Made by a program: the position numbers and the translations under genes. Below, piece after piece: positions 1-64,000 of a DNA stretch of 64,000 nucleotides (positions within the stretch are counted from its first letter, which is position 1; every line of letters begins with the position of its first letter). The notes beneath the pieces were generated by a model. It was not told the DNA's origin. It saw only the letters and a program-made list of their open reading frames with translations, and did no database searches. Origin of the DNA: Bolinopsis microptera (Eukaryota; Ctenophora; Tentaculata; Lobata; Bolinopsidae); the NCBI RefSeq assembly GCF_026151205.1, contig NC_087072.1:7501-71500 (forward strand). Reading direction: 5' to 3'.

Positions 1-290
1 TAACTTACCCACCGCCCCACTAAAAACGTACCAGCCGTCTAACTTACCCACCGCCCCACTAAAAACGGACCAGCCGTCTAACTTACCCACCGCCCCACTA
101 AAATACGGACCAGCCGTCTAACTTACCCACCGCCCCACTAAAAAACGGACCAGCCGTCTAACTTACCCACCGCCCCACTAAAATACGGACCAGCCGTCTA
201 ACTTACCCACCGCCCCACTAAAATACGGACCAGCCGTCTAACTTACCCACCGCCCCAGGGGCGTGCGCTTTCTCCTGGGTGCCCCACTAA
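1..290. repeat. ~40-bp minisatellite at the left window edge
   Basis: About six to seven copies of a 39-40 bp unit built on TAACTTACCCACCGCCCCAC separated by ACTAAAAACGGACCAGCCG. Read on the minus strand each unit contains GGTGGGTAAGTTAG, a good 5' splice-site consensus. The next ABHD17 exons should lie just beyond this edge, so the array may be another exon-edge array. That cannot be tested without the flanking sequence. Confidence 0.9.
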
Positions 291-656
291 AAAACAAATC
301 CACAAACCTGCTCATTTGTCCGAGGTCGACAGCGTTACCGTGACTGAACAGTATCGTAAACAAAGGGTTCTTTACTGGTCGTACCATCATGCACGCAACC
401 TGGTGTTTTTCAGTAATTTTGGAGTGATCTCACTGTGTCGACAATACAAATTCTTCAGAATTATGATCTAACAAAAACGACCAATGCAATAGCCATGACC
501 AATGACCATCGTGTGTAGCAATATTATATGTAGCAAGACATCGCCAAATATATGATACATTATTCAAGTAAACGAAAAAGTGAAATGGAGTAGAAGTAAA
601 GTAAAACTGAATTGGAGTAGAATGTGAAATGACGTTAACATGGTTACAAGCTGTAC

Positions 657-1212
657 CTTGTTTCCTCTGGAGCTGCGAGTAGTGAAGCAGTCGATAAAGC
701 TGAGTTCTCTGTCGTTGAACTGCCACTCTGCCCGCTCAGTGAGAACCAACTCTTGTGTCCCATCCTCCTGTGAAGATAAGATGTTATGTTGGGTTCAGAG
801 TCAGCATTTATCAATTTATCAAATATTAACTTAACCTTTTTCAACTTCGACTAGGAACTAAAAAATAAAAATACAATTAATATTTGCAGCCAAGAAGTTG
901 TAAAGACATTACCTTTGTGACAATAGTGTAGCTAGTAACCTAGTAACCAGAAGCTAGTAACCTAGTAACCAGTAGCTAGTCAAGACATTACCTTTGTGAC
1001 AATAGTGTAGCTAGTAACCTAGTAACCAGAAGCTAGTAACCTAGTAACCAGTAGCTAGTAACCTAGTAACCAGTAGCTAGTAAAGACATTACCTTTGTGA
1101 CAATAGTGTAGCTAGGTTCAGGAGGGACAAATGCAAGTTTAGCTGCTATTCTAGACGGTATGGGAGGACAACACAACAAGCAGCAGATGTCTGCGAGGCT
1201 GAACCCGTTCAT
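657..1212 (-). CDS. ABHD17: ABHD17-type depalmitoylase, first two coding exons (partial)
   Basis: Exons at 1093-1212 (40 codons, start ATG at 1212) and 657-767 (37 codons) are both in phase 0, with acceptor CAG before 767 and GT donors after 1093 and 657. Exon 1 begins [17 protein letters not shown], the cysteine cluster that is palmitoylated and anchors ABHD17 proteins to membranes in vertebrates, followed by [15 protein letters not shown]. Exon 2 holds [14 protein letters not shown] and TTRSSRGNK, matching the segment just before the alpha/beta-hydrolase core. The catalytic Ser/Asp/His part is not in the window and would lie to the left. The family removes palmitate from proteins such as Ras and PSD-95; that role here is inferred from homology. 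No in-frame upstream methionine is needed because the family starts at this MNG. Confidence 0.88.
768..1092 (-). repeat. ABHD17 intron 1 with duplicated exon-1 edge and 5' splice site
   Basis: The end of exon 1 plus its donor (minus strand CACAAAG followed by GTAATGTCTT) occurs three times: the real junction at 1093, and copies ending near 995 and 912. Between them lie runs of the 8-bp motif CTAGTAAC, which also fills introns of MED12 and SLC7 further right. The real donor is the one next to the open exon; the other two are preceded by only about 20 nt of exon sequence. Confidence 0.85.
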
Positions 1213-1444
1213 ACCACTCATAAATTCATACTTCCAACTTGCGACATAAAATCTAGAATAGAGAGTAGATGTTAAAGTTATATAAAAAACTATAGAAAGT
1301 GCTGTAAAGAATGCTGCAATTAAAATGGTCAGGGAATTCGCAGTTGTCTTTGCAGTAATTATCAATTTCGACGAATGATTTACTACAGGTGACTCAAATC
1401 GAAGTGAATCAAATGACATTGTCCATATTCTACCCTGCAAAATG

Positions 1445-2230
1445 TGTGAGGCATAACTCTTTAAAAGATACCGGGAAAAACCTAATGAAAGAAGCAGGGT
1501 GCTCAGATGTTTAGATAGAACACCCCTTATTCCTTGTCAATCCAAATGACTTCCGTGTTAGAACCAATATAACAGATATATAGTAATAAATTAATGTTAT
1601 TTTTATACAGCACCCAAAGGTTAAATAATTTAAATTTAACCCTTATGCTCAGCTGTAAATGATACTTAAATTAACGAGAGTGTGCATCTTTGCCTTAGAC
1701 AGAGGTGAAACAAGAAACTGTTCAGAAAACAGGCGTTAATAACTGTAAATAATATCGTGACTAAATAAGGCAGATGCACCTAACAAGTAGGGTTAGCAGG
1801 TTTTCTAACAGAGGACTTGAGGAAAGGATGATGACTGCAAGAAATCACAGTATGAAACTCATCAGCCTATCAAATATAAAAATCAGGATAATAAAAATGA
1901 AATTCCCTAAAATATTAAAAATTCTATAAAAATTCTATAGAAATTCTTTTGACTCCAAATATACAAACAATCTGAATACTCCAATACACAATAAAAATTG
2001 ATTGAAAAAGTTTACTGCAGAACAGTAACTGACGATAAAAATTATATCTGAAAATCCAATGTACAAGAAGAAAACAACAATTTCAAGAAAACAACATACA
2101 GTCATACCAAACAATCTCGGCAACATAATAGTAGAGACGGTGAAATAAAGAGTGGAAAAAAGATGCTCTAGTGATGAGGCATAACTCTTTGAAAGATACC
2201 AGGAAAAACTTAACGAAAGAAGCAGTTTCC
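1445..2230. repeat. Intergenic DNA with two copies of a ~55-bp dispersed repeat
   Basis: The segment starting ATGAGGCATAACTCTTT at about 1446-1500 returns at about 2172-2228 in the same orientation with roughly 85-90% identity by eye. The DNA between and around is AT-rich and shows no convincing gene. The copies are probably tails of decayed mobile elements. Confidence 0.55.
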
Positions 2231-2469
2231 AAGACCCAATCTTGATAAAGGTCTCCTTTATTAGAATTTTGTTTTTTTAGTAAAACAAAATGCAGCATAT
2301 GGATGAGACAACCTTACATTAAACATGTTGTGCTCAAATACTGACTGAAGTGCACAAGCAATTATTTAAAGTGTACCACCATATATACCTGAGTGCTGCT
2401 TTCGACACTGTAAAATTGTATACAATATAAAATAGTACAGTAAAATATCTACAAAATTTACATGCAAAT

Positions 2470-2877
2470 CTAGGAGACCTCAAAGCTCGTCTTCTGGGGG
2501 ATGAGGTTGTAGGAAACGTCTTGCAGTTCAAGATGCTGGGCTGTTGATCTTCCTCTGATTCCCCTCAGTGCAATGAGTGTACTTCTTAACAGATCAAATC
2601 TGAATCGTGTTCTGATATGATTTTTGACTTGGCTCTTGGCTTCTTTTTTGTGGTCAGCTATCATCTCAGAGACACGATCTACAAACACACTGCAGAGCGG
2701 TCCCATACCTCCGGAGGTTGTGAAGACTAGAGGGACAAATGATCCTTTCTCTGACTGAAGTACTCTCTCTTCATACAAATCTTTCTTTTCTTTCTCGTGA
2801 TCTCTATAGATTTTATCTAGTGTATTTGGGTCACAGATAGGATGTGTGACCCTGATGTCAAAGACACTTTTGATCAT
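2470..2877 (-). pseudogene. Retroelement ORF, C-terminal fragment
   Basis: A 135-residue minus-strand frame contains VLQSEKGSFVPLVFTTSGGM and, further on, a segment ending FRFDLLRSTLIALRG. This C-terminal block (GSFTPLVF-TSGGMG, then an arginine-rich stretch and a final R-G) is common at the end of retroelement polyproteins in cnidarians and other invertebrates, where it follows a reverse transcriptase. No RT domain is joined to it here. It ends where the plus-strand LINE body begins, so the two are nested or abutting insertions. The exact element family was not determined. Confidence 0.6.
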
Positions 2878-2889
2878 AGCAAATTATAA

Positions 2890-5079
2890 AAAATTATTCA
2901 AACAATAACTGGCGGGATTATAGCCTCAGTAAACCACTGCCATGGACTGTATGATGCCTGGGCGAAAGTCAGGAAAGTTAAGTGTAAACAAGGCGAAACT
3001 GACACAAAAGGGGGCACATGCCTGTGTTCTATCTGCTGTAATAAAAGAAACCGTTATGATGACTACAAAGAATATAGAAAGGCTCTAAAAAAGGTTCGTA
3101 AAAAGGCTGTATCTGAATATTATTCTGACAAGTTTCTTGAAACTCAGGGAAACTCCAAGAAAACCTGGGAACTTATAAATAAAATTCGTGGCAAACAGAA
3201 ACGTGATATCAGACCTATATTTACCATAGACAATGAAAAGATAACTAATCGCAGAGTTATAGCGAATGAATTCAATAAGTATTTTGTATCCCTAGCATCT
3301 AACCTTAATGCAGCCTACACAGAACTAGGAGAGATACAAATAAATCAGCTTCCAAGTTTCTGTGACCTCTTACCTAAATCGAATACAGCTAATATATATC
3401 TACATGACTGCTCACCTGAAGAGGTGGCTAAGATCATATCGGAACTTCAGAATGGCAAGGCTAGTGATATACCAGTACATATAGTAAAGGCAGTATCAGG
3501 CATAATTAGCCCACTACTATCGGTTTTGTATAACGAATGTATGCAACAGGGAGTTTTTCCAGACGACCTAAAAGTAGGTAAAATAAGTCCAATATATAAG
3601 AAAGAAAATGCTGAGCTTCTTGAAAATTACAGGCCTATCTCAACCTTAGCGATATTTGGTAAAATACTTGAGAAAATCATATTCTCCAGGCTTTACAGTT
3701 TCTTTCAGTCACAAGGATTATTATATGAAAATCAATATGGCTTCAGAAAAAATCATTCGACAAGCCATGCACTTAACTTCTCTGTCGACTACATTGAAAA
3801 ATCACTAAGAGATAAAAATCATGTACTAGGCATCTTCATTGATTTAAGTAAAGCTTTTGATACAATCTGTCATGATAAACTGCTTAAAAAACTGAATGAT
3901 TATGGAATTCGAGGGACTGCAAATAAATTAATAGCCAGTTATCTCTCTAATAGACAGCAATATGTTTCAGTACTTGGAGAAGAATCCGAAAAACTGTCTG
4001 TTATATTTGGTGTGCCTCAGGGGTCAGTATTAGGTCCCTTGCTTTTCATTATCTACATCAATGAAATATATAGAGTATCAGACCTAGGCAAGTTTATACT
4101 TTTTGCCGATGACACCAACATATTTGTTGTAGATAAATGTATAAAAACACTTTACTGCAAAGCTAACAAAATTCTTAAACTTGTTCATCAGTATATGAAG
4201 AGTAACTTGCTGCATATCAACACAAAGAAATGTTGTTATATCCACTTTAAACCGAACTGTAGAAATGAACCAGATTCAAACACCAATGAATTAGAACTGA
4301 CACTGAATAATATAATAATTAAAAAGGTAGAGGAAACTAAGTTTCTTGGAGTCATTATTGACCAAAAACTGAACTGGGATGCTCACTTAAGAGCGTTAAA
4401 TCGTAAATTGAAATGTGAGATTGGTAGACTATGTGGAATTAGACGCTGTGTACCTAAAAAACTATATAAGGACCTGTACCACACCCTTTTTGAATCACAC
4501 CTATGTTATGGAATATCTGTTTGGGGAGGTGTATCAAATAATAAACTAGAAGCCATATTTAAAACACAAAAGAAATGCATAAGAATTCTCTTTGGTGATA
4601 ATGATGCGTACTTCAATAAGTTCAAAACATGTGCCAGAGTAAGGCCTATCACTAGGGATAAGACCGGTAAAGTTATCAAGCAGATGTTAGGCAAAGATTT
4701 CTTTGAACTAGAACACAGTAAACCAATCTGTAACGAGTATAACTTCCTGACTGTCCACAATCTTCATAAGTTGCACTGTTTACTGGAAATGTTTAAAATT
4801 AATAAGTTCCAATCACCAGTCTCAATGTTCTCTTTATTCAACAGGTCACCAAGACGAGACAACTACTTCATCCCACCCACTCCATCCTCACTATTCATCT
4901 ACCAATCAACCAGTATTTGGAATCACTGCCGTAAGTCAACGAGTGAAATAGACTTCTCCACTCCTATCAGTATATTCAAGAATAATATTAAGAAAGCTTT
5001 GTTAGAACTACAATCTAAATATGACAGACAACTATGGTGCAGTTACAACTTTGATGCAAATGAATTATCATTGAAATAG
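2890..5079 (+). CDS. Non-LTR retrotransposon ORF2, reverse transcriptase (5' truncated)
   Basis: One uninterrupted frame runs from about 2890 to the TAG at 5077-5079, some 730 codons. The first ~180 codons are the linker typical of Jockey/CR1-type ORF2 (including GNSKKTWELINKIRGK). RT motifs follow in order: ENYRPISTLAIFGKILEK, the fingers/palm block with FIDLSKAFDT, GVPQGSVLGPLLF, and the catalytic FADD box in KFILFADDTNIFV. The C-terminal domain ends with IWNHCRKSTSEIDF. The apurinic-type endonuclease that should precede is absent, so the copy is 5' truncated, as usual for target-primed reverse transcription. The frame is intact, so the insertion is young. It would reverse-transcribe its own RNA if full length; this copy cannot be autonomous. 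Confidence 0.9.
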   Translation, partial: KIIQTITGGIIASVNHCHGLYDAWAKVRKVKCKQGETDTKGGTCLCSICCNKRNRYDDYKEYRKALKKVRKKAVSEYYSDKFLETQGNSKKTWELINKIRGKQKRDIRPIFTIDNEKITNRRVIANEFNKYFVSLASNLNAAYTELGEIQINQLPSFCDLLPKSNTANIYLHDCSPEEVAKIISELQNGKASDIPVHIVKAVSGIISPLLSVLYNECMQQGVFPDDLKVGKISPIYKKENAELLENYRPISTLAIFGKILEKIIFSRLYSFFQSQGLLYENQYGFRKNHSTSHALNFSVDYIEKSLRDKNHVLGIFIDLSKAFDTICHDKLLKKLNDYGIRGTANKLIASYLSNRQQYVSVLGEESEKLSVIFGVPQGSVLGPLLFIIYINEIYRVSDLGKFILFADDTNIFVVDKCIKTLYCKANKILKLVHQYMKSNLLHINTKKCCYIHFKPNCRNEPDSNTNELELTLNNIIIKKVEETKFLGVIIDQKLNWDAHLRALNRKLKCEIGRLCGIRRCVPKKLYKDLYHTLFESHLCYGISVWGGVSNNKLEAIFKTQKKCIRILFGDNDAYFNKFKTCARVRPITRDKTGKVIKQMLGKDFFELEHSKPICNEYNFLTVHNLHKLHCLLEMFKINKFQSPVSMFSLFNRSPRRDNYFIPPTPSSLFIYQSTSIWNHCRKSTSEIDFSTPISIFKNNIKKALLELQSKYDRQLWCSYNFDANELSLK

Positions 5080-6540
5080 GTTAATTAAGTAAACTTAATC
5101 ATATGAGTAAACCACGGTGTTATTGCAAAGAACCATGACAAGGGTATCAGACCTATATTAATCTAAGAGACGAAACAAAACGAATCATCATACAACAAAT
5201 TTTAAAATCCTGCGGCACAGGATCCTGTTGTTGTTTTCCTACTCTGCCTCTCCCAAACCCCTCTCTCCTTCTCCTTTCTTCAGGTTTATTCTTCAATTTT
5301 CTAAATTAGATAGCAGATATATTTTCTTTCGAACGCGAATGTAGTAATGGCATTATACATTATTTGGTATCCTATGTATGTTGTGTTTAGTGTTTGCTAA
5401 CTAGGTATGTGCTATATATTTTGGAGAATTTTGAGACTCACGACGTCTCGTCCCATGGGTTGAGTTGTAAGCTGAGTATATGTTCAAATCGCCTTACTTC
5501 GTATGGTGAAACATCGACAGGTATGCCTTAGCCTTTGGGACGAGTGTTTGCCCACCGGGGATCCAAAAATTTGATCACCATGAACATTACTTTGACACGT
5601 GAACTTATCAAACGACTGTAATGATTCCATTAAATTTTCTTAGTACATTTAGCTAGTTTATTGTAGATACACACGATCACAGAATAGAAGAGCACAATTG
5701 GGCTCTTTGTTCTGCGGCCGAGTTTCCTCGGTGGGCCGACAGGTTTTTGTTGTGTAGTAGTGCTGGGGAAAAACACGCTTTAAATATCAATGAATGTAAA
5801 TATTGTTAATTGACATTAGTGCCACAGTTTCTGTGGTAAAAACAAATTTATGGTTAAACATTATATATCGTAGAAGGGCATGATTTACGCACATCACCAA
5901 GCATCTGGATGGATAATTAACACACAAGGATAAACTGACCTTTAAACATGACCACCAGCAATATCATATAATCATAGCTCCGAAATAAATAAATTGCTCT
6001 ACATAGAAACATCTGGCCTGATCTTATCACATTGTGGTCCCCAGGGGTTCGGTAAAGCCCTTACAGGCAACTGGGTCCTTTTACCAGCCACAATTAAACT
6101 AGTCATGCCAGTACTGTCATAAACTGTAACCAACTATTTAAAAATAAGATATCTTTTGCTAGAATTTTAAATTGTAAGCCATAGAGCAATCTTCTCAATT
6201 TTAAAATTTAAATATAACATTTTACCCTAACTATGATGTGGTGGCATTTCATACTTAACTAAAATTCAACTTTGAAAGTCAATAGATTATTAGTCACAAC
6301 AAAATTATAGTTTAAGACATCCATTTTGCATTGTGTATCCAATATTAGAATTTATGATATGTATTGATTGAATAATTGGTAATAAATTTAACTTTTGTTT
6401 TATTAAATATACACATAATTTTCACAATGACCCTATATAAAAACAACCCTTCAAAAAAATCAATATATTCCCTATCTCAAATATTGGGAGAAACATTTGA
6501 ATATTAACCTTGGCCTTGTGGCTCCAAATTCAAATCTAAA
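5080..6540. other. Intergenic, no gene recognised
   Basis: Follows the retrotransposon ORF, so the first part is probably its 3' untranslated region. The rest is AT-rich, with no open frame of interest on either strand, no tandem array and no recognisable RNA gene. Confidence 0.5.
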
Positions 6541-6544
6541 CTGT

Positions 6545-6793
6545 TTATATCTACAAAATTCTTTCTTGCACCTCTGTCCCCCGTAGAGAAATCACTGTTG
6601 TTCTTAGGATTTCGAAACGCTTCCTTATGTATCCAACAGCATCTGAATACCTTTGCCCTGTGTGGTATTCCATCTTGCTAGCAAGCTTCTTTACTAGTCT
6701 TTCAGCTTCACCACCCATTCCACCAGATGTTGAGAAAACTAACGGCGTGAAGCTTCCTTTCTCTACTTCCAGAACCCTTGCATTGTATCATGG
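6545..6793 (-). pseudogene. Second retroelement C-terminal fragment of the GGMG family
   Basis: The minus strand encodes ARVLEVEKGSFTPLVFSTS followed by GGMGGEAERLVKKLA and RYSDAVGYIRKRF. This is a close relative of the fragment at 2470-2877, without the rest of an element. Homology begins and ends abruptly. The two copies differ enough to be separate old insertions. Confidence 0.6.
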
Positions 6794-6836
6794 CAAATTA
6801 ACATATTGAGATTGGGATTGAGGGAATTGCCCTAAA

Positions 6837-7172
6837 ATGGCTCACCAGCTTCATCCGTGGTCGTTGTCAAAAAGAGAAAAAGTCAAGGTACAAACACTCC
6901 TGCTAAATTTTAAACTGCTCCATGGGCTAGCACCTTCATACCTGTCAAAAATTGTCAAGTACAATTCCAGTGGTGGCAGAGATGTGTCTCTTCATTGCCC
7001 TATAAACAGTCCACCCAGAGCCTTCTCTTCATCTGCTCCAAGATTATGGAACAATCTTCCTCTAGAAATCAGGAAATGTGTGAACATCATGAACTTTAAG
7101 GAAAAACTAAAATATCACCTGTTTATAGAAAGTCACCTGTTTTTAGAAAGTCATTTGATATATATTGAGTAA
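6837..7172 (+). pseudogene. LINE ORF2 C-terminal fragment
   Basis: The frame reads TLLLNFKLLHGLAPSYLSKI, then PRAFSSSAPRLWNNLPLEIR and FKEKLKYHLF. This is the standard tail after the RT of CR1/L2/Jockey-type ORF2 proteins (FKxLHGLAPxYL ... APxLWNxLPxxIR ... FKxxLKxxLF). No RT lies upstream, so it is a severely 5' truncated copy. It belongs to a different subfamily from the 2890-5079 element. Confidence 0.75.
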
Positions 7173-7754
7173 CTACATTACTGAGAAAAGACAATTTTTT
7201 TTTTGAGAAAAGACAATTTTTTTGAGAAAAGACAATTTTATTATTTATCACCAATTCAATACATAATCAATAAATATATATCCGAATAAATTTGATTAAA
7301 AATTAAATGATACAAGTATGCTAGCAGCTAGCGCGCTTATATTTGATAAATATTCACGCTGTTAAAATGGGTTTTACCACACCGCCACTCACATTAGCAC
7401 AGTTGGTGAACGGACCCAGGCGCTGTTAAGCTTTTTTTTACTAGAAGATCTATTAAATTTACATTCTATAGCAAGTCAATTTTACGCTTTAAATTAAATT
7501 ATTTTAGATTTTTAAGTTCTAAGGATTTTCGGGCAACATTTGAGATAATAAATTTTTTGTGTTTCACTGCTTCTGCCTACAAAATTGTAGTGTAAGTCAG
7601 AAAAAGAGGCTTTATCCCGGGACATGCCAACATGTTTTGGGTTGGCACCCAGGAGAAAAATAAAAGTAAAAGTAAACATTATGACATAACATCATCACAC
7701 ATGTCTACAACGTATCAAATCACTATATGGAAAAAATATAAAGAAAGCACCCGT

Positions 7755-8850
7755 TAAAACAAAGAGTTTGAACGGGTGATACTCGTAAAATATTTGTTCC
7801 ATAGGAAAACAAATTTAAGGAAAAGAAATTTAAATTTTGGTATTTATTAATAACAATCAAACCATATCATATCATAAAAATAAAGCCGTTGGTTGACTGC
7901 TTCAGTAAGGTAAATATTTTAAGCTTGAAGGTGCCCTGCGCATTTGCAGAACCTCATGCGGCGATCACATGATCACGAGGACCTGTGAGCGCGAGCGCCA
8001 AATTTAATTTTATTTATATTAATTAATAATTATAATCAATATTATATTATTATAATTAATATTATATTATTAAAATTAATATTATATTATTTCATATATT
8101 AGGACCATCGACGAGTCCAGCTCGGCGCACGTCCTAGTAGGTTATATACTTCACTTAACCATGTGCTTTCGCGCCGCTGCGGGCGCGCTTGTTTCACAAG
8201 GCGGGCGCGCACCACTGCAAGCACAAGGGCTAGATAGAGCAAGTTATAAACCTACAAACCGAGTTGTACTCTTTGACGGTCTTGAAACAAATATTTTACG
8301 ATATTACCTGTTAAAAATTCAGCCAATCAGAGTACAGAAATTCGCACAGTTAAAGTTTACTGGGCGGCGCTCAGCCTGTCATTCCGCCGAATCTTTATTC
8401 AGTTTATGAACATAATTGATAATAGGCTGGGGTCCCCAGCTAAAGTTAAAGTTTGAAGTTGCGAACTTTTGATCGCGCGCCGAAATGAGACTTTTTCTGG
8501 AGATAACTCAAAATCTATTCACATAGCCATGTATATACGCGTAGAATATACTGAGGCGGTCGCGCACTACTGCAAGCGAGAGGGCTCTGATTAGAGCAAC
8601 AAAATCTACGTTGTCTCAAATTCCCCCGGGGAGGGGGGAGGAAACGATATTTTCACTAGAGGAACATTTTGCAAAAAACCAAAAATTTCTAGTATCTCTT
8701 TTATTTTCGAAGTTAGGCCCCAGCCAATAAGTTTTCCTTTGTATCACGTTTTGTAGGTTTATAACTTACCAGGACGCGCGCCGAGTTGGACTCGTCGACG
8801 GTCCTAATATATGGAACAAATATTTTACGAGTATCACCCATTAAATCACG
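7755..8850. mobile_element. Non-coding element(s) with nested inverted repeats (MITE-like)
   Basis: The sequence at 7765-7805 (reverse complement ATGGAACAAATATTTTACGA) returns in inverted orientation at 8812-8845. Inside, the stretch from 8096 (ATATTAGGACCATCGACGAG) returns inverted at 8770-8806. A third partial copy of the same end lies at 8255-8310. There is no coding capacity. This looks like one or two nested foldback/MITE-type elements; no clean target duplication was identified. Confidence 0.5.
8345..8450. repeat. Dispersed repeat, CTCAGCCTGTCATTCCGCC family, copy 1
   Basis: Contains TTTACTGGGCGGCGCTCAGC and continues to GGGGTCCCCAGC. About 90 bp are shared with 9610-9705, about 45 bp with 10945-10990, and a shorter inverted piece with 24075-24118. 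Four copies in one window indicate an abundant small mobile element of this genome. Confidence 0.65.
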
Positions 8851-9194
8851 TTGTGCGCTCCTACTAAATCGCTCGCCCAAATTTTAAGAAAATTCTTGTG
8901 AAAAGGCCCTTTGGGCATGAAAGTGATCTAGATCACTTTTTGGACGCTGATTCCGAATCACCCTTGTAGCGCGATGCGTTACTGTGCCGCGCCGCGCACT
9001 CAATGAGGCTTCTCACAGCTAGATCGGCGAGATGCGCTACTGTGCCGCGCCGAGCTGCCATGAATTGACATCGTCAATTAAGAATTACCCCCATGACGTA
9101 GGGTTAAAATGCTTCCCTGGAGAGTTATGGGCAAAAAACCGTTTTGGTCACGTGACAGGCTAGTAAAATACGATTTCGATTGTTTGTGGCCCGG

Positions 9195-9270
9195 GTTAGG
9201 GTTAGAGTTGTGGTAATGGTTATGGTTAGCTTCGGGGTTATGGTTAGGGTTGGGATTAGGGTTTATGTAA
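9195..9270. repeat. Short interstitial telomere-like stretch
   Basis: Degenerate GGTTAGGGTTAG, GGTTATGG and GGGATTAGGG units. Irregular spacing and only a few exact TTAGGG words, so this is a relic or chance purine-rich tract, not a telomere. Confidence 0.4.
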
Positions 9271-9609
9271 AACCGTTTTGTACGGCTGCAAAACCATAAA
9301 AACCAAAGTCACGTGAAATTTTTGGGTGAGCGAATTAGTAAGAGCCCACGTTGTGACCCCCACGGTCGTTTCACTATCGTCCTGACGATACAGGGGGAGC
9401 CGCGCACTCGTGTGCGGCGGGTCATACAACGTATGACAAGGTAACGAAAAGGTGGTGCTCAGCCTGTCATTGGCTGCGCCATCGACCATAACTTGAATTG
9501 TTAATGTTTATAGAAATAAATGATTACGCCTGAGCTGCCGCTGGTGTCCAGGTAACCATTTTGTCGACGGATATGTTACAATCTAAATTTCTTCAAAGTA
9601 GTAGTGCGC

Positions 9610-9705
9610 GCCGCTTGCTTTACTGGGCGGCGCTCAGCCTGTCATTCCGCCAAATCTTTATTATATGTTTATGAACATAATAGCCTGGGGTCCCCAGGTA
9701 ACGCT
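9610..9705. repeat. Dispersed repeat, CTCAGCCTGTCATTCCGCC family, copy 2
   Basis: Near-identical to 8345-8450 over its whole length, including the conserved GGGGTCCCCAG end; a degenerate piece also lies at about 9450-9478. Confidence 0.65.
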
Positions 9706-10499
9706 TGCTTTGAGGCAAGTGATACGAAGTAGCGCGCACTGGTGACTGGGCTAGTCCATTAACAATGGACAGCCATTTTGTGGCTATTTACCGCGAAATT
9801 GTGCGCAGCAAGGTCTTGGTAAGCTATCGCTTTTCCTTTCACATTATTTAGTGCCAGTGGTACTGTACTGGTAAAATTTCTTCAAATTTTAAACCCGTCA
9901 CCAGTCATAAAAATGGCCCTATAATCCACCCCAACATGCACTGTGCGTGGTGAACTTTGTTGTTTGTAATTTAATTGTATGTACAATCATAAAACATTGA
10001 TTTTTAGTGAAATAATTTTTGGTAAACATATCTAATATTGATCATTGATTTATACAAAATATAACAACGAATATTATTAACATAATCATAATTTTTCTCA
10101 TACCATGGACTCAGCACTTATTGCCGAAGTTATACTTGCGTCCCCCCTTACAGTCAACAGTGCTGCTTGAAAAACTACAGCAGTGTTTGCAACTTAAAAA
10201 CTAAGTGAGGTTATCTTAAATCTGACAAAATTGTAACAAAATAATACCGTTAATTCATAATTGGTTTCGGCGTTTCGCAAAATTTATAGTCTATATTCGG
10301 TCTTCTACAAGCACAGAATAAGTAATAACATATACAATATATTACATATATTACACATAAAAAGCTGTGCATAATTCATAATTGATCAGAGTCTAAGTTA
10401 ATGATATGTGACCTAAGGAGTTGAGATGAAGCACTCTAGAACGGCCGAGTTATAGGATGATACTTATAGTTATTAATTATAATAACTTTACTCGCATCT

Positions 10500-11307
10500 T
10501 CATCGCATACAACAGCAGAGTCCACGTAAAGCCCACTTGGAGTAGTGAACATTCTCGTTGAATATGTCTGAAAAGATTAAGTTATAATACGGGAACAACT
10601 TACATTTCAAGAATACGGCCACAGTAAAACAGCTTGGGGAAAGGGAAATCGCCGAACAGTAAATCGACTATCGAGGTGTACACTGTACGGCAAATGGAGG
10701 GTATGACGCGATCTCAGTCAGATTAAAGTACTCGGGGTAGGGCTTATTGTTTATGGAACTTTATGGTTCACATTACATGGTTTCCTCTCCGCACAGTATT
10801 GGTTCTTCATTAGTGGTAACGGTTCACAGTTATGCACAAACGCTCAAGTAAGGGGGAGATGAACGAAGTAACGAGTCTAACAAGCTTTTCGAGATGAAAA
10901 ACCCAATTCTAAGCCTCTCAAAGGATCTTGTGATATCAAACAAAATATTTACTGGGCGGCGCTCAGCCTGTCATTCCGCCGAATATTTATTTATTACTGT
11001 CACCAAGATGTAATTAGATCGAACGCAGAAATTAGATCGAACAGGTTCGATCTAGGAATTAGATGGATATTTTCACAAATTTTTGGGAAATGGGTTTTAA
11101 TGTTTATTTAAATAAGAAGTTAGAGTGTTTTAGAAAACAGTGTGTGAAGAGCTTACCTAAGAAGAAGAGAGGTTTGTCGTCCATAGCACGTGTAGAGTAG
11201 ACGGGGCACTGGTACAGACAGTGGGTCCTGTCCGTCTGACTCGGTCCTGCTGTCACGTGGATTACCGGGAGCTGGGTGAACTTGGACTTGGGGGCCACAT
11301 CCTGCAT
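10500..11307 (-). CDS. Dynein heavy chain, last two exons (C-terminal domain)
   Basis: Exon 11157-11307 reads from ATGCAGGATGTGGCCC to a GTAAGC donor and encodes QLPVIHVTAGPSQTDRTH then LYQCPVYSTRAMDDKPLFFL, matching the conserved PVI-h-A...YxCPVYxT strand pair near the end of dynein heavy chains. One base carries over into exon 10500-10567 (acceptor TTTTCAG), encoding DIFNENVHYSKWALRGLCCC then MR and a TGA at 10500-10502. This is the usual dynein end (...W-LRGVALL-C). The phases fit exactly. Dynein heavy chains are ~4,500-residue AAA+ motors; this is the microtubule-distal C-terminal cap. The axonemal or cytoplasmic paralogue was not resolved. Upstream exons are not found before the divergent gene at 15.2 kb, so this is either a partial copy or a gene with the Ig-VWD locus nested in an intron. 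Confidence 0.8.
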
Positions 11308-14300
11308 CTGGGGGGACTTAATATTTAGTGTTAGTTAAGGGGGTAGTGTTAGAGGTAGTGTTAGGGGGCCACATCCTGCATCTGTGGGGACTTAATATTT
11401 AGTGTTAGTTGAGGGGTAGTGTTAGAGGTAGTGTTAGGGGGCCACATCCTGCATCTGTGGGGACTTAATATTTAGTGTTAGTTAAGGGGTAGTGTTAGAG
11501 GTAGTGTTAGGGGGCCACATCCTGCATCTGTGGGGACTTAGTATTTAGTGTTAGTTGAGGGGGCCACATCCTGCATCTGTGGGGACTTAATATTTAGTGT
11601 TAGTTGAGGGGTAGTGTTAGTTGAGGGGGCCACATCCTGCATCTGTGGGGACTTAATATTTAGTGTTAGTTGAGGGGGTAGTGTTAGGGGGCCACATCCT
11701 GCATCTGTGGGGACTTAATATTTAGTGTTAGTTGAGGGGGTAGTGTTAGAGGTAGTGTTAGGGGGCCACATCCTGCATCTGTGGGGACTTAGTATTTAGT
11801 GTTAGTTGAGGGGGCCACATCCTGCATCTGTGGGGACTTAATATTTAGTGTTAGTTGAGGGGTAGTGTTAGTTGAGGGGGCCACATCCTGCATCTGTGGG
11901 GACTTAATATTTAGTGTTAGTTGAGGGGTAGTGTTAGTTGAGGGGGCCACATCCTGCATCTGTGGGGACTTAATATTTAGTGTTAGTTGAGGGGTAGTGT
12001 TAGTTGAGGGGGCCACATCCTGCATCTGTGGGGACTTAATATTTAGTGTTAGTTGAGGGGTAGTGTTAGTTGAGGGGGCCACATCCTGCATCTGTGGGGA
12101 CTTAATATTTAGTGTTAGTTGAGGGGTAGTGTTAGTTGAGGGGGCCACATCCTGCATCTGTGGGGACTTAATATTTAGTGTTAGTTGAGGGGTAGTGTTA
12201 GTTGAGGGGGCCACATCCTGCATCTGTGGGGACTTAATATTTAGTGTTAGTTGAGGGGTAGTGTTAGTTGAGGGGGCCACATCCTGCATCTGTGGGGACT
12301 TAATATTTAGTGTTAGTTGAGGGGTAGTGTTAGAGGGGGCCACATCCTGCATCTGTGGGGACTTAATATTTAGTGTTAGTTGAGGGGTAGTGTTAGAGGG
12401 GGCCACATCCTGCATCTGTGGGGACTTAATATTTAGTGTTAGTTGAGGGGTAGTGTTAGAGGTAGTGTTAGGGGGCCACATCCTGCATCTGTGGGGACTT
12501 AATATTTAGTGTTAGTTGAGGGGTAGTGTTAGTTGAGGGGGCCACATCCTGCATCTGTGGGGACTTAATATTTAGTGTTAGTTGAGGGGTAGTGTTAGGG
12601 GGCCACATCCTGCATCTGTGGGGACTTAATATTTAGTGTTAGTTGAGGGGTAGTGTTAGAGGGGGCCACATCCTGCATCTGTGGGGACTTAATATTTAGT
12701 GTTAGTTGAGGGGTAGTGTTAGAGGTAGTGTTAGGGGGCCACATCCTGCATCTGTGGGGACTTGATATTTAGTGTTAGTTGAGGGGGTAGTGTTAGAGGG
12801 CCACATCCTGCATCTGTGGGGACTTGATATTTAGTGTTAGTTGAGGGGGTAGTGTTAGAGGTAGAATTAGGGGGCCACATCCTGCATCTGTGGGGACTTA
12901 GTATTTAGTGTTAGTTGAGGGGGTAGTGTTAGAGGTAGTGTTAGGGGGCCACATCCTGCATCTGTGGGGACTTAATATTTAGTGTTAGTTGAGGGGGTAG
13001 TGTTAGAGGTAGTGTTAGGGGGCCACATCCTGCATCTGTGGGGACTTAATATTTAGTGTTAGTTGAGGGGGCCACATCCTGCATCTGTGGGGACTTAATA
13101 TTTAGTGTTAGTTGAGGGGGTAGTGTTAGAGGTAGTGTTAGTAACTTGGACTTGGGGGCCACATCCTGCATCTGTGGGGACTTAATATTTAGTGTTAGTT
13201 GAGGGGGTAGTGTTAGAGGTAGTGTTAGGGGGCCACATCCTGCATCTGTGGGGACTTAATATTTAGTGTTAGTTGAGGGGTAGTGTTAGAGGTAGTGTTA
13301 GGGGGCCACATCCTGCATCTGTGGGGACTTAATATTTAGTGTTAGTTGAGGGGGTAGTGTTAGAGGTAGTGTTAGGGGGCCACATCCTGCATCTGTGGGG
13401 ACTTAATATTTAGTGTTAGTTGAGGGGTAGTGTTAGAGGTAGTGTTAGGGGGCCACATCCTGCATCTGTGGGGACTTAATATTTAGTGTTAGTTGCGGGG
13501 GTAGTGTTAGAGGTAGTGTTAGGGGGCCACATCCTGCATCTGTGGGGACTTAATATTTAGTGTTAGTTGAGGGGGTAGTGTTAGAGGTAGTGTTAGTTGA
13601 GGGGGCCACATCCTGCATCTGTGGGGACTTAATATTTAGTGTTAGTTGAGGGGGTAGTGTTAGAGGTAGTGTTAGGGGGCCACATCCTGCATCTGTGGGG
13701 ACTTAATATTTAGTGTTAGTTGAGGGGTAGTGTTAGAGGTAGTGTTAGGGGGCCACATCCTGCATCTGTGGGGACTTAATATTTAGTGTTAGTTGAGGGG
13801 GTAGTGTTAGAGGTAGTGTTAGGGGGCCACATCCTGCATCTGTGGGGACTTAATATTTAGTGTTAGTTGAGGGGTAGTGTTAGAGGTAGTGTTAGTTGAG
13901 GGGTAGTGTTAGAGGTAGAATTAGGGGGCCACATCCTGCATCTGTGGGGACTTAATATTTAGTGTTAGTTGAGGGGTAGTGTTAGAGGTAGTGTTAGTTG
14001 AGGGGTAGTGTTAGAGGTAGAATTAGGGGGCCACATCCTGCATCTGTGGGGACTTAATATTTAGTGTTAGTTGAGGGGTAGTGTTAGAGGTAGTGTTAGT
14101 TGAGGGGTAGTGTTAGAGGTAGAATTAGGGGGCCACATCCTGCATCTGTGGGGACTTAATATTTAGTGTTAGTTGAGGGGTAGTGTTAGAGGTAGTGTTA
14201 GTTGAGGGGTAGTGTTAGAGGTAGAATTAGGGGGCCACATCCTGCATCTGTGGGGACTTAATATTTAGTGTTAGTTGAGGGGTAGTGTTAGAGGTAGTGT

Positions 14301-14437
14301 TAGTTGAGGGGTAGTGTTAGAGGTAGAATTAGGGGGCCACATCCTGCATCTGTGGGGACTTAATATTTAGTGTTAGTTGAGGGGGTAGTGTTAGAGGTAG
14401 TGTTAGTTGAGGGGGTAGTGTTAGAGGTAGAATTAGC
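11283..14437 (-). repeat. 3.1-kb minisatellite spanning the dynein 3' splice site
   Basis: About 43 occurrences of a block whose minus-strand form is AAGTCCCCACAG followed by ATGCAGGATGTGGCCCCC, joined by variable AACACTACC / CTCAACTAACACTA spacers. The first occurrence is the real intron-exon junction at 11308/11307 (there with CCCCCCAG). Every other copy repeats the acceptor and the first ~18 nt of the exon. One copy near 13140-13160 carries a longer piece of exon (AACTTGGACTTGGGGGCC). Stretches with 63-66 nt periods stay open in one frame for 230 codons (11789-12481), an artefact of the period. Confidence 0.92.
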
Positions 14438-15110
14438 AATTAACCGCTACTGTAACTTGTAGTAGTAGTAGTTACTACTACTACTTATAACTGTATTCTC
14501 TTAAACTCCTTCTCTGGAAACTGCAGGCTTATTAACCTGCAGTTCTTCTACCTTGTCTTAAAAGTGAGGAATTGTTCAAAAAGGCATTTGCTCGTGAACA
14601 CAGGGATTATTCCTGCTAGATATTTAATATCACTTTGTTCAATCACATTATCAATCATCATGATGTAATTCAAATTTATCGCCATATTTAATAAATTTAA
14701 TTTCAACGCGTTTGCATCCGTTATTCAGGCAGAAAAGAAAGTTCAAATTAGGTCACTAAAACTAAGTTATTATCATGTTATCGAGTGAAGAGTCTGTTTG
14801 ATAAATGGTTGTCTCAACAACTGCCGTAACTAATCAATAGCATATTATGGTCGATTACCACATTCTATAAATATAACAAAACATATTTGCATACATGCAA
14901 GGAAGTGTCTGTGAAATACCGAATATATGCATTTTGGGCTCGGATATCTGAGAAGACCAGTCTGATGATGTGATTACGTGATGTTAAACTAGAGGGAGTG
15001 TGTTAGTTACTGTCCAGTGGTGGTGTTTGACGTCACACTTCTCCTTTTGGTTGGTGACGACTGCCGGATTTTGTAGGCTGGGTGTAGCGGGTGAGGGAGT
15101 TGCATCACGG
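14438..15110. other. Intergenic between dynein array and Ig-VWD gene
   Basis: Begins with a short palindromic GTAGTAGTAGTTACTACTAC stretch and an inverted CTGCAGG...CCTGCAG pair near 14521-14544. Otherwise it is AT-rich sequence without a gene. The 3' part should hold the upstream regulatory DNA of the plus-strand gene at 15245. Confidence 0.45.
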
Positions 15111-15123
15111 TGTCATGGTTTGG

Positions 15124-15129
15124 TATAAA
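15124..15129 (+). promoter_or_regulatory. Candidate TATA box of the Ig-VWD gene
   Basis: TATAAA inside GGTATAAATG, 116 nt before the ATG at 15245. A transcript starting ~30 nt downstream would have a ~90-nt leader. Confidence 0.45.
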
Positions 15130-15244
15130 TGTTCCTCCTGCACCGTCTACCTCACATTTAACCGATCTTTTCTATCGACTTGTTTGTTTTGCACTAGTAA
15201 ACCCATCTATTTTACTGCTCGATAGTATTTCTGTGAAGTCCAAC

Positions 15245-17739
15245 ATGACTCTAAGAGTATTAGTTTTACTTCTCTCCCTCTTTGTTGCTGCCCTCTCCTA
15301 CGAATACGATGATGATCAAGAAAAAGCCTGCTCTTTCGGAGGAATGAAATACCTGTGTGAGAACTACGAGATCTGCTCTGAGTTCGGACTGATTGACGAG
15401 GACGCTAAGAATGCTCTTTGTGGAGCTTATCTCGATGAACTCAACTTTAGCCCAAGTAATGGTCCTGTCTCCACCTCTGATACTAGAGCCGAGACTGAGC
15501 GACCCACAAAGGAAGAAGAGTACCCCACTACATATGTATACACCAGTGAGAACGCTGTCACCACTGGAGACTCCTATTCGTCCCCTCAGCAGACTACTGA
15601 GGCTGATGATACCTTCACCACCTACCCTTATACTACAGAGGCAGAAGCTGAACCCACCGTAGACCCTGAAGTGGTGAAACAGCCCCCAGTCATCACCATC
15701 GCTCCAGTCAATATTACTGTTGCTCCTGGTGGAACTGGTAGATTTGATTGTGAAGCAAAGGCCGCCATGACCCCGCAGATTACCCTTACCAGGAAAGACC
15801 AGCTGTCCAGACCCAACCTGGAATCCTTCAATGCTTTTAGCAGCGGTCATGTCAGTCAGACGACCATCAACTCTATCACAATCAACAATGTGGACGAACC
15901 TAATGAAGGCTGGTACACCTGTCTTGCCTGCAACAGACAAGGCTGTGATGAAGTGGACGCCTACCTGACTGTACTGGATCTGTGCGAGGGAGTGACCTGC
16001 CCCGGGGAGAAACAGTGTGTCGGGAACTACGCTGCTGGACACGGACATACCTGTGAGTGTCCTTCATACTGTGATAGAGCGGACATGTTCGCCAGTGACT
16101 TTGTCTGCTCTAACTATTGTGAGGAACAATTCAACGAGTGCCTGATGAAGGACGATGCTTGCAGGAACGACAAGTTCGGAATTGAAGTCATGAACAAAGG
16201 AAGATGTGGCAAGATCGAGAACCCAGAGATTTTGGAAGAGGAATTCGCTCATGGAGTCTTCGAGCTGGAGGAAGGTGATGAACTGATTCTCGAATGTAAT
16301 GCTATAGGATTCCCTGAGCCTGAGATTGTGTGGTACAGACACGACGAGATTGTAGGACATGGCAACTACCTGATAAAGTCTGTCTTTGTTGCTGATGGTG
16401 GGGAGTATACTTGCGAGGCTGTGAACTGCATGACCACCAAAGTTAGTAAAATTCTAGCTGCTGTCGTAGTCAAAGAAATCCCTCCTCCTCCCCCTGCTGT
16501 TGTAACCACTATTGCACCGGTTATCACATCCACTGAACCAGCTTCCTTCGACAACATCATCGTGGAAACCCCTAGAGCTACTTGTGCGGTAAGTTCTAGC
16601 TTAAGTGTTATGATAAAAATTATAGTTTTCCAGTGTTGTCTTTTATTACATGTTTGTAAATTACGCAAAATATTAATTTTGTGTTTCCCAACGTTCAAGT
16701 CACATCTTAGTTAATTATTTCAAAGACAGTCCCATCCAAACTTTCAATCTGACATATCTCAATCCTACAGGTATACGGAGACCCTCATTTTCTGACCTAC
16801 GACAAGAACGCCTACACCTACATGGGACTGTGTGACAATGTCCTCGCTATGGACTGTGAGTCTGCACGCTGGTTCGTCTACGGAAGAATGAGGGCATGCG
16901 GAAAGACCGGGGGTTCCTGCTTGGAGTCTGTCACCGTCTTCGTTGATAATGATGTTCTTGAGCTTCAGAGAGGATGGTTGGTGAACAGAAACGGAAAGAA
17001 GCTCGTCACCAAGAACAGGAAAAATAAAGAGATCGTCGTGAAAGGAAAAAAACAAGATTTCACTTTACTATTTGACGGAGCTATGCTCACTCTCACCGCT
17101 ATCCTCGACACCAGAGCAACCGCCGTCCCTGGAACCTACGTAGAAGACAAGCTTGTTGTCCGTTGGGATGGTTTCGTCTCTGTTCAGATCCAAACTCCCA
17201 TGAACATCAGAACTTGTGGAATGTGTGGAAACAACGACGGCCGACCTGAGAACGACATGAAGAACCGACATGGCAAAATGATCGACAACGTAAACGTGTT
17301 CGGAAAGGCTTGGCAGATCGATCCCATGAGAAGATGTCCTGAAACCCAGAAAGCAAGAACATCTGAGGAGGTGTGCGGAGAGAGGTACCAGGAGGTGAAG
17401 ACGGAATGTGAGCGAGTGTTCAGCATCACCAAGTTCCAGGGTTGTATTGCAGCTGGACACGACACTGCCCAGTGGATAGACAGTTGTGTCTACGACGAGT
17501 GCGAGGGACTTATGCAGAAAGAGGAGTTGCCTCCTAAATGTGTGGTGGCTCAAGCTTACGCTACTCAGTGCGGTAACCTGTTCTGGGAAAATGGAGACCC
17601 TGCCCCAAGGATTAACAACGATATCACCAACTGGGAGATGGAAGCTGGATGTCCCGATGAAGCAAAGAGGTACCAACCCATCCTGGACACGGGATGTCCT
17701 CAACCTACTCTCGAGGAGGAACTCGCTGGAACCTTCTAA
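15245..17739 (+). CDS. Secreted Ig-Kazal-Ig-VWD domain protein (complete, two exons)
   Basis: Exon 1 is 15245-16588 (448 codons), exon 2 is 16771-17739 (322 codons plus TAA), with GTAAGT donor and CTACAG acceptor, phase 0. The product has 770 residues. Residues 1-18 (MTLRVLVLLLSLFVAALS) are a signal peptide; the in-frame upstream extension has no ATG and is ignored. Domain order: acidic N-terminus with a Cys pair, Thr/Glu-rich linker (~75-150), Ig-like domain ending GWYTCLACN, a follistatin/Kazal-like Cys-rich module (CEGVTCPGEKQCV to MNKGRC), a second Ig ending GGEYTCEAVNC, a Pro-rich linker, then a VWD domain that opens CAVYGDPHFLTYD at the splice junction and contains CGMCGNNDG, followed by a C8-like cysteine region. 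It is likely an extracellular matrix, mucus or adhesive protein; function is inferred from domains only. There is no transmembrane segment. The intron sits exactly at the Ig/VWD boundary. Confidence 0.9.
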
Positions 17740-17802
17740 ATCAACTAAAACCTACGATTGATACGAACTTAATTTTTGATGAACAATTGTTTAATACCGT
17801 GA

Positions 17803-17808
17803 AATAAA
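17803..17808 (+). terminator. Poly(A) signal of the Ig-VWD gene
   Basis: AATAAA 64 nt after the stop codon, in AT-rich sequence; a second weaker candidate lies further down. Confidence 0.6.
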
Positions 17809-18773
17809 ACTGCATGAAATTGTTAATCCTATTTGATAATATATAACTTTTTATAAAGCTAACACATTGTATGCTATTTTAAATGAATTGTATTTTCTGA
17901 TGATATTGCTAACGAAATTTAATTTACGAAAAAGAAGGGGTAATTTATAGTTATTTGTATTTATTTGAAGGGGATTTTGTTGTTGTGCTTTGTATAATGG
18001 TTTTTCAGAATAACACTTAATAAATTTGTTTACATTATTTCGTTTCGACCCACGTCCCACAATTTATATTTTAAATTCATCCCAAAATCAATAAAAAACA
18101 TCACAAATTGTGCTTTCAAGGTTTTCAAATGAACTGAAATAAAAACAACAGTCCTTTTTTAACTTGGTGAAATTTAATAAAGGCTTATCCAGGCTTAAAT
18201 TTAGGGTGTAATATCATAATTTTCAGCCTTTTTTTCTGAGTAACCTGCAGCGAGGACAGTTGGTATAATATATTGCCACGTTCAACATCACAATAATAAT
18301 TAATAGAAGTTTAAACACTTGAGTCAGGGAAAAAACTATAAATTCAGTTAACAACACTTATATCAGGATATAACACGTCACGAATTTAACAGCAAGCATT
18401 TCAGGCTTATTATTCAGCTTTTACTCTGTGCTAGCTGTAGTGGGTGGTCGAGTGCTAAAACTTAAACTTAAACTGCTCTAAAAGATGTGCTGACTAGTTA
18501 CCTGGTATTGTAGTATAATATTCTGAAACATTGTAACCAGTTTAACTTCGAAACAACTTTAAATTTAAAATCGAAAAATATGCTTATTACTATTAAGAAT
18601 GAAAAGAAATTAGCAATTTCATATGTAATACTACCATTCTGATGAGTTTTATATCGCAACATTTCTAAGTGGATTGGTGCACTATCGACAAAATGGTCCA
18701 AATATAAGATGAATTCTTTAAGAAATTCGATCTTGAGAAAATTGTTGTAACTTGTAGATGATGTCTGTAGTTG

Positions 18774-18860
18774 TGACGTCACGTAGCAGCCGGTGACGTC
18801 ACGTAGCAGCCGGTGACGTCACGTAGCAGCCGGTGACACTACGTCACGTAGCAGCCGGTT
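18774..18860. repeat. Four ~22-bp repeats, three with a full CRE palindrome
   Basis: The unit is GTGACGTCACGTAGCAGCCG. Three copies contain TGACGTCA, the full cAMP-response element that CREB/ATF factors bind in animals. The fourth is altered (TGACACTACGTCACG). It lies about 1.0 kb after the Ig-VWD stop and 0.35 kb before the hAT element. Binding is inferred from the motif alone. Confidence 0.75.
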
Positions 18861-19190
18861 ACTTTTACTCGGGAGGAGAGGATGGGTCTAAAACTACAAA
18901 AATCTGGCTAACATTTTATGTGAACCATCCCTGATACTAATAATAAGACAATCTAAAAGTGTTGCAAATTAACTGTTAGGACTATTGTAACTGTATCCTG
19001 GGCACACTGTGCTGCATCATTGTAGTGCTCACTTGTTACTATCCTATTCACTAATTCACACCGTTTATAAATGGCAACGTTTGACTAGTACGTCAATACA
19101 GCTGACCAAACATCAAAACATGTCAATTGCTTACTGCTTATTCTTTTAATTTCAATTTCATCATCGTCCATTCATCAGTCATCACCATCC

Positions 19191-20021
19191 TAGAGGCGTG
19201 AGCTAGCCGGCTAAGCCGGCTTAGCCAGCCGATTGAAATTGCCGGCTTAGCCAGCCGATTGCCATCGGCTAGCCGATCGGCTAACACATTTTCAGCAGTT
19301 ATCACTTATCTCTACTTCAGGCCGGGAATATAGACGGCATGTAACAAATTATACCATGATCGACTTTAGAGATAAATTTCATAAATTTCAGAACCGTCAG
19401 ACGGATTGTCTTAAAGACGAAATTAAAGTATATGAGGCCTTGCAGTGCCCTAAAAACTTTCTGTCCAAGATGGACACTCTTAGATTTTGGAAATGTCGTA
19501 GTGATACATTGCCCCTTCTTTCAAAATTAGCATGCGCTATATTTTCGGTTCCTGCATCCGCTGCTGATGTGGAAAAAACATGGTCAGCAGCAGGGCTGAC
19601 TGTAAACAAGATGAGATCAAAGATCTCATCAGACAATTTAAAAGCCATTATGCTCATTAATCGTAACAGAGATCTTTTGTTAAGTTTTATAAGTAAATTA
19701 GAGATTGACTCTGACCAGTGAGAATTTCCTAACTTATTATTGACTAACTTATTATTATTGAAGTTATGAAATTGTATCACTTGTTACCTTCCATTTCAAG
19801 TTTTGCCCTTAAAATCGACATAAAGTATAAAGAAACATAAAGTATAAGCCAATCAATTTTAATACAAAATAGTAATATTAGCAAAATAAAAATTTTTGGT
19901 ACAATATCTGATATTAGGATCTGGTAACCCCATTCCCAGTTTTAGCCGGCTTAGCCGGCTAGCCAGCCGATTTTTTCTCTTAGCCAGCCGATTGCCGTCG
20001 GCTAGCCGGCTCACGGCTCTA
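19191..20021 (+). mobile_element. Internally deleted hAT transposon, 831 bp, with 8-bp target duplication
   Basis: The left end TAGAGGCGTGAGC and right end (reverse complement TAGAGCCGTGAGC) form the terminal inverted repeats. They are flanked by CACCATCC at 19183-19190 and again at 20022-20029, a perfect 8-bp duplication as hAT elements make. Subterminal regions are packed with AGCCGGCTTAGCCAGCCGAT motifs in both orientations, typical of transposase-binding clusters. Only the C-terminal part of a transposase remains inside. Confidence 0.9.
19356..19721 (+). pseudogene. hAT transposase, C-terminal dimerisation domain only
   Basis: 121 residues containing LRFWKCRSDTLPLLSKLACA, then VPASAADVEKTWSAAG and NKMRSKISSDNLKAIMLINR, the hAT dimerisation domain (W...P.L...A...L..P.S....ER.FS-like). 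The catalytic DDE part and BED finger are missing, so the element can only move with a transposase supplied in trans. The short frame has an ATG, but translation is not implied. Confidence 0.85.
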
Positions 20022-20029
20022 CACCATCC

Positions 20030-21690
20030 TTAACTTGACCGACGAGATTAAGAAGCAGAATAGCGTTGACTATCTGCCTACCTACTGCAGCCTGCCTACC
20101 TACTGCAGCCTGCCTACCTACTGCAGAGTTCTTTCTTGATTTTGACACCACTTGGGGGATCAAATTATGGGACCTTTAAGTCTTATTATTTCTCTTCTTA
20201 CTGTTCAAAAGGCTTTAAAAAATCAATCAATCCATCGCATCAAAATCATTCCAATGGTGCGTATCTCTCTCATGGTTTTTCACGAAAAGTTATGCTAAAT
20301 TTGATCATGGTGTCATATAGATATAGTATAAATATAATAAAATTGTTAATTCTAAATTCCGACTACTCCATTGGTATTGTTGTATCTTTGACATAATTAT
20401 CTATTTTCGATATTCTATTGTTTTAAAACCAATTCATTAAACACAAATTTTCAATTTATGCCATTTATTAGAGATTAAACCAGTTTACAATATATCATTT
20501 GATATTTTAACGAATTCTAATTCAATGTGGCAGTATGGGTTGCGTGCTGTTTGCTATTGCTCACACCAAATGGCAACCTAGATAAATCAACAACTAATTA
20601 TTACTTTTTACATATGAAATTGTGGATAGAATAAGTAAGATTGAAGATAATTGTTTTTCTTGATCACGACATTTCTATCAGGATGGATTCCATCTGCTCC
20701 GCCATCTTACAATGATGCAACACATAACGAAAATAACCCAATATTTCAATCCTGAGTGACGATCAAACGCCACTTGCTATGCGGAGCAAGTTAAAGTAGC
20801 GTTGTAGTGTCCAGTATCACACCGGGTGATTAAGATAGACAAAGCTAAGTAAATTGGGGACAGGCTTGTCATAGGACTTTGAAAAACAAGCTTGCTGTCC
20901 GCTTGGAGACCACAGGTCTTTGATCCTGATTGTAAAAACTATGTTTCCAGATGAATTTGAGGATTATAGGAATAACTCAAGGTATATGGGTTTAATGGTG
21001 TGAAGAATTGATGAAGGTCCAGAAAAAAATCCCCATCAATTAGAGGCTGCTTGTGTTTTGTTCTGGCTTTCCTGGACTTATGGTTCAAAGCATTCTGTGT
21101 GCAGTCTTTTGTCCCACGTCCGGGATCATTGTCTAAAATGTCTTCCTTGCGTCTATGTGACTGGCATGCTGGGATAGGCAAATGGCAACGCCCAGTCGTC
21201 AATGTAGTTCTCAACAATAAAGATATGCATGCTAAACTCAAAACATATAGCCTCACACAAGTGAGTAATATTATCCTGCCAATAATTCGTTTAAATACTT
21301 TTAAATAAGTATTTAATCGTGGAAAAGATCGGTCCAATAAGACACACAACAATTTTTGTGTCTTTATCATCCTTAAAAACATTGTAAATGTTGTCGTTTT
21401 TCATAATAATTCCACTATTGCATAATTGGCAATAATGCAGAAAATTTTAATTTCTGGGGGACTGATGATTTTCAATCACCTTTATAACCAGAAATTCCAA
21501 ATAGAGATTTTTCCCGATCCCTGACTCAAAGTGCCGAAGCAAAAACAGTCAAGGACAAGGTGATAGCGAACGAGGTTTTTTTGTATATGGTAGCTTTGTT
21601 ACCGTCAAGCGTGCGTGCCTGCGAGCCGTACGTGCCCTATTAGTTATAACTTGGCGGAGTTTTGTCACTCTGCAAAGTTATTTTGCACAA
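20030..21690. other. Intergenic, no supported gene; small 17-bp repeat at 20079-20125
   Basis: Three copies of CTGCCTACCTACTGCAG sit at 20079-20125. Overlapping frames of 85 and 147 codons on opposite strands near 20939-21382 (the plus frame contains LCDWHAGIGKWQRPVVNVV) have no family that I recognise. They could be a decayed mobile-element ORF. Confidence 0.45.
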
Positions 21691-21699
21691 TATTCTGAA

Positions 21700-22408
21700 A
21701 TCTCTAGTAGCAGGGAGGGGTTTACCGAACTCTAGTAGCAGGGAGGGGTTTACCGAACTCTACTAGCAGGGAGGGGTTTACCGAACTCTACTAGCAGGGA
21801 GGGGTTTACCGAACTCTACTAGCAGGGAGGGGTTTACCGAACTCTAGTAGCAGGGAGGGGTTTACCGAACTCTACTAGCAGGGAGGGGTTTACCGAACTC
21901 TACTAGCAGGGAGGGGTTTACCGAACTCTAGTAGCAGGGAGGGGTTTACCGAACTCTACTAGCAGGGAGGGGTTTACCGAACTCTAGTAGCAGGGAGGGG
22001 TTTACCGAACTCTAGTAGCAGGGAGGGGTTTACCGAACTCTAGTAGCAGGGAGGGGTTTACTGAACTCTAGTAGCAGGGAGGGGTTTACTGAACTCTACT
22101 AGCAGGGAGGGGTTTACCGAACTCTACTAGCAGTGAGGGGTTTACCGAACTCTAGTAGCAGGGAGGGGTTTACTGAACTCTAGTAGCAGGGAGGGGTTTA
22201 CTGAACTCTACTAGCAGGGAGGGGTTTACCGAACTCTAGTAGCAGGGAGGGGTTTACCGAACTTGATAGCAGGGAGGGGTTTACCGAACTCTACTAGCAG
22301 GGAGGGGTTTACCGAACTCTAGTAGCAGGGAGGCGTTTACCGAACTCTAGTAGCAGGGAGGGGTTTACCGAACTCTAGTAGCAGGGAGGGGTTTACCGAA
22401 CTTGATAG
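21700..22408. repeat. 28-bp minisatellite, about 25 copies
   Basis: The unit CTAGTAGCAGGGAGGGGTTT plus ACCGAACT repeats with few substitutions (CTACT/CTAGT alternation). On the minus strand each unit holds CGGTAAAC. No exon was identified beside it. Confidence 0.92.
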
Positions 22409-23084
22409 CTAAATGCATTTTATACTTAAGGAACGAAGTCTAATACTGCACCACCAAATATGCCGTGTTATATAATACCATTAAAATGTTCGCTGTTTCA
22501 AACTTAAACGTACCTAGACTAGAACCTTAGTTCTTTGGAATACCATTCAACCGTTTATGTAACTCAGACAAACGCATTTCTTACATTGGCCCAAAGCTAT
22601 ATAATAACTATATAACAAAAGGGTCAATATTGTAAACAAGGATACAAAATACCCGCGCCGGGTTATAAGACATATGTTACTCTCTATCTGTCTTTGACTG
22701 CGCTGTGACAGAGACTGTAAAATAATTTGAAGGTTGCAGTACTTCGACAAATATAATACAAATTGCTTCGTGAATGGTTAAATAACGACTTGGACGATCC
22801 CGCCTCCATCGAAGAAAAAAAATTAAAGAAGAATTTAAAGCTGCAACCTTTAAAGAGGTCTCTGCAGCAAATCGTTTAAAAATTCAAACTTTCTCATCGT
22901 CTGTTTACTTGAAGAGCCAATAGAAATGCGAGGTTTCTAACTTGGCCACGGAGTCAGTGATTTATATGATCTTGTAACTAAGTTACAATATCTTATAAAT
23001 CTAAACAGTTCAGTAAAACAATGCTGCTCTGTTTTTTAGCCTATAAAGGTTAAGTTTGCTTAATGAGTGGACAAAGAGAGACGG
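22409..23084. other. Intergenic, nothing recognised
   Basis: AT-rich DNA between two minisatellites without a supported gene, repeat or RNA. Confidence 0.4.
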
Positions 23085-24042
23085 GAGTAGTAACAGAGAC
23101 AGCGAGAGAGTGGTAACAGAGACAGCGAGAGAGTGGTAACAGAGACAGCGAGAGAGTGGTAACAGAGACAGCGAGAGAGTGGTAACAGAGACATCGAGAG
23201 AGTGGTAACAGAGACAGCGAGAGAGTGGTAACAGAGACAGCGAGAGAGTGGTAACAGAGACAGCGAGAGAGTGGTAACAGAGACAGCGAGAGAGTGGTAA
23301 CAGAGACAGCGAGAGAGTGGTAACAGAGACAGCGAGAGAGTGGTAACAGAGACAGCGAGAGAGTGGTAACAGAGACAGCGAGAGAGTGGTAACAGAGACA
23401 GCGAGAGAGTGGTAACAGAAACAGCGAGAGAGTGGTAACAGAGACAACGAGAGAGTGGTAACAGAGACAATGAGAGAGTGGTAACAGAGACAGCGAGAGA
23501 GTGGTAACAGAGACAGCGAGAGAGTGGTAACAGAGACAACGAGAGAGTGGTAACAGAGACAGCGAGAGAGTGGTAACAGAGACAGCGAGAGAGTGGTAAC
23601 AGAGACAGCGAGAGAGTGGTAACAGAGACAGCGAGAGAGTGGTAACAGAGACAGCGAGAGAGTGGTAACAGAGACAGCGAGAGAGTGGTAACAGAGACAG
23701 CGAGAGAGTGGTAACAGAGACAGCGAGAGAGTGGTAACAGAGACAGCGAGAGAGTGGTAACAGAGACAGCGAGAGAGTGGTAACAGAGACAACGAGAGAG
23801 TGGTAACAGAGACAGCGAGAGAGTGGTAACAGAGACAGCGAGAGAGTGGTAACAGAGTCAGCGAGAGAGTGGTAACAAAGACAGCGAGAGAGTGGTAACA
23901 GAGACAGCGAGAGAGTGGTAACAGAGACAACGAGAGAGTGGTAACAGAGACAACGAGAGAGTGGTAACAGAGACAGCGAGAGAGTGGTAACAGAGACAGC
24001 GAGAGAGTGGTAACAGAGACAGCGAGAGAGTGGTAACAGAGA
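23085..24042. repeat. 23-bp minisatellite, about 41 copies
   Basis: The unit GGTAACAGAGACAGCGAGAG plus AGT is almost invariant over 0.96 kb. Because 3 x 23 = 69, all frames on the minus strand stay open for up to 306 codons; these are not genes. Confidence 0.95.
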
Positions 24043-24074
24043 TTAAGTTACCCAGGCTTAATAAACACTTTGAA

Positions 24075-24118
24075 TGAAGATATGGCGGAGTGACAGGCTG
24101 GGCGCCATCCAGTAAAGA
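24075..24118. repeat. Dispersed repeat, CTCAGCCTGTCATTCCGCC family, inverted partial copy
   Basis: GGCGGAGTGACAGGCTGGGC and the following CCAGTAAA are the reverse complement of the motif at 8357, 9618 and 10947, with a few changes. Confidence 0.55.
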
Positions 24119-24184
24119 GTAAGCTTAAAAGTGGGAAGAGAAATTACGCTCACAGCAATGTAGGGTTCCTTTGTGATAGTCAAA

Positions 24185-24362
24185 ACGCACTAACTAGCGC
24201 TTAATAGCGCTAGTTAGCGATGGTTATCGAATATCTGAGGCTCCACAAGCGCTGGTTAGCGCTAGCTATCGCTAAATGAGCGCTAGCTATCGTTAAATGA
24301 GCGCTAGTTAGCGCTAGCTATCGTTAAATGAGCGCTAGTAAGCGCTAGCTATCGCGTTTAGA
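24185..24362. repeat. Clustered self-complementary AGCGCTAGC repeats
   Basis: Irregular repetition of TAGCGCTA, GCGCTAGTTAGCGC and AGCGCTAGCTATCG about every 20-27 bp. The core words are palindromes, so the tract can fold into many alternative hairpins. Confidence 0.7.
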
Positions 24363-25125
24363 CTATCGCAAAAGAACCCAATGTAGTAATAATTATGATT
24401 GAAGAAACATAACTAGTATAGCCTTACCCTTTGTAATAAGTAGTAGTATTGTGGTGTTACCTATTGTAGTAAGTGTGCAGTCTACTTTGTAATAGTTAAC
24501 TTGTGGTCCTAAATGTTTGTACCCTGAACACGTAGCCTGGCGCCTGGCCTCATCACATGGTTACTAGTGGTAACCATTAGTTACTAGTGGTTACTAATGG
24601 TTACAGTGAACACGTAGCCTCATCACATGCCAACACATCAGAGAAATAATAATTTTATAAACTTATAAATATTACGCATTGTCACCAGACAATGGTACCA
24701 TATGGTAAAAGGCACAAACTTTAATTGTGGTCTCTCATACTTTGATAGAGCGTTAATAATATAAGTTAATATAAGAAAACATTTAAAGTTTTAGTCTAGA
24801 CTATAAACTATTTATATTATTTAAAATGTTTTCTTAACAAGTTAACATTTAGGTTGGATAAAAATCAGAGTACTATTAACTCAGACTTTTTTAAATTGGT
24901 ACCGTTTTATCTAATTTATTTATATATTTATATATATCTGACCTTATAGTTGAATAATATCCATCGCTGAAATTATATATATTGTTTGAATGACCTATCA
25001 GAACACTATTAACTCTTAAGTCGAAGTAATAAAACTAGAAGCAAAATAATAAGTAATGACGCCTGTGTTCGAATCTTGTGGAAAAGCCATAAAGAGAGTG
25101 GGACAGTGTCACTCCGTTCCTGAAA
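24363..25125. other. Intergenic, nothing recognised
   Basis: AT-rich. A small cluster of GGTTACTAGTGGTAACC-like inverted words lies at 24558-24605. No supported gene. Confidence 0.4.
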
Positions 25126-25135
25126 AAGACCAATT

Positions 25136-25385
25136 TTCTTCCAATAAGACAACGAATAGAGTATAAAATTACTCTAACCGTATTCAAATGTGTCAACAAT
25201 ATAGCTTCAGACTATATAACCAAATGTATTAACCTGTAACTGTTTTACGCACAGAGTAATACTAGTTCATCCTTTATGTTCCTCCTGTCTCAAAATATTG
25301 TAAGACTGAGTTTTAGTTACTGTGAACAATATTGTTTAAAAGGAGACTGAAGACTTATCTTTTTGAAAAAGTATCCAGAAGACAA
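25136..25385 (+). pseudogene. LINE ORF2 C-terminal fragment, frameshifted
   Basis: One frame reads LPIRQRIEYKITLTVFKCVN NIASDYITK and, after stops and shifts, FKRRLKTYLFEKV. This is the CR1/L2-type tail pattern (LP-xxRI-YK-xLxxFK ... FKxxLKTYLF), decayed. Confidence 0.6.
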
Positions 25386-25711
25386 TATTAACTGTTAACA
25401 CATCTGCTAAAGATTAATGACTCGCCATTGCTGCCCAAAACTTGGCAACTACAAATGAATGCTGCGAAGTGCGAATAGATAATAGATAACAGATAATAAA
25501 GTTAGCTTCCTTGAAACAGGCTGTTAGCGAAATGGCCGTTAGACTTTTTAAAAACTGAATTGTAATTTATTGGTAACTGTTCCCGCGACACATACGAGAC
25601 AGGGCAGTATTAGATTTATTAGTTTTACTCAGTGAACTATGACAAGACTTCAAGAAATGGTGCAAGACAACTTCCTCGCACCAACCGCACAATCCAGCGT
25701 GGCGAAGAGCA

Positions 25712-25806
25712 CTGCTCACGTGGGTGCTGGGATCACGTGGGCGCTGGGATCACGTGGGCGCTGGGATCACGTGGGCGCTGGGATCACGTGGGCGCTGGGA
25801 TCACGG
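25712..25806. repeat. 17-bp repeat, five copies
   Basis: GATCACGTGGGCGCTGG in tandem; each copy contains CACGTG. It gives a low-complexity end to a short frame at 25639-25827 that is not supported as a gene. Confidence 0.8.
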
Positions 25807-25885
25807 AGTAACTGTTCGATTGTCTAGCAGGGAACTGTCATACTTAAAGTGCATTTGAGAGATTGGAGAGATTTTAGAGGAACAA

Positions 25886-27322
25886 ATAGATTGAATATAT
25901 TGAGCCCAGTTCCATTTGAGGGATTCGAGCGGGGGGGGGGGGGGGGGGGGGGTACCTTCGCGGTACTAACTGTTTTTTCGGATAATAATTAAGACACCAC
26001 CCCTTTTGCCGGCTTTTGTGGTACTAACTGTTGAGAAATCACGGTACTAACTGTGTCTTGGTATATGAAATAAGAAACGCACCCATAAATTGCTTTAAAC
26101 AGTTCATTAAACATTGGGAAATAAGCAAATATACCCACTATTTAGTAGGGGTTTTGTTTTCAATGTAGTCGAATTATATAACAAGTTACAAAAACAGGAA
26201 AAAAAATTCAAAACCCAAAAAACCCATTCCCAAAATTGAAATTTGAGGTAAAATGGGTTTTTTGGGGTTGGATACCCCCCTAAGGCAAAGATCTGGGCTT
26301 CACAGTCAACCCCAGAAGAAGCAGGAGATACCCAGCAGTTAAGATGACAGATGTCGACTTTGCTGACGATCTTGCACTGACAACAGACACCGCAGAGCAA
26401 GCGCAAGATCTTCTCCTCAGTGTGGAGCTGGCTGCCAACTCCGTTGGACTTCACCTCAACGAGAGTAAGACGAAGTACATCAGTGTCAATCTCTCTGAGT
26501 CTGACTCTACCGTCATTAAAGCAGCAAGTGGGCAGGAGATAGAGCAAGTAGATGACTTTGTCTACCTTGGAAGCAGAATAATGAGTGCGGAGAAGGACTT
26601 TGATGTTAGGAAAGCAAAGGCATGGGGGGCCTGTCATCAGTTAAAGACAACCTGGAAGTCTGGAATGCGCAGGGACTTAAAGATCCGTGTCTTTCGAGCA
26701 ACGGTTGAGCCCGTACTCCTGTACGGCTCTGAAGCTTGGACGATAAGCCAATCCATGACTAAGCGGATCAATGGATGCTACACTAGAATGCTCCGGATGG
26801 CCTTGAACATACGTTGGCCACAAATCATCAACAACAGTGATTTATACGGCAACATCCCCAAGCCATCAGCGATGATAGCCTCCAGAAGAATGAGACTGGC
26901 TGGACATGTAGCCAGGCATGACGACCTTCTGGCAAACCAACTTCTGTTCTGGGACCCTCAGCATGGATACAGGAGACCGGGGAGGCCCCACCTTACGTTT
27001 CTGGACATGCTAAAGAAGGACACCAGCCTTTCCTGTGTTGAAGAGATAAAATCTGTTATGCTTGACCGCGACGTGTGGCGAGGAATTGTAGTTGCTCGGA
27101 CCAAGAAGCCGACTTAAGTCAGTAAGTCAGTCACCCCCCTAAGTACCATGTAATATCTGTTTTTCTGGGAAATGTACCATGTACTAACTGTATTTTGGAA
27201 GAAAAAATTACCCACTCCCCCCCCCCCCCAACGTCACGTACGGTACTAAGTGTATGATCCCCCCCCCCCCCCCCCCCCCCCCCCCCCGATTTGAAAATAG
27301 ATTGAATATATTGAGCCCAGTC
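25886..27322 (+). mobile_element. Retroelement insertion between 26-bp direct repeats with oligo-G/oligo-C ends
   Basis: AATAGATTGAATATATTGAG and the following CCCAGT occur at about 25886-25911 and 27297-27322. The left interior starts with a run of ~23 G followed by GGTACC and CGGTACTAACTG words; the right interior ends with GGTACTAAGTG and a run of ~32 C. The ends are therefore roughly inverted. An RT fragment occupies 26284-27116. The long direct repeat resembles a target duplication of a target-primed retrotransposon, but homopolymer termini are unusual. Confidence 0.55.
26284..27116 (+). pseudogene. Non-LTR reverse transcriptase, C-terminal half
   Basis: The frame is open from 26284 through the TAA at 27115-27117. 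It contains TVNPRRSRRYPAV, then VDFADDLAL with the catalytic FADD box, DDFVYLGSRIMSAEKDFDVR, LFRATVEPVLLYGSEAWT-like palm/thumb motifs (RVFRATVEPVLLYGSEAWTI) and GHVARHDDLLANQLLFWDP. Fingers and endonuclease are missing. The type is common in cnidarian and mollusc genomes; the clade was not assigned. It differs from the 2890-5079 element. Confidence 0.85.
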
Positions 27323-28600
27323 ACCCTGATAGCCCGGGGAAATATAATTATTCTACCTGACTGTGAGAACCTGAGCATTACCATGACGACGCAGTAAGCA
27401 CTAGAGCAGTATAAAGTAAGCAGTAAACCAAATTAAGGCTACAATACAACTAATTATTATCTAAATTGAAAACATCTATTTCAAGGTTACTCTAGGTCAG
27501 GCCATGTAATGTCTGTTTAAAGTGCATTAACAATAATTGAAAACGAAACGCACAGTGTTTTAAAACTAAATTACAAATTGTTGCTTGTATCATTATGCCG
27601 TTATATGAAAAGTAAATAAGTTATAACGGAAAGAAACCTTCAAAGTGTGGCCTCTCTTTCATCTCTCAATGGCTCTTCAAAAATACGGAGAAAACCGTAT
27701 AACAAAACACCCTAAAATGCTTCCCTTTGAAGTTATTGTAAACAAAGTCATTTTTAATCTGCAAAGCCAAAAAATCACATTTTTTTAAAGCTGCTCTTTA
27801 CGCCGGAGACGCAAAGAGCAGTCAATGAACGTGAAATATCTGAGCAGCACTTCTCTGGTAAATCACAAGCTTTTAAATGTAGTTACAAGAGCGGGGGGGG
27901 GGGGGGGGGCACAAGAGCGATATAGTCAGATTATAATGGTCTTTCAGCAAACACTGTTCTGAACTTGAGTTGTTTAATGCTGTGCCACAACCCTACGATT
28001 TTCGGAGATAAAAATGAACTCTTGGAAAGAACTGTGGCCGTGAATGCAAGTTTAACTGCAAGTTAAACAGTTAACAATAATATTTACTGAGCTTCGCAAT
28101 CAACACAGTCTGGCTAAATGAACAATTGTCAAGTAAGTTATCAAATTAAGAAACACAAATATTAAAGGGGAGTTGACTCCCCTGAGAACACCTCGAATAT
28201 ACCGCTGCTGTACTACCATTTACCGCATGACCACTAGCGCCCCTTATATATCGTCAAATTGAAACACTAAAAGAGATTGTCAAGACATCAATATTGGAAG
28301 CTACTATTAATTAAGTTTACGACTCATTCGGCGGCCAATGTCTCATCAACATTTTCAAGTGATGAGTTTCGAACTAATTTCGAGGGGCCCTTAATTAGCT
28401 GATATTTTGTTATGAACTAACAAAACTGTAGCCGTAAATGCAAGTTTAACAGCAAGTTAAACAGTTGGTATATTATACCGTGCTTTGCATTTAACCTCCC
28501 CGAACCAACCCAAAGTAGCTTAGTGAACAATTGTCAAGTTAATTATCAAGTTTAATCTCAGGTGGCAGAAAATTAGCCTCCTCGCACGGGTCAAGATAGT
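27323..28600. other. Intergenic or MED12 intron, no exon recognised
   Basis: Contains a run of ~17 G at 27892. GTAAATGCAAGTTTAACAGC-like words recur near 28040 and 28430. I found no exon that extends MED12 upstream, although the exon at 28884 begins in mid-codon and needs one. Confidence 0.45.
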
Positions 28601-28605
28601 GTGTT

Positions 28606-28672
28606 GATAAGTGTTGCTATGTGTTGCTATGTGTTGCTATGTGTTGCTATGTGTTGCTATGTGTTGCTAAGG
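28606..28672. repeat. 10-bp repeat, six copies
   Basis: GTGTTGCTAT in tandem, a simple short array. Confidence 0.8.
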
Positions 28673-28883
28673 GCAACTGTAGAAACTAGCCCGGTTGTCC
28701 TCATAGAATGCCAAAAGATTCCTCAAAATTTGGACTGCTTAATTACAAGATTGTCTCATTACTTTGAGCGACCTACGTCAAGGGAAATCATTAGTGGTGC
28801 AAAATGATCCCTCCCGCTGCCCACCCTTCCTCCCTCCCCCTCTTTTTACCGTCCTTACAATAAACTGATGCATATATTTTCAG

Positions 28884-31800
28884 GGAACTGCCGGACGGGA
28901 CGGACTGGTGGAGAATGTTGTCTCTGTTCGTGATCCAGCTGCTCAGATACCAGTGTTTCAGTCTCTGGTGGCTGATATACTACGTCATCCTGCCCTACCT
29001 CTACAAGTACTCCGAGTACAAGTGGCCCACCAACTGTCACGTGGCTTACCTCATGATAGCGCTCTTTACTCAGGTACTTACCTCATGATAGCGCTCTTTA
29101 CTCAGGTACTTACCTCATGATAGCGCTCTTTACTCAGGTACTTACCTCATGATAGCGCTCTTTACTCAGGTACTTACCTCATGATAGCGCTCTTTACTCA
29201 GGTACTTACCTCATGATAGCGCTCTTTACTCAGGTACTTACCTCATGATAGCGCTCTTTACTCAGGTACTTACCTCATGATAGCGCTCTTTACTCAGGTA
29301 CTTACCTCATGATAGCGCTCTTTACTCAGGTACTTACCTCATGATAGCGCTCTTTACTCAGGTACTTACCTCATGATAGCCCTCTTTACTCAGGTACTTA
29401 CCTCATGATAGTGCTCTTTACTCAGGTACTTACCTCATGATAGCGCTCTTTACTCAGGTACTTACCTCATGATAGCGCTCTTTACTCAGGTACTTACCTC
29501 ATGATAGCGCTCTTTACTCAGGTACTTACCTCATGATAGCGCTCTTTACTCAGGTACTTACCTCATGATAGCGCTCTTTACTCAGGTACTTACCTCATGA
29601 TAGCGCTCTTTACTCAGGTACTTACCTCATGATAGCGCTCTTTACTCAGGTACTTACCTCATGATAGCGCTCTTTACTCAGGTACTTACCTCATGATAGC
29701 GCTCTTTACTCAGGTACTTACCTCATGATAGCGCTCTTTACTCAGGTACTTACCTCATGATAGCGCTCTTTACTCAGGTACTTACCTCATGATAGCGCTC
29801 TTTACTCAGGTACTTACCTCATGATAGCGCTCTTTACTCAGGTACTTACCTCATGATAGCGCTCTTTACTCAGGTACTTACCTCATGATAGCGCTCTTTA
29901 CTCAGGTACTTACCTCATGATAGCGCTCTTTACTCAGGTACTTACCTCATGATAGCGCTCTTTACTCAGGTACTTACCTCATGATAGCGCTCTTTACTCA
30001 GGTACTTACCTCATGATAGCGCTCTTTACTCAGGTACTTACCTCATGATAGCGCTCTTTACTCAGGTACTTACCTCATGATAGCGCTCTTTACTCAGGTA
30101 CTTACCTCATGATAGCGCTCTTTACTCAGGTACTTACCTCATGATAGCGCTCTTTACTCAGGTACTTACCTCATGATAGCGCTCTTTACTCAGGTACTTA
30201 CCTCATGATAGCGCTCTTTACTCAGGTAATTTTTTTTTTCTTCTTTTTTTTTCTTCTTCTCATATGCAACCTACTAAAACCAATGGAGCCCTCCCCGGGG
30301 TCATTCCTCTCAGGTAATTTCTTTTGAAACTTCCATCAAATAATGCACAATTATACAACAAGGGAACCTGATTGAGATCAATGGTGACGAAGAATTTTTA
30401 GGCTGGGAAAATGCTCGGACTAATGATATCACTGACATTAATTTAATCGTTTCGCTGACATTAGCGCACAAGTTAACGGATTTACGGAATTATCTGGAAG
30501 CTGATATTCAACAACTTTTTCTATTGATATTCAAGACCAAATAGCAAAGAAAAATATTAAAAAGTCCACAAATAAAATTTGGATGCTGCATAACCAGGAG
30601 AGAGGTGACAACAATAAGAGATATAATAGAACCTTGCAAACTAATTATATCAATTATATACTAATTATATTATATATAATTAGTATATAATTGATATAAT
30701 TAGTTTGCAAGGTTCTAACATATCTCTTATTGTTGTCTTTTGATATATTATATCAAATATATACTAATTATATCAATTAAACCACTTACCACCGACCGAT
30801 TTAGAAAACCTTTATCATTTGGCTTCGTCAGAGTTTTCTCGGCACTTTACCGAAAAAAAAACCAGCCACGTAACTCTTACCGTTTTCTTGATTAGGCCGC
30901 TCGGAAATTACACGCGCACACACACACACACTCTGAGATTATTGTTTAAGATACTTTTTGCAAAAATACTTTTTGCAAAAATACCATTTTTTGTCATAAA
31001 CAACCTTATCGTGTCTGCCAAACGGGCATCACAAGTCAACTGGGTCAATAAAGAATAATAATTTATTATAATAATTTATTATAATAATAATATATTATAT
31101 TATAATATAATATATAATAATAATGATAATTTAGTTGTTCTACTCTGTGGCATCTAGATTACGAGTTACTGCTGACTTCATGCAATATTCCCAATATTCT
31201 ACTGACTAAATACTAATTACACAGACAATTTAGGTTTAGTTGACCCGTTTAAATGATAGCAAATTTTCCGGATCTTAATTTTGATTTGAAACTTTCATCA
31301 AATAATACAGAAATATGCAACATGGAAACTTAAATGAAATCATAACGACAAAGAATGTTTATGCTGCGAAAATGCTTGGAGTTGGACTGGCATTTTACTG
31401 TAATATATAGTTAATTGATAATAGTAAATAGTAATTATAACCATTAAGTTTACCATCATGCTCCAAAACCGTTTATGTTTCAGATTTCGCCAAAAAAATC
31501 AGGAAAAAAGTGTCCATCAAATTTATGTTTAAGTCTATAATACAAATCTTTACAATCCAAATATCGCCTATTCCAAATTCACTAGATAACTACATTTTAT
31601 GTTTAAGTCTATACAAATCTTTACAGTCCAGATATTATCGCCTATTCCAAATTCACTAGATAACTACATTTTCATACACTACTAGTTACCATAGTTACAC
31701 TACTAGTTACCATAGTTACACTACTAGTTACCATAGTTACACTACTAGTTACCATAGTTACACTACTAGTTACCATAGTTACGCTACTAGTTACCATAGT

Positions 31801-34800
31801 TACACTACTAGTTACCATAGTTACACTACTAGTTACCATAGTTACACTACTAGTTACCATAGTTACACTACTAGTTACCATAGTTACACTACTAGTTACC
31901 ATAGTTACACTACTAGTTACCATAGTTACACTACTAGTTACCATAGTTACACTACTAGTTACCATAGTTACACTACTAGTTACCATAGTTACACTACTAG
32001 TTACCATAGTTACACTACTAGTTACCATAGTTACACTACTAGTTACCATAGTTACACTACAAATTCACTAGACACCATATAAGTGTTGTCATGGTTACCA
32101 CTAGATAACTACATTTTCAGATTGAATACCCGGAGACGGAACACGTGGACGACTCTATCATCTCCCACTCCGCATTCCGGCACCTTGATGCGGACAGGAG
32201 GGCTCTGAAGCCGCTCCGGTTCGCTACCATGCTGAAACTACTGATCAGGAACAGCACTGTGGACCAGGAGATACCGCCCTCCCACAGTTAGTCATACGCT
32301 TCCTCAAACTCTTCAAATAGCAGTCGGTTAACCACAAAAATTAACATTTAATGACAGGGTTTTCTAGAGGGCACCCACCCCCCCCCCCCCCCCAAAATAA
32401 CGCTTGTTTCCCCTCCCCTCCCCCCAAAGTAACGCTTGTTTCCCCTCAGAGCACCTGAAATAACCCTTGTTTCCCCTCAGAGTACCTGAAATAACCCTTG
32501 TTTCCCCTCAGAGTACCTGAAATAACCCTTGTTTCCCCTCAGAACCCCCAATGCAACGCTTGTTTCCCCTCAGAGCACCTCAAATAACGCTTGTTTCCCC
32601 TCAGAGCACCTCAAATAACGCTTTTTTCCCCTCAAAACCCGCCCCCCCCCCCCCCCAAATAACGCTTGTTTCAGAGCACCTGAAGCCGATGGCAGTGTTA
32701 AAGAGGATCTGCTCCCAGACCTGGGTGCCGGAACTGTGTCTGTCCACCCCGGAGAAGTTAGTGTCTATCAACTACCTGGCAGATAAGGAGATTACACCCC
32801 ACAACGCTCAGCTCCTGCTCCATCTCATTTGTAATCCCCAATCTACTGACATGCCTTCTACTGACCCTACCGAACTTATCGGCAACATCATCAAGGTTTA
32901 TACTTTAAACTTAGTTACCTAGTAACCTAGTAACTCAGTAACCTAGTAACTCAGTAACCTAGTAACCTAGTAACCTAGTAACCTAGTAACCTAGTTACTA
33001 TGAAGAAGTAGTAACATCTCATTTGTAATCCTCAATCTACTGACATGCCTTCTACTGACCCTACCGAGCTTATCGGAAACATCATCAAGGTTTATACTTT
33101 AAACTTAGTAACCTAGTAACCTAGTAACCTAGTAACTCAGTAACCTAGTAACCTAGTTACTATGAAGAAGTAGTAACATCTCATTTGTAATCCCCAATCT
33201 ACTGACATGCCTTCTACTGACCCTACCGAGCTTATCGGAAACATCATCAAGGTTTATACTTTATAATATCTTGTTTTAGGTTTGTCATATTGTGACCTCT
33301 ACATCAAGATTCGAGAAGGTTACTGGGTCTATATATATAAAGAAGACAACCAAAATGTTTGCAACGGCCTTATTATATTATTATTAATATACAACTTATG
33401 AAGCGTTAGCAACACACGAAATTGCCAATAATTCGATATGTTTCACGATAACTCATAATATTTCAATTTGTCAATAATCGCGGTGGTTACGAGCTCGAAA
33501 AAAAGTCGACTAGCATACTAATAGTAGTGAATTACAAGGATATTTGAGTCTACATCATCTTCAATAAATTTATAATATACTTATATAATATAGGTGCGGC
33601 CAACTAAGCTAAGTAAAGTAGTAATATCCTGTATTAGCTTGGTAATATCCTGTTAAAATCGTGTAACCTGTTGTACCCCCCCCCCCCCCCGAACCTGTTG
33701 TACCCCCCCCCAACCTGTTGTACCCCCCCCCCCCCCAACCTGTTGTACCCCCCCCCCAACCTGTTGTATCCCCCCCCCAACCTGTTGTATCCCCCCCCCC
33801 AACCTGTTGTATCCCCCCCCCCCCAACCTGTTGTACCCCCCCCCCCAACCTGTTGTATCCCCCCCAACCTGTTGTATCCCCCCCCCCCAACCTGTTGTAT
33901 CCCCCCCCCAACCTGTTGTATCCCCCCCAACCTGTTGTATCCCCCCCCCCCCCCCCCCAAACCTGTAGTATCCCCCCCCCCCCCCCCCCCCCCCAACCTG
34001 TTGTACCCCCCCCCCCCCCAACCTGTTGTACCCCTCAGAATATGGACATGTGGACCATGAGGTCAGCTCACCTGAAAGTAAGGTTGATAAGAGTAAGGAG
34101 CAAGGAGAATAACGAGGGGGAGGAGGAGGAGGCGGCTACCCTCAAACTCATCACTGACGCTGTCGTCTGTACTCTGGGACATCTCCTCACCGAGGTAGGG
34201 TTTAAGGGAACAATAATAATTTTAATATAGTTGCCTGGTAACCTAGTAACCTAGTAACCCAGCAACTCTATTAACCTACTAACTCAATAACTAATTTAAA
34301 TAGTAATAATATAATCAGTAGTCAATGACTAGACATGGTTATTGCGATGAAAAGTTACATGGAATGATGGCGTCTGGGCTTGGGAGCAGCTCACACTCAT
34401 AGTACATTACATTAATGCCCTCTGAATACCATCAGGCTAGCTAAAGAAATGAATATGTTAATAGTAGTAGTATTAGTAGTAGTAGTAGTTATAATAGTAG
34501 TAGTAGTGTGTAAAATCCGGATTGGAGTATTATTTATGAGTCGTATGGTTGTAATGTATTCTGTGTAAAATGATCTTTATCCCGGTTGTTGCGACAAGTA
34601 AAAATGCTCTTATTAGGGAAAGGAGATTACTCGACGTTTCAATGTAACTACATCGTATTCATAAACTCAAATTATTTGTTATATAGTAGTGTTGAAAGTA
34701 CTACTAGTAGTAGTAGTGTCACGTGACATCTAACCTGGTTCCCTACAGATAGCACGCGGAGGGTGTAAGAACGCAACTCTCTGGCTGCTCCCCACATTCA

Positions 34801-34848
34801 TCAACAAGCTTCACGACCAGGTCAAGGAGCACCTCATCAAGTGGCTAG
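28884..34848 (+). CDS. MED12: Mediator subunit MED12, five consecutive internal exons (partial)
   Basis: Exons 28884-29073, 32121-32286, 32675-32895, 34039-34194 and 34749-34848 have AG/GT borders and phases that fit at all four joins. Exon 1 has LSLFVIQLLRYQCFSLWWLI and exon 2 LKPLRFATMLKLLIRNST. Exon 3 has LKRICSQTWVPELCL and AQLLLHLICNP, aligning with human LRSICQQEWVGERCL and AQRLMQLICYP. Exon 4 starts NMDMWTMRSAHLKVRL (human LDQWTMRQSSLELQL). Exon 5 has LWLLPTFINKLHDQVKEHL (human [20 protein letters not shown]). Together they cover about 280 residues of the central part. MED12 is in the Mediator kinase module and activates CDK8-cyclin C; its N-terminal activating segment and C-terminal part are not found here. 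Identity to human is only about 30% by eye. Four of ten splice junctions carry exon-edge repeats. Confidence 0.85.
29047..30228 (+). repeat. 32-bp minisatellite repeating the MED12 5' splice site, about 36 copies
   Basis: The last 27 nt of the exon (TTACCTCATGATAGCGCTCT TTACTCAG, quoted in two parts) followed by GTACT is the unit. The true donor is at 29073/29074. About 36 further near-perfect copies of CTCAG/GTACTT follow. Each copy also ends in a pyrimidine-rich TCTTTACTCAG, so it could serve as a weak acceptor as well. Copies are almost identical, so amplification is recent. The array ends in AG/GTAATTTTTT. Confidence 0.95.
30607..30737. repeat. 131-bp near-perfect inverted repeat (64-bp arms)
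   Basis: The left arm starts GACAACAATAAGAGATAT and includes GAACCTTGCAAACTAATT; the right arm is its reverse complement with only two or three mismatches and almost no loop. The centre, near 30672, is AT-only. It lies in the first MED12 intron. It could be a small foldback element or a cruciform-forming site; no protein. Confidence 0.9.
30738..31670. other. MED12 intron, AT-rich, no exon
   Basis: Holds a (TAATAATTTATTA)-type AT array at 31060-31125, a short CA run at 30909, and two copies of a ~55-bp segment ending CACTAGATAACTACATTTT near 31560-31672. The latter returns just before the exon at 32121. Confidence 0.55.
31675..32052. repeat. 21-bp minisatellite, about 18 copies, in MED12 intron
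   Basis: The unit ACTAGTTACCATAGTTACACT is nearly invariant. It is bracketed by two copies of the sequence that precedes the next exon's acceptor (CACTAGATAACTACATTTTC), so it too grew beside a 3' splice site. The 125-codon minus frame over it is an artefact. Confidence 0.92.
32370..32674 (+). repeat. Repeats of the MED12 exon-3 3' splice site
   Basis: Seven or eight copies of CTTGTTTCCCCTCAGAGCAC with CTGAAATAAC or CTCAAATAAC, interrupted by C runs. The true acceptor is TTTCAG at 32669-32674 before AGCACCTGAAG. The earlier copies repeat CCCCTCAG plus the first ~10 exon bases with one or two changes, giving a ladder of decoy acceptors. Confidence 0.88.
32896..33262 (+). repeat. Two extra copies of the MED12 exon-3 end and its donor
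   Basis: After the real donor (ATCATCAAG/GTTTATACT at 32895/32896) the last ~70 exon bases plus donor recur at 33015-33099 and 33177-33261, separated by CCTAGTAA-type 8-bp repeats and a TATGAAGAAGTAGTAACATC motif. The copies keep the reading frame text (ICNPQSTDMPSTDPTELI) with a few substitutions, including GAA to GAG and GGC to GGA, both silent. Confidence 0.9.
33668..34035 (+). repeat. Expanded polypyrimidine tract: C-run minisatellite at MED12 exon-4 acceptor
   Basis: About sixteen copies of AACCTGTTGTA followed by 7-18 C. The final copy is CCTGTTGTACCCCTCAG/AATATGG, the acceptor itself at 34038/34039. The pyrimidine tract of the 3' splice site has been multiplied to some 370 bp. Proline- and glycine-rich frames across it are artefacts. 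Confidence 0.92.
34200..34740. other. MED12 intron without exon
   Basis: Contains CCTAGTAA repeats near 34230 and GTA triplet runs at 34460-34510 and 34700. No exon was seen. Confidence 0.5.
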
Positions 34849-34865
34849 GTTAGTTCGTTAAAACG

Positions 34866-35096
34866 GGGCGTGGTCCGGACTCTAGTCCGGGACTCTAGTT
34901 CGGGACTCTAGTCCGGGACTCTAGTTCGTGACTCTAGTTCGTGACTCTAGTTCGTGACTCTAGTTCGTGACTCTAGTTCGTGACTCTAGTCCGGGGCTCT
35001 AGTTCGGGACTCTAGTCCGGGACTCTAGTTCGGGACTCTAGTCCGGGACTCTAGTTCGTGACTCTAGTCCGTGACTCTAGTCTGGGACTCTGGTCC
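34866..35096. repeat. 13-bp minisatellite after the last visible MED12 donor
   Basis: The unit GACTCTAGTCCGG alternates with GACTCTAGTTCGG/GTG, about 16 copies, starting 18 nt after the donor at 34848/34849. Confidence 0.88.
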
Positions 35097-36545
35097 GAAT
35101 TATAACAGGGCGTATTACAAAATAAATGCAATAAATATTTATTGAGGTGAACTTCCGTAGAGAGCAAGTTTTCGGTTATTATTATTACTGATGTAATATC
35201 TTATATCGTATTATATATAACTGTATGTATGCGAGACGATATACATATGTATGTATATATAATTATATATATATAAATTGTGGGTGGCGTCGTCTGCTGA
35301 CAGTGCTCAATCGGCAAGCTGAGAGCTAGATACAGTTGTCACTGATGATATCATGGTTTGGTATCATGATTGAAACATTTGTCTGACTCAACCGTTCGTT
35401 TCAATTTCTATATATTATATATATAATATATCCATACCATTTTACTGACTCCACGGCATCAACTTTAACACGACTTTCCGCAAAAACCGTAAAAGATATA
35501 CAACTTAAAATAAAAAATTTGCCAAGGAATAAGAATTTTAGTGCCCAAAATTTGGACCCCCAAGTGGTGTAAAAAAAGCGAATTAAATAGGCAATAATTA
35601 TTTTAGTCTCTTGAGTCTTGACTTCATTTTAGGGTTGGACGGGTTCGTGCTAAATATAATGGTATTATTATAATAAATATAATGGTATTATTATAATAAA
35701 TATAATAGTATTATTATAATAAATATAATAGTATTATTATAATAAATATAACGGTATTTTTATAATAAATATAATGGTATTATTATAATAAATATAATAG
35801 TATTTGGTTTCTTGGTGTGTTTTGAGGGATGTTGCTCAAATTAGGAATTTCCAAATTTAATACAAGCTACGGCAACAAATATTGATATTGCAGAATCATG
35901 CAAACTCCTCTCGAGAACATTTGTTCGGTAATTAAATAATAATATTAAATATATTCAATCCGCAGAAGTGTACAGTTTATCAAAATGGCTGAGGAATGCA
36001 CAGATCTATGATCATATCATCGATATACGTTTCTTCAAACATTTCAACCTTCTTCGTCACTTTCTACGGTATGGTTCTGAAAACGATCCTTTGGGTTAGA
36101 CGGGTTCCTGCTAGTCTAATATAATACATAAAGTAATACATGATCCATAAATCTCCTAATTCTGTCTTCTGGGATCTCTCTTATGGAAATTGAAATCTGT
36201 ATATTCTCTCACATCTTGTGAAATAAAACTCTCTTTATTAGTGAAACAAAAATCAATTAATAACAACTCAAATTATGTACATAAATATGGATAGATCTTT
36301 ATTCATTCCACACAAGCCCCTATTTCTGTTCATCCTGCAGAAAAAGGGGAATCTTTAAAAATAGACTAAATTTGTCGTTCTTAATGTAAATGGAATGAAA
36401 AATGGTCTCGAAAAGTCGAAAAATTTGACTTAAGTTGTTGTAGACTAATAATTTGCGAAATTTGTTACTAACATTATGGTAACCAAAATTCGCGTGAAAA
36501 TTCCCAGTACAATATGTGTAATTAATCAAACTAAAATGATTAACA
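35097..36545. repeat. AT-rich interval with 23-bp array at 35655-35812
   Basis: About seven copies of AAATATAATGGTATTATTAT plus AAT. No MED12 exon was found here, although the exon ending at 34848 stops in mid-codon. A short ATG-less frame near 35965-36098 was not recognised. Confidence 0.6.
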
Positions 36546-36549
36546 AAGA

Positions 36550-39500
36550 TTATCTGACAGAACTTTCGCCTGTGTCGTCCAACTTAATCTCCTTCAAACT
36601 CAACCGTTTCTGCTTCTCCGCGGTAATCTTGGAGAAGAAGATCCCGTACCCGAAGTAGATTATGAGCCCGACAATGCAGTAGATAACCAGCTGTTTCAAG
36701 GCTACCACCTCCAGATGGAAGAGAAGCAGGAGGTTTACAAAGACTGAGAACCCCTGAACGAAGGGCTTTCCCGGGCTTTTAAAAGACAGTGTCCCGTCCT
36801 CCTCTTGTGCCTTTAAAGGAATCTTGCATCTGATGAGAGTGAGACTGACTATCATGATGATAGCAAGGACCACCTCTGAAACAATCACTGCAGTGGACTG
36901 TTCGAGGAATGCTGTGAGGAATGCCAACACGATGGTGGCCAGCAGGAAGACACACATGAAGATGATGAAGAGATGTTTTCTGGCGTGAGTCTTCTCTGCG
37001 GTCAGTGGAGTTTCCTCGGTTTCTTCCATGTCTGGGTCCGTTAGGTCGTAGGAGAGGATCATTACTGCTAACGCTGTGATCACAAACACTGTCAGGGTTC
37101 CACCAGAGATCTGGAGAGGTTTACGTTAGCAGGTTACTAGGTTACCAGGTTACTAGGTTACCAGGTTTCTAGGTTACCAGGTTACTAGGTTAGCAGGTTA
37201 CTAGGTTACCAGGTTACTAGGTTACTAGGTTACCAGGTTACTAGGTTAGCAGGTTACTAGGTTACCAGGTTAGCAGGTTACTAGGTTACCAGGTTACTAG
37301 GTTAGCAGGTTACTAGGTTGCCAGGTTACCAGGTTACTAGGTTTACGTTAGTTACAATATCTTAACATATGGTGGCAATCAATAATCAATATCCATCATG
37401 TTTATAGAAATATGGATCATGGACGGAAATATTCTATGGTCAAAAATCAAGATTACAAGTAAGATAAAATCATCTTATTATCTCATAAACAACTCTAAAG
37501 TAACCTCAAGTAAGTAACTCACCATATGACTGAGGGTATCGAACTCGTACACGATACTGGACAGCATCCCCACCACACTGCACACCACCACGTTCCACAT
37601 GGGTACCTGAGTCCTCTTGTACACGCTGTTCAGGAAGGGGAACAGTAGGCCGTCCTCCGCCACGGAGTACACTACGCGGACTACTGTAGTTACAGTGCAG
37701 AGTCCGCAGGAGAATACTGTGAAGATCAGCCCGGCTGTTACTACGTACTGCGGTAGTGTCAGTCCTGGGGGAGACAGGTTCAGTTACTATGGTTACTCTG
37801 TAATTCACATGTTGGTAGTGTCAGTCCTGGGGGAGACAGGTTCAGTTACCATGGTTACTCTGTAATTCACATGTTGGTAGTGTCAGTCCTGGGGGAGACA
37901 GGTTCTGTTACCATGGTTAATCTGTAATTCACATGTTGGTAATGTCAGTCCTGGGGGAGACAGGTTCAGTTACCATGGTTACTCTGTAATTCACATGTTG
38001 GTAGTGTCAGTCCTGGGGGAGACAGGTTCAGTTACCATGGTTAATCTGTAATTCACATGTTGGTAATGTCAGTCCTGAGGGAGACGGGTTCAGTTACCAT
38101 GGTTACTCTGTAATTCACATGTCAGTCCTGGGGGAGACAGGTTCAGTTACCATGGTTACTCTGTAATTCACATGTTGGTAATGTCAGTCCTGGGGGAGAC
38201 AGGTTCAGTTACCATGGTTAATCTGTAATTCACATGTCAGTCCTGAAGGAGACGGGTTCAGTTACCATGTTTACTCTGTAATTCACATGTCAGTCCTGAA
38301 GGAGACGGGTTCAGTTACCATGGTTACTCTGTAATTCACATGTCAGTCCTGGGGGAGACAGGTTCAGTTACCATGGTTACTCTGTAATTCACATGTTGGT
38401 AATGTCAGTCCTGAGGGAGACAGGTTCAGTTACCATGGTTACTCTGTAATTCACATGTCAGTCCTGAAGGAGACGGGTTCAGTTACCATGGTTACTCTGT
38501 AATTCACATGTCAGTCCTGGGGGAGACAGGTTCAGTTACCATGGTTACTCTGTAATTCACATGTTGGCAATGTCAGTCCTGGGGGAGACAGGTTCAGTTA
38601 CCATGGTTAATCTGTAATTCACATGTTGGTAATGTCAGTCCTGGGGGAGACAGGTTCAGTTACCATGGTTACTCTGTAATTCACATGTCAGTCCTGAGGG
38701 AGACGGGTTCAGTTACCATGGTTACTCTGTAATTCACATGTCAGTCCTGAGGGAGACGGGTTCAGTTACCATGGTTACTCTGTAATTCACATGTCAGTCC
38801 TGAGGGAGACGGGTTCAGTTACCATGGTTACTCTGTAATTCACATGTCAGTCCTGAAGGAGACGGGTTCAGTTACCATGGTTACTCTGTAATTCACATGT
38901 CAGTCCTGAGGGAGACAGGTTCAGTTACCATGGTTACTCTGTAATTCACATGTCAGTCCTGAGGGAGACAAGTTCAGTTACCATGGTAACTCTGGGGGAG
39001 ACAGGTTCAGTTACTCTGTAATTCACATGTTGGGACTGTGTTTCCAATGGAATATTTGAGTCTGCAGGTTCAAGGTTGGTGATGTATGTATAGTGTGCAA
39101 TGTGTATACTTATTACTAATATAGAGATAAGCTTACCTTTACGTTTGAGAGATCCAATAAGACCTGTGTTTCCCCCGACCTCATACCACGGTTCAATGAA
39201 AGCGATGGAGAAAGCTGTTACCACGTACAGAACCAGCACTATCAGGAAGGAGCCCATGGTAGCCCGAGGGAGATCTCGTTTAGGGTCGACGGACTCCTCC
39301 GCTAGAGTCACAACTGACTCCAGTCCCACGAATGCGAAGAAAGCAGTCCCCGCTCCCGTCATGATGCCGCTGAACCCGAACGGAGCGAACCCCGTCCTTC
39401 CGTCCGCTGGATTAACCACTCTGGAGAGGTTAGCAACGTCTCCATTCACCAGCGCCACTATGTTGAAGGTTAGCAGAGATATCGCAGAGACCCCAGCTAT

Positions 39501-40873
39501 GGCAATGTTCAGATAGGACACTGTCTTTATTCCTGCCATGTTGATAGCCATGAAGAGGAGCATGATACCAATAGCGATCAGATCTGTGTGTAGCAACCAG
39601 TCAGGAAAGTTTGAGCTCTGCCATTCTTGGACAGTCCCATTAATGAGGAACTTGTCGATGTTGTCAGACAGTCCCAGGGTTAACATTGGAGCCTGTATGA
39701 TCAGCTCCCCGATCAGGAAGAAACCGGAGATGGCAGCTGCGAGTTCTCCCATTGAGAAGTAAGTGTAAACGTAGGAGGAACCAGTGCAGGAGTACCTGGT
39801 GTTAAAATATTGTGAGGAATCATGTGACCTAGTAACCTAGTAACTTAGCAACCTAGTAACCTAGTATTTAATAACCTAGTAACTTAGTAACCTAGTAACT
39901 CAGTAACCTAGTAACCTAGTAACTATGAAGAAGTAAGTATAAACGTAGGAGGACCCAGTGCAGGAGTACCTGATGTTAAAATATTGTGAGGAATCATGTG
40001 ACCTAGTAACCTAGTAACCTGGTAACTTAGCAACCTAGTAACCTAGTATTTAGTAACCTAGTAACCTAGTAACCTAGTAACTCAGTAACCTAGTAACCTA
40101 GTAACTATTAAGAAGTAAGTATAAACGTAGGAGGACCCAGTGCAGGAGTACCTGATGTTAAAATATTGTGAGGAATCATGTGACCTGCTCGAACAGCTTT
40201 AGTCAAGTTTAAAATATATTACAGAATGGGACAGAATATAATAGATAAATATACTTTTTTTTTTTCTTTTTTTTTTTAAGAGAGGCTGGGCCTGGTTGGC
40301 CCACGAGAGGATAAATATACTGTACTAGAATATGATAAAATGTTTCGCCGATTTCATTATAATTTCAAGTTAAATGTAAGATGTGAGTTGTTGTTTCTTC
40401 AAACGCCTACCTGGCAGCAAGATCACTGTAGCATAAAACGGACAAGGCAGCAGCTAGACCGGATATCAGATAGCTGATACAGGTGGCAGGTCCTGCCATC
40501 GACTGCACAATCGCTGGGGTTATCACAAATATCCCTGCAAAATGATTTGTTGTTTTAATTAATTAATTAATTAATTAAAACAACACCTTGTTCATCTGCA
40601 GGAAACATTTTTACATTTCACGGATCAACTTTTATTTATATACATATCACTTCCTGTATAAGCGTTATTAAAGTGAGTCTGCAGTAACTAAAGTAAGTGG
40701 TAAGAACCTGTGAACCTAGTAACCTAGTTACCTGCTCCGAGCATGTGGGCAATACCCTGAACAATAAGAGGGAACAGAGTCAGACATCTCTTGAGCTCTG
40801 TCTTTCCTCCTGTGTCTAACTTCACTTGGAACAGTCTCTCTAATACACCAGGTGCTCTGAAGTTGTAACCCAT
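36550..40873 (-). CDS. SLC7-family cationic amino-acid transporter (complete, five exons)
   Basis: Exons in transcript order: 40732-40873 (ATG at 40873), 40411-40534, 39137-39795, 37523-37764, 36550-37110. All borders are AG/GT; phases join without gaps, giving 1,728 nt or 575 residues plus stop. The product starts MGYNFRAPGVLERLF and then KRCLTLFPLIVQGIAHMLGA and GIFVITPAI, the CAT-type first helices with the G-hG-GIFV substrate motif. Later come MAGPATCISYLISGLAAALS, FAFVGLESVVTLAEESVDPK (TM6 region with the FvG-E signature) and YSVAEDGLLFPFLNSVYKRT, all CAT/APC-superfamily marks. About 12 membrane helices are expected. It would import arginine, lysine or related amino acids at the plasma membrane; substrate is inferred. 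Only 62 bp separate the ATG from a Penelope-like insertion, so the promoter may have been displaced. Confidence 0.92.
37118..37345 (-). repeat. TTACTAGG/TTACCAGG minisatellite next to SLC7 exon-5 acceptor
   Basis: About 27 copies of 8-bp words AGGTTACT / AGGTTACC / AGGTTAGC directly upstream (minus strand) of the CTCCAG acceptor at 37111. The same 8-bp word appears in ABHD17 and MED12 introns. Confidence 0.9.
37752..39020 (-). repeat. ~60-bp minisatellite repeating the SLC7 exon-4 3' splice site, about 20 copies
   Basis: The minus-strand unit contains CTGTCTCCCCCAG followed by GACTGACA(CTACC), that is, the acceptor at 37765 and the first 8-13 bases of exon 4, joined by ACATGTGAATTACAGAGTAA and CCATGGTAACTGAAC. 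Two unit lengths (with and without a TTACCAACATG segment) alternate. Many copies change CCCCCAG to CCTCAG or CTTCAG, still acceptable acceptors. Confidence 0.93.
39796..40185 (-). repeat. Two extra copies of the SLC7 exon-3 start and acceptor
   Basis: The first ~45 bases of exon 3 with its acceptor (ACACCAG/GTACTCCTGC) recur at about 39937-39990 and 40112-40165, with ATCAG in place of ACCAG, separated by CCTAGTAA 8-bp runs and the segment TGAGGAATCATGTGACCTAG. Confidence 0.88.
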
Positions 40874-41149
40874 TCCTGATCAGAAGGATCGTTAAACCTT
40901 CATTGCAAACTCTTATATATATATAATATATATATACAATGAAAACAACGATTCTACAAACTCAGAGTTTCATGCAAATGCAATCGTCAGTGTTAGAATA
41001 ACTTACTAAATTAATAAATCCATGTTTTCCTTACAAGCTCCTTCATAAAATTAACTTAACTAAACTAAATCAAAAAACAAAATCAAACGAAACGAAACGA
41101 AAATGAAATACAAGAACAAAAACTAAAATTAAAATAAAATAAAATATTC

Positions 41150-42566
41150 CTAAAAGCATTTCTTCAGCATAAACTTGTTGGTGTGCCTACATTTACTTAT
41201 GAGTTCCCTCCTCCTATTTAATAGATTGCCATCTTTATTTAAAATAATATAAAGTTTTTCAGTAAGGCAGAGATGACAATCTTTCGTGCCCCCCTTGTAC
41301 GGATGAGCATGTTTGATTATTTTCCAAGATATTTTATATGGTGTTTGTTTATCTTTCAACTCCCATATTTTCTTAGATAGCTCCGTCTGATTTCGTAGCT
41401 TCTCGAGTTTGAAAGAGCTTGTGTGTGAACTGAAACGGGTCTTAAAAGTGTTTTCAGTAAGCCCAATATATTTGTGCTCTTTCTTTTCCTTTTCCACTGC
41501 AATAGTTGCTTCATATATCACTGCTGCTTCCAGGCATTGTCCGTTCAGTGGGCACATTTCCGGCTTTCTGCAATTGCACGTTTTCGATTTAATTGTAGGT
41601 TCTTTCTGAGCTTGGTGTCTGGTGCTCGCTAAGATGGATCCTACGTTGGGTAGGCAACTGTATGATAGCTTAATTGTGTTTCTGTTGAACATTTTGTGAA
41701 ATTGGTGTCCTCTGGGGAAGTGCTTGTCTAGTAATCGGAGGAAGCTTTTGCCTATGTTTGTTGTTACATTTGAGCTGTATGGGGGGTTGAACCATATGAT
41801 CTTCCTGGATCTCTTCCTGTTGGCTCGTGGCAAGGCGGTGCTAGTATCTGTAAACTCTAGTTGGTGGTCGTGACCGCTTTCTTTAAGTGCTGTTCCGTAA
41901 ATCCCTTTCGCTTTGTCAAACTCTTCTTTATTGCAGGAGATGTCCGATAGACGCCGGTTTATCATTTTGGGGAGCTGGTTTATGATTGTTGGTGGGTGGT
42001 TTGACTGCTTGTTGATATATAGCGGTGTGTCATTTGGCTTTCGGAAGGGGAAGTATTTCCCACTGTCAAGATTAAGTGTCACGTCTAGGAAGTCGACTTC
42101 AACGAGATTGGTTTCTATTGTGATCTTTAGTCCTTCCTCCTTGAATATAGCCGTGATCTTTTTCCGGATTCGGTCTAGTTTCGGTCCGTTAGCTTGTGGA
42201 ATGATTGCTAGGCCGTCGTCTCTGTAGAGACCGATTTGGTTCGCTGGAATATACTGCTGGAGTTGGTTGAGCATGTATAGGCCGACAAGTTCACATGTTT
42301 CGGCGCCATCGTACGATCCCATGGTGACATCAAAATTGCGGTTCTTCTTTTCCCAAACATCGCCGTTATGGAAGAGAAGCGCATTCTTGGCGTGTTTTAT
42401 AATTTCAATTTCCCTGGGGCTGAGTTCGATGGTCTGCATGGCGAACTGTATGGCTTTATCGAGCAGGTCTTCCGTTATTGAGGGGTAGAACTCAACTACG
42501 TCAAACTTCACGAACTTGGTCTTTGTTTCCTTGTTCATCCCGTGGAACCAGTTCAGGACCTCCTGA
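41150..42566 (-). CDS. Penelope-like RT with GIY-YIG endonuclease (5' truncated)
   Basis: Open from the junction at 42566 (in-frame residues before the first ATG at 42538) to the stop at 41150. RT motifs: KFDVVEFYPSITEDLLDKAI and IGLYRDDGLAI, where YRDDG is the Penelope-type catalytic box, then LNLDSGKYFPFRKPNDTP. The C-terminal part has a Cys cluster (CNCRKPEMCPLNGQC) and a GIY-YIG nuclease: HKYIGLTENTFKTRFSSHTS. Then comes a WELKDKQTPYKISWKI strand and the NR-R-E--SKC-H-N end (LLNRRRELISKCRHTNKF). The N-terminal RT fingers are lost. It would prime on nicked DNA and copy its RNA if complete. Confidence 0.92.
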
Positions 42567-42567
42567 A

Positions 42568-42897
42568 GAGCACAAATATATTGGGCTTACTGAAAACACT
42601 TTTAAGACCCGTTTTAGTTCACACACAAGCTCTTTCAAACTCGAGAAGCTACGAAATCAGACGGAGCTATCTAAGAAAATATGGGAGTTGAAAGATAAAC
42701 AAACACCATATAAAATATCTTGGAAAATAATCAAACATGCTCATCCGTACAAGGGGGGTACGAAAGATTGTCATCTCTGCCTTACTGAAAAACTTTATAT
42801 TATTTTAAATAAAGATGGCAATCTATTAAATAGGAGGAGGGAACTCATAAGTAAATGTAGGCACACCAACAAGTTTATGCTGAAGAAATGCTTTTAG
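42568..42897 (+). pseudogene. Second copy: GIY-YIG endonuclease part only
   Basis: Begins within the nuclease (HKYIGLTENTFKTRFSSHTS) and runs to the same C-terminus as the minus-strand copy with no amino-acid difference. It lacks all RT. Confidence 0.9.
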
Positions 42898-43112
42898 GAA
42901 TATTTTATTTTATTTTAATTTTAGTTTTTGTTCTTGTATTTCATTTTCGTTTCGTTTCGTTTGATTTTGTTTTTTGATTTAGTTTAGTTAAGTTAATTTT
43001 ATGAAGGAGCTTGTAAGGAAAACATGGATTTATTAATTTAGTAAGTTATTCTAACACTGACGATTGCATTTGCATGAAACTCTGAGTTTGTAGAATCGTT
43101 GTTTTCATTGTA

Positions 43113-43720
43113 CAATGCTCCCCTCCCGGGTAGAGCACTCTTGAAACTGGATTTCTCCAAAAGAAACATCATAATATATATATATATATATATGTATTAT
43201 ATAACTATGTCGCAATAAATATTTGTTCATTTGTACGGAAGTTGCCGTTCAGATGATGAGGAGTTGAGGGTCATGGAGATTGTTACTAGGTTACGAGATT
43301 GTCTCGACTTTCTCGACAACAGTTAAGTAGCTTGTCAGTTTCATGTCTCTTGGTATGATATCATGCAGTATAAGAGATCAGGAAATAATCGTCGACGTAA
43401 CCAAAATTTCACAAATTCTCGTATTGCTAGATTTCAATCCTGAAAGCAAATTTCCCGAAAATTTTCCAAGGGCCCACAATCTACATGCCTTTCTGGAACC
43501 ACACTAATTTCGCAGAAGCTGCTGGCAGGCCTTTATTATATATGCTGCTGGCAGGCCTTTATATATGCATCAAAACTCGAATTGTTTGAATTATTCTCAT
43601 AAATTCTCACAAACAATTCGCCTGCCGATAGATTCATGAAAGAAAAGCGACGGTAAGAAAAATCTGGGGAATGTAAAGAGCCAAACTTTCAACGTTATTT
43701 TCACCTATGATTTTATAATA
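43113..43720. other. Intergenic, nothing recognised
   Basis: Starts with the AT microsatellite at 43163-43200; short direct repeats of GCTGCTGGCAGGCCTTTAT lie at about 43517-43562. No gene. Confidence 0.45.
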
Positions 43721-43722
43721 AC

Positions 43723-43862
43723 ATAAACCCGCCACGCAAAGGGTTTATATAACAGATCATCCCGCGCTAGCGGGATGATCTGATAAACACATACGAGTGC
43801 GCGCAGCGCACGAGTTTTGTGTTAATATGTAATCCCGAAGCGCCAGCTGAGGGATTACATTT
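43723..43862. other. Four consecutive stem-loops
   Basis: Within 140 bp: ATAAACCC...GGGTTTAT, AGATCATCCCGC-GCTA-GCGGGATGATCT, GTGCGC-GCA-GCGCAC and GTAATCCC...GGGATTAC. The second is a perfect 28-bp palindrome with a 4-base loop. It could be a structured RNA, the foldback end of a mobile element, or protein-binding sites. Confidence 0.75.
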
Positions 43863-44188
43863 ATTTAGCCCTGAGCGTGAAGTGTTTATGGATTATAATT
43901 ATCTCCGGCGATTTCGACAAGGGATTTATACAACACGATTGGAAAGCAGTTCATCAATCTGAATGTCAAACCGATCTGTCATAGTGGAGCAATAGCTTGA
44001 ACGTTAGCAGGAACAAGAGCTGGAAGGAGAGCAAGCAAAACAATACTATTTTTAGGGCACGGACAAGGGTAGCTGGCTAGTCGCCAACTTCTCACGCCAC
44101 GCGTTGGAGAAATTCCAAGAATTAGCTGCTTTGGCAACGTTCACAGGAATTTGCGTGTAAAAGAAGTGGACGGTTACGATGTTTCATA

Positions 44189-44275
44189 TCACGTGGTGCG
44201 CTTTCGTGTCACGTGGTATAGACTCGGCGTATGCTATTGGTGGCACGTGGTACGCACGTGACGCGCCCACGTGAT
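44189..44275. promoter_or_regulatory. Cluster of CACGTG boxes
   Basis: CACGTG occurs five times in under 90 bp (within TCACGTGGTG, TCACGTGGTA, GCACGTGGTA, GCACGTGACG and CCACGTGATC). CACGTG is the E-box bound by bHLH-type factors in animals. It lies about 200 bp before a small frame at 44451. Confidence 0.5.
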
Positions 44276-44450
44276 CGCGCGTCTAACTGTTCTACTATTA
44301 TCGAGTTCTAATCAACAGTATCATTGTCGGAGAATTGAATGATAAACATCAGTTACGACTAAAAAGCGGGCCGGGTTTATACAAATTTCCGGGGCGGGAT
44401 GATATCACCTTGAGATGTTTATCTAACAGCGGGCCGGGCTGAGTGATAAT

Positions 44451-44892
44451 ATGATCCCGCGTCGAAATCCCGGAGATATTTATAATCGAGTGATACCACA
44501 ATACAACTTGAAAGACGACCCGACGCCGCAAGCTCTATCAATAGATCGAAACAAAACCAACCAGCTTGAAGATGAAATGTCAAAACTCAAAACACAGATT
44601 AATAAAGATTTTATTGTTCTGCACTAACTGGAACACAATGAGAATGAGCAGCTGGTTGCGCAAGCTAACAACACGCCTCACAACACGCCTAACAACACGC
44701 CTAACAACACGCCTAGCAACACGCCTAACAACACGCCTAACAACACGCCTACCAACACGCCTAGCAACACGCCTAACAACACGCCTAACAACACGCCTCA
44801 CAACACGCCTAACAACACGCCTAACAACACGCCTCACAACACGCCTAACAACACGCCTCAAACTACTCAAAGTTCACACAATGTAAAGATAT
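44451..44892 (+). pseudogene. Small unassigned frame with NNTP repeat tail, interrupted by a stop
   Basis: From ATG 44451, 58 codons (MIPRRNPGDIYNRVIPQYNL... with a coiled-coil-like NQLEDEMSKLKTQINKDF) end in a TAA. The same frame resumes at once as LEHNENEQLVAQA and runs through about sixteen N-N-T-P units to the TAA at 44892. The charged heptad pattern continues across the stop, so a single base change probably split one protein. No family recognised. It could be a retroelement ORF1 or a small host gene. Confidence 0.4.
44675..44862 (+). repeat. 12-bp repeat AACAACACGCCT, about 16 copies
   Basis: In one frame it encodes (NNTP)n, in another (LTTR)n and on the minus strand (RRVV)n. The NNTP frame joins upstream protein-like sequence; the others are artefacts. 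Confidence 0.92.
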
Positions 44893-44927
44893 AACAAGAG
44901 AATAAAACAAAGGGTTACGCGCCATGA

Positions 44928-45309
44928 AGGTAGCAAGGTAGCGCTGTAAGATTGAGTGTAGCGCTTTAAGATTGAGCGTAGCGCTTTAAGATTGAGTGTA
45001 GCGCTTTAAGATTGAGTGTAGCGCTGTAAGATTGAGTGTTAAGATTGAGTGTAGCGCTTTAAGATAGATTGAGTGTAGCGCTGTAAGATTGAGTGTAGCG
45101 CATTGAGATAGATAGAGTGTTAAGATTGAGTGCTAAGATTGAGTGTAGCGCTGTAAGATAGAGTGTAGCGCATTGAGATAGATAGAGTGTTAAGATTGAG
45201 TGCTAAGATTGAGTGTAGCGCATTGAGTTTAAGATAGTGTAGGTAGCGCTTTAAGATAGATTGAGTGTAGCGCTTTAAGATTGAGTGTAGCGCTGTAAGA
45301 TTGAGTGTA
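44928..45309. repeat. Left half of a 20-bp minisatellite split by the Polinton
   Basis: The unit GTAGCGCTTTAAGATTGAGT and shortened forms (GTTAAGATTGAGT, GCATTGAGATAGATAG). It continues in the same orientation at 56710-57206, so the array predates the insertion. Confidence 0.9.
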
Positions 45310-45438
45310 AGTAGATATAATATAGTAACACTACTCGTCACTTAATTGAATCAGTAACGGTCCCCGTTGTGCAGGTGCTGTGGGTATGTTGAGTACGGTC
45401 AGTGCTAAATTTTGTACAGAACCCCAGGTTTATGGGGT
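45310..45438 (+). repeat. Polinton left terminal inverted repeat
   Basis: About 129 bp match the reverse complement of 56581-56709 almost perfectly. Weaker similarity continues inward on both sides (to ~45510 and ~56460), where the right arm holds an extra ~60-bp diverged duplicate. Confidence 0.92.
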
Positions 45439-45689
45439 AACCGATCATTTATTTTGTTTAAAGAATTGTGTGTTTTAAGAATTGTTCAGAGTTTGATTTG
45501 TGTGTTATCAAAGAAAAGATATCCACTGTCTATCTCGGAAACTGCGAGTTAAATTAAACACGGTTCAAATTTACTTGTGAGACATTAAAACGATGAAATA
45601 ACTTTCATGAAATATTTTGATTCAGTAACAGAATATTGAACATCAATATCGGACTTAAAACTTGATAATTTACTACGTTATAATTTAGT

Positions 45690-46247
45690 TCAAGAATCAC
45701 CCTCTTCCGTTCCGAGAACTTGGGTACAATTTAGTTCTCTGCTTACATATAAATTTTTATTAGAGGATTGTACAAGTTGTTTGAATATACTAAACCCCTT
45801 TGTTTTAGATTCAAGTAAAATTCCTGCTGCAAACGTTAGAAGGAAAAAATACCAGTAATTTACATCTTCTTCTAAATTGTAAACAGGTGTGGCAGGAGAT
45901 TCGATGTCCAAAACGTTGATGATTGGAGAAACAAAAGTAAAGTGTTCAAATTTAGTATGTTGAACATCTCCATTAGATTTTTGTAGCAACATATCCAGTT
46001 CATCTACCTTGAATCCTTCCCATGAAAATATAAAAGTTTCCCTTTTTATAGTTGCGTTAAGGAATGAGAACATCTTGCCATGGTTGTGATTCAAATGTAA
46101 AAACAGGGTTTTGTTTTCACGGTAAAGGTGTGCTGTTTGGTCATTTCCCTCAAAGAAAAAGTAGTCCTGTGTGTTGTTTGAATTTACTGGAAATTCAATG
46201 ACAAAGGACAGTGCAGAAACAACACTAAATAAAAAATTGAAATTCAT
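45690..46247 (-). CDS. Polinton membrane protein with signal peptide (unknown)
   Basis: 185 residues. An N-terminal signal peptide (MNFNFLFSVVSALSFVIEF), an ectodomain of about 105 residues with several NxS/T sites and no cysteine pair, a single membrane segment (YWYFFLLTFAAGILL, ~131-145) and a short basic tail. No family recognised; standard Polinton gene lists have no obvious equivalent. The topology would suit a surface or envelope-like protein, but that is inference. TATA box 35 nt upstream. Confidence 0.75.
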   Translation of the reverse strand: MNFNFLFSVVSALSFVIEFPVNSNNTQDYFFFEGNDQTAHLYRENKTLFLHLNHNHGKMFSFLNATIKRETFIFSWEGFKVDELDMLLQKSNGDVQHTKFEHFTFVSPIINVLDIESPATPVYNLEEDVNYWYFFLLTFAAGILLESKTKGFSIFKQLVQSSNKNLYVSRELNCTQVLGTEEGDS

Positions 46248-46281
46248 TTTTGGGAGAGTGGGAGTGCTAAGATTTCATTGC

Positions 46282-46288
46282 TTTTATA
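46282..46288 (-). promoter_or_regulatory. TATA box of the 45690-46247 gene
   Basis: TATAAAA (minus strand GGTATAAAAGC), ~35 nt before the ATG at 46247, overlapping the stop end of the upstream zinc-finger gene. Confidence 0.7.
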
Positions 46289-46297
46289 CCTTTGGTT

Positions 46298-47635
46298 TTA
46301 TGGTACGATGCCATATCGATTATACGAATCTCGAGCAAGTTTAATTGAATCCTTGATTATAGTAAACAGGTTGACAATTTCAGAGTGTTTCTCTTTAAGA
46401 ATTCTCTTGGCTGAAGCACCTGAGGCAGACTGTATTTTCTCTACCACTCTTCTTTGGTCATCGGTAACCTGCTCACGCTGAGGTTGACATATTGGCAACA
46501 CACCATAAGACAAACTAAGGAACAGATTCTGCAGGGTAGGAAGATGATTCTGCACCACGATATCCAACTGATGGTTTTTGATGAGTTTTTGAATTTCAAA
46601 AATCTCCTCCATAGTTGTACAATTAAATATTGCCTTTGATAAACTACTCAGATCTTCATCATCTTTCTGCATAGCTTTTATTTGATCATTTAATGTGCGG
46701 AGTTTTCTTTCACAATCTTCTTCATTTTCATCCAATTGTTTTGTATGATCATTTGCCATATTCTGTATGAGCTCATTGTGAGCTGCCCTCAGAGCTTGTA
46801 TCTTATCACTGCACTCGCCCTTCATCAACTCATCAAGATCAGACATTTGACGTCGATGGAAGTTTTTGATTTTCTCAATTTCGTTATAACAGTCTTTTCG
46901 ATATTCCCTCTTTGTACGCTCAAGGTTGCTTTTATGAGAAACCTGCATTCTATCAATCTTTTTCAAAAACTTAGATTTCTGTTTTTTGTGGGCTTCGAGA
47001 CAGTCCAGATATTTTTTCTTATAATCAACACTAGGTTTAATTCTAGCCTGATCTCTATCGTCATATTCATCAATAACTGTTAAACCTCCATCAGATTGCC
47101 CATCATCATCATAGCTATCAACAACGCTAAGCTGATCATCGCTTTCATCATCTGCTTTGTATTCATCAACTATTTTTAACCCGTCATCATTTTGTGGATT
47201 AATTTTTGGAGACTTTGGAGGTTCAGAATCTGTTGCCTTCTCCCCAAGATCCTTATACCTATCAACAATTTCTAGTCCGTCATCTGACTGTGAATCATAA
47301 TTCGGATATTTGCGGGGATCAGAATCTCTTGGTTTTTCTCCTGGATCTTTATACTGATCGATGTCTACTAACCCATCATCATATTGTGGATCTTTTGCCG
47401 GTGATTTTTTCTTATCACTTCCAGGTCTGTTGTAATTCCTAGATCTTTTTGGAGGCAATCTCACTGCATTTGGATCATCGGGAAGGTAAACCCTCTTTTT
47501 TGGATTGCTATTCATATCTTTATGATTGTGACTTACTAGTACTAAACTAGATTTATTGTGCTCTCTATACTTATGTTTGTATAAGGAGGCATTTGTCGGA
47601 AAAGATTTTTTGCAGTGTTCACATAAAAGAGCCAT
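46298..47635 (-). CDS. Polinton C2H2 zinc-finger, acidic-repeat, coiled-coil protein
   Basis: 445 residues. Residues 4-27 form one C2H2 finger (CEHCKKSFPTNASLYKHKYR with a final H). Next a basic patch (KKRVYLPDDPNAVRLPPKRS), then five imperfect acidic repeats of the type DDGLEIVDRYKD over ~85-195, then a long coiled coil (~205-330, starting DYKKKYLDCLEAHKKQKSKF) and a C-terminal helical domain. It shares a bidirectional upstream region with the integrase. Possible DNA-binding or scaffold protein; function unknown. Confidence 0.8.
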   Translation of the reverse strand: MALLCEHCKKSFPTNASLYKHKYREHNKSSLVLVSHNHKDMNSNPKKRVYLPDDPNAVRLPPKRSRNYNRPGSDKKKSPAKDPQYDDGLVDIDQYKDPGEKPRDSDPRKYPNYDSQSDDGLEIVDRYKDLGEKATDSEPPKSPKINPQNDDGLKIVDEYKADDESDDQLSVVDSYDDDGQSDGGLTVIDEYDDRDQARIKPSVDYKKKYLDCLEAHKKQKSKFLKKIDRMQVSHKSNLERTKREYRKDCYNEIEKIKNFHRRQMSDLDELMKGECSDKIQALRAAHNELIQNMANDHTKQLDENEEDCERKLRTLNDQIKAMQKDDEDLSSLSKAIFNCTTMEEIFEIQKLIKNHQLDIVVQNHLPTLQNLFLSLSYGVLPICQPQREQVTDDQRRVVEKIQSASGASAKRILKEKHSEIVNLFTIIKDSIKLARDSYNRYGIVP

Positions 47636-47660
47636 GTCTAAGATATGTTTTTAGGAGCTC

Positions 47661-47668
47661 TATTTATA
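47661..47668 (-). promoter_or_regulatory. TATA box of the zinc-finger gene
   Basis: TATAAATA (minus strand GAGTATAAATAGAGC), 26 nt before ATG 47635; the 57-bp gap to the integrase ATG at 47693 must hold both promoters. Confidence 0.65.
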
Positions 47669-47692
47669 CTCATCTAACAACGCTAAACTGAA

Positions 47693-48757
47693 ATGGATTT
47701 GAAGCAGCTGTATGAAAATCCTAAATTTTCAGCATCTTTTGCTGGACAAGAACGATTTTTTCGTGCATTGCAACAAGATAACCAACGCGTGAGCAGGAGA
47801 GCAGTAAACACAAAACTAAAGTCTATAGATAGTTATACCTTACACAAGCCAACCAGGAAGCCAACACTGTACAGAAGAGTTTATACCAAAAGGATAAAAT
47901 ATCTTTATCAAGCGGATCTTGTAGACCTTTCAAGTCTCCAACATGACAATGATGGATTCAAGTGGATAATAGTCATCATAGACACTTTTAGCAAGAAAGC
48001 ATGGGGTTTCAAGATGAAAAACAAGAGTGCAAACTCGATAGTTGGAGTTATGAAACCATTTTTTCGCCTACATACCCCTGAAAAGATTCAATTCGATCAA
48101 GGTTCTGAGTTTTACAATGCTGCATTTCTCAAACTGCTAAAGAAGTATAAAATTAAGCACTACAGTGTCTATAGTGAACAAAAAGCTGCAATCATTGAGC
48201 GATTTTGCAGAACTCTAAAAACTCGAATGTTTAGATATTTCACTGCTCGAGGGTCTCACAGGTGGACTGATATTTTACAGGATCTTATCGATGGTTATAA
48301 TAAAACCAAACATAGCTCCACATTATTCGCTCCAAACAATGTAAGTCTAGCTAATGAGAGGGAAGTTAGACAGAATCTTTTTCCCAGAGTTGTAAAGGAG
48401 AAAAAGCACACCAAAGCATTATTAAAAGTGGGTGACTCTGTTAGAATAACTAGAAAGAAGGGTATCTTTCAAAAAGGTTATGAAATGACATTTTCATATG
48501 AAATCTTTGAAGTAAGTGAAGTGAAAACTACATATCCTGTTACATATGGATTGAAGGACTATAAAGGCGAGGAAATTAAGGGTTCATTTTACACCAGTGA
48601 AATTCAATTGGTTGACAAATCTGATGGTATATGGCCAATAGAGAGGATTGTTAGCACTCGTAAAAGAAGCGGACAGACTGAATACCTTGTGAAATTTCTA
48701 GGATATCCTAGTGAAGCAAACAGTTGGATAGCCCAGCAAGATCTGTTCAACACATAA
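47693..48757 (+). CDS. Polinton integrase (retroviral-type DDE) with chromodomain
   Basis: 354 residues. The core catalytic triad is visible as D75 in LYQADLVDLS, D135 in KIQFDQGSEF and E169 in KAAIIERFCRTLK. A His-containing N-terminal zinc module is not evident; the N-terminus is short and basic. The C-terminus (~312-354) is a chromodomain: WPIERIVSTRKRSGQTEYLV then KFLGYPSEANSWI. The enzyme joins element ends to chromosomal DNA and makes the 6-bp duplication seen here; the chromodomain may steer it to marked chromatin. Followed after 3 nt by the ATPase gene. Confidence 0.95.
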   Translation: MDLKQLYENPKFSASFAGQERFFRALQQDNQRVSRRAVNTKLKSIDSYTLHKPTRKPTLYRRVYTKRIKYLYQADLVDLSSLQHDNDGFKWIIVIIDTFSKKAWGFKMKNKSANSIVGVMKPFFRLHTPEKIQFDQGSEFYNAAFLKLLKKYKIKHYSVYSEQKAAIIERFCRTLKTRMFRYFTARGSHRWTDILQDLIDGYNKTKHSSTLFAPNNVSLANEREVRQNLFPRVVKEKKHTKALLKVGDSVRITRKKGIFQKGYEMTFSYEIFEVSEVKTTYPVTYGLKDYKGEEIKGSFYTSEIQLVDKSDGIWPIERIVSTRKRSGQTEYLVKFLGYPSEANSWIAQQDLFNT

Positions 48758-48760
48758 ATC

Positions 48761-49378
48761 ATGCCTGTGAAATTCCTTGCTTCTCACAACTGCATCATTT
48801 TCGGACCCTCTCGGGCAGGAAAAACCCAGTTCATGCTAGAGGTAATAAGACAAAAGCTAGTACATCCGATGCCTAAAAACATATATTACATGTATAGCAT
48901 TGAACAAGACTTTATGAAAACATGGAATGAAACTGAAGAACAAGCAATTACTTTTATTCAAGGTCTTGATTTTGATAAAATGAACACTTCAGAGCCCAGT
49001 CTCCTTGTGGTGGATGACTTGATCTTAAGCGGAGATAACAAGGAGATGGCGAACTGCTTCATCCTCGGTTCTCATCACCGATCAATCTCCACTTTCTACA
49101 TAACACAGAACTTATTTCCAAATTGTCCGATGTTCAGGATGATGAGCTCAAATGCACATTATTTTGTGCTTTTCAATAGTCAGCGTCATTTCAGACAAGT
49201 GAACACGTTGGCAAGGCAGATTTTCTGTGGAAAGGATTTAAAGAGGATAACCAATGCCTATTTAAGGAGTTCAAAGCAACCCAGAGGATTTATTGTTTTG
49301 AGTTTTGCCCCTGAACTTCCCGAAGAATTAACAGTGCTAGCAGACTGGTGGCAATGGTTTCCAAGCGTTTATCTGTGA
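48761..49378 (+). CDS. Polinton genome-packaging ATPase (FtsK/HerA type)
   Basis: 205 residues. Walker A is GPSRAGKT (15-22), Walker B SLLVVDDLIL (80-89), followed by a sensor-like TFYITQNLF strand. It would pump the element's DNA into capsids. The length is normal for Polinton ATPases. The end overlaps the next ATG by 25 nt. Confidence 0.93.
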   Translation: MPVKFLASHNCIIFGPSRAGKTQFMLEVIRQKLVHPMPKNIYYMYSIEQDFMKTWNETEEQAITFIQGLDFDKMNTSEPSLLVVDDLILSGDNKEMANCFILGSHHRSISTFYITQNLFPNCPMFRMMSSNAHYFVLFNSQRHFRQVNTLARQIFCGKDLKRITNAYLRSSKQPRGFIVLSFAPELPEELTVLADWWQWFPSVYL

Positions 49379-49710
49379 AACAAGCCAATTCATTGAGACA
49401 ACACCGCTACATTTTAGAAAAACTATCATCTAGTAGCAAAAAAGACAGACTCAAGATTTTACAGAATGCTCCATCTGAATTATTTAAAGTTCTCAATATG
49501 ATATTCAAACTTCTAGCTGATGAAAAGTTACACCTTTCAAGTCACCAAGACAGAAAAATTGGGAAGCATAGAAGACTTATTCGATCCACGAGTGGTCTTA
49601 AGGGTACGCATATAAAAAGGAAATTTTCTGGACAAAGTGGCGGTACACTATCATCTATTCTGTCTACAGTTTTACCGGTAATTGCTGGACTAGTTCAATC
49701 GATTCTTTAA
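49354..49710 (+). CDS. Small basic Polinton protein with hydrophobic C-terminus
   Basis: 118 residues. The N-terminal half is helical and basic (LRQHRYILEKLSSSSKKDRL). The middle is SSHQDRKIGKHRRLIRSTSG, then QSGGTLSSILSTVLPVIAGL with a terminal hydrophobic helix. Similar small proteins with ...QKGGF-h-tails recur in animal Polintons and adintovirus-like elements. QSGG/T fits the cleavage pattern of adenain proteases. Start at ATG 49354, not the preceding GTG. Probably a minor virion protein. Confidence 0.75.
   Translation: MVSKRLSVKQANSLRQHRYILEKLSSSSKKDRLKILQNAPSELFKVLNMIFKLLADEKLHLSSHQDRKIGKHRRLIRSTSGLKGTHIKRKFSGQSGGTLSSILSTVLPVIAGLVQSIL
49611..49619 (+). promoter_or_regulatory. TATA box within the preceding gene
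   Basis: TATAAAAAG 92-100 nt before the ATG at 49711. Confidence 0.5.
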
Positions 49711-50067
49711 ATGTCAAGATTTATCTTGGCTCCTAGAGACGGTGTGTCAAACAATGGTGGAGATGTGTTTTTGCTCCTTCCAACAGAAGGACTCAGTGAG
49801 TCAAATAAAAGTATTGAACTACCATCGGGTCTTGTTCCACGATTAGACAATGTGCATAATGCAGAGTCAAAGAAGATTTTGGACAAACTTATGATGAAAA
49901 TTGCAAAAGCCAACATTGCACGAAACAAGAATGGGTTGGTGACGGTGGGAAGTAGAGTAATGGACGCTAAATTTGACGATTTTGTTTTAGATTGTTGCAA
50001 TGGTGAGTTTTCCAAATGTTATGAAGAAATGTATTGTTTACTTCGTAAAAATGGTATTACATTTTAA
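49711..50067 (+). CDS. Unknown Polinton protein
   Basis: 118 residues starting directly after the previous stop codon. Mostly helical in appearance, with KKILDKLMMKIAKANIARNK in the middle and a Cys-containing end (DCCNGEFSKCYEEMYCLLRK). No family recognised. Confidence 0.7.
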   Translation: MSRFILAPRDGVSNNGGDVFLLLPTEGLSESNKSIELPSGLVPRLDNVHNAESKKILDKLMMKIAKANIARNKNGLVTVGSRVMDAKFDDFVLDCCNGEFSKCYEEMYCLLRKNGITF

Positions 50068-50086
50068 ACACCGAGTATCAATTGTC

Positions 50087-50094
50087 TATAAAAG
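50087..50094 (+). promoter_or_regulatory. TATA box of the minor capsid gene
   Basis: TATAAAAG in TTGTCTATAAAAGCAAAAAG, 32 nt before ATG 50126. It supports that start over the longer upstream frame. Confidence 0.7.
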
Positions 50095-50125
50095 CAAAAA
50101 GATTTATCTGCATCCAACGAATAAG

Positions 50126-50950
50126 ATGGACAACATACGCAAGATTGTTATTATTGGAGGCCAAGATGGGAATCCATCACGCTTTATTTCGAAAGTTGAG
50201 CCTGTCAAACTTACCGAGGACTGTGAAATGGCATTAACTTCTTTATACCATGGTGAGGTGTACAACATTCACGATGGAAATAATAAAGTGTACTTCTATT
50301 ATGCATCTCGCGAGCTCTCTATGGAGGCATTGAAACAGAAAAAGGGGAAATCTGAGACTCTAATACCTAGTGCAATGTCTAGTACATTGACGGATTTGCA
50401 ATTACCTGAACCTTCAATGGTAATTGTTCCTGAAGGAAGCTACAGCTCAGTATTTACATTGTGTTGGGTGATTTCCAACTTGATAAAAGAAAAGGTACGA
50501 CTTGTAAAGAAGAGAGATGGAATGATTGCCACTATAGACAAGCAATATGGTATTATCAATATCGAAATCACTAATCTATACATGGTTATCGAGGGGGTAC
50601 AGAACACTCCTTGGACGCTAATGGGAGTGCATGAAGATCAATATTCAGAGAGATTTACGATAAATGATAGCGACTTTCACTGTAGCGATTTTCCTGGATT
50701 TGTTTATGCAAACATTATTGAGAATTCCTACATTAATGGTAAATTGTCCCGAAACCTGGGTATGGTACCGATTAAAACTGCACCTCAGTGGTCACTCTAT
50801 GAACCAACACACCCAAACTTTGTGCCAATCAACATAAAGCAATTTTCGACAATTTTGATTGAGCTTCGAGATATAAAAGGACAGTTCATCAAGTTCAACC
50901 CAAATTTCAAGACTGTCATTTCGCTTAGCATCCGACCTATAAAAAGGTGA
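50126..50950 (+). CDS. Polinton minor capsid protein (penton-like)
   Basis: 274 residues from MDNIRKIVIIGGQDGNPSRF. Beta-rich throughout, with ECDMALTSLYHG-like early strands (EDCEMALTSLYHGEVYNI) and a C-terminal ELRDIKGQFIKFNPNFKTVI. Position, just ahead of a pVI-like gene and the major capsid gene, and size match the single jelly-roll minor capsid proteins that form vertices in this family. The fold is inferred, not proved. Confidence 0.78.
   Translation: MDNIRKIVIIGGQDGNPSRFISKVEPVKLTEDCEMALTSLYHGEVYNIHDGNNKVYFYYASRELSMEALKQKKGKSETLIPSAMSSTLTDLQLPEPSMVIVPEGSYSSVFTLCWVISNLIKEKVRLVKKRDGMIATIDKQYGIINIEITNLYMVIEGVQNTPWTLMGVHEDQYSERFTINDSDFHCSDFPGFVYANIIENSYINGKLSRNLGMVPIKTAPQWSLYEPTHPNFVPINIKQFSTILIELRDIKGQFIKFNPNFKTVISLSIRPIKR
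50938..50946 (+). promoter_or_regulatory. TATA box overlapping the end of the minor capsid gene
   Basis: TATAAAAAG 42-50 nt before ATG 50988. Confidence 0.65.
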
Positions 50951-50987
50951 TAAATCAGAGCTTGGTACTTCTACACAACTTGCAACC

Positions 50988-51353
50988 ATGGAAATTTTTA
51001 AACCAGAAACTCTAAAAAGTGGAGCATATCGCTCTGTATTCGTGCAAAAGGGTGGTGCTGTTGAAATGGATCGCTACATTTACGGAATGCAAGGTGAGGG
51101 ATTGGGAAATTGGTTCGGCGCCCTTATGAAACAAGCATTACCCTTGATAAGCAGTGGTATAAAAGGAATAGCCAAGGCTACAAAACCAATCGCTATAGCT
51201 GCTGGAAAAGAGTTAATCACTGCTGGAGCAAAACGTGGAGCAAAAGAGCTTACTGAACTTTCCAATCGTATCAATCCAACGGAAATTAAAAACACTGTTG
51301 TTCACAGACCCCATAAAAAGAGAAGAAAATCAAAGAAATGGCAAAGTTTGTAA
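50988..51353 (+). CDS. Adenovirus pVI-like minor virion protein
   Basis: 121 residues: an N-terminal segment with QKGGAVE and GMQGEGLGNWFG, an amphipathic Ala/Ile/Lys stretch (SSGIKGIAKATKPIAIAAGK) and a strongly basic tail (HRPHKKRRKSKKW). MQGE/G fits the adenain cleavage pattern, which would free the amphipathic region, as in membrane-lytic pVI. The tail suggests DNA or capsid contact. Overlaps the major capsid start by 16 nt. Confidence 0.72.
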   Translation: MEIFKPETLKSGAYRSVFVQKGGAVEMDRYIYGMQGEGLGNWFGALMKQALPLISSGIKGIAKATKPIAIAAGKELITAGAKRGAKELTELSNRINPTEIKNTVVHRPHKKRRKSKKWQSL

Positions 51354-52918
51354 ATAGTTCTGAATCTGTTTCATCTTCCTTGCTACTATGGAACGATCGT
51401 CCTACACAGGTTTCTATTGAAGAAACCTATGATTTGAAAGTATGGCCGGTTACTAATTTATTCAATGATGGACCCATTAATTTTACCCTCCCTCCTCAAC
51501 CAAAGGGTCTCCTCACAGATTTGCATATCGTTACCAAGTTAAAACTACATAAAGATGGTGAGGACTTTCCAAAACCGAATAAGAATGTTTCCATAATAAA
51601 TAATCTTGCAAACAGTCTCTGGGGTGAAGTCTCTGTAATCGTTTCTGATCGTACGGAGCTATGTCAGAGTATGAAGAACGCCTATGCCTATCAAACATTT
51701 TTCAACACTGCTCTAAATTCGGAAAAAAATCGGGAAGATTTTCTTTTCTATAATGAAGCGTTTCTAATGGATGAGGGAGTGTCTAAAAAGTCTGAAGAAG
51801 ACTTACGATTGTTTTGGAAGTGGGATGAAAGTCATAAGAGCGCATTTGATGACATGGTAATTGAAGATATGGAGGAGAACGGAGAGGATGTAATCGAGAA
51901 GAAGAAAGAAGCCTTTTGGAATGCTTCATCCCTTCCAAAAGCTTTGTTAATAGAAGCGCAAAGAAGTGTGTTAGCTACCTCGGGATTGTCTGGCGATGAA
52001 TTGGAGGTGGCTTTGGAAAATTATATATCCAGCACAGTAAATAATTGGATTCCAACTGAAGTGAACCCTGCTGCAAGCAAACGTAGTGCTCTGGTCAATC
52101 GAGGACAAAGTCTTACTCTGAATTCTAAATTCCAATGCCCCCTGCTTAATACTCTGAAATGTCTTCCGACCAATATGAAGTTACGGTTAAGTTTAACAAA
52201 AAACAAAGATGAGTTTTTGCTTCTTTGTGGTGATGATGTTCATGGCTATAGTATTGTGCTTGAAGATTGCTACATACTTGCAACATACTACAGAGTACGA
52301 GATGAAATACACAGTCTCATTGAAGAGAGACTTCAGAAAGAGCCTATCCCATATTTCATTTCAAGGCCTGAAATAATAATCAGACCTGTAGCACAGAGCA
52401 GTAAAATTATCAGAATGTCTGATGTTTTCTCTGACACTCTTCCTCCATATGCATTTTTTGCACTACAACGGAGCAGAGATTTCGATGGACGGTCAAACAC
52501 AAATCCATTTATATTCCATGGATTCAAGAAATTCCAATTTTACCGCAATGGTGTGCCATACTTTAATGATCCACTGGAGGTTGGTACTATCGATAAGCTT
52601 GGGGATCACAACTACGTCTATAAGGACTGTGGAGAATATTTTAGACAGCTTTATCGTACCATTGGAAAGGATTCTAAGGGAAATTGTCTGATTGATAGCA
52701 CAAACTTTCATCTGAACTTTATGGTTGGAATGAGTTTTGGTGCTGACAGAAGCAGCTTGACAGAGAGACATTTAAATCTCCAAGAGAAAGCATCGACCTA
52801 CCTTGAAATTGATCTGGGAATTGAGGATATACCGGAGGATCTAATTCTCATAGTATATGCAGTCTTTGACCGTCAACTTCAAATTGATGCCGATCGTATG
52901 GTCAGAATAATCGAGTAA
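51338..52918 (+). CDS. Polinton major capsid protein (double jelly-roll type)
   Basis: 526 residues. N-terminal WNDRPTQVSIEETYDLKVWP and PINFTLPPQPKGLLTDLHIV, then NSLWGEVSVIVSDRTELCQS followed by YAYQTFFNTAL. This conserved h-G-hxVxVNxxxh-Q---Y-Y--yl-tLL block is typical of Polinton/adintovirus major capsid proteins. The C-terminal half includes PLLNTLKCLPTNMKLRLSLT and FHLNFMVGMSFGADRSSLTE. It is the building block of the icosahedral shell. AATAAA overlaps the stop region at 52918. Confidence 0.9.
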   Translation: MAKFVNSSESVSSSLLLWNDRPTQVSIEETYDLKVWPVTNLFNDGPINFTLPPQPKGLLTDLHIVTKLKLHKDGEDFPKPNKNVSIINNLANSLWGEVSVIVSDRTELCQSMKNAYAYQTFFNTALNSEKNREDFLFYNEAFLMDEGVSKKSEEDLRLFWKWDESHKSAFDDMVIEDMEENGEDVIEKKKEAFWNASSLPKALLIEAQRSVLATSGLSGDELEVALENYISSTVNNWIPTEVNPAASKRSALVNRGQSLTLNSKFQCPLLNTLKCLPTNMKLRLSLTKNKDEFLLLCGDDVHGYSIVLEDCYILATYYRVRDEIHSLIEERLQKEPIPYFISRPEIIIRPVAQSSKIIRMSDVFSDTLPPYAFFALQRSRDFDGRSNTNPFIFHGFKKFQFYRNGVPYFNDPLEVGTIDKLGDHNYVYKDCGEYFRQLYRTIGKDSKGNCLIDSTNFHLNFMVGMSFGADRSSLTERHLNLQEKASTYLEIDLGIEDIPEDLILIVYAVFDRQLQIDADRMVRIIE

Positions 52919-52989
52919 TAAAAGCAGCTAGAGATTCAACAGTCTATCATTTCTAGCATATACTTGTCAGTGTTGTTTCTACTTGTGAT

Positions 52990-53451
52990 ATGAAGCCTCT
53001 ATCAACACTGCAAATAAACAGAATCCTTGAAGAAAACGGTGTGACTAAAAAATATTATATCGGAACCTACCCCTCATGTATTGCTCCAAGAACCAAAAAG
53101 AAAACATACGCTTTTATTACAAATACCGATGAACACGATAAAACGGGACAGCACTGGAATGCATGGTTTGTTGAAGGAGAAAAGATCTCATTCTTTGACA
53201 GCTTTGGACGCGATTGGGAGGATGCTACCCTACCAAAACATTATAGAGACATTGTTGAATCATTTGAACAAATAACTTATAGCACAACTAGAGTACAAGG
53301 ATGGGATAGCGTTGCATGTGGCTTTTTCTGTATTCATTTTCTTTATGTCAAATCTATGGGTTTAGAGTATGAGGATTTTTTAAATGAATATACCAAAGAT
53401 TTTGAAAAAAATGATAAGATTGTGCATGCATTTTACAAATCTATTCAGTAG
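52990..53451 (+). CDS. Polinton adenain-like cysteine protease
   Basis: 153 residues, close to half to three quarters of typical adenain length. Catalytic residues in the right order: H55 in GQHWNAWFV, D70 in SFFDSFGRDW, Q103 in TRVQGWDSVAC and C110 in SVACGFFCIHF. It would cut virion precursors after assembly; candidate substrates are encoded at 49354 and 50988. Confidence 0.93.
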   Translation: MKPLSTLQINRILEENGVTKKYYIGTYPSCIAPRTKKKTYAFITNTDEHDKTGQHWNAWFVEGEKISFFDSFGRDWEDATLPKHYRDIVESFEQITYSTTRVQGWDSVACGFFCIHFLYVKSMGLEYEDFLNEYTKDFEKNDKIVHAFYKSIQ

Positions 53452-53494
53452 AGTTGTGTTTTGATTGTTCCAGAGATTCGCATCAAATATCGAA

Positions 53495-53502
53495 TATATA
53501 AG
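53495..53502 (+). promoter_or_regulatory. TATA box after the protease gene
   Basis: TATATAAG, 41 nt before ATG 53543. Confidence 0.55.
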
Positions 53503-53579
53503 CAGGATAAGTGGGAAACAGGTTCATTTCTCAAGATTCATAATGGACTTTGTTGCTCCTCTGTTTGTGCTGTCAATGT

Positions 53580-53933
53580 ATGGACTCTACTCAAAAAATG
53601 GAAGCAGATGCTCGAAGTACAAAAATCAAAGTCATGACCATAAAAAGTTACATACAGGATCACAATGCCAACACCAAAAAGAACAAGCTTTGCCGATATT
53701 GTTTGCAAAAAATCAGCAAAAGACATGTTTGCCCTGGAAAATACGTTTATGAATTTATAATGGAATCCTTTATCAAGCGTGTTTTCTTGAACACTCAGCC
53801 ATTTTGTTACTTGGATCTGTATCAAAACTGCAAGTCAACTATTGTTCAAGAACAACTCTTTGCAGACTGTAGCAACATAGACTCAATTTTATATCAAAAT
53901 TTAGTCTATTACATTTGTGACTATGAGTTTTAA
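53580..53933 (+). CDS. Unknown Polinton protein with zinc-binding-like cysteines
   Basis: 117 residues from MDSTQKMEADARSTKIKVMT. Contains KLCRYCLQKISKRHVCPGKY (C-x2-C...H-x-C) and later FCYLDLYQNC. An overlapping frame 53543-53752 (69 codons, MDFVAPLFVLSMYGLYSKNG) is closer to the TATA box and may be the one translated, or both may be. No family recognised. Confidence 0.55.
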   Translation: MDSTQKMEADARSTKIKVMTIKSYIQDHNANTKKNKLCRYCLQKISKRHVCPGKYVYEFIMESFIKRVFLNTQPFCYLDLYQNCKSTIVQEQLFADCSNIDSILYQNLVYYICDYEF

Positions 53934-53992
53934 AAACAGCTGAATCTGTTTATACTGCTCACTTCTTGATTAGCACTTTAGAATCTGCAGCT

Positions 53993-54403
53993 ATGAACTA
54001 TTTTCATGATGTATACTTGGGATTTCTTGCTGAGCAGATTGCTCGACAATGTGAACAAATGTCTGCTCTCAAGTGCTCAGCGTGTGAATCAAAAATAAAG
54101 AGCCCTCTATTACACATTTGTCATCAACGTGGACTTTTAGAGAAGCTGCAAATTCACTTTGAGCACGTAAGAGGACCCATGTTAACGGATATAGAAGTTT
54201 ATTACGATCAAGTGCAAGAGCTTTTACCCCACAGTGATAACCCTTTGAAAGACAAAAATAATTATGTCAATGCTGGCCGTCTGTGGTTGCAAATGTGCTC
54301 AGCAGAAATAGTATTCTACGGACGTTACATTAACGAATTCAACCATTCTTTCATAGACAGAGCTTTTAAGAAAGTGAAAAAAGATGGGGCTGCAAGAATC
54401 TGA
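53993..54403 (+). CDS. Unknown Polinton protein, C-x2-C
   Basis: 136 residues from MNYFHDVYLGFLAEQIARQC. LKCSACESKIKSPLLHICHQ gives a C-x2-C...H-x-C-H cluster that may bind zinc; the rest looks helical. AATAAA follows at about 54516. No family recognised. Confidence 0.65.
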   Translation: MNYFHDVYLGFLAEQIARQCEQMSALKCSACESKIKSPLLHICHQRGLLEKLQIHFEHVRGPMLTDIEVYYDQVQELLPHSDNPLKDKNNYVNAGRLWLQMCSAEIVFYGRYINEFNHSFIDRAFKKVKKDGAARI

Positions 54404-54557
54404 ACGGAACATTGGATATCGCTTCATGAATTTGCGCCGATACTTCCCCAGTCGCTCAAGACATGTTAATCCTAGTAATGAGTTCCCCGTCACATGATAA
54501 TCACATGTCATTTTCAATAAAGACTCTGCCATGAAAAGATCTCATCATTTCTGAAAG

Positions 54558-55034
54558 ATGAACTTTGAATTCGTTATCACAGCTACCGAGGGTTTCAGTA
54601 CTCAGAATGGAGGATTTATACTCAGAGAACTCACTCTCATATTTCCAAATGAGCAGGAGCAGCATTTTCAATTCAAGAATCCAGATACCATGTACCTGAA
54701 TCCAGATGAGATGAACATGGCAAAGTTTTCTCAGCGGAATTTGAATGGCTTTTCACCAACCGATAACGAAAGTTGTTGCCTCCCTACGGCGGTATATCCT
54801 AAAATACTTGAGGAGATACAGCATTGTAGAATATACTGTGCAGGAGAAATTGAACGTTGTTTCTTAGCTAGAAACCTACCAGATACTGAAGTTATTGATG
54901 TTTATTCTCTGTTTGACTTCAAGTACCCAGCACAGCTCGATAATCCGGGTTGTTTTAAATTACACCGTTACAGATATTGTTCACTTGCAAAAGCTAGATA
55001 TTTGGCTCGAAGACTTGAAGGATATAAATTATGA
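54558..55034 (+). CDS. Unknown Polinton protein, rightmost gene
   Basis: 158 residues. Starts MNFEFVITATEGFSTQNGGF, with HCRIYCAGEIERCFLARNLP, VIDVYSLFDFKYP and a Cys/Tyr/Arg-rich end (FKLHRYRYCSLAKARYLARR). The IYCAGEIE..L followed by D-h-YSLFDFKYP pattern hints at an RNase H/exonuclease-like fold, seen in some mobile-element proteins; I could not confirm it. It ends the coding part of the element. Confidence 0.65.
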   Translation: MNFEFVITATEGFSTQNGGFILRELTLIFPNEQEQHFQFKNPDTMYLNPDEMNMAKFSQRNLNGFSPTDNESCCLPTAVYPKILEEIQHCRIYCAGEIERCFLARNLPDTEVIDVYSLFDFKYPAQLDNPGCFKLHRYRYCSLAKARYLARRLEGYKL

Positions 55035-56580
55035 ATTAAGCGCTCATTTTTTCTTTTAACCTAACGCATGCGAGATATTACAGTTTATTTTGTGATGTAG
55101 ACTTGATAAAATACTTTTTAGCTTCATTATCAAACACTGTGTATCACTTGTTTTTTTCTCAACTTAGTATACCTCGATATTCATCAGGAAGCCTAACTCT
55201 ACAGTGAACTATAATTATCAGAGTTTTATCCTTATAGACTTTTACTCTGATAGTGAGTGAAGCTAGCACATAGCGTATAATTACAGATGGACATAGAAAA
55301 GGTATCCATTATCATAACTGTGCGTTACATAACTCATTTTAGTGGGAGTCCCCACATACATTTGACAAGTGTGGAGAGAATACTCTCCTGATTCCGTCTT
55401 TTCTTGAGAGCCAACCCCAATCTGTGATATAGCTGACTCATGGCACTGGAGATAGGCTCAGATCTCGCTAAATGAACTCTTACTATCAACTATACCACAG
55501 CAATTTTGAAATATTTTTGAGTTTTGTAAACGCAAGCTATGATGAGGGAGGGAGGGAGGGAGGAATGGGGTGAGTGGATCTCTAAGACAACAGTTCATCA
55601 TAGAATGAAGAGCTATCATTGAGATCCGGAGCTGTTAAGCCCCCATTGAGAATGATTTTACTTGGAGGAGAAGGCTCATATTTATACTAGATTCTAGTGT
55701 ACCTCACTATAAACTCGTTATAGGATAATTGACTTTTAACTGTGACGTTATTATCATAGGAAACATGTTAAAAGCCCAGCAGTGATTCTGCACGCTTTAT
55801 GATCTCATATCGCCTTAAATTCTTTAACAATAACTGGGGGGATGGTAATTTGGTTATACGTTCACTTCAGAACAGTTAATGAAATGAAGGACAGATCCTT
55901 ACCTCTTAATATTGCTTCTGTGGAACACACCCGGCTGCTCAACAAGTCAACACTCCTTCGGCGGAATATGTGGAACGAAAAGTCTAACTGATAGCATGCT
56001 GATTAGTGCACCGGCACTAGCTCACCTTACTGTAGACATATGTGATAAAATTCTTTTGTAGCTTTTACACAGTTTACAGATCGTTATAAGATAATTGACT
56101 TTCAACTATGACATTGTAATCATAGCTTATATGTTCCGGGCGTTGGTTCACGTAATTACAATAGTATGCACTGGTTGGGGTAGATCTATGATCTCATACT
56201 GCTCTATGTTCTTGGACAATACCTGATGAGACTGTAATTTGGTTATATGTTCAGTAGGAACAGTTAATGAAATAGAGCACAAATTTTTCTCATAGAATAT
56301 CGATGATCTTATATCACATCAAATTCCTGATGACAGATCTGTAGGAGTTGTAATTTAGTTATGAGCACTTCAGAACGGATGATGAAATAACGAATATAGC
56401 TCACAGTTGACATGTGGAAAAAATTTTGTATTATTTGCACAAAAGATACCGGTTGATTCTAGAATTTGTGTTATAACACACATATCATGCTCTGCACAAT
56501 TCTTAAAACCCAAATAAATTGTTCTTTATATCATAAACCTATGGAACTCTACAAAATTTAAAACTGAACGTACTCAATTT
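55035..56580. other. Polinton right non-coding region with diverged tandem duplication
   Basis: No open frame. Two diverged copies ~375 bp apart (around 55695-55880 and 56070-56290) share TAAGATAATTGACTTTCAAC-like words, GATCTCAT and TAATTTGGTTATA; a third partial copy lies at 56305-56400. A polymerase gene would be expected in an element of this class, but no polymerase motif was seen on either strand. Confidence 0.7.
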
Positions 56581-56709
56581 ACCCAATAAACCTGGGGTTC
56601 TGTACAAAATTTAGCACTGACCGTACTCAACATACCCACAGCACCTGCACAACGGGGACCGTTACTGATTCAATTAAGTGACGAGTAGTGTTACTATATT
56701 ATATCTACT
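56581..56709 (-). repeat. Polinton right terminal inverted repeat
   Basis: Reverse complement of 45310-45438; ends in CT before the duplicated AGTGTA. Confidence 0.92.
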
Positions 56710-57206
56710 AGTGTAGCGCTGTAAGATTGAGTGTTAAGATTGAGTGTAAAGATTGAGTGTAGCGCATTGAGTTTAAGATAGTGTAGGTAGCGCTTTAAGA
56801 TAGATTGAGTGTAGCGCTTTAAGATTGAGTGTAGCGCTTTAAGATTGAGTGTAGCGCTTTAAGATTGAGTGTAGCGCTGTAAGATTGAGTGTAGCGCATT
56901 AGGATAGAATGTAGCGCATTGAGTTTAAGATAGTGTAGGTAGCGCTTTAAGATAGATTGAGTGTAGCGCTTTAAGATTGAGTGTAGCGCTTTAAGATTGA
57001 GTGTATCGCTGTAAGATTGAGTGCTAAGATTGAGTGTAGCGCATTAAGATAGAATGTAGCGCATTGAGTTTAAGATAGTGTAGGTAGCGCTTTAAGATAA
57101 ATTGAGTGTAGCGGTTTAAGATTGAGTGACGAGTGTAGCGCTTTAAGATTTAATGTAGCGCTTTAAGATAGAGTGTAGCGCTTTAAGATAGATTGTTAAG
57201 AGTGAC
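56710..57206. repeat. Right half of the split 20-bp minisatellite
   Basis: The same unit and orientation as 44928-45309. Joining the two flanks over one AGTGTA restores an uninterrupted GATTGAGTGTAGCGCTG phase. Confidence 0.9.
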
Positions 57207-58840
57207 GTAATTCATGAAAACGACTGACATAAGCGTAATTAACGGGTCGCCTCGAGGTTTCCACAAGCACATGACTACATCAATCTTTGTTTGTTTACAA
57301 TACCCTATCTCGTATCGGTAAATGATCCAAATCAAGGGTATTCCTGTATTTATTAGCAACTACAGAGCGTGTCAAACTAGTACCACATTTAAATTATACC
57401 ACACCAAACCGGGGTTACATAAGTCCGGGTTACCGGGGTTACCGGGGTTACATAAGTCTACTGTAATATTACTGTGAAAGGTATTACAATCACATCACAT
57501 AGCCCCGCCAACCTTAAGGGCCAAAAGCATAACTAAACTAAAGTAGTAGTAGTTAATACCATGTATAGTGTATACAGTGCATAACAGTGTACTGTATAGC
57601 ACTGTGTTATAACAACAGCTACTACTACAAGTCAGAATCGGACACAGCTGCTGAGAGAGAACACAACAAGGCCACGTGATATACAGAATACAATAGATGT
57701 GGATTCTGTGGATTCTGTGGATTATACTAAGGAAATAGGACTTTAGAACACTGTAAGAAGATGACAATCAGACCTCATCAATATACAATAGATATGGATT
57801 CTGGCGGAGAAGCGTATATTTCTATAGCAAATAACAATAAAATAGCTCCTAACACGTTCACTAGCTTTTATCCGGGCCGGCCTTGTAACCATGGTTACAA
57901 TAGCCGTGCTCAATAACTGAGAATTTAACAACGAGTTTAGTTACACGTGTCCCTCTAGCTCTTGTATATCCCTCTAGTATAGTATAGTTCTTGCATAATG
58001 CATGTCCCTTTTGATCAGCCTGGCTGGCTGGCGCGGGCTTTGCGCGCGAAAAGGGAAAAGCAGCATCAAACAACGAGAGAGCTCAATAACTGAGAGAGAG
58101 CTCAATAATAATAATATAACTGAGAATTAGGAAACGAGAGAGGCAGTAATTGATTTGTATACAGATCAACACGCACCTGTTGTTAGGTTCTCGCTGTTGC
58201 CTTTTATTTATTAGCGATTAACTGCTATCTATGAGGGACCGCTAATACATAATATTATATATTGTATATAATTATAATATAATGTCCGCCTGCTGAGATG
58301 ATAAAAGTGGAATGTACTCCTCAAGTCCTCATTATGTAGCTCAACTTGTTAAAGGTTGAGGAATGAACTGTATACACTGTGTATACTGTAATAACTAATG
58401 CCGCACCGTGTTAACTACAGGTGGTGAGGCAGCTGCTGGCATTACAGCATAACAATCCTCGACAAAGTAGGCTTAACATAGGCTTAACAACATAGATAAA
58501 GTAGGCTTAACATACTTAACATAGGCTTAGTATAGGCTGTATAGTTATAACAAAGATGATTAGTCAGACCTAACAATAAGGCTGTGTCCCGATTAGTTAT
58601 ATTGGAAATGCAACTTGGAAAGTGTGGTTACTGTAGCAACCACTGTGTAGGCGCCGCAAGTTTGAAATGCAACTTGGAAAGTGTGGTTAATACTGTAGGC
58701 GCCGCAAGTTTGAAATGCAACTTGGAAAGTGTGGTTAGGTTACTGTAGGCGCCGCAAGTTTGAAATGCAAAATGAGCATTAAAACAAAGGAATAAGAATT
58801 AGTACGTATGTGATTTTTATTTCATACAAGAAAACGTACC
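57207..58840. other. Intergenic with three copies of a ~60-bp repeat at 58600-58770
   Basis: Three copies of TTTGAAATGCAACTTGGAAA GTGTGGTTA with GTAGGCGCCGCAAG at about 58605, 58664 and 58713. Small ACCGGGGTT (57425) and GGATTCTGT (57700) repeats. No gene recognised. Confidence 0.55.
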
Positions 58841-58844
58841 TATG

Positions 58845-60035
58845 ATATATTCTCCCTCAGTCCTCATCCTCCTCCTCAGTCATCCCCAAGTCCCCCTCCT
58901 CCTCCTCCTATTCAGTCCTCCTCCTCCTCCTCCTCCTTTCAGTGTACTCAGTCCTCCTCCCCTCATCTCCTCTTCCCTCTCAGTCATCCTCCTCGCCATC
59001 CTCCTCAGTCCTCCTTCTCCTGGGTCCTAATCCTCTCCTCTTCATCTCCTCCTCTTCCTCCTTCGGTCCTCAGTCCTCCTCCTCCTGGGTCCTCCTCTCA
59101 TCCTTCTCATCAAGTCCTCCTCTCCCCAGTCCTCTCCCAGTCCCCCCCTTTCCTCCTCCTATTCAGTTCCTCTCCTCCTCCTCCTCCTCAGTTCTCCTCA
59201 GTCCTCTTCTAATTTCTCCTAAGTCCTCCTCCTGAGTCCTCCTCCTCTTCCTTCTGAGTCCTCATCTGGTCCTCCTCCCTCTCAGTCATCCTCCTCTGTC
59301 AATCCTCCTTCAGCCATCCTCCCCAGCCATCCTCCTCAGCCATCCTCCTCAAGTACTCCTCAGTCCTCTCCTTCTCAGTCATCGTTCAGTCATCCTCCTC
59401 AGTCCCTCCTCAGTCCTCCTCCTCCTCTTGGGTCCTCCTCCTCCTCCTCCTCTGGGTCTCGTGGTCTTCCTGATCCTCCCCAGTCCTTCTTCTCCACCCC
59501 CCTCAGTCCTCCTCCAACTCTTTCCTCCTTAGTCCTCAGTCCTCATCATCATGTCCTCAAACAGTTTCCTCCTACACGGTCCTCCTCTCCTCCTGGGGCC
59601 TTTTCCTGGGTCCTCCTCCTGGGTCCTCCTCCTCCTGGGTCCTCCTCCTCCTGGGTCCTCCTTCTCTCCTCAGTCCTTCTCACTCCTCCTCCTCAGGTCC
59701 TTTCATCCTCTTCTCCTCTTCCTCCTTCCTCATCCCTCTCCAGTCATCCTCCTCATCCATCCTCCTCAGCCATCCTCCTCAGTCATCATCTCTCAGTCCT
59801 CCTCAGTCCTCTGAGTCTCCTCCTGGTCCTCCTCCTCCTGAGTCACCTCCAGAGTTCTCCTCCTCCTCCTCCTAGGTCCTCATTTCTGGGGTCCTCCTCC
59901 TCCTCCTCCTCCTGGGTCTTCTTCTTCTCCTCCCTCTACAGTCAATCCTCCTCAGTCATCTCCTCAGGTCATCCTCCTCAGCCATCCTCCTCAGCCAGAT
60001 CCTTCTCAGCCATCCTCCTCAGTCTCTTCAGTACT
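58845..60035. repeat. 1.2-kb pyrimidine-rich tract (TCC/CAGTCC repeats)
   Basis: Almost pure TCCTCC with CAGTCCTCCTCC, CATCCTCCTCAGC and TGGGTCCTCCTCC variants. Nearly purine-free on this strand, so it can form triplex (H-DNA). The serine/proline/leucine-rich frames within are artefacts. Confidence 0.92.
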
Positions 60036-60051
60036 CTTCAGTCCTCAAAAT

Positions 60052-60225
60052 GTTTGTCGCTAATGTCACCAATGTCGCTATGTCCACCAATGTCCATCCA
60101 TGTTTCCGTCCGGGTCGCCATGTCCGTCCGAGTCCGCCAATGTCCTTCCGAGTCCGCCAATGGCGGCCGCGAGGACGCCAATGTCCGTCCGATCCGGCCA
60201 ATGGTCCGTCCGTGTCCGCAATGTC
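60052..60225. repeat. Degenerate ~21-bp repeat
   Basis: Loose tandem repetition of CCAATGTCCGTCCGAGTCCG and relatives; all three forward frames stay open over it, so no gene is called. Confidence 0.75.
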
Positions 60226-60552
60226 CAAAAAAACACGTAGCCGTTGTCTCATAGAATCAAAAAAGGGAGGAATAGGCGGACATAGACGGACATGACACCC
60301 CCTTAAGTGTACCAACTCAAATTAATAATAGGTACTACCGTAATTTGTAGTTTGCTGAACGTAGGATAAAAACGAACATCAAAGAAGTTCGCTTTGTATA
60401 TCTACAAAGAACAGCTTAAAAAGATATAAGCCTATTAATCGTTTAATATTATTGGATATTGATTGAACAGTTTTGTTTAATAAGTGTTGTATAAATAAGT
60501 CAACAAAAAGAATATTCTTCCGCTTGTTAGTACCCCACCTTAGTGCCCTCAG

Positions 60553-63500
60553 TCATCAAACCACTTCACAAAGGGTTCACATCGTGTCTTGTCAGTTCTT
60601 ACAGTTTCGTTTCCCGCTGCGCAAGGGGTCTTGAATTCTGAAATAATTTGTTTTTACTATTAGTGCTTTTCGTTTGTAAATAAAAACTAGTCTCCATAGT
60701 TATAATAACGATAATAAACAGAGTGTATTAAAACTTTGGTTATCTTTGATTTTATAATTCTATTTTGCTTCTTTCAAATGAACCTCATAAAGAAATTAGG
60801 TTGTTATGTTCACCTGTGTTGAGATCTCAGGGCTGGTTACCTCGATAACTCTTTCTGGAGGGCTTCTGGAGGACTGAAGTTCGGTCGTCATACTTATTCA
60901 CTAAGGACACTCTAGCACTAGTGTGGAATTTAATTTATTAAGAGCATGTATAAGTTAGAATGCGTATCTTCATTAAGTCATTAGATGTAGTTGTTATTTC
61001 AATTAGCATTCTATAGTAATGAAACTTACCCCTATTTTATTTTCCCCCTTTAGCTTTCGTCGGTTTGATGAGATCTTTTTGCTGGCTGTATAAAATAGAA
61101 AGTGTTTAGTAAATCCTGTTGTGTGTGAATGGTGATGCTATGTGTTATTTAGATGTTTACATGTTTCAATACCTGGATGTAAACACTCGGGTTCTTTAAA
61201 TTGGAAATAAATATCCGTTCCTGAGTGCAGGTCACCTCGCTGCTCCCTTTATTGAGAGCTCTGGATTCAACGCAATTCAATTCCACCACAGTCTGAATTA
61301 CTGGGACTGTGTTGTTGTTATGATCGGTAGTTGAACCACTCATCTTTCAGTCCGTGCAGCTCATGTAGAAATATCAATTGAATCACGTGACATGATTTAA
61401 TTTGTTGTGTGATACAAGTATTTATTATAACGTTATTTTAACAGTTCTATCCTACCGAACACTTTCAAGCAAACCAGCACTAATATACAAAACCATTGCT
61501 TGCTCGGGGGTTCCGAGTCTCATATACTGTGTAACAATTATAGTATAAGCTTCTAAGTTATACTTACACATGGCAGTTTTGTCAGTGTTTGATGTCCATC
61601 CTGCGTCACATGGTCTCAGGCTTGTCATATCTTTGTTTTGTAGCTTCCAGTGGACACTCAAGCTGAAAAATAAGAAGTAGTTAGAACTAATGTGATATAA
61701 AATATAGAAATGTGGAATAATACAGAATGCCCTGAATTATCCCCTGGTCCATAAAATAAGAATCCTTACCACACGCAGTCCTCCCATGAGTTTTGGTTCC
61801 TGGCCAGGGTAACAAGTTGTACACAAGGCTGCTCTTCTGAACTTGATCAAATTATCAGGTATTTCTTCACACGTGTTCATTCAATATTTTGTAGCTTCCA
61901 GGTGGACATGACTCTGGAATATAATTGGAATCTTTAAAACAGAAGATCGTTGAATCACCATAATGAAAAGTTATTTTAAGTAACAAAAAATTTATATCCT
62001 CGTTATTTAAACAAGGAAGCTCGGGGACTATTTCTTTTAAAATGTAGCACAATCAAAATTGTTAATGGGGTCATAATTTGAGTATGGTATCATATTCATA
62101 ATTTAAACAATTGTACGAACATGTTTTTAACTTACACTTTCAGGCAACCTGCACTAATATACTAAACCATTGCTTGCTCGGGGGTCCGAGTTCTCAATAC
62201 TTGTATAACAATAGTATAAGATTTCTAAGTTATCTTACACAGGCAGTTTTATGTCTGTGTTTGATGTCCATCCTGTGGCACATGTGTCCAAGCCTTGTCA
62301 TATCTTTGTTCTTGTAGCTTCCAGCTGGACACTCAGCTAAAAAAACACAGATTTGAGAAGTTTTCTTGGCTCTAAAGCTTTTTCAAAGTGTTTGACTTCT
62401 AAACAAGTCCAAACTATCATATCACTAGTACAATTACTCCGGTCTGATTAACCAGATTTAAGGACCCCCATTCGTAACCTTACCCCATTCACACTTGCCG
62501 GGTTCTTGAAAGAATACTTACCACAAGCGCAATCTGAGTTTGATTCTTTGCTAATGTTACAGGTCGCAGGAAGTGTTTAAAAAAGTATGTGCGGCTATAG
62601 TTGTCACTTTTAAATTGTAATATATAATTACTTTGCCGAACTTTATTTCAACGGAATTAATGGACGCTGGATGCTCTAGCTTTTATATTAATGATCCGTT
62701 CAAATTAAAATGTGGTACAAGTCAATACTTCTTTGGGACAGTTTTCACCAAAAAGTGGTCACTACGTGTAATTATTGTCCAGGAACATGACTTACTATTT
62801 TAAAACATAACAATAGATAAGCTTCCAAGTTATCTTACCAAAGGCAGTTTTGTCTGTATTTGGTTGTTAATCCTGCGTCACATGTGTCACAGCTTGGTCA
62901 TAGCACCATTTCCGAATATTGTTCCTTCTCCACCAGCTATGAAATGTATAGCGGTACAAGTTGCTTGTTTTCTGACGATAAGGAAAATCGTTATATAAGT
63001 ACAGTTCAGTGTGATACAGACTGAAAAATAAAGAAGTAGTTAGAAAAATATGAGCTAAAAAATATAAAATGTGAATTTTACAGAATGCCTGAATTGTCCC
63101 CTGGTCCTATAATAAGAATCCTTACAACACGCAGTCCTCCTGAGTTTTTGCGTTCCTGGCCTGGGTGGTAACTAGTTGTACACAAGGGTACTCCTTCTGA
63201 ACTGATCATATTATCAGGACATTCTTCACAGTGTTAATCATCAATATTCTTGAGCTTCCAGGTGACATGACTCTGAATAAATTGGAAATCTTTTTAAACA
63301 CGCGACGTTTGAAATCACCATAGTGAAAAGTTATTTTAAGTACAATTTATATCCTCGGTCTTTTTAAACAAGTGAAGCTCGGACTATTCTTTTAAATGTA
63401 CGCACAATCATAATTGTTAAAGGGGTCATATATTGAGTAGGATCATATTCATAATTTACACAAACTGTACGAAACCAAGTTTTTAACTAACCCTTTCAGG

Positions 63501-63694
63501 CAACCCAGCACTAATATAACTAAACAAATTGCTTGCTCGGGGGTCCGAGTCTCAAATACTGGTGTAACAATTAGTATAAGTTACTAAGTTATCTTACCAC
63601 AGGCAGTTTTGTCAGGTTTGATGTCCATCTCTGTGTCACATGTGTCACAGCTTGTCATTTCTTTGTTCTTGTAGCTTCCAGATGGACACTCAGC
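60553..63694 (-). CDS. Cysteine-rich receptor-like gene: sushi and GCC2/GCC3-like exons (partial)
   Basis: Probable exons (minus): type A at 63599-63694, 62839-62937, 62240-62337 and 61570-61662, encoding ECPSGSYKNKEMTSCDTCDT-like ephrin-receptor/GCC2-GCC3 repeats; type B at 63126-63273 and 61772-61914 (SCPPGSYKI and QPCVQLVTLARNQNS); type C near 63870-63925 and 62520-62570 (CNISKESNSDCACG). A sushi-like exon at about 61178-61340 follows (VELNCVESRALNKGSSEVTC, ending PEC after one likely indel). Last come small terminal exons 60841-60900 and 60553-60637 (TPCAAGNETVRTDKTRCEPF, then VKWFDD and a TGA), whose phases fit. The gene is probably extracellular or membrane-bound, like SVEP1/SCUBE-type proteins. 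Its 5' end is beyond the window. Most repeat exons carry one-base shifts against each other, from decay or from uncorrected reads. Confidence 0.6.
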
Positions 63695-63950
63695 TAAAAA
63701 AAAACACAGATTGAGGAAGTTTTCTTGGTCGAAGCCATTTCAAGTGTTTTGACTTCAACAAGTCCAACTTCATATCACTAGTAAATACTCCGGTTTGACT
63801 TTCACCCAGATTTAAGGCAACATCGTACCTTCCCCAATCTCACACTTGCCGGGTCTTTTGACAAGAATACTTTCCACAAGCGGCAATCTGACGTTTGATT
63901 CTTTGCTAATGTTTACAGCGTCGCAGATGTTTTAAAAAAGTATGTGCGGC
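61440..63950 (-). repeat. Tandem duplication of ~1.35 kb inside the cysteine-rich gene
   Basis: Type A, B and C exons and their introns recur with a constant offset of ~1,355 bp (61843 to 63200, 62288 to 63645, 62545 to 63900). Identity is high but broken by many single-base insertions and deletions, in coding and intron parts alike. Confidence 0.8.
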
Positions 63951-64000
63951 TATCCTTATAGTGTGTCACTTTAATATTGTAAATATATAATTACTTTGCC

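Follow-up and report, generated by a model that had tools for sequence, protein, structure and literature searches.

Do the minisatellites that lengthen introns of the ctenophore Bolinopsis microptera begin at the edges of its exons, and by what process would they do so? The question is raised by a window of 64,000 nucleotides (C1:7501-71500), the whole stretch of DNA analysed here, which lies near the start of scaffold C1 (26,206,493 bp) in an assembly of 264.65 Mb. A preliminary description had named eight exon-intron junctions of the window at which the tandem unit was thought to contain the splice site, had judged their number far more than chance would give, and had likened them to boundary-spanning minisatellites, or mirages, of amphioxus. 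PMC3087553 and PMC3902484 do describe such arrays in amphioxus Adh (Adh3), troponin C, globin (Gb6 and Gb9) and PGBD5 genes, where haplotypes differ in length and splicing is apparently normal.

Gene models were rebuilt from sequence, with 23 junctions modelled in the window. The predicted SLC7-type cationic amino acid transporter gene (36553..40869, minus strand; positions without a scaffold name are those of the window) is secure. It has a Pfam AA_permease_2 match of 7.8e-36, and spliced alignment to P0001-P0003 gives five exons (40869-40732, 40534-40411, 39795-39137, 37764-37523 and 37110-36553); a purpose-written aligner recovered all eight splice borders with the foreign protein P0003 (55% identity), the last six also with P0002 (70%) and the last four with P0001 (94%). 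The probable identity of the MED12 gene (plus strand) is supported by human MED12 for modelled exons 3 (32675..32895) and 4 (34039..34194), the join between which is crossed by one unbroken human match (E = 3e-8). The two putative exons upstream, one ending at donor 29073 (28884..29073) and exon 2 (32121..32286), are modelled on open frames and continuity, the former lying outside the human match with a frame that continues into the next exon. A third gene we take to be ABHD17 from its translation and from a spliced alignment to a human sequence, which joins the coding part of exon 1 (1093..1220, minus strand, found by translation, donor after 1093) to exons 767-657 and 399-308. The fourth feature, a dynein heavy chain C-terminal-like exon (11157..11307, minus strand), is doubtful: its Dynein_C score of 24.8 bits falls just under the family cut-off of 25.7, and a genome search with the Dynein_C domain alone gave, among the matches listed, neither the exon itself nor anything near it. 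Against PDB at a loose limit its best hit was a 4,730-residue chain labelled CFAP57 (E 0.008), with dynein heavy chains at E 0.076 and weaker. A codon-based de novo exon finder, beyond whose power short exons lay, was kept for scoring only.

At seven of the eight named junctions, three donors and four acceptors, the tandem unit does hold the splice site with about 8-86 bases of exon. Counting as decoys those copies that keep the splice dinucleotide with at most 4 mismatches in 16 bases, we found 106 at the seven, or 110 with four recognised by eye. The ABHD17 donor 1093 (array 903..1115, minus strand; TRF periods 79 and 101) is present in three copies of 23 exon and 13 intron bases with GGTTACTAG-type filler between them, giving 2 decoys with 27 exon bases in common when mismatches are allowed. 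At the dynein-like acceptor 11307 (11290..14436, minus strand), units of 49-147 bp carrying CAG^ATGCAGGATGTGGCCCCC supply 42 decoys with a median of 20 exon bases. MED12 donor 29073 (29045..30228, plus strand) has 37 copies, 99% alike, of a 32-bp unit made of 29 exon bases and GTA, with 36 decoys and 33 exon bases (29 per unit). Acceptor 32675 of the same gene adjoins an array (32395..32685, plus strand) of a 31-bp unit with CAG^AG(C/T)ACCT, in which 1 decoy satisfies the rule and the further 4 were seen by eye, each with 8-10 exon bases; at donor 32895 (32821..33263, plus strand), the last 75 exon bases, the donor and a AACCTAGT array occur in 3 copies (2 decoys, up to 86 exon bases). In the SLC7 gene, acceptor 39795 (39751..40186, minus strand) has a 182-bp unit of 47 exon bases and a AACCTAGT array, with 2 decoys of 47 exon bases, and acceptor 37764 (37764..38994, minus strand) a 53-bp unit with 21 decoys whose exon part has a median of 8 and at most 13 bases. 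The eighth junction, MED12 acceptor 34039, does not belong with these: its (C)nAACCTGTTGTA array (33665..34034, plus strand) adjoins the acceptor without containing it, ending 4-5 bp short of the exon, and has a unit without AG and 0 decoys by the rule. A further SLC7 array of a 16-bp unit (37125..37343, minus strand) lies 14 bp from acceptor 37110 and bears the 13-bp direct repeat CTAACGTAAACCT on both flanks.

The genes of the window have a second copy on the same chromosome, 83-99% identical, with ABHD17 and dynein inverted and MED12 and SLC7 not; it may be the other haplotype left in the assembly, or a segmental duplication. Compared by coordinates and identities (the similarity searches score best candidates only), the two differ in whether certain arrays are present at all. 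The ABHD17 donor is single at C1:913183-914055 (93-99% identical) against three in the window, whose two extra copies are absent there, since the flanking matches overlap by 36 bp. The SLC7 gene recurs at C1:776458-780949 (long matches 83-95%, exon 4 96%). Its exon 4 tail and donor, single in the window (37513..37607, minus strand), occur there in four copies with AACCTAGT arrays between them (C1:777768-777875, 777929-778023, 778078-778172, and a full exon in 778227-778526), a mirage found in the second copy only. Conversely, the array beside acceptor 37110 is found in the window only, the second copy keeping one copy of the 13-bp flanking repeat, by which the matches on either side overlap.

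Shared arrays differ in copy number. The 32-bp MED12 unit has 37 copies at home and 26 at C1:761344-762175 (MED12 itself is matched again at C1:764761-773208), and the dynein unit 43 at home and 6 at C1:907044-907352, a count at up to 3 mismatches that more diverged copies would escape. The 53-bp SLC7 array has 22 units beyond the true site in the window and 7 at C1:778565-778933, and the block at MED12 donor 32895, with 3 copies in the window, has about a dozen at C1:765.5-767.6 kb, a figure drawn from 12 clusters of arrays plus six further placements. The SLC7 39795 block is matched, and repeated, in the second copy too; a MED12 array with a 13-bp unit, 24 bp from the exon-5 donor, is shared by the two and seems to be the longer one in the second; a single match that runs through both copies takes in an interior 23-bp array. 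Because both presence and copy number differ between the two gene copies, these data show that the arrays originate where they stand and change quickly.

Whether arrays favour junctions was examined statistically in nine genes, three of the window and six myosin genes, with the ABHD17 introns beyond exon 2 set aside as not resolved, and the dynein intron because just one of its ends is known. The myosin genes (64 introns, 128 junctions) were found by Pfam matches and picked regardless of repeats; six stretches, chosen for compactness and intron number, cover five of about eleven gene regions among the matches, and one intron-poor myosin gene from the search loci was added, whose 5 introns are among the 64. 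The SLC7 family was unusable as a second test set because 13 of the 19 matches listed run nearly full length in one frame. In the myosin genes 13 of 35 arrays lie within 15 bp of a junction, where uniform intronic placement predicts 3.8 (p about 5e-5; none of 20,000 shuffles reaches 13), and in the window 7 of 17 do so against 1.4 expected. The 15-bp limit was chosen once the distances were known, and p was also computed at 0, 5, 10, 15, 20, 30 and 50 bp, over which cut-offs it stays at or below 0.003 (0.0027) in myosin and 0.0055 in the window. The latter bound also holds at TRF scores of 40, 50, 80 and 120, without the myosin gene on C11, and when each intron contributes a single array; subdividing the arrays further by uniformity raises p to as much as 0.048. 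Removal of the C11 gene, the most divergent myosin, leaves 10 of 30 arrays near a junction (3.15 expected), introns over 600 bp have 5 of 22 (1.11 expected), and arrays at least 95% uniform, myosin and window together, have 6 of 15 (1.05 expected). Among 37,844 edges of length-matched random intervals in 200 kb elsewhere, 386 (1.0%) have an array within 15 bp on their inner side, as against 11 of 126 non-spanning myosin edges, myosin introns holding 1.9 times more arrays per interval. Statistically, then, arrays in this set of nine genes are found at junctions in excess of what even placement within introns would yield; the closeness part of the early appeal to more than chance is supported, also in the six myosin genes by themselves.

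Taken together, these observations favour, with a probability we put at roughly two in three, reading the arrays as mirages in the amphioxus sense, that is, minisatellites formed by in-place tandem duplication that includes a splice site or ends within about 15 bp of one.

Spanning itself gives a different answer from closeness. In the 64 myosin introns 2 arrays span a junction and in 10 window introns 4 do, where a null with seeds scattered evenly across the intron before expansion, edges included, gives 2.7 and 2.5; the window count, taken from TRF borders, misses MED12 32675 and 32895, with which it is 6, and the dynein array lies outside it because its intron is not bounded. Since the observed counts about equal those of an unbiased duplication model, spanning by itself is no striking excess, and this part of the early judgement finds no support. 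Nor is there support for its being common: a 20-mer copied (at most 4 mismatches) into the intron of the same junction was seen at one of the 128 in myosin, the acceptor of locus L036, with a 72-bp unit in 3.1 copies and 33 exon bases. Of the two myosin arrays that span, one is an exonic repeat of 2.1 copies that ends at a donor, in the most divergent gene. With exact 16-mers, 4 of 23 window junctions are duplicated within 4 kb, where intron positions reach 50% and exon positions 3.5%; these introns being half array, comparison with whole introns is a poor test.

The spanning counts are what one would expect if there were no junction bias at all, duplications arising anywhere, those over a junction surviving with one good site, and introns having been short when the arrays formed. 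The genome is rich in minisatellites, which make up 16% of 200 kb elsewhere; the median myosin intron is 236.5 bp, and if each array originally had no more than 100 bp of intron beside it, 11.7 of 35 near-junction arrays would be expected where 13 are observed. Against this, even in introns over 600 bp the arrays with at least 95% uniformity are still found at junctions (4 of 12, 0.26 expected), and the three differences in presence between the gene copies (ABHD17 donor, SLC7 exon-4 donor and the array near acceptor 37110) either cross a junction or stand 14 bp away from it, the interior having been compared at one stretch. We consider an origin free of junction bias possible but on the whole unlikely.

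A stronger version of the mirage reading would make splice-site DNA a germline duplication hotspot, in which staggered breaks or template switches no more than about 15 bp from an exon edge copy that edge, often along with filler of AACCTAGT type; the seeds so made would lengthen introns and furnish a supply of decoys. We regard this version as tentative and rather doubtful. The mirage reading as a whole has to reckon with a mixed result from edge motifs: in the 200 kb elsewhere, splice-like motifs at array edges are about twofold above background for strong arrays (21 vs 10.1 at score 120) and near background at score 50 (28 vs 24.5), and a coding-like exon side (threshold 3) was found at 0 of 15 such edges at score 120 and 1 of 20 at score 80, as against 38.5% of true exon edges. 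The same edge-motif test gives 6 acceptors (1.8 expected) and 1 donor (1.5 expected) in the window genes, and in the myosin stretches both halves are up (12 vs 4.6 and 14 vs 5.4).

Alternatively, a mobile or repair-inserted 8-bp repeat of AACCTAGT type may have entered and duplicated its target site, as introners or interstitial telomeric repeats do, so that the exon-edge copies would be the duplicated target. This motif is dispersed, with 2,609 exact 20-mers genome-wide and 0 for the reversed control; exon-edge duplicates border the filler at the ABHD17 donor, MED12 32895, SLC7 39795 and the second-copy SLC7 exon-4 donor; duplications of 13 and 36 bp flank the empty sites; and an interior array of 21 bp is scattered over many chromosomes. 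Yet MED12 29073 and 32675 have no such filler, the flanking duplication varies in length (13, 36 and about 95 bp), and we noticed no element ends or coding capacity. Introners are recognised by one sequence at many genes; here the 8-bp filler is dispersed, and the two mirage units searched are private, all 63 matches to the 32-bp MED12 unit and all 49 to the dynein unit (at most 3 mismatches) falling at the window site and its second copy. Among 75 array units from the 200 kb, 8 contain the core GTTAC/GTAAC (5.4 expected), which also speaks against insertion. We judge this origin to be distinctly unlikely. As a general rule for array units, enrichment of the core was rejected on these 200-kb counts and those of the myosin stretches (3 of 19 vs 1.1 expected); it is strong in the window only (8 of 39, 2.6 expected).

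An assembly artefact, in which long-read misassembly or an unpurged haplotig makes or inflates the arrays, is very improbable. The window does lie near the start of C1, whose first 360 bases are not telomeric (a candidate origin by telomere-like healing was rejected on the same sequence), a second gene copy exists, and 265 Mb were assembled against a k-mer estimate of 254 Mb; but several mirages are shared by the two copies at unequal lengths, and C11 has one in a gene unrelated to these.

How, then, would such arrays form and be borne? In the mirage reading, the first step would be a duplication of 13, 36 or about 95 bp near a splice site, arising from staggered-break repair or template switching and often leaving 8-bp filler repeats of AACCTAGT type between the duplicates, and later growth and shrinkage would proceed by slippage or unequal exchange. 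Such duplications are presumably tolerated because the exon keeps its authentic site next to it, while use of a decoy would, at the three junctions translated through (MED12 donors 29073 and 32895 by read-through, SLC7 39795 at both its decoys), bring a stop codon within about ten codons of the exon-like part; the mRNA would then be unchanged and the intron would simply lengthen. At two junctions compared, decoy and true exon differ at 5 synonymous codon sites and, at the end of the block, in 1 changed codon, a pattern that fits a true exon altered under selection beside young decoys that stayed put. That the arrays tune splicing, as a buffer of sites or as competing donors, is scarcely credible, for although the decoys retain the splice dinucleotide and most of the consensus and their exon parts differ mostly synonymously, their use would lead to those early stops and their number differs widely between the two gene copies.

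As had been surmised, this is a related phenomenon in a quite different animal, a ctenophore being far from amphioxus. As in amphioxus, the unit holds an exon edge with its splice site, donors and acceptors are both affected, and length differs between copies; at the amphioxus Adh locus the array is also somatically unstable. Unlike the amphioxus cases, these belong to another phylum, with seven junctions in one 40-kb stretch and one more in a separate gene; they carry up to 42 decoys and, inside several units, 8-bp filler arrays, and their closeness to junctions was measured against a null. There are likenesses, too, to intron gain by tandem genomic duplication (of AGGT) or by double-strand-break repair with direct repeats, as treated in PMC3443670: local duplication with splice-like sequence, and direct repeats around inserted DNA. 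Unlike gain by tandem duplication, however, it is existing introns that grow in the ctenophore genes. In human genes of segmental duplications, PMC2812944 describes internal tandem repeats at exon-intron boundaries whose copy number varies between recent paralogues, as it does here; those human repeats change transcripts and can form new introns, whereas the ctenophore arrays are known from DNA alone. Within the full text of open-licence papers, as far as it is covered by search, we found no report of boundary-spanning minisatellites in ctenophores. The kind is already known; what is new is the animal, how densely the arrays occur in this stretch, the sites found empty, and a measurement of their clustering at junctions.

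The empty sites and the copy-number differences between the two gene copies make the birth and turnover of mirages directly observable. The arrays also pose a question of splicing, namely what singles out one donor from as many as 37 that are nearly identical. If splice-site DNA were indeed a duplication hotspot, there would be a large standing supply of decoy sites, from which introns might be gained or exon borders moved. Mirages, formerly an amphioxus curiosity, occur in several ctenophore genes and so offer a testable route for intron growth.

The ABHD17, dynein-like, MED12 and SLC7 sequences of the window are present again at C1:755-920 kb on the same scaffold, inverted in part, and this second copy is a haplotig or segmental duplication. 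ABHD17 itself stops after three exons: spliced alignment of a human sequence to window 1-767 plus C1:1-7500 gave no credible later exons up to the scaffold start, and telomeric sequence was not found in the first 360 bases of C1. The C1 start is a truncated or misplaced scaffold end. At the other end of the window (58800-64000), cysteine-rich exon-like stretches are repeated, by eye, with many small indel differences, and look like uncorrected sequence.

Two elements lie in the window. The first (2905-6406, 3.5 kb) carries a reverse transcriptase frame (PF00078, 9.8e-37), and similarity search gave at least about 30 copies among the matches listed, a lower bound, with identities of 93-99%; it is a young non-LTR-like retroelement. 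The larger element (44938-57196), which we take to be Polinton/Maverick-like, has an integrase-plus-chromodomain frame at 47687-48754 and arrays of related TAAGATTGAGTGTAGCGC type at 44938-45309 and 56710-57196.

Arrays of the AACCTAGT type, the 8-bp filler repeat found between exon-edge duplicates, form large clusters at C4:13.63-13.65 Mb and C4:16.12 Mb, each orientation being represented once. A 1,944-bp myosin intron (C3:11060001-11070000) is nearly all array, with 240 copies of an 8-bp unit; the distances from this array to the two splice sites of the intron are 40 and 13 bp. The interior array of MED12 intron 1 (21-bp unit, window 31675-32060) is present on many other chromosomes too, where similarity search gave long matches of 85-99% identity, whereas the MED12 and dynein-like mirage units, whose repeats hold a splice site and exon edge, are private, matching at up to 3 mismatches only at their home locus and the second gene copy.
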